Below are positions 1 through 41,883 of a DNA stretch of 41,883 nt, piece after piece; position 1 is the stretch's first letter; each line of letters starts with the position of its first letter. The notes under the pieces are model-generated. The model made no database searches, was not told where the DNA came from, and saw nothing but the letters and a program-made list of their open reading frames with translations. Source of the stretch: an uncultured bacterium (GTDB taxonomy: Bacteria; Verrucomicrobiota; Lentisphaeria; Victivallales; UBA1829); the NCBI GenBank assembly GCA_949290385.1, contig CASERY010000089.1, positions 1-41,883 on the forward strand, in the 5' to 3' direction. Both the position numbers and the translations under genes were made by a program.

Positions 1-513
1 CTGTACCGCAGGCAGTCCTTTCCAGACTACGGTTTTGAAATCATATCGGACAATCTCAGAATTGTTTTCCATATTTTTTTCAAGAAATTCCTTGAACTCT
101 TCCATCCTTACGACATAAAGAGGCACTTCAAAACAGTAGGCAACACCTGCAAAAGTCTGGCCGAACGGAAGTTTATCTTGAGTCCGCCACAGGACAAAAT
201 CTGCGGTATTTTCATTCACCGGTGCAATCAGACTGCTATTTTCAGCAGGAACATGAATCCGGAAATCACGATAATCCACCCATTCAAATCCGGAGAAATC
301 ATAGTATCCTACATGTTCATCCGTCCATTTTACCTTATCCCAGGGAATATTCTGACTCTGAACCTCATAGGATGATTCCAAATGCCTGCATGAAATCGCA
401 GTACAAAGCAAAACTGAAACTGCAGCAAGGAATAAAACTTTACTGAAGATTTTCTTCTCATGCTGCATAGACTCTGCAGCATAAAAACGATTCTTTCCTG
501 TTTCGTATTTCAT
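1..513 (-). CDS. Putative lipoprotein, N-terminal part (runs off left edge)
   Basis: The frame is open from an ATG at 513 to the first base of the window, 171 codons without any stop. The N-terminus has a basic stretch (HEKKIFSK), a hydrophobic core (VLFLAAVSVLLCTAIS) and a Cys, which fits a lipoprotein signal peptide. A second ATG (MQHEKK) at codon 16 would give a signal of more usual length, but the upstream ATG has GAGG 11 bases before it. The mature part is rich in aromatic and charged residues (for example YYDFSGFEWVDYRDF) and I do not recognise the family. It probably sits anchored in the envelope. The 3' end and any in-frame TAG beyond the edge cannot be seen. Confidence 0.7.
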   Translation of the reverse strand, partial: MKYETGKNRFYAAESMQHEKKIFSKVLFLAAVSVLLCTAISCRHLESSYEVQSQNIPWDKVKWTDEHVGYYDFSGFEWVDYRDFRIHVPAENSSLIAPVNENTADFVLWRTQDKLPFGQTFAGVAYCFEVPLYVVRMEEFKEFLEKNMENNSEIVRYDFKTVVWKGLPAVQ

Positions 514-740
514 TTTGATATTCGTCCTCTTTGCAAGTCCGCTTAAACGGCAGAAAAAGTCTTCGAACTGCTCCCCTCAGCTGAAATAATTTTTCTCAGC
601 AGATGCACATTTACAATCTTCCAAGCTCTTCTGAATTTTGCTCTGATTGGGGACAGGACAGAGAACAGTCGCCGTACCCAATCAGATTCACGATCTTTCC
701 AGAAGAGAAAACACTCCCTGAAAAAATCAGAAAAGGCATA

Positions 741-1694
741 TCAGTAAGCAGAATCTGGGAAATAGTTTTCTTCCGCATTGGACACATCAATCACTTCAGC
801 AGGAACAACCAGCCGCGCCTGAGATGCCTGACCGCCACGGGTCAATTTCAGACCTTCTTCTGCCGCCACATAAATCATTCTGGGTGGATATGTCACTGTA
901 AGCGGTACAAGACTGTCCCCTGACATAATTCTTTTGATAATTGCCTTGCTTCCACCGCCGCCAATAAAAAAATCAATATCGCTGCGACCGGATTCCTCAT
1001 AGGCTTTCAAGGCACCTGCAAGCACATCATCATCTCCGGTCCATACAGCATCAATTTCCGGGAATTTCTGCAGAAAGTTCTCCATCAGTGTCAGGCCCTT
1101 TTCGGTACTCCAGTTTGAAGCTCCGCTGGCCATAATCTCAATTTCAGGATAATTCTTCATCACTTCACGAAAAGCCTCTACACGATCAGTGTTCACCTGG
1201 CATGGAACTCCTTCCATAATCACAATGCGGCCTTTCCCGTTCAGTCTTTTTGCCATGGCTTCTGCTGCAGTGCGTCCGAATCCAGGATTGTCTCCAGCAA
1301 CCATCACATCCGCGATATTTTCAGGAAGTCCACGATCCACCACCACAAGCTTCACACCGGAATCCTTGACTTTTTTGCAGACATTCAGCAACGGCTCCGG
1401 TTCATTCGGAAGCACCACCAATGTCTTGATACCCTGAACCAGCATTCGTTCGATCTGATCCACCTGCTCTGCAGAATCTTTTGCTGAAGAAACAATGACT
1501 TTTACATCCGGATTTGCCTTCTCCAGATCCTGTTTTGCCTGCTGAGCCCAGTAAACCACTCCACCGGTCCAGCCATGATCGGCGCTTGGAATGGAAATTC
1601 CGATCTTGATCTCAGCAGAGTCCTTGCTGCATGCAGTCCCGAGAAACACAGCTGCTGCCGCGAGAAACAAGGCTGCAAAAATTTTCATTTTCAT
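741..1694 (-). CDS. Sugar ABC transporter substrate-binding lipoprotein (type 1 periplasmic binding protein, RbsB/YphF-like)
   Basis: The 317-residue protein starts with a lipoprotein signal (MKMKIFAALFLAAAAVFLGTAC), so it should be tethered outside the inner membrane and deliver a sugar to the permease. KIGISIPSADHGWTGG, the DQIERMLVQGIKTLVVLP segment, VVVDRGLP and AGDNPGFGRTAAEAMAKRL are typical of the ribose/galactose binding family (Peripla_BP_4). The length is normal and there is no in-frame TAG. It is the last gene of an ATPase-permease-binding protein operon; its ATG overlaps the permease TGA (ATGA). The natural stop is TGA. The exact sugar cannot be named; YphF-like proteins are the closest type I recall. 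Confidence 0.92.
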   Translation of the reverse strand: MKMKIFAALFLAAAAVFLGTACSKDSAEIKIGISIPSADHGWTGGVVYWAQQAKQDLEKANPDVKVIVSSAKDSAEQVDQIERMLVQGIKTLVVLPNEPEPLLNVCKKVKDSGVKLVVVDRGLPENIADVMVAGDNPGFGRTAAEAMAKRLNGKGRIVIMEGVPCQVNTDRVEAFREVMKNYPEIEIMASGASNWSTEKGLTLMENFLQKFPEIDAVWTGDDDVLAGALKAYEESGRSDIDFFIGGGGSKAIIKRIMSGDSLVPLTVTYPPRMIYVAAEEGLKLTRGGQASQARLVVPAEVIDVSNAEENYFPDSAY

Positions 1695-2701
1695 GATGCA
1701 TGATCCTTTCTCTGGATTAAAACAGAAATTATGATAACTAAACCTTTAACCGTCCCCTGAAGGTTGACGGATACACCCCACATGTCCAGGATATTGGACA
1801 CAATCCCCAGAATCAGCACCCCGCCAAGAGTCCCCCACAGAGACCCGCGGCCGCCGGACATGGCAGCCCCGCCAATAATCACGGCGGCAATGGCATCCAG
1901 TTCATAAAGCAGTCCTGCGTTGGATGAGCTCACGGAACTCAGGCGTCCCACAAAAAGAAAAGCGCTGATTCCCACACAGAGTCCAATTACTGCATATGTC
2001 AGAAACTGAGTTCTTCCTGTATGGATTCCGGCATACCGCGCCACCCGCTCATTGGAACCGACAGCACAAACATGACGTCCGAAAGATGTCTCCGACAACA
2101 GAACCCCTAAAACAGCAGTCAGCAGCAGCATAATAAATGCAGGAGTCGGCAGGAATCCGAATACAGAAGAACTTCCGAAATCACTGATTACAGGATTCTC
2201 CGTAGAAAGAGTCCCGGCATCTGCAAAATACAGCGACAGTGAACGAAAGATGGAATATGTTCCCAGAGTCGCAATAAACGGCGGAAGTTTTCCCAGTACA
2301 ATCACCGCTCCATTGATAAGGGCTCCCACAAGCCCCGTCAGCACCGAAACAATCGCCGCAATCAGGAATCCCGTCAGATCCGAACCGGGCAGAAATCCTT
2401 CCATCGACTGCATTACCCATGGAGTCACATGATTTGCCGCCAATACGGAAAAAACTCCACATAAAGCAAACAGTGACCCCACGGAAAGATCAATGCCTCC
2501 TCCCACAATGACAAAAGTCATTCCCAGGGCAATCATGCCGCTGTAGGAAACCTGTCTCAGGATATTAATCAGGTTTGCAGGCTTCGCAAATACGTCATTC
2601 GTCAGCGCACAGATCAGAAACAGCACAATCAGTGCGAGGTAAGGCCCGCCAATACAGCGAAAAACCTTTTTCCATTTTTCAGACGGGGTCAATTCGATCA
2701 T
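1691..2701 (-). CDS. Sugar ABC transporter permease (RbsC-type)
   Basis: The 336-residue integral membrane protein has 8-10 hydrophobic segments and the hallmark motifs of the BPD_transp_2 family: GMTFVIVGGGIDLSVGSL near residue 60 and the conserved IAAVIIGGAAMSGGRGSLWG loop near residue 270, which contacts the ATPase. It forms the transmembrane channel of the sugar importer. Both ends are coupled to neighbours by four-base ATGA overlaps, with the ATPase upstream and the binding protein downstream. It contains no in-frame TAG and has the normal family length. Confidence 0.93.
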   Translation of the reverse strand: MIELTPSEKWKKVFRCIGGPYLALIVLFLICALTNDVFAKPANLINILRQVSYSGMIALGMTFVIVGGGIDLSVGSLFALCGVFSVLAANHVTPWVMQSMEGFLPGSDLTGFLIAAIVSVLTGLVGALINGAVIVLGKLPPFIATLGTYSIFRSLSLYFADAGTLSTENPVISDFGSSSVFGFLPTPAFIMLLLTAVLGVLLSETSFGRHVCAVGSNERVARYAGIHTGRTQFLTYAVIGLCVGISAFLFVGRLSSVSSSNAGLLYELDAIAAVIIGGAAMSGGRGSLWGTLGGVLILGIVSNILDMWGVSVNLQGTVKGLVIIISVLIQRKDHAS

Positions 2702-4170
2702 TTTTTCACTCCGGTTGCTAAATACATCATTTCTTTCTCATTCACCTGATCATCCCGGACCTCCCCGGCCAGACAACCGTCACGCATGACAAGAACCCGG
2801 TTGCAGTTTCCGATAATCTCCTGCAAATCCGAAGAAATCAGCAGACAGGAAATTCCTCGATCCGCCAGTTCATGAATCAAGCGGTAAATATCCCCTCTGG
2901 CCCCCACATCCACGCCTCGGGTCGGCTCGTCAAAAATAAAAATGTCCGGTTGCGTATCCAAGCCTTTTGCAATTGCCACCTTCTGCTGGTTGCCCCCGCT
3001 CAGATGACAGAGCAGATCCGCTGTGGAATTCATTTTTGTCTCAAATTTTTCCGCATACGCTCCAGCTGCATTCCGACATTCTTTCTTTCGGATGAAAAGC
3101 CATCGGCAGTAACGGCTCAAAGACGAAAGGGTCGTATTCCATTCTACAGATGCACCTGTCAGGATGGCAGTCCCCTGGCGGTCTTCGGAAAGATAGGATA
3201 ATCCAGCTTTCATGGCATCTGCCGGACAGTGAAAGTGCTGTTCTTTTCCATGAACAAAGATTTTCCCGCCTGTCCTCCTCCGCAGTGCGCAGATGGTTTC
3301 AGCGACTTCTGTTCTACCGGCACCGGCCAGACCTGCCATTCCGAGAATTTCTCCCCGATGCAGCACAAAAGAAACGTTTCTGACGGCCTTTCCTGAACTT
3401 AAATTTTCCACACGCAAAGTTTCCGGAGCGTCTTCCGGCACTTTCTGTTTCGGAGGAAATACCTGACTGAGCTCACGCCCGACCATCAGTTCCGCCAGTT
3501 CTCGACTGCTTACCTTTTTAGCATCTCGATCGGCAACCAGGACTCCGTCACGCAAAACCACAACCTCATCACAAATCTCACGCACTTCATCCAGTTTATG
3601 GGAAATAAAAATAACCGAACCGCACCGCTCTGTAAATTCCCGCATAATGCCGAAAAGAATTTCCGTTTCATCCCGGTTCAGCACAGTCGTCGGTTCATCC
3701 ATAATAAGAATCCGGCTGTCTTCCAGAAAGGCCTTGGCTATTTCCACCATCTGTTTTTCCGCCACGCTCAAAGCTGAAACCATTTCCTCCGGATCAACAG
3801 TACTGTGCAGACGTTTCAGAAGCTCTTCTGATCGTCTTCTCATCTTTTTTTTCTGCAGAAATCCGAATTTTGTCTATTCACGGCCAAGGTAGATGTTCTC
3901 CCGGACCGTCAAGGCTGGAATCAAAGTAAATTCCTGTGGAACTGCATAACATTTTCCATGAAGACAAATTTTTCCGGAATCACAACGGTGAATTCCGCTG
4001 ATACATTTTACCAGAGTGGACTTACCCGCCCCATTTTCTCCAATCAGCCCCAGTATTCTGCCGGGTGGAAGAGAAAAGCTGATCCCTTTGAGGACTGGAA
4101 CCCCGTCAAAAGATTTTGCTACATTGCAAACGTCCAGCAAAGAATGTTTTAAAGGCTTCTGAGATTCCAT
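2698..4170 (-). CDS. Sugar ABC transporter ATP-binding protein (RbsA/MglA-type, two ATPase domains) with one in-frame TAG
   Basis: This is a 490-codon protein when TAG at 3874-3876 (residue 99) is read as sense; the family is about 495-500 residues. Domain 1 has Walker A GENGAGKST (residues 41-49), a Q-loop region PQEFTLIPALTVRENIYLGRE, then X and TKFGF; a signature-like LSVAEKQMVEIAKAF and Walker B ILIMDEPT follow after the TAG. Domain 2 has the usual degenerate P-loop (GLAGAGRTE), the signature LSGGNQQKVAIAKGL and IFDEPTRGVDVGAR. The TAG therefore lies between Walker A and the signature of one nucleotide-binding domain, so the two halves cannot work as separate proteins. Reading on in the same frame gives a normal member. 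It is first in the operon, behind a good promoter at 4214-4242. Confidence 0.93.
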
Positions 4171-4540
4171 GGATCATTGACACTCTGGTTCGGTTGTTTT
4201 TTGATAGCAGAATAATATAAAACACGGCAGAGGGAATTTCAAAAAAAACCGAATAATCTTTATCTTTTTTTGTCCATGGTTTGCAATGACTCCAGTGCAG
4301 ACTACATTATAATTGCCGGAGGTGCCGCCCGGATCAGTTCTGCTATTCATGTCTCCCGTATTTGTCGTATGGCCGAATTAGTATAATCTGTCCGTTTTGC
4401 CTGTGCCTAAATAACAGGCCTGCCACGCCTTCCGGGAGAAACTTGAAAAGGTCTGACTGGAACCCATTTTCAAACTCTTCTGAACATATACTCTACGGGT
4501 CAGACTTTAAATCTCATTTACTTTCTTGAAAGGACAACTC
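4171..4540. other. Divergent intergenic region between the sugar ABC operon and the dehydrogenase gene
   Basis: No gene is visible. Besides the minus-strand promoter it holds a TATAAT (4382-4387) that could serve the dehydrogenase, although no convincing -35 lies at the right distance. It also holds an inverted repeat GCCTGT/ACAGGC (4399-4404 and 4414-4419) just downstream of that box, where an operator might lie. The regulator is unknown. Confidence 0.4.
4214..4242 (-). promoter_or_regulatory. Sigma70-type promoter of the sugar ABC operon
   Basis: On the minus strand TTGAAA (4237-4242) and TATATT (4214-4219) are separated by exactly 17 bases. Transcription would begin near 4207, giving a leader of about 37 bases before the ATG at 4170. 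Predicted by eye only. Confidence 0.5.
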
Positions 4541-5494
4541 ATGAGCAGACTGGTAATCCTCGACGAATACGACGCCAATTTCGATCATATTATTCCAGCA
4601 GATTATTTCTCTGAATGCGCCGATGAAATCGTAATTCGCGCCTCGACAAAACCGCAGGAACTCCTCTTCGCCGCTGCAAACGCCAGTTTTCTCATCACAA
4701 ACAAAGTCAGAATAGATGCTTCTGCCATTGCCGGGCTTCCGCATCTGCGCTATATCGGTGTACTTGCCACAGGGTACAATACAGTTGATGTTAGGGCTGC
4801 CCGGGAGGCAGGCATTACAGTAACCAATGTACCGTCCTACAGTTCTTCCAGTGTTGCTCAGCTGGTGTTTGCCCATCTGCTGAATCTCTGTCGGGAAGTA
4901 CAGCTCCACTAGGAAAGCGACTGGACACAATCCAAAACCTTCTGCTATACGCTTACCCCTCAAACAGAACTGGACAATCTCACCTTCGGCATTCTTGGAT
5001 TTGGCGATATTGGAAGACAGGCGGCACAAATTGCTCAGGCGTTCCATATGAAAGTAATTGCCTGTACCCGGACCCCCTCCAGGATCGACCTTCCAGAGGT
5101 CTGTCCAGTAGATATGGATACCCTTTTCAGAGAAAGTGATGTCCTCTCTCTCCACTGCCCACTCACAGACTCCAATGCAAAAATTATCAACCAGGAAAAC
5201 CTGGCAAAGATGAAAAAAAGTGCCATTCTGATCAATACTGCACGTGGAGGACTCATTGACGAGACAGCCCTGGCTGATGCTTTAAAGAACGGAACTATTG
5301 CCGCCGCCGGACTTGATGTTCTTTCTGAAGAGCCGCCCTCCCCGGATAATCCCCTTCTCCATCTGAAAAATTGCCGGATCACACCTCATATTGCCTGGAT
5401 TACCTCTGCCGCCCGAAAACGGCTCTGGCAGACAGCCAAGGACAATCTTCTTGCATTTACACAAGGCCATCCAGTCAATGTTATTTGCAACTGA
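4541..5494 (+). CDS. D-2-hydroxyacid dehydrogenase (glycerate/phosphoglycerate dehydrogenase-like) with one in-frame TAG
   Basis: Read through TAG at 4910-4912 (residue 124), the gene encodes 317 residues, the usual length for this family. The substrate-domain N-terminus (MSRLVILDEY, LATGYNTVDVRAARE, VPSYSSSSVAQLVFAHLL) precedes the TAG. The NAD-binding Rossmann part follows it: FGILGFGDIGRQAA (GxGxxG), LSLHCPLT, INTARGGLIDE with the catalytic Arg, GLDVLSEEPP with the catalytic Glu and TPHIAW with the catalytic His. Neither fragment alone could be an enzyme. The ATG at 4541 has AAAGGA six bases ahead; a TTG five codons upstream is less likely. It should reduce or oxidise small 2-hydroxy acids such as glycerate/hydroxypyruvate in the cytoplasm. 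The stop is TGA. Confidence 0.93.
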
Positions 5495-5860
5495 AAATCT
5501 TTGGCATCTTTTTTTCTCCCTTTAATAGATTTATTAAAATCGTCAGACTCCATTCCCTCGTTTCCAAGCTCTTTAATCGAAAAATTACTTAAAAAATCAA
5601 ATCCTCCGATCCAACTGAACCGAGGGTATGCACTATATGGCACATTCAAGGTGATATTGCCAGTCCGATAACGGGCTTTGAAAAAATTCACCAATTGCAC
5701 AACATTCCTATTGGTACATAAGGTCTAATGCCTTGGTATAATGTCAAAATTTAACCAAGTATTCGGACATTATCCAACTGAAGCAACTTTTTCGCCTTAG
5801 AGCTGAAACTCCTCCGCAATATATCGGCATAACCGGTAGTTTTTTTGCGCTGAAGCAATA
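5495..5860. other. Intergenic region with interleaved inverted repeats
   Basis: No gene is supported in this stretch between the convergent dehydrogenase and pseudopilin genes. It holds two perfect, interleaved inverted repeats at 5732-5773 (listed separately). The string TCCAACTGAA occurs near 5611 and near 5773, and again near 6938. Confidence 0.5.
5732..5773. repeat. Two interleaved perfect inverted repeats (pseudoknot-like arrangement)
   Basis: CTTGGT (5732-5737) pairs with ACCAAG (5754-5759), and ATAATGTC (5738-5745) pairs with GACATTAT (5766-5773). The pairs cross, as in an H-type pseudoknot or two mutually exclusive hairpins. Function is unknown and either strand could carry it. Confidence 0.5.
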
Positions 5861-5895
5861 TAAAAAAAAGCCCTGGCAGTTTTCTGCCAAGGCTT
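5861..5895 (-). terminator. Rho-independent terminator of the pseudopilin gene
   Basis: On the minus strand a stem of 12 positions (arms 5884-5895 and 5868-5879, one mismatch, loop of four at 5880-5883) is followed by a run of eight T. It begins 33 bases after the pseudopilin stop. Confidence 0.9.
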
Positions 5896-5927
5896 TTCAT
5901 TTCCTTTAAACAATACCCAGATAGGGA

Positions 5928-6677
5928 TTAATTAAAGTCCGCACCGCATTTCTGGTGGTCAGTCTGTTCTTCATAGTACAGCTCACCACGAGTTTCGCCT
6001 CTGCCGAAATAGGCGATTTCTTCTCTGCAAACCTCTTCACGAGCGTTAGCATTGCGGCTCTGGACAGATCCATCACCGAACAGGAAGTTTGCGGTACCGA
6101 CAGTTGTATCATAACCAACTGTCTGAGTCCCATTGTAGTCGCTGTCTTTAGCAGCGCCGTGTCTCCAACGCATAGACCAGTCTTTGCAACGCAGACGGTA
6201 CGGACCATAGCCGTCACCAACCCAGATGGCTCCAGGATAGCGATCGGTAGATCCAGCGGCGAACAGAGCAACGTTCGGAGAGAGGTTGCAGTTATCCACA
6301 ACTTCGCTTTCGTTGTAAGCCGGGCAGCAGAAATAGGAAACATCCTGCATAAGACCTGTAGCAATCAGGAACTGGCCATAAACAATACCAGTCCATCTGT
6401 TAGTTGCAGGATCAAGAAGCTTTCCACATCTGTTCAGCCAGTCGCCATAGCTTTCGCCGTAGTTCGGGCCCCATGCACCATCGACCTAGTAGGGAAGACC
6501 ATCATAATCAATGGAGTACTGAGCCAGAGCAAGACCAATCTGTTTCTGGTTGCTGACACATTTAATAGCTTTAGCTTTGGCTCTTGCAGATCCAAGAGCA
6601 GGGAGAAGCATACCGGCCAGGATCGCGATGATCGCAATCACAACCAGCAGCTCGATCAGGGTGAAATGTTTTTTCAT
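5928..6677 (-). CDS. Pseudopilin with prepilin N-terminal motif and C-terminal DG motif, with one in-frame TAG
   Basis: The 249-residue protein begins with the class III signal [20 protein letters not shown], cleaved after a short basic leader and methylated at F. This is the hallmark of the many pseudopilins in Lentisphaerae and Verrucomicrobia. The TAG at 6486-6488 (residue 64) follows [10 protein letters not shown]. The same frame then gives [24 protein letters not shown] and [13 protein letters not shown], the last matching the H-x9-DG C-terminal motif of the family. With TAG as stop only a 63-residue stub would remain. It should be an envelope or secretion pseudopilin. It stands alone, with a perfect promoter 50 bases upstream and its own terminator, so it is probably strongly expressed. 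The natural stop is TAA. Confidence 0.93.
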
Positions 6678-6733
6678 TTTTTCATTCCTTTCCTATGGTT
6701 TGTTTTATACCATTTTGGGTGGTGGTTTTAATA

Positions 6734-6762
6734 ATTATAAGGTATTTTCATAATTATGTCAA
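6734..6762 (-). promoter_or_regulatory. Perfect-consensus sigma70 promoter of the pseudopilin gene
   Basis: On the minus strand TTGACA (6757-6762), a 17-base spacer and TATAAT (6734-6739) match the consensus at all twelve positions. Initiation would be near 6727, about 50 bases before the ATG. Upstream DNA is AT-rich, like an UP element. Confidence 0.85.
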
Positions 6763-6775
6763 TAGAAAAAAATAT

Positions 6776-6802
6776 AAAAATCTAGAAAAAAAATAGATTT
6801 TT
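6776..6802. repeat. Inverted repeat upstream of the pseudopilin promoter
   Basis: AAAAATCTA (6776-6784) and TAGATTTTT (6794-6802) are perfect inverted copies with a nine-base spacer, centred about 25 bases upstream of the -35 box. It may be a regulator site or an AT-rich activating element. Confidence 0.45.
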
Positions 6803-7226
6803 TAATTTTATCTAAACATTAACCTGACAGAAAACGAATAAAACCCCATCTATTATCCTTATTCTGATGTAAAATAATCTCTCTATGAATGGACTAAGTA
6901 CAGGACATCATCTTATACATTGGGAAAAGGAAGGTGTCCAACTGAAACTACGATGCAATTCAGAAAATATCCGCAAAAGATACCAACTCGAATCATTGTT
7001 TTTTATAAAATATCAAATTTAAAAGATTAGACTCTTTTTAAGCGATAGAATTCCATTCCCATGAAAAAGCATAAGAGTCCTGCCGGTAACAACAGCAAAA
7101 CTTTTCCAGATCTGTAGAATTAAAATATCGTTTGCCCAATCAGGTATACAGAAAGGTCTAGATTCTAAAATTTAGAAAAAACAAATCACAATATAATATT
7201 GTATCTAAATAAAAAGAGGCTTTATA

Positions 7227-7712
7227 TTACTTTTTTTCTTCCGGCAGAACAGGGGAATTCGACTCTTTCACAGATCGGGAAGACTCTTCGCCACTCATCA
7301 ATGGCCCGTCTTCATGATCTTCTTCAAACGCCGTCCCGAGGGAAGGAAGTTCAACAACCGCAATTCCCCGGCGCATCAAATTCCCTACGAACTGAAGGAT
7401 CAGGGCCCTGGCCTCAAAAAAAGAAAGTTTTTCAGTGTCCTGCAGATAACGAATCAGTTCAATCAGACGCCTTGGCTTTTCACGAATCATACGAAATATT
7501 TTCAGACTGAAATCTGAAAGAATATATTTCCGGTAGTCCCGAATCGGAAAAACCTTTGAATACAGCTTTGCAAAACCTTTCAGCTGAAGAGATATTTTCA
7601 GGCGCACATAATCCTCTCCCTCAGCTTCCACGCAGGCTTTGCGGTTGTACAGCACTACAGACTCCAGCTGCTCATAAAAGTTTACGGTAGGACCTTTTTT
7701 CACGGATTTCAT
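7227..7712 (-). CDS. PqqD-like protein, last gene of the exporter operon
   Basis: The 161-residue product starts at an ATG overlapping the TGA of the preceding gene (ATGA, 7709-7712); longer frames upstream are not needed. The middle (FPIRDYRKYILSDFSLKIF, then the SFFEARALILQFVGNLMRRG helix region) resembles the winged-helix PqqD family, small proteins that present peptides to modifying enzymes or occur as regulatory domains. The C-terminal 30 residues are acidic and Ser-rich, probably disordered. There is no in-frame TAG and the stop is TAA. The link to peptide modification is inference from the fold; no radical SAM or precursor-peptide gene is seen here, and it may instead be a structural part of the neighbouring ABC system. 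Confidence 0.65.
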   Translation of the reverse strand: MKSVKKGPTVNFYEQLESVVLYNRKACVEAEGEDYVRLKISLQLKGFAKLYSKVFPIRDYRKYILSDFSLKIFRMIREKPRRLIELIRYLQDTEKLSFFEARALILQFVGNLMRRGIAVVELPSLGTAFEEDHEDGPLMSGEESSRSVKESNSPVLPEEKK

Positions 7713-8620
7713 CTGATTTTCTCCGTCAGTTTCTTGTGAAACACATCCCGCACAGATTCCCTGCCCTTGATAAAGTGCGGCGCAATGTGCTCCATTCCGT
7801 AAATCCGATTCTCTCCCGGTACAAGGAACGCATATCCGGAACCTTTCCACCAGGGCCCCAGAACAAAATCAAATCCAAGTTTTCCGCGAGTTCTGAACTG
7901 GATCATTCCCCCGGAATGCCCTGCAATATCCATGTTCGTCTGAACTTCCTTCACCGCATAATGTTTTTTATACAAATAACGGTGATAGAAATTCCCTGCC
8001 GTTGCCCCCTGCATCAGGATATCCGCCATACCCCAGCGATGGGCAGTCAGCCTGAAATGACGCTTGTTTTCAAAGGTCATTCCCACCTATGCAGGATAAG
8101 CTTCAATGGATATCAGTTCATATGCCTCCGGAATACTGACTTCCAAGCCGAACATGGCATACTCCACACGTCCGTTTTCCGGATTGTTGTCGGAATAAGT
8201 CTGAAGCATTCCTATCACTTCAGCAGCAGCTTCCCGTGAGTAGCAGGGAAAAATCCATTCATTCAGCATCTATGCTTCCATATTAAATACAGAAGCATAA
8301 AAACGCTCTCCGGGTCTCGTATGAGCCAGAATTACCTGTCCACGATCACCATGGCGCGTAAAACGGATCTGCGGCATGGTCTCCAGCCCCAGCTCTCTGC
8401 GGTGAATCTCTTCCAGAATTCTTGGAATATCCGGAACAGCTTTCACTTTCCGATAGCTGAATTCGCCTTTAGCTCCATGCTCCGTACTGAACGAAAGAGA
8501 TCCCTTCTTTTCTCCCAGGTAATACCCAACCGTCTCCCAGTTTCTGGGAAGCGTGAAGGCAAAGCCCCTCCATGCCATTCTGAACGGAGGATGATGAAAA
8601 TGCTCACCCTCGCTCATCAT
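7709..8620 (-). CDS. Hypothetical protein of the exporter operon with two in-frame TAG codons
   Basis: The frame gives 303 residues when TAG at 8270-8272 (residue 117) and 8087-8089 (residue 178) are read as sense. I do not recognise a named family. The protein seems to repeat one module: WRGFAFTLPRNWETVGYY...GSLSFS near residue 15, and FGLEVSIPEAYELISIE...VGMTFENKRHFRLTAHRWG near residue 155. Both halves show a beta-strand pattern of the form FxxxxPxxW/Y followed by L/MxF. The start (ATG pair at 8620/8617) overlaps the end of the upstream ATPase gene by about 14 bases and the TGA overlaps the start of the PqqD-like gene, so it is translationally coupled on both sides. That makes decay by three separate stops unlikely. 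It is probably cytoplasmic, as no signal peptide is visible. Confidence 0.8.
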
Positions 8621-9341
8621 GGATGGATCCCGTATCAATGTGCAGGTCCTCACGGCATTCTACACGGTCAATCTGTCCCTGGTCAATCCACACAATTCTT
8701 GTGGATGCATCCAGCATTCGATGATCGTGTGTCGCGGATATCACGGTAACCCCGAACTCTTTGGTCAGATTCTTGAAAATATCAATAATGCCCGCTCCTG
8801 TTTTCAGGTCCAGGTTCGCAGTAGGCTCATCTGCAAGAAGAATGGTAGGATTATTGGCAAGAGCACGTGCAATGGCCACACGCTGCTGCTGTCCTCCGGA
8901 AAGTTCCAGCGGCTTATGTGTCAAACGTCCATGCAAGCCCACGAATTCCAGCAGTTCTGCGGCACGTTTCTCCGCTTCCTTGCGGCTTTTTCCCAGAAGA
9001 ATCTGAGGCATTGCAGCATTGTCCAGCGCAGTCAGATGCGCCACCAGATTATAGCTCTGAAACACATAGCCGATATAAGCACAGCGGAAATACGCCTGCT
9101 CCAAAGGCTTCAGCTTCGGCAGAGAAACTCCACCAATGCTGATCTCGCCCCCGCTGGGACGGTCCAGTGCACCAATCATGTTGAACAGGGTGGATTTCCC
9201 GGATCCGGAAGGCCCCATGATTGAGATATATTCCTTCCGGTAAATCTCCAGATTAATGCCTCTCAAAGCGTATACGGCCTATTCGCCCCGCCCGAAGACT
9301 TTACTGACATTGCTGATCTTAATAAAAGGTTCTGTTTCCAT
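8604..9341 (-). CDS. ABC transporter ATPase (MacB/LolD-type) with one in-frame TAG near the N-terminus
   Basis: The true start is the ATG at 9341 ([20 protein letters not shown]), which has AGGAAGG ahead of it. TAG at 9279-9281 is residue 21 of 245. A standard-code annotation would start at an internal TTG and lose the first strand. Motifs: Walker [11 protein letters not shown]-loop [14 protein letters not shown], signature [15 protein letters not shown], Walker [13 protein letters not shown] and H-loop SATHD. In the paralogous ATPase of this operon (16220-16999) the TAG position aligns with Glu ([10 protein letters not shown] against GRGEXAVYAL). It should power one of the FtsX-type permeases of the operon in lipoprotein or small-molecule export. 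Confidence 0.93.
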
Positions 9342-9360
9342 TTTTTCCTTCCTAACCGCG

Positions 9361-11334
9361 TCAGTAAGGCAACGCGCTTGAAGATTTCGAGAGGAATACA
9401 ACGCCTACGCACAGCATCGTAATCAAACCGCATCCCACAAAGTATCCGGAAGATACCACAATAATGTAACGCATCCAGTTTTCACCGAATTTTTTCCGGA
9501 ACACAAACTGTCCCAGCATAGCTCCGATGAACTGCGGCAGTACCGTATGCGGTATTGTCTGGTTGAATCCGCGCACAACCCCGTAGAAGAATGTTGTAGG
9601 AGCGGAGAAGAATGCACAGACACCAAAACCAACCAGTCCCGCCACAGTACCAATTGCTATATACGTCAGCCGCAACGCCTCTGAGAATGGGGAATAATAT
9701 CCCAGAGTCGAAGAATAAATCAGGGCCGAATTTTTTGCATTGAATTCCCAGATTTCCATGGTGTAAGGATAGGCCGCAGAAGGGATCTCTGCAAGCGAGA
9801 AAATAAAACTTGAAAAACCAATCGTTGCAATCAAAATAATCGGGAACAGCAGGATATCCACCTTCCAGATAGAATGGAAACTAGTTCCAGTCAATTCAGC
9901 AGTCTTGTAAAATACTGTCTGAGCTCCATAGTTTGCCATAGGCGTAGGAATAAACCATACCGCAAGTCCGGTATACCCTGAAAGGATCAGCGACATTTCA
10001 CGGATGTATGGAACCTCAACCACCTGACCTGCAAGTCCTTCCAGACGAGCTGTCACATACGATACCAAGGGGGTATAAAGGAACCCGAAAAACAGCAGTA
10101 CAATCATGACCCCTTTGTGCCAATCAATCAGCCATCCTGATACAAGAATATAGGTAATCGTTGTCACAAAATAGCAGGAAAGGAACAGCCAATTCGGAAT
10201 ATCTCCACGGGAAGCAGGGATTTCCGCTTCCTTTTTCTGTCCGGGAGTCATCTCAGGACGTCTTGACCGGGAACGGATTACGCTCGCAATACCGATAATG
10301 GCAACAGCCAGAGAAAGACCAATGCAGAATGAAAAATAAAAGTCAACATTGTTATTGAACAGCGTTTCCACTGTACTCTGTCCTGGTTTCCACGTATAAA
10401 GCAAACGGTAATGATACAGCACCGGGTTCATAATCACAGTAATGACCAGCCCCACAAAACTTCCAACCATGGCAAAGAACGGCATCACCATACCTACAAT
10501 CAGGTTGCCCAGGTCAAAAGCAAACCCTGTTGCCACTGCAGGCAGGAATTCCTATGTCATAGGCGTCCAGTCTACAAACGGAATCGGGAAAATCTGAATT
10601 GTCTCGCCAAGGAATGCTCCTGACAGTGCCGGAATTCCCATGTACAGGAATCCAAATCCCATCCCAATTGCGCCTCCTATAGCAAAGCAGCGCCAGCGCC
10701 AGGAAGAAGCATTTCCTTTTCCAGTGTCGGCGAAATCATCCGCCAGCACCATCATACCTTCTGCGTTCATCGGAGCCAAGGGGAACGGAAGCTTTTCAAT
10801 GTCGGAAGTCAGACGGAACAATCCATATCCCAGGATAGATGTATTCAGGCGAGTCATCAGACGTGTAAAAATAATCAGGCCCAATGCAGGCAGCCATGCA
10901 CTCTGCAAAAAGGTTCTGGGAAGATTTCCCACATCTGCCGGCGCCACCCATTCCGGAAACAGGTCTGTCAAGCCGAATGAAGCCGCGGCTTCACTGCGCA
11001 CCAGAAACTGACGGAACAGAAGACCCGTATCGCCGCTTCCGATAATCTATCCTGCCATATAGAACAGAATGAAAATCTCCGCACGCTTCAATGTGGCATT
11101 TGCCCGCTTTGCCAGCTCAATAAAAAGAATCACTGTTACCCACTGGGCCGCTCCGCCGATACCCGAACCGGCAATCAGCTGCATATAGATGGATCCCGGA
11201 ATCATCACCAGTGAAATAAATATAGCTCCAAAGAATGATGAAAAGTTGAATCCGTCATCAAAATGGGACGGGACCTCCATCAGGTTCCTGTATTCCTCGA
11301 GCTCCTTATCTAATTTAAACGGCTTCGTACTCAA
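9361..11334 (-). CDS. Large OPT/DUF6785-like membrane transporter (second copy) with two in-frame TAG codons
   Basis: The 657-residue protein has about 14 hydrophobic segments. TAG codons lie at 11047-11049 (residue 96, FILFYMAGXIIG) and 10552-10554 (residue 261, FVDWTPMTXEFLPAVATGF). Hydrophobic segments and motifs (NAEGMMVLADD, FDLGNLIVGMVMPFF) run smoothly across both. I recall this type from Planctomycetes and Verrucomicrobia as a DUF6785/DUF6784 or oligopeptide-transporter-like family; in remembered relatives the second TAG site is usually Glu. The start is a TTG at 11334 overlapping the previous TGA, with AAGGAG seven bases ahead, which settles it. It is coupled to the giant FtsX gene. 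The natural stop is TGA. Substrate unknown. Confidence 0.85.
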
Positions 11335-14300
11335 GATCTGACTCCTTCTTCCGTATTTTTAAGCTTCTGTGCAGCGGCCTTACGATAATGCAACACGGTT
11401 TCCACAGGCAGTGAACGCCAAAGCAGGAACTGATTGCGGATTTCATCAACAAATCTGCGGTTGCCGCGCAGCCAGGCTCCCTTGGAGCCGTCCTTGCGGT
11501 TGATGGTGCACGTAACCACATCCACGCCCTCAATTTCAGAAGGCTAAGAATACATGTAAAACTCTTCCGCCACGCCCAGGTCGAAGGGGGCCAATGTCAG
11601 CTCGGAAAACAGCTGATATCCATCTGTATACGGAGAATCTCCATGGGTAATCTTCACATTGGATGCTGCAAACGATCCCAGAGAACTGTCAGAATGGTTT
11701 GCAAAGTGTTCACTGATGAATACCAGAATGCCGCCAAAGTCAATACGTGAAACAGTGAACGGGAACTGGAAGGAAAGCCGGTCCCCATCCGGAGGCGGCA
11801 TCTTCCATTTTCTTGCAACGTCCGGACTGGCGGAGCGTCCAGCTTTGATTGCAGGATAAATCGTCGACAAAAGCACAATTGCCATCACAATCAGAATGGT
11901 GTAAACCGTACTCATGGACGAATAGTTCATTTCCGGTGCTTCAAGCCATCCCTGCTTGGACATCAGATTCAGCACCTAGGTTGTCACCTGGCTCAGCAGA
12001 TATCCGCCAAGACCTCCGATTACTGCATATACCCCGGATTCTGCAAAGAACAGCACGCTTACATCTTTCGGAGAAAGACCCAATGCGCTGAATGTGAAAA
12101 TCTCCCGCTCGCGGTCTGCAATGGATCCCAGCAGCGAACTGAGAATAATCAAAGCGCCAAGCAGCAGCGGAACAATCAGATTGCTCATGCCGGAAGCCTG
12201 CTGACTTTCCGTAAAGTAGTGACGGTTCACGCCGTTGACAGTATTGGAATAAACCAGACCGTAGAACATCTCCGCAATATTCGTAGAGTCTTTAATAATG
12301 TCCGGATTAACCCCTTCTTTCGGATACAGCACCAGTGCATTGATAAATCCATTCAATGCCACGGCTGTATTGTAATCTGTCAGCACCGTCATATCCGGAG
12401 AAGACCAGATAGCATTCGAGGAATCCACTTCTGAATCTCTCCACACATCCCAGATGGTTTTCTCTTCTGCAGAAGCGGTCGCCACATAGTTCGGCGGAGC
12501 CACCTTTCCGTCATCCAGGTAGGTGAACGATTCAAGGTCAATGGGTTTGAAAATACCGTCCAGACGAACTTTCATATTCCGGAGATAGAAGATATCCCCC
12601 TCTTTAAGTTCCATATTAGCCGCACAGGAATCGGACAGGTATACTCCCGGAACACCATCTTTGAAATGTTCCGGTGTGTTCAAATGGGGCAGAAGCGTGC
12701 GGACCTTGGCGCTCCGGTCAAACTCGCCCTGTTCAAAACCTACTACAGCATCCAGCTCCAGCGTTTTCCCGTTTTTAGGATTATACAGGATATTGGACTG
12801 ATTCGGATAGGTTTTATAATTATAGAACGGGTTGAAGTAGCTGGCGGAACGGTAGTAGACGTCATAATTATCGCCATACATGTCCCGAACAGCCTGACAC
12901 GTTGTCTGCAGCAAATCGATATGCTGCGCCAGGAAGCATTCAATGCGCACCTCTCCGGAACCATCGCCGATATAAGTCGGACGCACATAGCCGGTAGAAT
13001 CAAATGATGCAAACGAAATAATTGTGAATGTCAGCAATATAACCGTAAGAATCGTCAGGAATGTCTTGACCGGACGGTTCCTCATGCTGGATACACCAAT
13101 CATAATCGCAGCCAGCACCATGCTGTTCTCAGAGTTCACCCGGTGCGCTGATGTGTCAAGCCCCTGCATAGCCATCAGTTCCTGTTTGAAACGGGCCATC
13201 ATAATGTAAATCACTACGATACTCATCACAATAATGAAGAACGCAATGAAAACAATCATGGGCGACTGAGACAAGGCAAACGCCGGATGCGTAAAGTACA
13301 GCATCTAGAAAGTCAGGATGAAAAAGATCAACACCCAGGTCAGCTGCTTGTAAATATTAGTAGAACCAATCAGCAGACGCTCCAGAGAAAATGCAAACGG
13401 AATCGTCAGGATCAGCAGAATCAGCACACTCGACACCAAATCGCCAATTGTGCTCTTCAACGGACGATAGGCACGAATTCCCAGGGTATATCCGAAAATT
13501 TCATGGGCACGAGCCAAGTTCAGATTTCCTGCTTCACGGCTGTTTTGAGCCTCAATCAAATGCTGTTCCGCTGAATCATGATACTATTCAACAATAGAAT
13601 TGAAAATATTTCTGCTGTGCAGTTTTTCGATTCTCTCCAGATTCAGCTAAATCGTGTTCTGGATTCCCCAGCGGGTGGGATTCAGATTCAGAAGGCTGTC
13701 TGCTTCCATGGAAATTCCAGAACCCACAGGATTTTCTTCGCTGATCTCACCCAGCACAAACGCTTCATCAGGCCAATACATTTTAGCTTTTTTGTTTTTA
13801 TCCACAAAAACATAAGCCTCATTGGTCGCGACTCGATGATAAGCATTCGTATTTTTAAAGGCGGAATCCGTAACACCGTCCAGAACGCGCAACGGAGCGC
13901 AATAGTTGGATGAAAGCGGTTCATACTCGTAAATATGAGCGCCTCCATAGCAGTGGAACAGTTTGTTGTAATCAGCCGTGGTATTGATATAGTTGGTTCT
14001 GCCAGTTTCGTCAAATCCCATCGCACCGCAAAGCAGTGTAGTCGCCTTGGGCACTTTGTATTCATTACCGAAAACAATCAGAGGCATGGAAACATATCCG
14101 GAACCATTGACCATCCCGAAAGCAACCTGAGAAAAACCGCAGATTGTCGGAACACGGTCGTATCCATTCGGACCGACAAGAGCAAAAGCTCCTGCAGCAG
14201 GGCCATCCAGCTCCTAACCGTCCGCACCGAGGAAGGAATACTTAGTACCGTAATACTTTCCGTTTTTATAATAATAGTTGAAATATTTGTCCTCAATATT

Positions 14301-16223
14301 GGAATCCGGAATCATGGAGAAGGATGAAAACTTCTCATTGGTTCCAATCATCTCAAAGAACTCATCCAGTGCCGGAACCAGACCGACAAGACTGTACACA
14401 TGTTTTCCAGGAATTTCATCATAGTCATAATTCCCGGGGACATTGCGCATGCTGAAGCCCGCAAGTTTCAGAGAAAGACCTACGGCATTTGGCAGATACA
14501 GAAGAGATCTGGAAGAAAGATTGTCCGGCGTAAAGCCTGTGCGGATGGAATCCTCCAGAATCGGAGTCGGCCCCTTCTGCATTTTCAGGGATGGAAGAAG
14601 AGACTTCAAGTCATTGAAATACTTGTTGTACACAGAAATATCCATAGCTGCAGCGTAATGCGGCATCTGGTAGGATCTGGTACAGAGGATGAAGGGCTGG
14701 TCATCCGCAGCAAAGTCAAAGAAATAAGCGCCAAGGAAAGCATACGGACGCATGGCATCTGCAATTTTAATCCAGTCATTGGACATGCGAATTGTAGACT
14801 CAAGTTCTTTTTTACGAGTCTCCAAACTTTCGCCAACCTCAGAAATAAAGTATTTTTCCAGAACCGCCTTGCGATCTTTGCCAATTTCACGTTCATTAAT
14901 ATCGCGTCTCAAGTTGGAAACCTGAACCTTGAACGCATCCTTGGCTTCCTTCTGTTTCTCCAGGTTTTCAAGCTTCTGATTCAGATCATATACCTGATCC
15001 GGATTCAGTTTTTCACCGGTCTCTTTTCCATCCAGAGTTTTTCCGGCAAGTTTCGCATGAATCGTACGAATCTGCAAATTGATATCGGAAAGCTCATAGT
15101 TCACATTGTTGTAGGCTTTGACAACTGCATCGCGAAGCAGCATGCGAACACGATACTGGAACTCATTCTCATCTTTGGAAACAGGATCCTTATACAGGAT
15201 CTCAATTTCCTTCTCGATGTCAACAAGTTCATCCTTGTACCCCTGGAGGTAATCATCCAAGGTAGGTTCAACCTTTGAATTTCTTTTATAGTATGGGAAA
15301 TAAAAGTTGCGCAATCCGTCATACGTGTTGAAGGAAGATCCATAAAATATCAGGAAGAATGAACGGTTCAGATCCATTTTGGAAAGATTCACTCCAACCT
15401 GGGCCAACAGTGCAATGTTGGCAGTATGTCTGTCAGAACGGACAAGCCCCGGAACAGAACCGAAAGTATCCATTCTTGCGCCAAGAATAACAGCCTCAGG
15501 TGCACTGAGTTCAAAGGTTTTCAGCTCACTGCCCTTGATTTCAGCCCACAGATTGACAGCTTCAACAACTTCCCAGGCTGAATTGTAAATAAATTTGGCT
15601 TTTTTCGGGTTTGCTTTATCATAAGGATCAAGCAAATGATGTGCTTCCGCTTCTTCCCGGGTAATGTAGAAATAAGGGAAAGAAATATTGTACTGGTTCT
15701 GAAGTTTGGCAATCTCCCACTGAGTCGCCTTGTCATTGCCCACAAAAACAATCGCTTTGGCGCCTTCCGTGAACAGAGTCTTGGGATAATAGGTTTCACC
15801 CCAATCCAGAAGCACAATTTTATTCTTGACTTCACCGTAACTTTCATACAGGTCCTTCTGCGGAAGATAGATAATATCCGCTTCAATCGGATTCGGACCG
15901 GTCGTAATCAGCGATACATTGTTTGGTGCCAAAGGATAAACTTTGACATTTTCAGTTCCGTTGATTACAAATTCATACCGAGTCGTCTTCGGCACGTAGG
16001 TAGGATAAACCTGGCGCTGAACATTAATGCCATTGTCCTTCAGAATCTGTTCAAGGGCATCAATCGACTCGTAATATTCCGGAGATCCGGGAACGCGGCT
16101 GCCGTACTTGTCCAGGGCATTCATCACCTTGCTGTAAACCTCATCCTCAGAGGCCCATGCAGTGGATGCAAACGGCACGGCAAAAAGACACAGCAATAAT
16201 AACTATTTGAATAAATTTTTCAT
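11331..16223 (-). CDS. Giant FtsX-family permease fused to an N-terminal M28/PA-like domain, with seven in-frame TAG codons
   Basis: One frame of 1630 codons runs from ATG 16223, overlapping the upstream ATPase stop, to TGA 11331, broken only by TAG at residues 7, 670, 859, 880, 973, 1416 and 1560. The first lies inside the signal peptide (MKNLFKXLLLLCLFAVPFAS), which is incomplete without read-through. Residues about 25-310 resemble a PA domain plus M28 peptidase fold (VILGARMDTFGSVPGL, RSFFLIFYGSSF), but the usual HxD zinc motif is missing, so it is probably not catalytic. A coiled coil follows (about 320-480). TM segments occur near 925-972 and 987-1010. A MacB-like periplasmic domain and the FtsX core follow (LLGALIILSSLLGSIADREREI; YPAIKAGRSASP), then a C-terminal domain ending GNRRFVDEIRNQFLLWRSL. 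It should be the moving subunit of an inner-membrane ABC machine driven by the adjacent ATPases. Confidence 0.9.
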
Positions 16224-16999
16224 ACGTTCAGTTCCTGTCCGTCTTTGCGAGCGATCTGTGCGCGGCGGATATCCACATCTGCACTCAGCTCAATTCGATC
16301 AATGTTGCCGTCACTGAGCCAGAACATTCTGTCACTGACGGTAAGCATGTTATGGTCATGCGTTACACACACAACCGTAACGCCGTCCTTTTTATTCAGG
16401 TCATAAAGAAGATGATGGACATCTTTACCAGTCTTGAAGTCAAGATTGGCTGTCGGTTCATCGCAGAGAATCAAAGAAGGATTGTTTGCGAGGGCACGGG
16501 CTATTGCTACACGCTGCTGCTGTCCGCCAGACATTTCCTTCGGACGGTGATTCCAGCGTTTCTCCAGCCCGACGCGTTCCAGAAGTTTCATACCTCTTTT
16601 TCGTGCATCTTCGGTGCTTTTCCCTGCAAAAATCATCGGCAGTGTTACATTTTCCAGAGCCGTCATAACCTGGTTCAGGTTGAACTGCTGAAACACATAG
16701 GCTATCTTCCGGCAGCGGAGAAATGCCAGCTCAGATGCTTTCAGCTGTGCCATATCCACTTCATCAATAAAAATACGGCCGGAGGTAGGAGTGTCCAGTG
16801 CGCCGATCATATTGAACAAAGTCGATTTACCGGAACCGGACGGCCCCATGATACAAACATATTCGCCCCTGTAAATTTCGCAGGAAATGTTCCGCAGCGC
16901 GTGGGTGACTTCGGCACCGCGGTGATAGGTTTTCTGCACGTTATGCACGCGCACCAAAACCTCCTTCCCTTTTGCATATTCCACTGGATCGTATGGCAT
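16220..16999 (-). CDS. ABC transporter ATPase (MacB/LolD-type)
   Basis: The 259-residue ATPase has all family motifs: GPSGSGKST (Walker A), [18 protein letters not shown] (Q-loop region), [15 protein letters not shown] (signature), [16 protein letters not shown] (Walker B and D-loop) and CVTHDHN (H-loop). The C-terminus extends about 25 residues beyond the core. It follows the smaller FtsX permease by 24 bases and overlaps the ATG of the giant permease, so it probably energises either or both. AAGGA precedes the ATG. No in-frame TAG; the TGA stop overlaps the next start. Confidence 0.94.
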
Positions 17000-17023
17000 A
17001 ATAAAAGTCCTTCTTGTCTTTTT

Positions 17024-18517
17024 TTATTCCACTCTCATGGCTTCCATCGGAGCCATTCTTGCCGCACGGGCCGAAGGATACAGAGATGCGAGTACCGCAA
17101 GAAGCATTCCGGCAACCAGAGAAGCCAGTGCAGCCAGTCCGATCATGCCGAAATCAAATGTTGAGAATACACGCATGCCCACCTGCAGGCAGGAAGCGAC
17201 AAGCGCCACAAGGAATCCGAGAACAATTCCCACCACACTGCCGATCGCGCCCTGAATCAAAGCTTCCAGCACGATCTGCACTAAAATAAAGGAATCTGTA
17301 GCTCCCAGACATTTCAACGTGGCAATCTCACGAAATCTTTCAGTAATGCTCATCAGCATGGCATTGGTAATTCCAACCACGCAGACAAGGAATGACAAAG
17401 CCATCAAATACAGCTGTGATGCCGAAAAACCGGCAGACTGTTTGAATAGATCAATATCCAGGTAAAGCTCCAGATCCCGCAGTTTCTGACGGGAACGGAA
17501 TTCACGCGCAATGGCTTTCAACTGATCCACAGAAATTTCCGTACCTTCAGCATATTTTGCACCTTCAAGAATATTTAAAGTCTTCTGAGAATCCAGAATC
17601 GCCAGTTTCTCTTCCATTTTATTATATTTCATCTGGCCATACACACGGCGCCATTTCTGGCGGTACTCCGGTTCATACAGGAGTGTCGATACCTTTTCGA
17701 TTGAATCGGACATCTTCTAATAATCAAAAATTGATTGAGCTTCAGCGTCCGTCAGCGGGAAACCCGCGGCAGCCACACGACTGCGCCAACTTTTCTCCTA
17801 CTCCGGACTCTCCGATACGCCAATAATATATTTTCTCAGCTATCCTGCATCATTTCTAGGCACATCCGCAGTCAAAAGTCTGCTCTGGAAAGCATTGAAT
17901 TTTGCAAAAGCCTCTTCCACAGCCTTGGAATACTGGGTGTAGCCCGACAGAAAATCTTTCAACTGATCCGGTCCGCCGGGAACGCGCATTCCTCCAATCA
18001 TACGCATATTTTCAAGCATGTCTTCAAAATTCTGCTCATCCTGGAGGAATCGGAAAATCTCATCTCCCTGCCTGCGGCCGAAAAGCGTTTTTCTTTTTCC
18101 GATAGGCATTTCTGAAATGAAATTGGTATAATACAGTTCTGTATAGGCCTGGTCAGCAAGCTGCTGCATCTGTTCTTCTGAAAGATTCAACAGTTTGGCA
18201 AAACGTTTGAGATCCTCCGGATTCTTGCGAACTTCCGCAAGATTGTTCACAAAGTCAGTCTTTGTATGCGGAGTATATAAAATGCTCAGCAGTTTCGTGG
18301 GTCTGCGGGAAGATATGATTTCCTCTTCCACCCCGCTTTTGACTGAATTCCTGAAAATATTCGATGTCTGCAGATACATAAAGAATGCCACTGCAAGAAT
18401 CACGACCGCAGAAGTCAAAAGAGATCTGCCAATACGGTGTTTAATGCTGCTCAGACAAAATTCAAATGTCTAACTCAGCGAAAGCTGCCGCTGTTTTCTT
18501 ACTTCAATCGTTTCCAT
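17024..18517 (-). CDS. FtsX-family ABC permease with four in-frame TAG codons
   Basis: Read from ATG 18517 to TAA 17024 the gene encodes 497 residues. The four TAG codons are at 18470-18472, 17840-17842, 17798-17800 and 17717-17719 (residues 16, 226, 240, 267). The topology is that of a MacB/FtsX permease: one TM helix near residues 34-54 (LLTSAVVILAVAFFMYL), a large extracytoplasmic part, and three C-terminal helices. The family's conserved loop ITNAMLMSITERFREIATLKCLGA and terminal YPSARAARMAPMEAMRVE are intact. Under the standard code only disconnected pieces of 192 and 229 residues remain, one with the first helix and one with the last three. It starts three bases after the first OPT-like gene and precedes the ATPase. 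Confidence 0.93.
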
Positions 18518-18520
18518 ATC

Positions 18521-20575
18521 TTACATCATCTCATAGGTTATAGTTGTAGAAATTCCGGTGCAGAAGTAATAGATCACACCATACAGGAGGATCAGACCGG
18601 CAGTGAAGATTTCTCCAAAAATCAAACCGAAAAACAAAGGTTTCAGTTTAATGTAATTCTTTTCTCCGCCAAACTTCACAACCAGCGTGCGCAGGAACCA
18701 GCCCAGCAGGAAAGACGCCCAGATAGCATTGGCCGGTTCTGTATTCCAGATACAGAATATAACTGCATGAAACGGCCACCACAGGAAGCGCGTCCGGAGA
18801 AAGGATGTCACAAAAACAGCAACCAGACCAAGGATGAAATACACCATGATGTCTCCTTCCGGAGCATACATGCTGATACGGCCCCAGAAACTGGCATCGG
18901 CAGAATCCTGCAGATTGCCGTTGATATACATACGGCTGATTTCATTGAAGGCATCATTAATACCGATCTTCCAGACGGATGTCTTTGTGGACAGATCCGA
19001 GATACCCAGGCTGTAGTACTGCCACATGTGCATAAAAAATGCTATTCCAAAAGCAATCAGGATGGATATGAAGATAATCCATGCCACCTTTTTTAATTTC
19101 ACGCCGGCATCATCGGCTGCTTTCATACCTGTGGCCATATAGGGCATCAGGTTCTGTTTCATATCTCCGAAAAGAACACCGCTTACGGATCCTGTGCTCA
19201 TCAAGTTGGAAGGTCCGATCATTGAACCGCCGAATATTTTTGCAATCACGGTAATCGGCATGAATGGATTGGTCATCATGGGAATACCAGTTTCACAGAT
19301 AATTCTGGTAAACACCAGGTATACCATAATAATGACCAGAGTCATCAGAACAGCCATGGGGAAATCCATTCCCATCCGACACAGGATGAAGAAGGTGGCC
19401 AACGCGGTGATCAGGAAAAGCCTGGCTCCGGTCACAGCAAAACGGTCTTCAGGTTCCACTTTGCCAATGCACAGGGCCTTCAACATCATGCGTCCGTAAT
19501 AGCGGCGGCCCAGAATAATCAGCATGATAACAAATGCTACATACGCACCTGCGCGGAATGTCTGAACATTGTAATCCACCGGTGCGCGTCCTGTCATTTC
19601 ATAAACTTCAGCTCCGAACAGCATGTAGACAATAACATTCAGTCCAATACTCAGGGAAAGTGCCGGCGCCAGGAAGTAGGAAATACCAATAATCATAAAC
19701 ATGATCTTGACCGTTTCCAGAGAGTAGGCTCCTGAAGACGTAATCGATGGAATGACATTTCTTAAGTCTTTCAGCGTATAAGTCAGAGGAATCGAGGAAA
19801 ATCCACTGGTCGGGAAGGCTGTCACCCAGTAGTTGTAGGCGTGAATGAAGAAGACAAAGCCGAATGAAAGCCAGAAGAGGTAGCTACGAAAAACGGCTGC
19901 AAAGTAATCTTTTGGACTGTCTTTGATAAACAGAGATTCTGCCACGCTAACCAATGGATATGAAAGTTTTTCATTTCGTGTCCACTGACGGTGAACAAAC
20001 ATCAGAAGACCAAGGCACATCAAGCTGATTACAATCAGAAGAGGCCCCCAGTAGTACAGCACATTGGTCCAGCCTTTGAAAGGAATTTCTCCCAGAGAAA
20101 TCCATTCTCTTGTTGCATAAGTTCCGTTAATAAAGCGTCCGATCACAGCTTCATCGTAAATACCCTTGTTCGCGAAAATATCCAGATTGAAGTAATCGGT
20201 GACCCCGTAGGTCTACCAACGCAGGTTTGTAATGGCTTCCTGAGGAACCATCACAGACTGTGCATAAATGCTTTTCAGCCACCCCAGCCATGCGAATCCG
20301 CCGGCCGTCAAAGTCATTGCCAGTGAAACGGACAATTCCTTCACGTTGAATTCCAGGCGCCGGAAGAAGCGGCTCATCAAGGGATTCCACACTGCACAGA
20401 TCAGAAAGAAGTAGAAGAAAATTCCTACTCCCAACTGGTGTCTCAATAGTGCCTGTTTCGCAAGTGTCGGACAAATCTTGCTGCCTGCGGCAATAAGAAA
20501 AATACCGATCAACCCTGCAATAATCGCCTTTACTGTAAAGGCCCGTTGCTTTTCTGTAGTTGATTCTGAAAGCAT
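18521..20575 (-). CDS. Large OPT/DUF6785-like membrane transporter (first copy) with one in-frame TAG
   Basis: This is the first gene of the eight-gene operon: 684 residues, about 14 hydrophobic segments. TAG at 20213-20215 is residue 121 (EAITNLRWXTYGVTDYF). Landmarks include KLSYPLVSVAESLF, CETGIPMMTNPFMPITVIA and NTEPANAIWASFLLGWFLRT, which fit the same uncharacterised family as the second copy at 9361-11334, though the two are divergent. The ATG at 20575 has GAAGGA ahead of it. A candidate promoter is at 20704-20733. Pairing of two such carriers with two FtsX/ATPase pairs suggests a transport complex or envelope assembly pathway, but the substrate cannot be read from sequence. The stop is TAA. 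Confidence 0.85.
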
Positions 20576-21475
20576 TTTTTCCTTCTGGAAGCATCCATTT
20601 CAGGTAACCCGGAAACGATTTCTTCCGCCCTCTTCATTTATATTCTTCAATACGTTCTTCTTATTCTTCATCTCCATGGCATTTTTAAAAAAATGCACGG
20701 ACAACTATATAACACAAAAACAATGAAAAGCAAGCATTCTAAAAATGAAATGCCGAGAAAATAAAGACTTTTTTCCTGTCTTTTCACTTTTCACAGCAGC
20801 TATACAGCTCCTTATGACGTTTTCTGTAAAATGACGGATTTTTATCCAATGTCTGTTTGATCCTCTTCCTGCAAACTCTTTCGACCAAAGGAAAGATCTG
20901 ACCACCCGGTTCAGAACTGGATTAGAAGCGGTGGTAACTGCTGAGCATGCACTCTTCTCCAGAATTCCGAAAAAATCATGGCAGATGTTTTCGACTTTAC
21001 GAAAGACCTTTAATCTATTTTAAGTAATTCAAATTAAATATATTGAAAACATCTAAAATTTTTCTACAATCTCAGATGCCACGCTCACAAGAAAATTTTC
21101 TTAAATGTAAAAAGACTTTCCGGATTTTTCAAGACCTTTCCCTGAAAAATATTGTATTTTTTCAAATATTTCTCAAATGGTAACCAGATTTCGAAACAGT
21201 CTAAAAAAATTCCAGAAATGGAACAAATCCTGCAGTGTTTTAGAAAAAAATCAAGATTTGACGGATGTCTATTTACTGCTTTCAGAAAATTGACGAATGT
21301 TATGAAAAGAGGAAAACACGTTTACCTGCTTCGGAATTTTTCATTCTTTTTCAAAGGAACTCTTTAGAGGTAAAACAATCCAGCAGCATCTACTTCTTAC
21401 GCCCTTTTTAAAGAGCAAATTCAATAAGAGAACAAGTCCCTGCTCTGTTTTTCCCGAATGAAAACAGACAGCAAT
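20576..21475. other. Gene-free region upstream of the exporter operon
   Basis: About 900 AT-rich bases with no convincing gene on either strand, even when TAG is read as sense. It holds the candidate operon promoter at 20704-20733 and probably its control region; nothing else recognisable was seen. Confidence 0.5.
20704..20733 (-). promoter_or_regulatory. Candidate promoter of the exporter operon
   Basis: On the minus strand TTGCTT (20728-20733) and TATAGT (20704-20709) are 18 bases apart. Initiation near 20697 would leave a leader of about 120 bases before the first ATG. A moderate match in AT-rich DNA, so uncertain. Confidence 0.35.
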
Positions 21476-21498
21476 AAAAAAGCCGGGTCTCCCCGGCT
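21476..21498 (-). terminator. Rho-independent terminator of the deacetylase gene
   Basis: A perfect seven-pair GC-rich stem (AGCCGGG 21481-21487 with CCCGGCT 21492-21498, loop of four) is followed on the minus strand by a run of T. It lies 69 bases past the TAA at 21567. This supports 21567, not the TAG at 21807, as the real gene end. Confidence 0.88.
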
Positions 21499-21566
21499 TA
21501 ACACTTGTTTCTCTTCTTACCCAAAAAGGTCAGAAAAAACAGAATCCACAAAAGAGGAAAGTTTCT

Positions 21567-22463
21567 TTAAAAATAAAGAATTTTGCCTGGTTCAGCATAC
21601 AGCATTTCTCCATTTCGTTCCAGAAACAGAGGCACCTCTGAGCGATTTTCCAAACATTCACTTGAAATAAGAGCATTGGAACAGCTTCTGCAGTATTCCC
21701 GAATTTCTCCCATTGATGCGTGCCAGATCTCCTGGTAAGAAGAAATATCCTGACAAAAAGATTCGAAATCAGGCCAATAGGACTATTTTCTATTAAGTTC
21801 GTAGCTCTAACCGCAGATCAGCAATACAGGCAGTTCCATACGACTGCGGAGAAGTTTCTCCTTATATAGGGCTAAATCTTCATTCCAGTGGACCGTTGCA
21901 CCCCAGCGAAAGTAATTTTCTGGGACACACATTTCATGGGAAACACCACATCGTGCATAACTGAAACCGCTGTCTGCCACACAATTCACCAGATCCTCTG
22001 TTACCTCATCAAATGGATAGGCAAAACCGCAGACGGTCTATCCACACAGATCTTCCAACATTTTCTTGTCATCCGTTATTTCACGGATGCAGCGGTCCGG
22101 ATCCAGGGAGAAAAGTTCTGTCAGATTGCTGTGATGTACTGAATGAGAAGCAACCTCATGTCCGGCGTATAACCCGGCCACTTCCTCTTTTCGGATAAAA
22201 AGACGATCATCCGAATTCAAACACCCTGAATTCAGATTGAATGTTCCTTTCAATCCATAGCGATTAAGAATCTCAACCATCTGTCGGTCATCTACCGGGC
22301 CGTCATCAAAACTGAAGCATACGGCAGCTTTTCGACCCTCCGGGTACAAAAATTTTAAAGGGAGCATCTTCTGTTTTTTCACTTTTCTCTGTGTTGCAGG
22401 AAATTCACGTGTTTTCGGCACAGGTCTTAATGCCGAATTCATCATCTTTTCTGTAATATACAT
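21567..22463 (-). CDS. Polysaccharide deacetylase (NodB-like) with three in-frame TAG codons
   Basis: Read to TAA 21567 the product is 298 residues. The N-terminal half has NodB motifs: AVCFSFDDGP (catalytic Asp and metal Asp) near residue 50 and HEVASHSVHH (metal histidines) near 107. TAG at 22038-22040 (residue 142) precedes GFAYPFDEV, the third motif. TAG at 21807-21809 (residue 219) and 21783-21785 (residue 227) flank SYELNRK. The C-terminal motif LLICGXSYELNRKXSYWPDF matches the GHSYEF/W...EEFC segment of this family, where X219 is normally His. The enzyme should remove N- or O-acetyl groups from an envelope or dietary glycan. No secretion signal is evident. The start is uncertain: ATG 22463 has no clear ribosome site and MLPLKFL further in is possible. 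Confidence 0.88.
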
Positions 22464-22727
22464 CAGCCAACCGGAATGTCAGGAAAATTTTCGGCATTTT
22501 TTCTTTTTCCCATAACAGCGCATCAAACACGGGAACTGATAAGGCCGAATGCGGCAGAAGAAAGAAATATCAATCTCAGAGGCACTCGTATCCCCTATGA
22601 GATTTTATTTCCCGCAATTCACAGAAGATGCCAGAAAGAATCTTTCATTCCGGGAAGACTTCTGTCTTTCCGGAAATACCAGCATCTTATAATAACGTTA
22701 TCCTCTTCTCCAGGCCCCTTGCATCCG

Positions 22728-23141
22728 TCAATGGTCTGAAACCTCAAAATCCAGCTGATGAATCTGAACGGAAGCATCCGCATAAAGACTGCGGAACTGC
22801 TGAATTTGATAAAGGGCATTTTCATTTACCTGCTGATCCAGCAGACGGATTGCCTCATCACAAAGAGAATCGGCAGAAGCAGATGCATCCGGACTGGATG
22901 CATCCACAATCACAAGAACAACCAGATTTGCAGTTCTACGGGGACTGTTTCCATACGTGGAAAACTCATGGCTCACAGTCACTGCAGGAAGCATCAGATC
23001 CGGCATAAATTCCTGTATTTTTTCAGGATCCATCCACGGAAGTCTGTAGCAATGAAACCTGGATGACTGTCCAAGCCTTTCCAGGGCAAAATCTACCAAT
23101 TCCTGTGTAGGGCAAATAAAATCTGTAACAGGGTCACTCAT
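22728..23141 (-). CDS. Small hypothetical protein (possible phage tail-terminator-like fold)
   Basis: The 137-residue protein (MSDPVTDFICPTQELVDFAL to QLDFEVSDH) starts at an ATG with AAGGAG about ten bases ahead. It has no in-frame TAG and ends in TGA. The pattern LVVLVIVDASSPDASASAD, then DEAIRLLDQQV, then a C-terminal beta strand (VQIHQLDFEV) is reminiscent of small phage tail-completion proteins. No other phage gene lies nearby, so that reading is weak and a lone domesticated or unrelated gene is equally possible. Confidence 0.6.
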   Translation of the reverse strand: MSDPVTDFICPTQELVDFALERLGQSSRFHCYRLPWMDPEKIQEFMPDLMLPAVTVSHEFSTYGNSPRRTANLVVLVIVDASSPDASASADSLCDEAIRLLDQQVNENALYQIQQFRSLYADASVQIHQLDFEVSDH

Positions 23142-23877
23142 ATCAGAAAATCTCCTTTTTTTTAAATCCGTATGTTTCCCATGTGTTCCATGAACTCTCA
23201 AATGGTTTCAGAGGACACCGACCTTTGCCGAAAGGGAAAATGCTGTACTTTTCCCCGGACTTGTTATGGAGAAACTCAGCGTCAAACAATGGATTAACTC
23301 CTCTTGTCTGTTCTCTTTAAAAAAGAATAACACTGCACGGCTTGGGGAAGCAGCTATTGCAAACAACTTGTCTGTTCTATCTGAAAAAGAATAACTGCTG
23401 ATTTATAAAAAGAGTGTTCTTCCTGACTGGACAGAAAAAAAGGAGAATGAGTGAAATGCGGATTCCGGCAGAAGGCAAAAGCGGCGCTCCAAGTTCTGAT
23501 CCCATGTGGGAACTGAATACTTGACAGGGAAATATTCATTTCTCTAAGGTTCCAGGCTTTTCAGCTCAGTTGTTCCATTTTCCCGTTTCAAAAAATATAT
23601 CGTTGAATTCTCTATTCCTTGCCTTCAAAGAAAAGGAATGAATACTGCACTTCTTCAGACAATATTCTGAAAAGAAAATATTACAGGGTTGTTCTTCCTT
23701 TTTCTGCTGCAGCACAATTGAAATATTCCCCCTCCCCTGAAAAGTCATTCTGATATCATCTGTAAACAATTGCCTGTATCCACCATCCCGGCTCTGCAGC
23801 GCAACTAAAATAGATCTTCAGAAAAAAGACAGATAAGAACAGAACGGTTCAATGTCATTCCTCCGACTACAGCATCA
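23142..23877. other. Gene-poor intergenic region with a direct repeat
   Basis: No gene is supported. The ORFs present have poor composition and no ribosome sites. A 29-base direct repeat occurs at 23303-23331 and 23367-23395 (listed separately). Confidence 0.45.
23303..23395. repeat. Pair of 29-base direct repeats
   Basis: CTTGTCTGTTCT, five variable bases, then AAAAAGAATAAC appears at 23303-23331 and at 23367-23395; the copies match at 26 of 29 positions and are 64 bases apart. It is probably a local duplication in non-coding DNA. Confidence 0.6.
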
Positions 23878-24771
23878 TCATTCATGTTTCCCCAGGAACC
23901 GCCTGCAGTATTCGGGGACCGGCCCCTCTGTCGGATCAGCCGGCAAATTAAAACTTGCCGACTCATATCTGCCGCACTCACGATACAGTTCTCCTGGAGT
24001 CTTCCCGAAATGTTGTTTCACAAAGGAGTTTAGATGAGAGGCATGCTTCATCCCAAGTTCTCCGGCAATTTCCTTCATACTCATAGAACTGGAACTCATC
24101 AGGAAAATCATCCGCTGAATTCTACGGCGGATCCGGTACTCTCCCGGTGAAATATGATACTGTTTCTGAAACGCCTGTCTGGCAGCATCCCGGTGAAGGC
24201 CGCATTCCCGGCTAATCTGAGCAAGAGGAAGACGGCATTCCAAGTCCTGGTCAATTAATCGGCGCATTTTTCCCACAGGATCCGGAACATACTCAGCTGG
24301 ATCCGCCAAATACCGTGCCAGCAGAGCATTCAGCAGGAAATCCGCTTTCAGAGCATCGCGTGGAAGAGCCGTCCGGAAAAGCTGTACAAGAGTCTGGCAC
24401 TGATTCCGGAGGACAGGCAGCTCCAAGTTGCTGATCCATACACAAGGTGGCAGTTCAAAACAGCAGTGATCCCGATTCAGAAAAAGGCCGTGTCCATCTG
24501 GACCATACTGAATCTCCGGGCAGTCAAATGCAATAACATAATTCTCCCGGTCGCTTCCATATTCAAAATCCACAGTCATCCCCGGCAGACCGATGGAAAG
24601 GAATGCCCCTTTCTCAGGCTCATAAATCCACCGGACCTTGCCATCCGGATAATAACATATACTGCGTTTCAGGCCTTTGACATTGAATGAAATACTCGTC
24701 TGACACTTGATCTGCCGGTAACGTTCCGGCTTCCGGAATACACCGGCATGAAGAATATGAGGCAGGTTCAT
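23878..24771 (-). CDS. AraC-family transcriptional regulator
   Basis: The 297-residue protein has an N-terminal ligand-sensing half (about residues 1-170, with MTVDFEYGSDRENYVIAFDC) and a C-terminal AraC/XylS double helix-turn-helix. The latter comprises LPLAQISRECGLHRDAARQAF (first HTH), EYRIRRRIQRMIFLM (linker helix) and SMKEIAGELGMKHASHLNSFVKQHFGKTPGELYR (second HTH with the family signature). ATG 24771 is preferred over an upstream TTG. It is divergent from the Gfo/Idh/MocA gene with about 200 bases between them, so it probably controls that gene and itself. No in-frame TAG; the stop is TGA. Confidence 0.9.
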   Translation of the reverse strand: MNLPHILHAGVFRKPERYRQIKCQTSISFNVKGLKRSICYYPDGKVRWIYEPEKGAFLSIGLPGMTVDFEYGSDRENYVIAFDCPEIQYGPDGHGLFLNRDHCCFELPPCVWISNLELPVLRNQCQTLVQLFRTALPRDALKADFLLNALLARYLADPAEYVPDPVGKMRRLIDQDLECRLPLAQISRECGLHRDAARQAFQKQYHISPGEYRIRRRIQRMIFLMSSSSMSMKEIAGELGMKHASHLNSFVKQHFGKTPGELYRECGRYESASFNLPADPTEGPVPEYCRRFLGKHE

Positions 24772-24977
24772 AGAAATCTGCAAATATATAATTTTTTTGT
24801 TTTTTCTGTAATTTATTCTGCTTGAATCCGGAATACAAGTCCAGCAAAATGTATTATAATAAATTTCAGGAAGAAGAACTCAGACTCTTTTTCAGGTAAT
24901 GGAACCGTCTACGAAGACAACTCCACCCCCAAAAGCAAAAATCCCGCTCATTCCGGAAGAAAGGTAAAGGTATTCAA

Positions 24978-26222
24978 ATGGGAATCAAAATGGGTCTTGT
25001 CGGTCTTGGAAGTTTTGGAGGAGCATTCGCTAAACTTTATAAAAGTCATCCGCTGGTAGATGCTATTGCTCTTTGTGATGCTCAGGAAGAAAAGCTCCGG
25101 TATTGGGCTGAAAATCCGGATATGCAAGACAAACTCAATCCGAAAGATCTCTATCTTTCTTTTGACGAAATCTGCAAATCCGACTGCGATGCACTGGTCA
25201 TTATCACTCAACCGTGGCTCCATGCGCCCCAGTGCATTCAGGCTATGGAATCTGGTAAAGATGTCTATTCCGCAGTACCGCTTATCAGTCTGCCGGATTT
25301 CGACGAAACACTCGACTGGTGCCAGAAAATCATTGACACAACTGAACGTACAGGCAAACATTACATGCTGGGAGAGACAACTTACTACCGTCCACAGACC
25401 ATGTTCTGCCGTCAGAAAGCTGCCCAGGGAAAATTTGGGGACTTTGTCTATGCTGCGGCAGAATACGTTCACGACGTGGACTGCTAGACTTGTTCCCTGC
25501 GAGCTGTAAACCGCAGCAGAAAACAAGGCGTCATTGGTTCTCAGTAGGAGGCTTTCTTCCAGAAATATGTTGACCGAGGCATTAAAGGCAGTCCAATGAA
25601 TTACCCGACCCATTCTGTCTCGGGTCCATTGAGTGTCATGAACTGCCGGCCGGTGAAGGTTTCCGCTTACGGATACCGCAACCGGAATCATGATGATTTT
25701 TTTAAAAACATGGAATTTTCCAATGTCATTGCTCTGTTCCAAATGGAAAATGGTGCGGCTGTCCGCATTGCAGAAGCACGAGAGATGCAGGGAAACATCG
25801 GTTGCGATCATGAAGACTTTCGGATCTTCGGAACCCGTGGAAGTTATTCCTGCCTATGCTGGAGAGACAATGGTCGTATCATGCCGGATGGAGAAGTCAA
25901 ACCTTATCAGGAAGTCCAGTATACCGAAAATGAACTCCGCGTAGAAAAACTTCCACAGGAAGTTGCAGATGCTTTCAATCGAATTCTGAACAAAAATGCA
26001 AAACCCGGAGATGATTTCATCCCATCCGGCCATGGAGGATCTCATCCATATCTGGTCCATGAATTTGTCTCATCAGTCGCAGAAAACCGCACACCTGCAA
26101 TCACTGCACGGCATGCGGCAACCTACATGGCGATGGGGGCTGCCGCTCATAAATCTGCCATGAAAGACGGAGAAATCGTGGAAGTAACTGATTTCGGATA
26201 CGCCTCTAAAGCATCATGCTGA
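24978..26222 (+). CDS. Gfo/Idh/MocA-family oxidoreductase with two in-frame TAG codons
   Basis: The gene encodes 414 residues when TAG at 25485-25487 (residue 170) and 25545-25547 (residue 190) are read as sense. The N-terminal Rossmann fold carries GLVGLGSFGGAF (GxGxxG), DALVIITQPWLHAPQC and GKDVYSAVPL in place of the common EKP motif. The first TAG follows the sheet strand AAAEYVHDVDC; the C-terminal sheet domain resumes with SPMNYPTHSVSGPLSVM, whose His is a usual active-site residue, VSAYGYRN and a terminal helix (HAATYMAMGAAAHKSA). The enzyme should oxidise or reduce a sugar or sugar-like ring with NAD(P). AAAGG lies before the ATG. Only read-through joins the cofactor and substrate domains. 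A likely target of the adjacent AraC regulator. Confidence 0.93.
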
Positions 26223-26226
26223 AAAT

Positions 26227-26259
26227 GGACTGCCGGACTGTATTCTTCAGGCAGTCCGG
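26227..26259 (+). terminator. Possible terminator or stem-loop after the oxidoreductase gene
   Basis: Two overlapping stems are possible: GGACTGCC/GGCAGTCC (26227-26234 with 26250-26257) and CCGGACTG/CAGTCCGG (26233-26240 with 26252-26259). It starts five bases after the TGA. The following sequence has few consecutive T, so it may protect the 3' end rather than terminate. Confidence 0.45.
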
Positions 26260-26488
26260 TATTCCTTCAAACGCTCATTTTTTTCCGGCAGCAACTCTGT
26301 TTTTTCCTCTTTTCAGATATGGTTTCTTCAGGCAAAACCATTCTTATCAGAAAAACAGTTTTAGCGGGAAGCATAAGGAATAAGGATTGACAGCCGTCAG
26401 CCTGTTCAATGTGCTGTTCCATAGGCAAAGAAACTTTGGAGTCCAGTCCAGACGCGGCTTCTCAGGGAAAGCATTTTTTTCTTCTTTT

Positions 26489-26782
26489 TCAAAAAAATTT
26501 TTCACGCCATAAGCGAAATAATGTGCGAACCTCAGACAAATCTATCCAAACGACTGCCGCTCCGGCAGATACAGATGTCTCCTGTGCAATTGAGCATAAA
26601 TCGTCAAAGAAAAAGGAATCCTGGCACGTTAGACCGCCCTGTCCAAAGATATTTCCGCACAAGCTTTCCCATGCAGCATTCCCCTGAATATCAAGGTTTT
26701 TTGCATTCCCTATCAAAGTATCCTGAAACAAATTTTCCTGCACAGTTTCCATAAAATGTATTTTCATTTCTGTGCTCTGCAT
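26489..26782 (-). CDS. Doubtful small ORF
   Basis: A 97-residue frame from an ATG with GGAAAAG (and GGAGG further up) ahead of it to TGA. It has a plausible amino-acid mix (for example SVSAGAAVVWIDLSEV) but no recognised motif and no conserved neighbour. It could be a small gene or chance. Confidence 0.25.
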   Translation of the reverse strand: MQSTEMKIHFMETVQENLFQDTLIGNAKNLDIQGNAAWESLCGNIFGQGGLTCQDSFFFDDLCSIAQETSVSAGAAVVWIDLSEVRTLFRLWREKFF

Positions 26783-27345
26783 ATCTTTTCCAATGCCTCC
26801 ACATCTGAAATAACTGGTTCAAAGAATGACTCCGCCTGTTTCCTTTATTAAAACAAGCGTCAAATCTTTTTTTTCTTCCAGTTCTTCTCCCCAAAACGTG
26901 GATCCATCAAGTATTGACAGCCAAATAGAAGTGGATATTCTTTACCGCAGAAAGCCATAGCAGGGAATGAAAAGCGATCCAGGGGTCAGGTAAGATGAAA
27001 ATCATTCCATCCCATAGCGGAATTAAAAGGGAATCAGAAAGAAAGCGCTCTGCATTCAAAGGCAGAAGAACCTGTAAATAAAGACTTATGTCTTCAAGCG
27101 GGAATTACTCTGCCGGAGATTGATTGACCTGTAAAAGCACATATCCCTTACGGAAACATTGGGTTTCTATCGGTCAAATTTTTTGAGATTCATTACATCC
27201 TTTAAAAGGACATATCCTCCGATTCTCTCCATCCTGCCCCCTCTCCTTGTCGCCTTTTCCGATCCCATCTCTTTATTAGAAAATACGGATTCCGGTCAAC
27301 AGTGCCCTGTAAATTTTCTGCCAGTTCAAAGCTGTGCCACAAATG

Positions 27346-27552
27346 TTACTGCAGTTTTTCGGCCCAGTCCAAATCGATGCCATCCAGAGAATTGACAGGG
27401 ATTTCGGGATCGCTTCCAGGGGAGTAAAAGACAAATTCCCCGATTTTTCCACTCCGTCCGACATGGAACGACGGGGTAAGGTAATCCTGATCCTCATTGC
27501 AGTTCCGGGGCAGCACCGAGTCTGCTTCAGAATTCAGCATTTCAATCATCAT
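27346..27552 (-). CDS. Possible small protein behind a strong ribosome-binding site
   Basis: The 68-residue frame starts with two ATG codons (27552, 27549) right behind CGGAGG and ends in TAA. Its first ATG overlaps the TGA of an upstream frame (ATGA), a typical coupled pair. Sequence includes YLTPSFHVGRSGKIGEFVFY and SPGSDPEIPVNSLDGID; the FVFYSPG part is loosely like the C-terminus of pseudopilins, but this is too weak for a call. Function unknown. Confidence 0.4.
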   Translation of the reverse strand: MMIEMLNSEADSVLPRNCNEDQDYLTPSFHVGRSGKIGEFVFYSPGSDPEIPVNSLDGIDLDWAEKLQ

Positions 27553-27869
27553 CGGCCTCCGTTTCTTTCCAAGATAATTAAAATTTGACTGCGATTTTCA
27601 AGTGGAATCTACAATCCGTACTTACTTTTATAAGATACTTCAGGATCAATCTTTTTCAAGTATTCCAGGGGAAGCTCTCCGGAAAATCTTTTTCCGTCTG
27701 GAATACCACAGTAGAACAAAACAGGTTTACAGGGTATCCCTGCATAAAAGAAAAATCTTTTTGATTTCGGCTGATTCCGGGAAAGCAGTTTTTCCCCTGT
27801 CTGCAAATATTGCTCCGCAATTTTACAGACTATTGAATTGGAGGAACTCAAAAAAAGGCATGTTCCTGC
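27549..27869 (-). pseudogene. Possible small gene or remnant coupled to 27346-27552, with one TAG
   Basis: Open between TGA at 27870 and TGA at 27549, crossing TAG at 27609-27611. It reads protein-like at its end (GELPLEYLKKIDPEVSYKSK, then X, then IPLENRSQILIILERN) but no ATG start exists; only TTG or GTC-like options remain. It may be the 3' remnant of a decayed gene or a gene with an unusual start. Not counted among the firm TAG genes. Confidence 0.25.
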
Positions 27870-27986
27870 TCACATCAGGACAAAACACCTCCGGGGAAAA
27901 ATGGAAAGATATATTCTTCCATCCAAAGGCTCCTGATACATCTTTCCCGGGATCAGTGTAAAAACAGACTTCCGGCGGGATTTATT

Positions 27987-29237
27987 TTACCGACACGAAG
28001 TTTCTCTCTGAAATTCTGCGCTTTCATCTCTGGCATTCTTCTGTGCTGCATCTTTTTCATCCTGGGAAACTTCATTCAAAAAATCCACCATGCCCTTTTC
28101 ATGATCCCATTTGAATACGGGGAATGCGCTTTCATCATTGAAAATCATCATAACCATGCCTTGGTCATTCTGATAGATCTGAACAGAATGGCTTCTGCAG
28201 TGCGATAAAAGACGTCTGACTAACTGATATTTCTTTATTTTCAATTCACATTGTCTGCAGTTTGCATTTGCTACCAAGACATCCTCGCAAAGGACAGATT
28301 TCAAAGGTCTGCTACACACTTCCCGGACACAACCTTCACAAGGTTCCGCTGAAGCATCCGAACACACCGGGCATTGCTTTCTGAATGAATAACTTTTCAG
28401 GATCATTCTCTTGCACGCATTGCATATTGGCGATTCTGCGAGATTCATCTGCTGAACAGCCGGACATGCCACGGGACCGTAGACACTCCCCAAGGCCCTC
28501 ATTGCCTCGATATAAGGACACCGTTCCGCATACAGGAAGCAAAGATCATCCGTTCTTTTATTCAAGTCCGTAAAAACTGCCTGGCGCCAGGCAGGATATT
28601 TCAAAAATGCCATCTCCGGATTTATCTGCAAATAAGGCGCATTCCATGTTATTTCCGGGAACTCATCCTCATCCTTGAACTGGATAATAATGTCTCCATT
28701 CTCTTCAAAAACGGACATTGAATCAACTCCGCAACATTCCTGCAACTGCATCAGCAAGGCAAACTTTATCAACATCTCTGTGCAAGTGTCACAGGCGGCA
28801 AATGCGGTTCCGGACTCACTGCTGCTGATTTCCTTTAATGGAGCGTCATTTGCTTTCTTTATACATTCTGCACACGGCTTCGGCATACTGGAACATTCCG
28901 GACACTCTTTTCTGAAAGGCGCCTTATTTATCAATGCTTTTTTACACGAATCACAAAAAGGCGTATCTGCAAGCGTCATCTCCTGAATCATCCGGGAAAA
29001 TGCCAAACCTTGCCGTCCTTCCGGCGAAGCCTCTGCCAAAGTAAAGCACTTTTCTTCAGGAATGCAGACAACGCTGTCGGAAGACTCACGCACCTCTACA
29101 ACTTTTTTTTCTGATCCTCCTCCTAAAGAAACATAGACACACCCTGCCGAAAACAGCAGAGAAAGCACAAGAATTATATACGCAGCAGGATACCCCAAAA
29201 GATGAAAAAAAACTTGACCCGGCAATCTTGTTTTCAT
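27987..29237 (-). CDS. Cysteine-rich envelope protein with an internal duplication (putative lipoprotein)
   Basis: The 416-residue protein has an N-terminal hydrophobic segment ending LLFSAGC, which fits a lipoprotein signal or membrane anchor. The rest consists of two copies of a module of about 170-190 residues. Copy 1 has TPFCDSCKKALINKAPFRKE then CPECSSMPKPCAECIKK, CDTCTEMLIKFALLMQL and IIIQFKDEDEFPEITW. Copy 2 has SPICNACKRMILKSYSFRKQ then CPVCSDASAEPCEGCVREVC, CRQCELKIKKYQLVRRL and MMIFNDESAFPVFKW. The ordered CxxC pairs suggest zinc-ribbon or disulphide-rich folds outside the cytoplasm. I know no named family. It ends in TAA and has no in-frame TAG. Confidence 0.75.
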   Translation of the reverse strand: MKTRLPGQVFFHLLGYPAAYIILVLSLLFSAGCVYVSLGGGSEKKVVEVRESSDSVVCIPEEKCFTLAEASPEGRQGLAFSRMIQEMTLADTPFCDSCKKALINKAPFRKECPECSSMPKPCAECIKKANDAPLKEISSSESGTAFAACDTCTEMLIKFALLMQLQECCGVDSMSVFEENGDIIIQFKDEDEFPEITWNAPYLQINPEMAFLKYPAWRQAVFTDLNKRTDDLCFLYAERCPYIEAMRALGSVYGPVACPAVQQMNLAESPICNACKRMILKSYSFRKQCPVCSDASAEPCEGCVREVCSRPLKSVLCEDVLVANANCRQCELKIKKYQLVRRLLSHCRSHSVQIYQNDQGMVMMIFNDESAFPVFKWDHEKGMVDFLNEVSQDEKDAAQKNARDESAEFQRETSCR

Positions 29238-29532
29238 GCTTATCTCCTTTTTTTAAAAAAACATTTATCCAGTTTGAACTCTTCTGCAGATCAATATTTG
29301 TTGAAAGAGTTCACAGACAATATAAAACATGATCAGGAATATTTCAAAAATATCTTTTTAATTGGACCGACTCCTCCAGCTGAGTCTTCTTCCTAAAGGT
29401 ATACGGGTCCTCCCATCCAGGAGTAAATTTCTTTACGCAAATCCCCAGCCAGACATCTTCCCTGCAGAAACCATATTCATTCTTCAGGTTGTATTCTTCA
29501 CATTTTAATCATTCCCCAATCCTCTATTATAG

Positions 29533-29579
29533 AAAAAAATCCATGCTGATCCTCCAGTCTGCAACTGGATCAGCATGGA
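29533..29579 (-). terminator. Strong terminator, probably of the galK transcript
   Basis: Outer stem of 11 perfect pairs (29540-29550 with 29569-29579), inner stem of five pairs (29554-29558 with 29564-29568) after a three-base bulge, loop of five, then seven T on the minus strand (29533-29539). It lies about 320 bases after the galK stop. Confidence 0.85.
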
Positions 29580-29766
29580 CTGTATACAGTTCATTTCCAT
29601 CAATCCCCCCTCCCTATTGGCACAAAGAAAAAACATGGAAGCGGCCCCCGTCCCTCCCTCCAGGACTGACGCCCTTTTCCAATTTGTCCAATGCAATCCA
29701 ACCTAGTCTAATCTAATAGATCATGGTGCCGGACTGCATCCAAGACTGACACATTATCCCATCCAC

Positions 29767-29783
29767 CAGGTGGTCTCCACCTG
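29767..29783. repeat. Perfect seven-base inverted repeat
   Basis: CAGGTGG and CCACCTG are separated by three bases, forming a tight hairpin 120 bases downstream of galK on its strand. It may be a processing or stability element. Confidence 0.4.
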
Positions 29784-29901
29784 TGAGAAAATCTGTACTG
29801 TCCTCCCATCAAGCGCCATCTCAGACGGTATCAAGAAGATCTGATCTCCGTGTTTCAGGAACAATTTGTGCAGACTTTCTTCCCTGTGCTTTCCGGAAAA
29901 T

Positions 29902-31062
29902 TCAATCTTCTTTCACCGGAACAATACGTGCACCATCTCCAATGGAACAGATAACAGTTTCCGCAGTCTTTCCAGTCATAGCCTGGTATGCGGTCTTCAA
30001 ATTCTCACAATACTCTTCCGCTTTATCTGATTCCACCAGGTGAATGCTGATCCCGCCGAACCCTCCTCCGCTGAGACGAGCTCCGGCACAGCCAGGCAGC
30101 GTATGAGCAATCTCAACAAGTGCATCCAGTTCCGGACAGGAATTTTCAAAATTTTCCCGCGAACTCTGATGACTTTCAAATAAAAGTGCTCCAAATCCTC
30201 TGATATCCCCCGACTCCAGAAGTTTCACACCTTGCATTACACGCTCATCTTCTCCAACAACATGAAGTGCACGGCGATAGTCTGTAAGATCCATCAGGTC
30301 CCTGCAGGATTCAAGCATGGCGGAATCCACATCCCGGAGCGCTTTAACCTGCGGATACTTTTTCTGAATAGTCTTTAATGCATTTTCGCAGCTGACCCGG
30401 CGCTGATTGTAATCGGATTCCACGAGATTGTGCTTGACCATGGTATTGGCTACAACCATTGTCCATCCTGCAGGCATAGCCACAGTTTTCAACACTTCCA
30501 CTGTTCGGAAATCGCAAAGAATAAGAGAATCCTTCTTTCCGTACAGAGAACTGAACTGGTCCAGGAGCCCTGAATTCAGACCGAGATACTTATTTTCAAC
30601 AGCCTGTCCAACCCTTGCCCAGTCCGGCAGGGAAAGTTCAATCCCATAGATGGTTTTGAGTGCAAAAGAAAAAGCCATCTCCAAAGCGGCAGAGCTGCTC
30701 ATCCCCGCAGACAGCGGAACTGAACTGGAAAGACACGCATTGAATGCTCCAAAATGTTTGCCTCTTTTACGCAGTTCCACAAGAAGGCCTTTCACATAAT
30801 TGCGCCAGTCGCCTTTTACAGGGGTATCAATTTCCTGGAGGTCAATCGTGCAGTCCCGTCCTTTTTCATGAATGGTGCAGATGGAACCTTCCACCGGAGA
30901 CATCGCCACATTGGTGGTCTGACCGACGGCTGCGCTCATAACAAAACCTTCATTGTAATCAGTATGGTTTCCCAGGACTTCAAGACGTCCTGGAGCAGAC
31001 GCACACACAAAAGGTTTCTGACCGAATCTCTGTTGAAACACGGATGCTATATCGGGACTCAT
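29902..31062 (-). CDS. galK: Galactokinase
   Basis: The 386-residue GHMP kinase carries the galactokinase signature near the N-terminus (GRLEVLGNHTDYNEGFV), the ATP-binding motif PLSAGMSSSAALEMAFSFAL around residue 120 and the third GHMP motif GARLSGGGFGGISI near residue 340. The usual Glu of GEHTDY is Asn, as in a subgroup I recall from related phyla. It phosphorylates galactose at C1 in the Leloir pathway. ATG 31062 has AGGAG seven bases upstream. No in-frame TAG; the stop is TGA. It appears monocistronic, with a candidate promoter at 31119 and terminator at 29533. Confidence 0.92.
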   Translation of the reverse strand: MSPDIASVFQQRFGQKPFVCASAPGRLEVLGNHTDYNEGFVMSAAVGQTTNVAMSPVEGSICTIHEKGRDCTIDLQEIDTPVKGDWRNYVKGLLVELRKRGKHFGAFNACLSSSVPLSAGMSSSAALEMAFSFALKTIYGIELSLPDWARVGQAVENKYLGLNSGLLDQFSSLYGKKDSLILCDFRTVEVLKTVAMPAGWTMVVANTMVKHNLVESDYNQRRVSCENALKTIQKKYPQVKALRDVDSAMLESCRDLMDLTDYRRALHVVGEDERVMQGVKLLESGDIRGFGALLFESHQSSRENFENSCPELDALVEIAHTLPGCAGARLSGGGFGGISIHLVESDKAEEYCENLKTAYQAMTGKTAETVICSIGDGARIVPVKED

Positions 31063-31402
31063 ACATTTTCTCCTGTATCTGTAAAATAAATGATTTTCAA
31101 TAAATCAGGTACTCGCATAGTATACCAATGAATCTCTGAATTTTCCATATAAAAATGGAATTTTTTCTGTTTTTCAGACCTTTTTTCACCCATCCTCAAG
31201 TCCCTGGATGATAGAAAAAAACGATCCGGACCAAAAACGATGAACAGAATATTGCAGATTTCCTCTCTTTTTTAGTATTGCCCCAAAAACAGACTCCATT
31301 CTTTTGCTTTTTCCCTTGGGCCAGTACATTTCATCACATTCCCGGTAAAAAGTGGGCTGGAAACATCGATTTAATTCAGATATGTCTTGCAGTCCAAAAA
31401 AA
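31063..31402. other. Intergenic region upstream of galK
   Basis: No gene seen. It holds a possible minus-strand extended -10 (TTGGTATACT, with TATACT at 31119-31124) and a weak -35 (TGGAAA), which would give galK a leader of about 50 bases. The AsmA-like gene ends at 31403 with a run of T but no clear hairpin. Confidence 0.4.
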
Positions 31403-34400
31403 TTACAGGAAATCCGGGATCTTCAGGTATTCATCGCCATACCCCAGTGTCAGGATAGACAGCGTACCGCTGAATAAATTCCATGAGTTTCGAATCATAA
31501 AGGAAGGAATAAATTCAGGGATGCTCCAATCCGGTTCATTCAATGGTCCATAATAATGCAGTGGAAACACGACTCCGGATAAAACCGTTTCAGACTTCAC
31601 ATCCATTCTCCTTGTGAAGAAATTGATCCATCCCTCCGTAATTCCAAGCTCGATCATAGGGCCTTCCAACAGGAATTCACGGATCCAGCATTTACCGTCT
31701 GTCTCCTCCAGAACCACGTGTCCTTTACTGAATTCCAGCTTTCTTCTTCCAGTAATCAGATCAAGATTGCTTGCCAGTACCTGCTGTAAAAGACCTTTCA
31801 CACTTCCATCCGGCAGCTGGTCTGCCAAGCGGGGAATAACGTCCAGAGGGAAGAAAATAATTCTGAACAACAGAATGGTTTCATCCCGCATAAACGGCAT
31901 CACCAGGTTCTCGACATCAAAAGAAATGCCGGACTGCAAATGCTCTTCCAGCGCTTTTCTTGAAAAACCTTTGCCGCTGCCGGTAAAACTCACATTCCGC
32001 AATTTCCCCTGGTATTGTTTTTTCCACGCTTCACTGGCCTGCAGAAATGTTTGAATAAACGGCTGAATATCAAATTGGTCTGCTTTCAATTGGAATGAAA
32101 ATGGCCAGATTTCGGATGAATTACAAAACAGCCTCATGTTGAATGAAAACGAATCTTGATCATTGATCCTGCCGGACAAGCCGTCAATGGAAACAAGGCG
32201 GTTTCCGGAAAAATCCGCAGACCCGTTCAGAGAAAACCTCAGACTGTCGCCCCAGTGCAGATTCTCCAGTGCAATATGTATTTTTTTACAGGAATCCGGC
32301 CCTGTGGTCTTTTCCAGTCCGAATGCAAACGGTATTTCCCTCGTTGTCTTCTGAAACTGCCCTGAAACTGCAGCAAGAGTTCCTTCAGAATTTCTGCCGG
32401 AGGGGAAAAACGGGATTTTTCCTTCTGAATCATCCCGGTTGAATACATTTTCTTTCATCAGTACATTCTGCTGAACATTCCACAATGACGGATACAGAAT
32501 ATTGGATAAAGTAAATGAATTTTTCAGCGATACGATCTCTTTCTTCCATAGATTCGTTTCTGAAGGCACAGTCTCTGCTGTTTCAATGCGCTCTCTGGAA
32601 GTTAAAACATCTTTCAGGAACTGTAAATCCAGTCCGTCGGATACAAGTGATCCCTCTTCAGATTTTCTGTTCTGCCCGGCTCCGTCTCTTCCGTTTTCAT
32701 CTGGGAAAGGACGATAGGGATTCACATGATCCAAACTCAAATGCACCAGTCTTCTGCCTGAATTTTTTTCTTCAAGCATCAGCGAGGAATCCCGAATCTC
32801 AAAACTTCCACCATTCTCATACTGGAAATCCAGACTGACTCCACCTTGAAAAGCTGTCCACTTTTCCGGAGACACTGTTTCCGGGGTTGTCAGGATCTGC
32901 CCCTGCCGAATATCCCAGTCCGAATGAAACGCTCCATCCAGGTAATCCTTTGAACAGAACAGTACAGCTTTTCCGGCAATTACAAGGTCCCGGATCCGGC
33001 AATATTCCGGAATAAGGGGAACCATGATTCTCAACAAATTTTCTGTAGCATGGTCTACGGAAAAATGGAATTCGGCGCTGAAATCATATTTCAGATAAAG
33101 TTTTGCATCTGTGTAAATTTCTGCATAAGGGACGTTTTCCTCCAGCAGGACGGTCTTCAAATGACGGATTTCATAAAAACGAAAGAAATCCGTGAAAGCG
33201 CTTTTCCCGGACATTGCACAATCTTCCATCTGGTACACATGTCCGCAAATGTCAAGAGCAAGCCCCTGGATCTCCAGTTGAGAATCCAGCTCGATATCCC
33301 GGGAATGTCCGTCCACCCCTGTAAACTGTATACTTCCATTCACCAGTCCTCCATCCAACATAAAGTAGAGATTCTTTTTCCACAGTGCATTCAAACTTTT
33401 GACAGGAAAATTCCGGATCTGCCCATCTCCGGCAATTGCATTATGCTCCAGGGTGCGCAAATTGATCTGGAATGTAGATAAAGGCTTTTGAAAAAGCAGG
33501 ATTTCTCCGTCAGGAGCTCCCGAAAGTACACATTTTCCATTCTGAATTGAAACGGTTCCGTCGCCGGTATTGTAAATACTGCTGAAGGATCCACTCAAAT
33601 TTTTAAAATCCAGCTGATTCGCCGTCCTCTGATAATACTTGGAACGAAGCGGCTATACCGCAACAAGTCCTCGGATCAGCTCGGGCTTGAGTTCCGATAC
33701 AGACAAGCGACTCTTCACCTGTCCTGAGACGAAATCCCATGCAATGCTGGCATTTCCTTTTAAAACGCCTTCCTGCAAAAAATCAATTTCCTGATCCAGC
33801 AGCTGACGCCGATTCAGCAGAGAAAGAGTTCCTTTGGAATTCAGCTGTACTGGAGCCCAGGCATTGTTCGAACCGGCCTTTCCCAGAATATTCAGTCTGG
33901 ATTTTTCCTGGAAAGAAAGCATCATTGTCTTCCAATCCATATCCGACTGGAAGGCCACTCCCAGATTCAGCGCAGCTGCATCCGTTTCTGAATACTTGCC
34001 CAGGAGTCTCTGAGAAAGAGGATCCTTCAAAATGCGAAGCAGTGAAAGGACCTCTACTTTGGTGCTGCCTTTCAGAGAAGTCCTTGCCTGCAGGAAGTCA
34101 TGGCGTCCGTGGAATACAGCATGCTATACGAGGCTGTTTCCGGAAGTCAGGTCCACACTCATTTCAGGGATCAGGAATCTGGAAATCTTCTGAAGACCGA
34201 GACTTTCAAAATGAAGTTCTGTCTGGAGTCTGCTTTTCTCAATCAAGGGCTTTCCTGCTGAAGTCAGCACAAATCCACTCAAATCCCCTTTGGCAATACC
34301 CGCAATTTTTTTCAGTTCTGAATCGGCTTTCATCCTTGCATCAATGTTTAGAATGCCTCCCTGAAACTGCAGCGGAATGACCGGAAGAATTTCATCTGCA

Positions 34401-35791
34401 TTCAAATCCTGAATCTTCAGATTCAAACAGGCATTGTTCGCCTGAATATTCAATGCATCAAACGATGTCTCAAACAGACGGACCGGACCTGCAGGCATTT
34501 GCAGAAGCAGTGTTCCTTCATTGTTTAAAGTCAGAAATTTTTTCCCGTCCAGAGAACTTTCAATCTGCAAAGATTCTGTTTTCAGAAGTCTGTCCGGGAA
34601 TGAAACCTCTCCTGAAGTCTGAAGCTGAAGCTCCGTATTCTTCAAAAATGACTGGTCTGCATAAACGGCATTTTGAAGCAGAGCATTCCAGCGGACAGAA
34701 TAATACAGTTTGTCATTTTTCAAATTCAGGACGGTCTGGCTGCTGCATTGAAGATTCTCCAGCGAAACCGGAAGACGCCCGATGACAGGAAGCGACGAAC
34801 AATAGGGCAGTTCCGCTTCTGTTTTAACGGTCAGCTCCGCTTCGCGGTTTTCCAGGGAGAAAACTCCTTCCGCCTTCATGTGAATTCCTTTAAATGGACC
34901 GATTGTCTGGGTCAGCTCCGCCTGGCGCAATTCGATCTTCGTCGGATCCGATTCCGGGCGGACAGCTTCTACATATGCTTTCATTTCCAGTGGATAGGAA
35001 TCATGAAGAATTTGAATACCATTGCGGTATTCCCTGTCCAGAAGTCCTCTCCCGCTTACAGAAAGTTCGAAATGCTGCGGGATCCAGTTCTTTCCAAGCC
35101 TGTAGGAAGCATTCAGATGAATTGGCAGAGAATGTACTTCCCAGAAACCCAAAGTCTCCGCTGAAAAATTCATGGATGCCGTAATCGATCCCTCTTCTCC
35201 CGGAATCAGTCCACTGCATTGCAAATTTTTCAATTCAGTGTGCAGAAACAGATCCGGAGCATATTCATAGTCGAGCGAAAAGGTCTGAATTTTCACATTG
35301 CCCAGTTGAACTCCGGAAAAGAGTTCAGGCAGTTTGAATGTGATTTCATCTGCTGGTACATTTTCTGTTTCTTGTTTCCCCGGATTAAAGCCGAAGCGCA
35401 GTCTTGCATCATAAATTTCAATATCATCCAGATAAACAACTTGGGAAGCAATTAAGGAACCCCAGTGGATTTTTCCGGAAAAATCTTTGCATTCCAGAAT
35501 ATTCCGCCCTGAAAAATCCTCTATATGCAGACTTTTTATTTGAAGACTTCCACTCCTGCCCAGCAAAGAAAAACTGATTTTCTCAGCATGAATTCTGTAT
35601 CCTGTCCAGCGTGAAAAGGCCGGAAGATAAAAGTTGCGGATACACCAGCTGCTCGTTAAAAAAATGTACAGGAAACAAAGCAATGCTAAGATTGAAAGCG
35701 GAATCAACACTTTCTTCGGCGATCGTTTTCCGAACAGCCGCTGCTTCAAGTTCCGACAAAATGCCTGCAATATTTTCTGCCATTTCTGCAT
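31403..35791 (-). CDS. Large AsmA/YhdP-like envelope protein with two in-frame TAG codons
   Basis: One frame of 1462 residues from ATG 35791 to TAA 31403, interrupted only by TAG at 34124-34126 (residue 556) and 33653-33655 (residue 713). An N-terminal anchor helix (VLIPLSILALLCFLYIFLTS, residues 28-47) is followed by AsmA-like text (GYRIHAEKISFSLLGRSGSL, LQIKSLHIEDFSGRNILECK). Long repeats of short beta strands follow, as in the bridge-like AsmA/TamB/YhdP proteins that move or organise phospholipids between the two membranes. The C-terminus has the family-like RKLEFSKGHVVLEETDGKCW and VFPLHYYGPLNEPDW segments. Under the standard code it would be three pieces, two without an anchor. AGGAAA precedes the start. 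Confidence 0.88.
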
Positions 35792-36374
35792 GAATGTTTT
35801 CCTGAATATTTTTTACAGCGGTCCATGCACTGTAAGGATCTGCGTCCAATTCGGAAGAAAAAGCGACTCAATGCCTTCTCTGCGTGAAAATCATGAACCC
35901 GATGAATTCAGAAGACAGTCAGACACAGGAGATTTCCGGATTCTGCAGATGAAATTTTTCCAGAAAGATATCGGGTACCCTGTTCGTCATCAGCGCAATA
36001 AGCGAATCCGGATCAGAAAGACTGTCTTTCTTCCAGGATTTTCCAATGTTTCTGCAATGGGTGTACAATAGCACGATTTTACAAATTAACAAGATATTTC
36101 TCTATGAAATTCAAGGACAAAAGGAAATGCCTCCGTCATGATTTTTCCCTGTGTTTTCTCAAAAAATGAATTGAAAAAAGCTGAAAAGCGTCTTTATTAT
36201 AATAGTAATTAATCTTGTTCCGTATAGCTGTCCGTTATCCCCGGGCGTCCGCAGATTCTCCGCTGTCTTTCTTTTCTCCAAAACTGAGAGACTCTGGACA
36301 AATCCGACAGTCCGGTCAGAAAAAAATCCAGTGCAGTGATCCGGATCTTAGAATCTAATCAGGAGATTTTCAAA
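35792..36374. other. Intergenic region between the divergent AsmA-like and SecD-head-like genes
   Basis: About 580 bases. One small plus-strand frame (35871-36089) is possible and listed separately. TATAAT at 36198-36203 may be the -10 of the downstream genes, but the nearest TTGAAA is 21 bases away. No other structure was seen. Confidence 0.4.
35871..36089 (+). CDS. Doubtful small basic protein with one TAG
   Basis: From ATG 35871, crossing TAG at 36069-36071, to TAA this gives 72 residues (MPSLRENHEPDEF ... RNKRIRIRKTVFLP). Codon choice resembles the neighbours and GGAAG lies upstream, but no family is recognised. Not counted among the firm TAG genes. Confidence 0.25.
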
Positions 36375-36947
36375 ATGATGAAATTTCAATGGCAAACCAT
36401 CCGGAAACGCATTCTGCTTCCCATGGCAGTTCTCTGCTGTGCGGTTCTTTCCATGGGCGTGGAACAATGTGCCCTGGATGAAGACGCAGACTGGCTTGCT
36501 CCGCTGATGGAAGAAGGCGATGTTGAACCCCCTAAAGCAGTCATAACCATTCATTCCATTATCAAATATCCATCTGGGAACACCTCGCTGGAACAGAAGA
36601 TACAAAGTTATTCAGGTCAGGCTGTCTATGTGTAGTCTCTGGCGATGATCTCCTCCAAAGACATTGAGGAAATCAAGATTGAACCCAGAGCCAGTGATCC
36701 GGATATGTACGATCTGCATTTGTATCTGACGGAACGCGGCAGAAAAATGTGGATAGGTCTCTCCGTCCCAAACAGAAATACCGAACTGGCTTTTGTGGTG
36801 GATGGACTGATGTACCGGAAGTTCATCCCCCGAATGCTTTACGACGATTCCACGCGGGATATTATTGTAGACGGACCTTTTGATCCGGCAACGGCTCAGG
36901 AAATTTAGAACAATTCCAGACGCACGTATAGAAAATTGAACCGTTGA
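36375..36947 (+). CDS. SecD-P1-head-like envelope protein (copy 1) with two in-frame TAG codons
   Basis: The 190-residue product starts at ATG 36375 behind AGGAG and has an N-terminal export signal (RILLPMAVLCCAVLSMG). The C-terminal half (YDLHLYLTERGRKMWIGLSV, ELAFVVDGLMYRKFIPRMLY, IIVDGPFDPATAQEI) follows the pattern of the SecD/SecF periplasmic P1-head domain: LxxxLTxxGxxxW, then LAxxxDG, then the xGxF helix. TAG codons are at 36633-36635 (residue 87) and 36906-36908 (residue 178). The second sits in the last helix, where the paralogue at 37054 has Gln (DKVQYYSRFNY against QEIXNNSRRTY). Reading on gives 12 more residues to a TGA. It may act in the envelope near the Sec system, but no partner is seen here. 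Confidence 0.85.
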
Positions 36948-37053
36948 AATGGTAAAACAGCACAAAAATCCGGACTGTTTTCATGTCCGTTCTGAACTCA
37001 TCTGGCACCGCAGGTTTCAATGAGTTCCCAAACTATAAAAACAGGCGAAAAAC

Positions 37054-37806
37054 ATGATCAATCATTCATCTTCCGTCCTCAGAAGATTCCCTGCCCGGAC
37101 TCTTCAGCGGGGTCTTTGCCTTCTGGCATTGCTTGTTCCGGGCTGTTCTTTTTTGCAGGAAGGATCAACAGTTCAATCCGGATCGTCCTTTTCGGATCAG
37201 CATGTCTACCTTTCCAGTCAGCCCATCTATACTGTCTCCATTCATGCTCTCCCTACGCTGGATACGCCGGAAAGCGAAATTATCAAAGCAGATTCCTTTT
37301 TTGACGGGACCGTGCAGGTCGTCGACAAATCCCTCATCGACTACACCGACATTTCTCTGATTTCTGCTTCAGAACGGCCCGGAGAGCCAGGCTTCTACAA
37401 TCTTTGCTTTGAATTCACGCCTGAAGGACGGGCTCGCTGGGATGAACTTTCCCGCAGTAATGAAAATCGCAGTCTGGCTATCCTGATTGACGGAGTCTTC
37501 TATCGGGCCTTTAAACCCCGGATCTTTTACAGCAGTACGGCACAAAGCATTATGGTGGATGGTCCCTTCGACTGCATTGTTGCCGACAAAGTTCAATACT
37601 ATTCCAGGTTCAACTATCAGAAACATCAGAAACAGGAAGCTGCAAGGGAAAAAGCTGTGCAGACGGAAGAACGGCAGGAAACTCTCCAGACCACGGTCGG
37701 TATACCTGCAGAAAATGGTCTGAATGTTTCAGAAACATCCTAGGAATCATCTGTCACAAAATCTTCTGATTCTTCGCAGACGAACCCGTAGGAAGCCGCC
37801 CTCTAA
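37054..37806 (+). CDS. SecD-P1-head-like lipoprotein (copy 2) with two in-frame TAG codons
   Basis: A 250-residue lipoprotein: the signal ends LLALLVPGC and the following residues are Ser/Gln-rich. The folded part (YNLCFEFTPEGRARWDELSR, SLAILIDGVFYRAFKPRIFY, IMVDGPFDCIVADKVQYYSR) is clearly paralogous to the gene just upstream and has the SecD P1-head pattern. TAG at 37741-37743 and 37789-37791 (residues 230, 246) lie in a low-complexity tail (NVSETSXESSVTKSSDSSQT, then NPXEAAL) that ends at TAA 37806. Here read-through is supported only by the absence of TAG stops elsewhere and by tail composition, so the exact end is less sure. The two copies form a tandem duplication. Confidence 0.82.
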
Positions 37807-37990
37807 TATAAAAGCATTCCAGCAGACACTCCAACTGCAAGGATCTGCATCATAATCATCAATAAAGATGGTTTTCTTCCGGATTGATTTCTGCGTGAAT
37901 TCCGGGACATTTCATACTATGAAGGGAACCAGAACGCTTTCATACCGAAATGTATCAACCGTCTTTCTAAAACAATACTCTATCTACATC

Positions 37991-39226
37991 ATGAACAAAA
38001 TTCAGCTTTTCCGCAATGCCTTTCAGGAAAATTCCGGAGCCCGGGCATTTTTTCTGAGTATTCTCGTATGGGGAATCGGCGTAGGATCCTTTTAGGCTTA
38101 GCTTAACAACTTTCTGTCTGATATTTACCGAATGGATGAATTCGACCGGGGATGGCTTGAATTTTTCCGGGAGCTGCCCGGATTTGCCCTGGTTTTTATT
38201 CTAGCTCTTCTCAACCGAATGAGCGACTGGAAAATCATGCGTCTTGGCGTACTTGTTTCCATGGCAGGTGTTATCTTTCTTCTGATTCCGGAAAACAAAT
38301 GGTTCGTTACGGCACTCATCATGGTCTGGAGCATGGGGGAACACCTGGTCATGCCTGTCCGAAATGCCATAGCCATGCAAGTGGCCTCCCGGGGAAAGGA
38401 AGGACAGTCTCTGGGATTCCTGACTGGTGCCATGAATATGGGATCTGTGGCAGGCAGCATTCTGGTAGCCATTATTTTCTACCTGGGAATACACTTTTTC
38501 CATATTGATGAAAAAAGAATGATTTATAACTTCTTATGGATTTTTATCTTTCTTCTTTTGGCCATCAGTATTATATGCACATTTTCCAAAAATGCGCCGA
38601 ACAAGCCATCCCGCCGTCCGAGATTGTATTTTCATAGAAAATTCAGAAAATACTATGCCCTGGAACTTTTCTACGGTGCACGAAAACAAATTTTTCTCAC
38701 CTTTGCCCCCTATGTTCTGATTCGAGTCTACGGCTTTGATACAGCACAAATGGCTCTTCTTCTGGGCATCTGTGCCGCAGTCAATATCTTTGCCGGGCCG
38801 TGGATCGGACGCATTACGGACAGATTCGGATACAGGAACATTATGATTTATGATACGGTTATTTTGTTTTTTGTATGTCTGATGTACGGCTATGCAGGAG
38901 ACCTTTTTTCTCCGGGAGTAGCCTTTGCACTGGTATGCGTCAATTTTCTGCTGGATGCTGTAATCAGTACAACAAGTCTTGCGACAAACCTGTATATCCG
39001 TGAGATCTCCACAAGCGGAGATGAACTTACCTCCACCATGTCTACGGGAATATCCATCAATCATCTGATTGCGATTCTTTCCGCACCGCTCGGCGGATGG
39101 ATCTGGCAGCGGTTCGGAGTAGGTACATTGTTTACTTTCGCAGCAGTGATGGCTGTCTGCAATTCTCTCTTTGCCATGACGCTGCCCAAGCCGGGGACAG
39201 CGGCAAAAGCCGGGAAGTCCGCATAA
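37991..39226 (+). CDS. Major facilitator superfamily transporter with two closely spaced in-frame TAG codons
   Basis: The 411-residue membrane protein has about 12 hydrophobic segments. TAG codons at 38093-38095 and 38099-38101 (residues 35 and 37) lie at the end of the first helix: LVWGIGVGSF, X, A, X, LNNFLSDIYRMDEFDRGWLE. The LNNFL and RGWLEFFRELPGF text after them is typical of this MFS group, and the conserved loop GRITDRFGYRNIMIYD occurs mid-protein. Without read-through the first helix and its connecting loop would be lost. No good ribosome site precedes ATG 37991; ATG codons at 37919 or 37868 are possible alternatives. Substrate unknown. The stop is TAA. Confidence 0.88.
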
Positions 39227-39387
39227 AATACGGTATGGAGCATGAACAAAACGTTTTGGACAGTCATGCCTCCATTCAGAGCCCCCAGACAAACACTTTC
39301 CCGGAATTCATGCAACAACTGGAATTGACTCCACACATCTTTGTTGAAAATCCTCGTTGCAAGCTCAGAACCTCCATTCTTCAGAAA

Positions 39388-39439
39388 CGAAAAAAAGAAA
39401 GACAGGTTGTTCCTGCGGTTTACCCGGGAACACCTGTCT
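39388..39439 (-). terminator. Rho-independent terminator of the yqeY-like gene
   Basis: Minus-strand stem of about 13 pairs (arms 39427-39439 and 39400-39413, one bulged base) followed by a T-rich run at 39388-39399. It lies 27 bases after the TGA at 39466. Confidence 0.8.
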
Positions 39440-39465
39440 CCTCCGAAGAACAGAAATTTTTCAGA

Positions 39466-39912
39466 TCAGAGCATTTCTTTGCACAACCTTGAAACTAAAG
39501 CATTGTCACAGACATCTGCATAATTAGCCTTAAAATGCTTCATGACCATTCCGATATTCAATTGATTATTGGAACTTTTGAGATCGGTAATGATTTTCCG
39601 GCATTCTTCCTCTGTCAGTTTTCTGGGAAGATCCTTTTCCACCGTTTCCAGAAGACTGCAAATAACTGCAAGTTCGGCATTTTCCCGTGCAGCCAGATCA
39701 TCTCTTCCGTTCTGGGTATATACTGCGGCGGATTCCGAACGTTCTGCTTTCATCTTTTCCAACCATTTGTGCTGGAGTTTCGCATCAGCCTTTTCAGGAT
39801 AGAGTTCGGTTTCTTTGTTTTTCAGTTCACGAACAACCAGAAGACGTGCATCCTTCTCTGCTCCGGCAGGCATTTTCATGGCTGTTTTCAATTCTTCGAT
39901 CACATTCAGCAT
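39466..39912 (-). CDS. GatB/YqeY domain protein
   Basis: The 148-residue protein matches the YqeY family throughout: an N-terminal helix (MLNVIEELKTAMK), the conserved RLLVVRELKNKETEL, QNGRDDLAARENAELAVICS and LPRKLTEEECRKIITDL segments, and the tail helix GMVMKHFKANYADVCDNALV. The family shares the tail domain of the amidotransferase subunit GatB and is thought to touch tRNA or aminoacylation. No in-frame TAG. TGA stop. The start is one base after the stop of a small upstream frame and has GGAGAAAGGA before it. Confidence 0.93.
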   Translation of the reverse strand: MLNVIEELKTAMKMPAGAEKDARLLVVRELKNKETELYPEKADAKLQHKWLEKMKAERSESAAVYTQNGRDDLAARENAELAVICSLLETVEKDLPRKLTEEECRKIITDLKSSNNQLNIGMVMKHFKANYADVCDNALVSRLCKEML

Positions 39913-39913
39913 T

Positions 39914-40081
39914 TCAAGATTTTCCTTTCTCCAAAGTTGACCGCATTTTCAGCGCTGCGTGGATTCTGTATTCTGCAAGATACAGCCACATGAGGACAAA
40001 TGCAACTACGAAAAAGGATCTGTATTTAATCTCAGCGTACAATACTGGGAAGGATCTGAAAACAGACCATCTCTCATTCAT
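39914..40081 (-). CDS. Possible small membrane protein upstream of the yqeY-like gene
   Basis: A frame ending in TGA one base before the yqeY-like ATG encodes, from ATG 40081, 55 residues with one hydrophobic helix (SFFVVAFVLMWLYLAEYRI). The frame stays open to 40276, so a longer product is possible. No clear ribosome site and no known family. The close coupling is the main support. Confidence 0.3.
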   Translation of the reverse strand: MNERWSVFRSFPVLYAEIKYRSFFVVAFVLMWLYLAEYRIHAALKMRSTLEKGKS

Positions 40082-40155
40082 GCCGCAGTCAAAATACGGC
40101 AAATTCGTACTGTTTTTCAATTGCCGAATTCCTTTTCTCTCCCAGACTGAATTCT

Positions 40156-40356
40156 TCAAAAGATACTGACAGAGGAAAAACCGTACCGCTGTGTCCGAAA
40201 GTAAAGGAGTAAAACAGTCATCACCAATAACTCTACAAACACAAAAAGCCGTTGTTTTTCCCGGAATTCGTTGCAATACAGGTTCGAGACGCTATATTGT
40301 CTAGGACCCCAGAAGCCTATATTTTCATTCTGTCTGTTTTTAACCCCGGGATTCAT
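40156..40356 (-). CDS. Doubtful small ORF with one hydrophobic segment
   Basis: A 66-residue frame (ATG 40356 to TGA) with a hydrophobic stretch (FVFVELLVMTVLLLYF). No ribosome site and no recognised family; it overlaps the longer version of the neighbouring frame. It may be chance. Confidence 0.2.
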   Translation of the reverse strand: MNPGVKNRQNENIGFWGPRQYSVSNLYCNEFREKQRLFVFVELLVMTVLLLYFRTQRYGFSSVSIF

Positions 40357-40377
40357 AAAAAGGTTTTTTATCTGTTT

Positions 40378-41193
40378 ATGAGCGACTTAGTCAAACTTGA
40401 ACACGTTTTAGGCATTGCCTTTCACAACCGGCATCTACTGAAAGAGGCCATGACCCATAAATCCTTTGCCGCTGAACATAAAATTCCTTATGACAATCAA
40501 CGGCTTGAACTTCTGGGGGATGCAGTCCTTCAAATTGTCATGACCCGGTATTTGTTTGACCGTTATCCGGATCTTCAGGAAGGAGCTCTCACCCAGATAC
40601 GCTCTGCGCTGGTCAATCAGGATTCGCTGGCTGAATTTGCCCGGAGCATTGATCTGGGACATTACCTGATGCTTGGAAAAGGGGAACGCGAGTTAAACGG
40701 AAGTGACCGGGATTCAACCATTTCCGATGCCTTTGAATCTTTTACCGGAGCTCTGTATCTGGATCAGGGGCTTGAAAAAGCTCAGGATTTTTTTCTTTCC
40801 ATTCTATTGAAACATTATCCGGATCCTGCGGAAACCCTTACCACACTGAATCCTAAAGGGGCTCTTCAGGAATATACGCAGAAAATTGGAGCCCATGTTC
40901 CACAGTATAAAGTTCTTTCTGTATCTGGTCCCGATCACAATCCTCGTTATGAGGTCCAGGTTTCCATTCGGGAGATTCCTGTGGCATCCACCGTTGCCTC
41001 CAGCCGAAAGCTGGCAGAACGCGATGCGGCCAAAAAAGCTCTTGATCTTCTGAAAAGACACGTTATCTCCCTTGAGGCCCCATCCTCCGGGAAAAATCCC
41101 GACAGCCAAGAAGACCTGCACCGAAAACAGAAAAATGAAGACGACAAATCATCCTCTGCACCGCATATATCTGACATTCCTGTGAAATCTTGA
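40378..41193 (+). CDS. rnc: Ribonuclease III
   Basis: The 271-residue protein starts at ATG 40378 (MSDLVKLEHVLGIAFHN); the frame is open further upstream but family alignment begins here. It has the RNase III signature NQRLELLGDAVLQIV with catalytic Glu and Asp (residues 40-55), the second metal motif SDAFESFTGALYLDQG near 120, and a double-stranded RNA-binding domain (NPKGALQEYTQ to SRKLAERDAAKKALDLL, about 160-230). A charged tail of about 40 residues (SGKNPDSQEDLHRKQKNEDD) is longer than usual. It cuts structured RNA in rRNA maturation. No in-frame TAG; the stop is TGA. It is followed 17 bases later by the alcohol dehydrogenase gene. Confidence 0.95.
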   Translation: MSDLVKLEHVLGIAFHNRHLLKEAMTHKSFAAEHKIPYDNQRLELLGDAVLQIVMTRYLFDRYPDLQEGALTQIRSALVNQDSLAEFARSIDLGHYLMLGKGERELNGSDRDSTISDAFESFTGALYLDQGLEKAQDFFLSILLKHYPDPAETLTTLNPKGALQEYTQKIGAHVPQYKVLSVSGPDHNPRYEVQVSIREIPVASTVASSRKLAERDAAKKALDLLKRHVISLEAPSSGKNPDSQEDLHRKQKNEDDKSSSAPHISDIPVKS

Positions 41194-41210
41194 AAAGGAG
41201 AAATTCTGCT

Positions 41211-41883
41211 ATGAAATCCTATACCGTAACCCTGCCTCATCGCATTCTTTTCGGGTGCGGTTCCTTAAATTCTCTGCATTCTGAAATTCCCGCCTGTTGC
41301 AAACGGATTCTTCTTGCCGTTGGCACCCATGCTGTCCGTTCCGGCCTTGCTGAGCGCATTCAGGAACAACTGAAAGATGCGGGTGCAGAAGAAGTCCAGA
41401 TTATTTCAGGCATTGCAGCAGAACCCCCGCTGGAAGATGTAGACCGTCTCATAGAACACGGGCGCTTCATGCAGGCACAGGCGGTAGTTGCTGCAGGCGG
41501 AGGAAGTGTTATGGACGCTGCGAAATCGGCAGCTGCATTGATTCCGCAGAGCGGTTCCTGTTCCGACTATTTTTTCGGACGGGAAAAAATTTCTTCAAAA
41601 GGTCTGTTCTTTGCTGCTCTTCCCACAACAGCCGGAACAGGCGCAGAAATGACCAACAATGCAGTTTTAACTGACAAGACAAGCCGCATCAAACAGTCCT
41701 TAAGGAGTCCATACATGGTTGCGGATCTGGCCCTGGTAGACCCGGAACTGACCTTTGACTGTCCGCCTTCCCTGACAGCATCCAGTGGACTGGATGCCCT
41801 GGTCCAGGCAGTAGAATCTTATACGAATCCAAAAGGTTCTGTTATCAGCAAAGCGCTGGCTCTCAAAGCGGCAGAACGCATCT
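41211..41883 (+). CDS. Iron-containing alcohol dehydrogenase, N-terminal part (runs off right edge)
   Basis: The frame from ATG 41211 (AAGGAG ten bases ahead) stays open for 224 codons to the edge. It carries the family's N-terminal fold: MKSYTVTLPHRILFGCGSLN, AVVAAGGGSVMDAAKSAAAL (the GGGS NAD-binding loop), ALPTTAGTGAEMTNNAVLTD and SGLDALVQAVESYTN with a metal-binding His position replaced by Gln (family DAxxHxxE, here DALVQAVE). It probably reduces an aldehyde or ketone with NAD(P)H during fermentation. The His-to-Gln change concerns one iron ligand and suggests altered metal use, as in some members of this superfamily. The C-terminal half is outside the window. Confidence 0.9.
   Translation, partial: MKSYTVTLPHRILFGCGSLNSLHSEIPACCKRILLAVGTHAVRSGLAERIQEQLKDAGAEEVQIISGIAAEPPLEDVDRLIEHGRFMQAQAVVAAGGGSVMDAAKSAAALIPQSGSCSDYFFGREKISSKGLFFAALPTTAGTGAEMTNNAVLTDKTSRIKQSLRSPYMVADLALVDPELTFDCPPSLTASSGLDALVQAVESYTNPKGSVISKALALKAAERI

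Follow-up and report, generated by a model that had tools for sequence, protein, structure and literature searches.

In-frame TAG codons and a missing release factor 1 gene suggest that UAG is a sense codon, likely for glutamine, in an uncultured Victivallales bacterium

Introduction

In bacteria, UGA is read as tryptophan in Mycoplasmatales and several insect endosymbionts and as glycine in Absconditabacteria and Gracilibacteria, and these reassignments are tied to release factor 2 (RF2). The genome described here resembles these cases in what appears to be a natural stop-to-sense change in bacteria, but the stop codon is a different one, and the release factor concerned is RF1 instead of RF2. 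Genetic code 15, found in some phages and eukaryotes, has UAG as a sense codon for glutamine and UAA and UGA as stops, and a similar pattern is seen here, with glutamine as the best-scoring residue. Here, in contrast, the codon is part of a cellular bacterial chromosome in whose assembled part neither prfA (the RF1 gene) nor a CUA suppressor tRNA was found, and TAG is rare and lies off conserved glutamine positions.

According to the introduction of PMC8629427, all known bacterial changes had reassigned UGA, and the same paper places the majority of UGA changes in clades whose GC content is very low, whereas the source genome studied here has a GC content of 46% (over 419 kb) and a bin size of 2.7 Mb. 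The arginine-codon reassignments that the paper found with Codetta were likewise inferred, in uncultivated bacteria, from which residues align with a codon, but they alter sense codons. Engineered RF1-less Escherichia coli (PMC6207430; PMC4434889) also has a UAG without a release factor of its own; according to PMC6207430, UAG is resolved there by near-cognate suppression (with Q, Y, D, and V found), by frameshifting, and through the rescue systems tmRNA, ArfA, and ArfB. Unlike in those strains, the state described here is natural, with TAG standing within genes as sense. Changes of UGA and of arginine codons, and none of UAG as a general sense codon of a bacterial chromosome, were found in the portions of the literature searched; sense use of UAG in a bacterial chromosome would be new.

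Results

The stretch of DNA analyzed (the window, 41,883 nucleotides) is one contig of a bin with 168 contigs, a completeness of 78%, and a contamination of 2%. A preliminary description of the window had proposed that TAG is a sense codon, with 33 in-frame TAGs in 15 genes. Our recount gave 34, one of which (8662; minus-strand TAGs are given by the highest coordinate of the codon) falls in the overlap of the frame at 7709..8710 with the ABC ATPase gene upstream, probably ahead of the true start, leaving 33. None of the 15 genes ends in TAG, as that description also held; eight terminate in TGA and seven in TAA.

Ten of the 15 genes were scanned against Pfam with TAG read as Q, and in 8 of the 10 a TAG lies within a matched stretch or between two. 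On the minus strand, the scanned genes encode an RbsA-type sugar ABC ATPase of 490 aa (2698..4170; TAG at residue 99, position 3876; end TGA), whose best PF00005 stretch covers residues 27 to 162; a prepilin-type DUF1559 protein (5928..6677; residue 64, position 6488; TAA); a LolD/MacB-like ABC ATPase (8604..9401; residue 41, position 9281; TGA); an OPT-type transporter (9361..11334; 11049 and 10554; TGA); an FtsX-like permease protein of 1630 aa (11331..16223; seven TAGs; TGA); an FtsX-like permease of 497 aa (17024..18517; four TAGs; TAA); and a polysaccharide deacetylase (21567..22463; 22040, 21809, and 21785; TAA). On the plus strand they encode a D-isomer 2-hydroxyacid dehydrogenase (4526..5494; residue 129, position 4910; TGA), with matches to PF02826 (residues 116 to 290) and PF00389 and 313 residues aligning to 5tx7; a Gfo/Idh/MocA oxidoreductase (24978..26222; 25485 and 25545; TGA); and an MFS carrier (37868..39226; 38093 and 38099; TAA). 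TAGs precede the matched stretch in the LolD/MacB-like ATPase and in the 497-aa permease.

The other five genes encode an unnamed protein (7709..8710, minus strand; 8272 and 8089 besides 8662; TGA), a membrane protein of 684 aa (18521..20575, minus strand; 20215; TAA), a protein called AsmA-like in the preliminary description (31403..35791, minus strand; 34126 and 33655; TAA), and two further unnamed proteins on the plus strand (36336..36947, with TAGs at 36633 and 36906 and ending in TGA; 37054..37806, with TAGs at 37741 and 37789 and ending in TAA).

For comparison, the ORFs of a relative of the same family that uses the standard code (G008) served as queries against 740 kb of the source genome. 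In the window, the TAGs at 9281, 8272, and 18472 and all three in the deacetylase lie within G008 alignments, and the OPT-type transporter and the 1630-aa permease were also included in this comparison. The best 19 database homologues of the latter (35 to 62% identity) are 1606 to 1873 aa long.

Genome-wide, after removal of overlapping weaker HSPs, the 273 alignments to G008 ORFs (90,920 columns) contained 97 in-frame TAGs, 12 TGAs, and 1 TAA. The reversed control, with source queries against the smaller G008 set, gave 1, 6, and 7, respectively. The window contig accounts for 23 of the 97 TAGs. Among 251 compared genes (HSPs of <60 residues or <60 bits excluded), 77 carried TAG, with up to 6 per gene, spread along the gene length. 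These codons occur in dnaJ, mreB, recN, recJ, ruvA, and prfB, each of which scores above its NCBIfam cut-off. The frequency of TAG is 1.09 per 1000 codons, compared with 27 for CAG, and the two codons differ slightly in the bases that follow (p 0.035) and precede (p 0.002) them. A comparison of ORF lengths and coding density under four codes was uninformative (density 0.758 under code 11 and 0.813, 0.851, and 0.837 with TAG, TGA, and TAA as sense, respectively). A plain ORF count does not discriminate; the case for TAG as sense rests on homology.

Pseudogenes, sequencing errors, or contamination by phage or ciliate DNA could in principle put stop codons into reading frames, and it is true that the bin is fragmented and that UAG is read as glutamine in ciliates and some phages. 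We give an artefact of this kind almost no credence, however: the enrichment concerns TAG alone and not TGA or TAA (97:13), 24 of 27 contigs carry TAGs, as do bacterial housekeeping genes, TAA remains a stop, and bin contamination is given as 2%. With no excess of TGA or TAA within genes, pseudogenization, which the preliminary description had named as the alternative, is rejected.

Gene ends give the complementary picture. For 165 genes aligned to the C terminus (HSPs of ≥80 residues with at most 4 C-terminal residues of the relative left uncovered), the stops were TAA in 79, TGA in 78, and TAG in 1, with 7 counted as unresolved (no stop within 20 codons). The single TAG-ending gene has a TGA three codons downstream. 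TAA is still a stop in the source genome, and the many TAG-ending genes that the preliminary description had said would speak against a sense TAG did not appear. In G008, which carries RF1, TAG is also only 1 of 165 stops; this scarcity, seen in one relative, fits codon capture.

No match to prfA above the cut-off was found in the assembled source genome. Of 137 genomes of the order, 124 carry the gene, as do all 61 of those with ≥90% completeness and ≤5% contamination. At 28 of 30 loci in relatives, prfA is preceded by rpmE at a distance of no more than about 400 bases, and an ABC transporter gene follows prfA in four genomes, with the order rpmE-prfA-ABC seen in G002, G010, and G018. In the source genome the corresponding slot (contig L108) holds rpmE (944-1147), 402 bases, and the ABC transporter gene (1550-3355), with no prfA and no N. 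A profile search, controlled with 300 shuffles, revealed no prfA remnant in the 402-base gap, and short BLAST matches to prfA there were rejected as no better than shuffles. The absence that the preliminary description had anticipated thus extends to both the assembly and the syntenic slot. Two glutamine synthetase genes in the source genome resemble the G008 gene that lies ahead of prfA; one of the two stops 67 bases short of a contig edge, and a prfA may lie behind it, off the contig.

The RF2 gene, prfB, is present (524.7 bits against a cut-off of 370), with the SPF and GGQ motifs in its sequence. It carries an in-frame TAG itself, which means that no RF2 would be made unless UAG is read through. 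Four of its residues deviate from positions near-invariant in 29 relatives, none of them in SPF or GGQ.

The apparent recoding is seen in one genome, and no second member of the source genus was among the 137 genomes searched. In queries of genome contigs, FtsX gave no match to close named relatives, and RF2 matched bins of Lentisphaeria and Victivallales. G016, which lacks prfA in a 72% complete bin, was considered as a second recoded relative and rejected, as in-frame TAG was not in excess (1 TAG, 2 TGAs, and 2 TAAs in 8,405 columns).

Among 46 tRNA matches in the assembled part of the genome (78% complete), none had a CUA anticodon. The preliminary description had listed this outcome as counting against a sense TAG. 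We do not treat it as refuting, because of the incomplete assembly and because, in our reading of the tRNA list, at least four tRNAs that a cell requires are absent too. A loop-pattern search for suppressor tRNAs gave four matches, compared with three in the reversed control. One, on contig C164, was weakly tRNA-Sec-like (19.4 bits, E 0.97) but had, by our reading, T-stem mismatches and no proper anticodon stem, and it was rejected as chance. Two low-quality CTA calls by relaxed ARAGORN and one inverted-repeat match in a cloverleaf scan were not credible. Glutaminyl-tRNA synthetase scores above its cut-off, and tmRNA and an ArfB-like protein are present.

TAG is the codon of pyrrolysine, and tRNA-Pyl can evade ordinary tRNA models. 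A genome-wide use of pyrrolysine is nevertheless extremely improbable, given that PylS was not found (the top match reached 20.2 bits, where 178.15 is the cut-off) and that TAG sites occur in many kinds of genes.

To ask what UAG might encode, we compared the residues facing TAG, keeping 87 of the 97 sites after excluding those that face an alignment gap. Under a fixed model, glutamine led the other 19 residues by 14.1 log units and was chosen in 838 of 1000 bootstraps. The TAG column of prfB in 29 relatives holds Q 13, K 10, and R 6 times; we prefer it to a wider column of 62 loci (Q 26, K 16, R 12, A 4, S 3, and E 1), in which some organisms may appear twice and some matches may be RF1. The TAG site is Q in DnaJ of G008 and in MreB of 8azg. 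At some TAG sites, the homologues conserve K, L, A, E, or an aromatic residue. Pairs of paralogues within the genome showed no clear exchange of TAG and CAG: 23 well-flanked pairs, some of them in frames unlikely to be genes, comprised 8 TAG-TAG, 1 TAG-CAG, and 14 with other codons. On these alignments, glutamine is favored as the meaning of TAG but not proven.

Lysine, or another single residue, is an unlikely alternative to glutamine, although lysine comes second in likelihood under the fixed model, faces TAG about as often (A 16, K 11, and Q 10 are the most frequent residues), and is indistinguishable from Q and R once the degree of conservation is left free. With that freedom, Q, R, K, P, and H fall within 2.5 log units, and Q is chosen in 144 of 1000 bootstraps. 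The fixed model, on the other hand, selected K in 95 of 1000 bootstraps, and we know of no change of UAG to lysine.

TAG does not occupy conserved glutamine columns as CAG and CAA do; Q was found at 10 sites, compared with 34.4 (sd 4.2) expected if TAG behaved like CAG. The avoidance of conserved columns by TAG exceeds that of every sense codon with sufficient data, with a column identity of 0.115 for Q and 0.18 for A, the commonest residue; the lowest sense codon, CAA, reaches 0.366, and the equally rare CTA reaches 0.565. Plain background composition (log-likelihood, -248.7) beats all four single residues computed (Q, -263.3; K; A; and S), and a mixture fit assigns 0.23 to Q, 0.23 to A, and 0.19 to K.

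These patterns, with the rarity of TAG and the lack of a CUA tRNA in the assembled part, would also fit a loss of RF1 that left UAG formally unassigned and with no dedicated tRNA; various near-cognate tRNAs (among them those for Gln, Lys, and Tyr) would read it slowly and ambiguously, and TAG would be tolerated only where the residue hardly matters. Near-cognate suppression in RF1-less E. coli (PMC6207430) and the tmRNA and ArfB-like protein found here agree with this reading, which partly overlaps our preferred explanation and which we regard as possible, if doubtful. Against it, TAG is present in 77 of 251 genes, up to 6 times in one, and poor decoding would be costly in normally important genes such as mreB and prfB; the missing CUA tRNA is weak evidence when needed tRNAs are missing as well.

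Discussion

The 97:13 ratio of in-frame TAG to other stops, the lack of prfA, and the single TAG end among 165 support the proposal that TAG is a sense codon in this bacterial chromosome. From the presence of TAG inside genes, its near absence from their ends, and the missing prfA, we predict that UAG encodes an amino acid. We consider it probable that prfA was lost and that UAG came to stand for an amino acid, most likely glutamine, with codon capture as the likely route.

We propose that TAG first fell nearly out of use as a stop in the family, as seen in one relative. Loss of prfA would then have done little harm. RF2 was retained and, judging from its sequence, is predicted to serve all TAA and TGA ends. 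UAGs arising later within genes would be decoded by a glutamine-accepting tRNA, either a CUA tRNA encoded in the unassembled part of the genome or the ordinary tRNA-Gln mispairing at the first codon base. We suggest, tentatively, that this could be a natural RF1-less bacterium without a dedicated UAG tRNA, in which mispairing of tRNA-Gln mainly reads UAG, at tolerant sites.

Annotation under the standard code would shorten the TAG-bearing genes of the source genome. If our reading is true, RF1 has been lost naturally at a moderate GC content, and the empty prfA slot, together with a relative in which TAG is almost unused as a stop, makes the order of events testable. If, in addition, no dedicated UAG tRNA exists, this bacterium would represent an intermediate stage of code change in nature, matching RF1-less E. 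coli.

TAG as a codon within genes

The source genome is a bin of 2.68 Mb in 168 contigs (78.5% complete, 2.0% contamination), of which the window is contig C89. We counted 34 in-frame TAG codons in 15 genes of the window, one of them probably upstream of the true start, so that the 33 reported in the preliminary description stand. As also stated there, none of these genes ends in TAG; their stops are TGA (8 genes) and TAA (7 genes). Pfam searches were run on 10 of the 15 genes, and in 8 of them TAG lies within or between matched stretches.

Forty further stretches of the genome were sampled together with the window (740,177 bases) and compared by tblastn with the open reading frames (ORFs) of G008, a genome of the same family that is 97% complete and encodes a prfA (RF1 gene) scoring over its cut-off; the best nonoverlapping alignments were kept. 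Over 90,920 columns, the source genome showed 97 in-frame TAG codons, 12 TGA codons, and 1 TAA codon, with TAGs on 24 of the 27 aligned contigs. Visual inspection attributed most of the TGA cases to alignment edges or overruns, with two or three exceptions. In the reverse comparison, a smaller G008 set gave 1 TAG, 6 TGA, and 7 TAA in 61,142 columns. TAG is thus enriched inside genes of the source genome and not in those of G008, in agreement with its reading as an in-gene codon rather than a sign of general gene breakage. The enrichment was not apparent when ORF lengths were compared under different codes.

The 112 TAGs found in 77 of 251 compared genes are scattered over gene length, and usage per 1,000 codons is 1.09 for TAG, 27.0 for CAG, and 4.3 for CAA. 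Housekeeping genes are included: dnaJ, mreB, recN, recJ, ruvA, and prfB (RF2 gene) each contain TAG, and all score over their NCBIfam cut-offs when TAG is read as glutamine.

Gene ends

Among 165 alignments that reach the C terminus of the G008 protein, the first stop in the source genome was TAA in 79, TGA in 78, and TAG in 1, with none within 20 codons in the remaining 7; the sole TAG-ended gene has a TGA three codons further on. The absence of TAG ends stated for the window holds almost without exception in the sampled part of the genome. The G008 counterparts of these genes end in TAA (82), TGA (82), and TAG (1). Because G008 still bears RF1, TAG appears, on the strength of this one relative, to have been nearly unused as a stop beforehand, as the codon capture model requires. 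The rarity of TAG stops, observed over 60 stretches of G008, may extend through the family.

Release factors

No match to TIGR00019 (prfA) scored over the cut-off in the assembled source genome; the best was prfB, at 268.7 bits versus 423. PF00472 had two matches, prfB and a protein of 192 aa in which the match covers the GGQ part only. The latter (L002:1177-1755, contig C30) is related to PrfH and ArfB but falls under both cut-offs, and relatives have similar short matches.

prfA (E up to 1e-100) was found in 124 of 137 genomes of the order, including all 61 with ≥90% completeness and ≤5% contamination. Of the 12 other genomes without it, 11 are 54 to 79% complete, and 1 is 92% complete with 8% contamination. 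The prfA of genus g2 (G001:C352:10354-11442) scores just below the family cut-off (415.8 versus 423.25 bits), the lowest among the prfA matches listed.

Loss and assembly gap were weighed at the locus itself, using the 30 best prfA loci of 57 relatives with the gene. In 28 of these, prfA is preceded, at a distance of up to about 400 bases, by rpmE in the same orientation, the exceptions being G054 and G008. Three genomes of the same family (G002, G010, and G018) have the order rpmE-prfA-ABC transporter, and G008 has glutamine synthetase-prfA-ABC transporter; in the other 26 loci, the ABC gene was not found in the downstream sequence covered, which was 1.5 kb or shorter. On contig C43 (L108) of the source genome, rpmE (944-1147) is followed by 402 bases, free of N, and then by an ABC transporter (1550-3355) that is 48 to 55% identical to those of the four genomes. 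A profile search, controlled with 300 shuffles, detected no trace of a prfA remnant behind rpmE. The slot is empty, as expected from the preliminary description, which had anticipated a lost or altered prfA.

A prfA could still lie elsewhere, in the unassembled part. Two glutamine synthetases (L318 on C32 and L319 on C99; 710 to 743 aa) both show about 60% identity to the one preceding prfA in G008. The copy on C32 has another gene downstream. The copy on C99 ends 67 bases before the contig edge, and this short remainder contains no start of prfA. In prfB, TAG is found at codon 42; without readthrough of UAG, the cell would therefore lack RF2.

Amino acid identity and tRNAs

In a substitution table built from the same G008 alignments and binned by flank conservation, glutamine was the best of the 20 residues at 87 TAG sites, leading lysine by 14.1 log units and alanine by 25.0; 1,000 bootstraps gave Q 838, K 95, A 61, and S 6. 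On an earlier, smaller set, the method recovered the right residue in 1,220 of 1,220 ordinary-codon subsamples, an optimistic figure since the table came from the same data. At the prfB site, the 29 relatives compared have Q (13), K (10), or R (6). G008 carries Q at the DnaJ site (within SQGFF), and the MreB site corresponds to Q in 8azg but to R in 4cze.

The substitution model thus favored glutamine as the single best residue, but TAG sites differ in behavior from those of CAG and CAA. Alanine was aligned most often (16 of 87 sites), followed by lysine (11) and glutamine (10), versus 34.4 (SD 4.2) Q expected from CAG or 31.9 (SD 4.2) from CAA. Plain background composition beats Q in likelihood, and Q, R, K, P, and H become inseparable once conservation is a free parameter. 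The residue-keeping fraction of TAG read as Q is 0.115, compared with 0.366 for CAA (the lowest sense codon with enough data) and 0.565 for the equally rare CTA. The 19 homologues of an FtsX-like window protein have, at different TAG columns, K (18), L (17), or A (15), and the columns of a transport protein on another contig are, among 69 homologues, mostly G or Q, E, and Y or F. TAG is kept off the most constrained sites, and UAG likely encodes glutamine, although the alignments do not settle the assignment.

The FtsX-like protein (window 11331-16223, 1630 aa) has 19 best homologues without a source-given name; more distant homologues often also carry PF04389. On L115 (C70), two genes around 8219 and 10354 are 88% identical, share one TAG, and differ at a second site (TAG versus TCG); G008 has K and T at the two TAG sites.

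Covariance searches found 46 tRNAs. ARAGORN gave anticodons for 45; the remaining one is truncated at a contig edge and was read as tRNA-Glu. The expected CUA anticodon is absent from all 46 in this 78.5% complete bin, the next match (13.7 bits) lying inside the tmRNA gene. By our reading of the list, the 38 distinct tRNAs also lack initiator Met, Ile-GAT, Ala-TGC, and Ser-GCT, all of them essential to a living cell; a CUA tRNA may therefore sit in the unassembled part. The source genome lacks PylS and has GlnRS and GatB. Both Gln tRNAs (L033:301-374 on C104 and L036:301-374 on C83) have A73; tRNA-Gln(CUG) of G016 and tRNA-Gln(UUG) of G008 have G73, a known GlnRS identity base. The difference may reflect a change in the Gln system that is specific to this lineage.

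Relatives and code evolution

By RF2, the nearest genomes are G008 and G016, which form one other genus of the family (82% identity). G016 lacks prfA in a 72% complete bin, yet shows no TAG enrichment over 20 contigs compared. In the search of 137 genomes from the order, the genus of the source genome had no second member. RF2 also retrieved named relatives, which are bins of Lentisphaeria and Victivallales; the titles of several point to the guts of sheep, goats, and yaks.

In-frame TAG in housekeeping genes, the near absence of TAG ends, the empty prfA slot, the presence of RF2, and the near disuse of TAG as a stop in a relative suggest a sequence of events. RF1 would have been lost once TAG had dropped out of use as a stop, UAG codons would then have entered genes, and UAG would have come to be translated, probably as glutamine, by a CUA tRNA of the unassembled part or by ordinary tRNA-Gln. 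In the account given in PMC6207430, peptides from RF1-less E. coli reveal near-cognate suppression at UAG with glutamine, tyrosine, aspartate, and valine, as well as frameshifting and rescue by tmRNA, ArfA, and ArfB.

The introduction of PMC8629427 states that every known bacterial code change reassigns UGA, to which that paper adds arginine-codon changes. Among the open-licence PMC papers listed in our searches, none described a bacterial chromosome in which UAG serves generally as a sense codon, consistent with the novelty suggested in the preliminary description. In code 15, UAG is read as glutamine in some phages and eukaryotes; the source genome agrees with it as to which codons act as stops and which one does not. 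Unlike in code 15, however, the TAGs do not favor conserved glutamine columns, and no CUA tRNA was found in the assembled part. For these reasons, the change is better treated as a new form of stop-codon reassignment than as a plain member of code 15.
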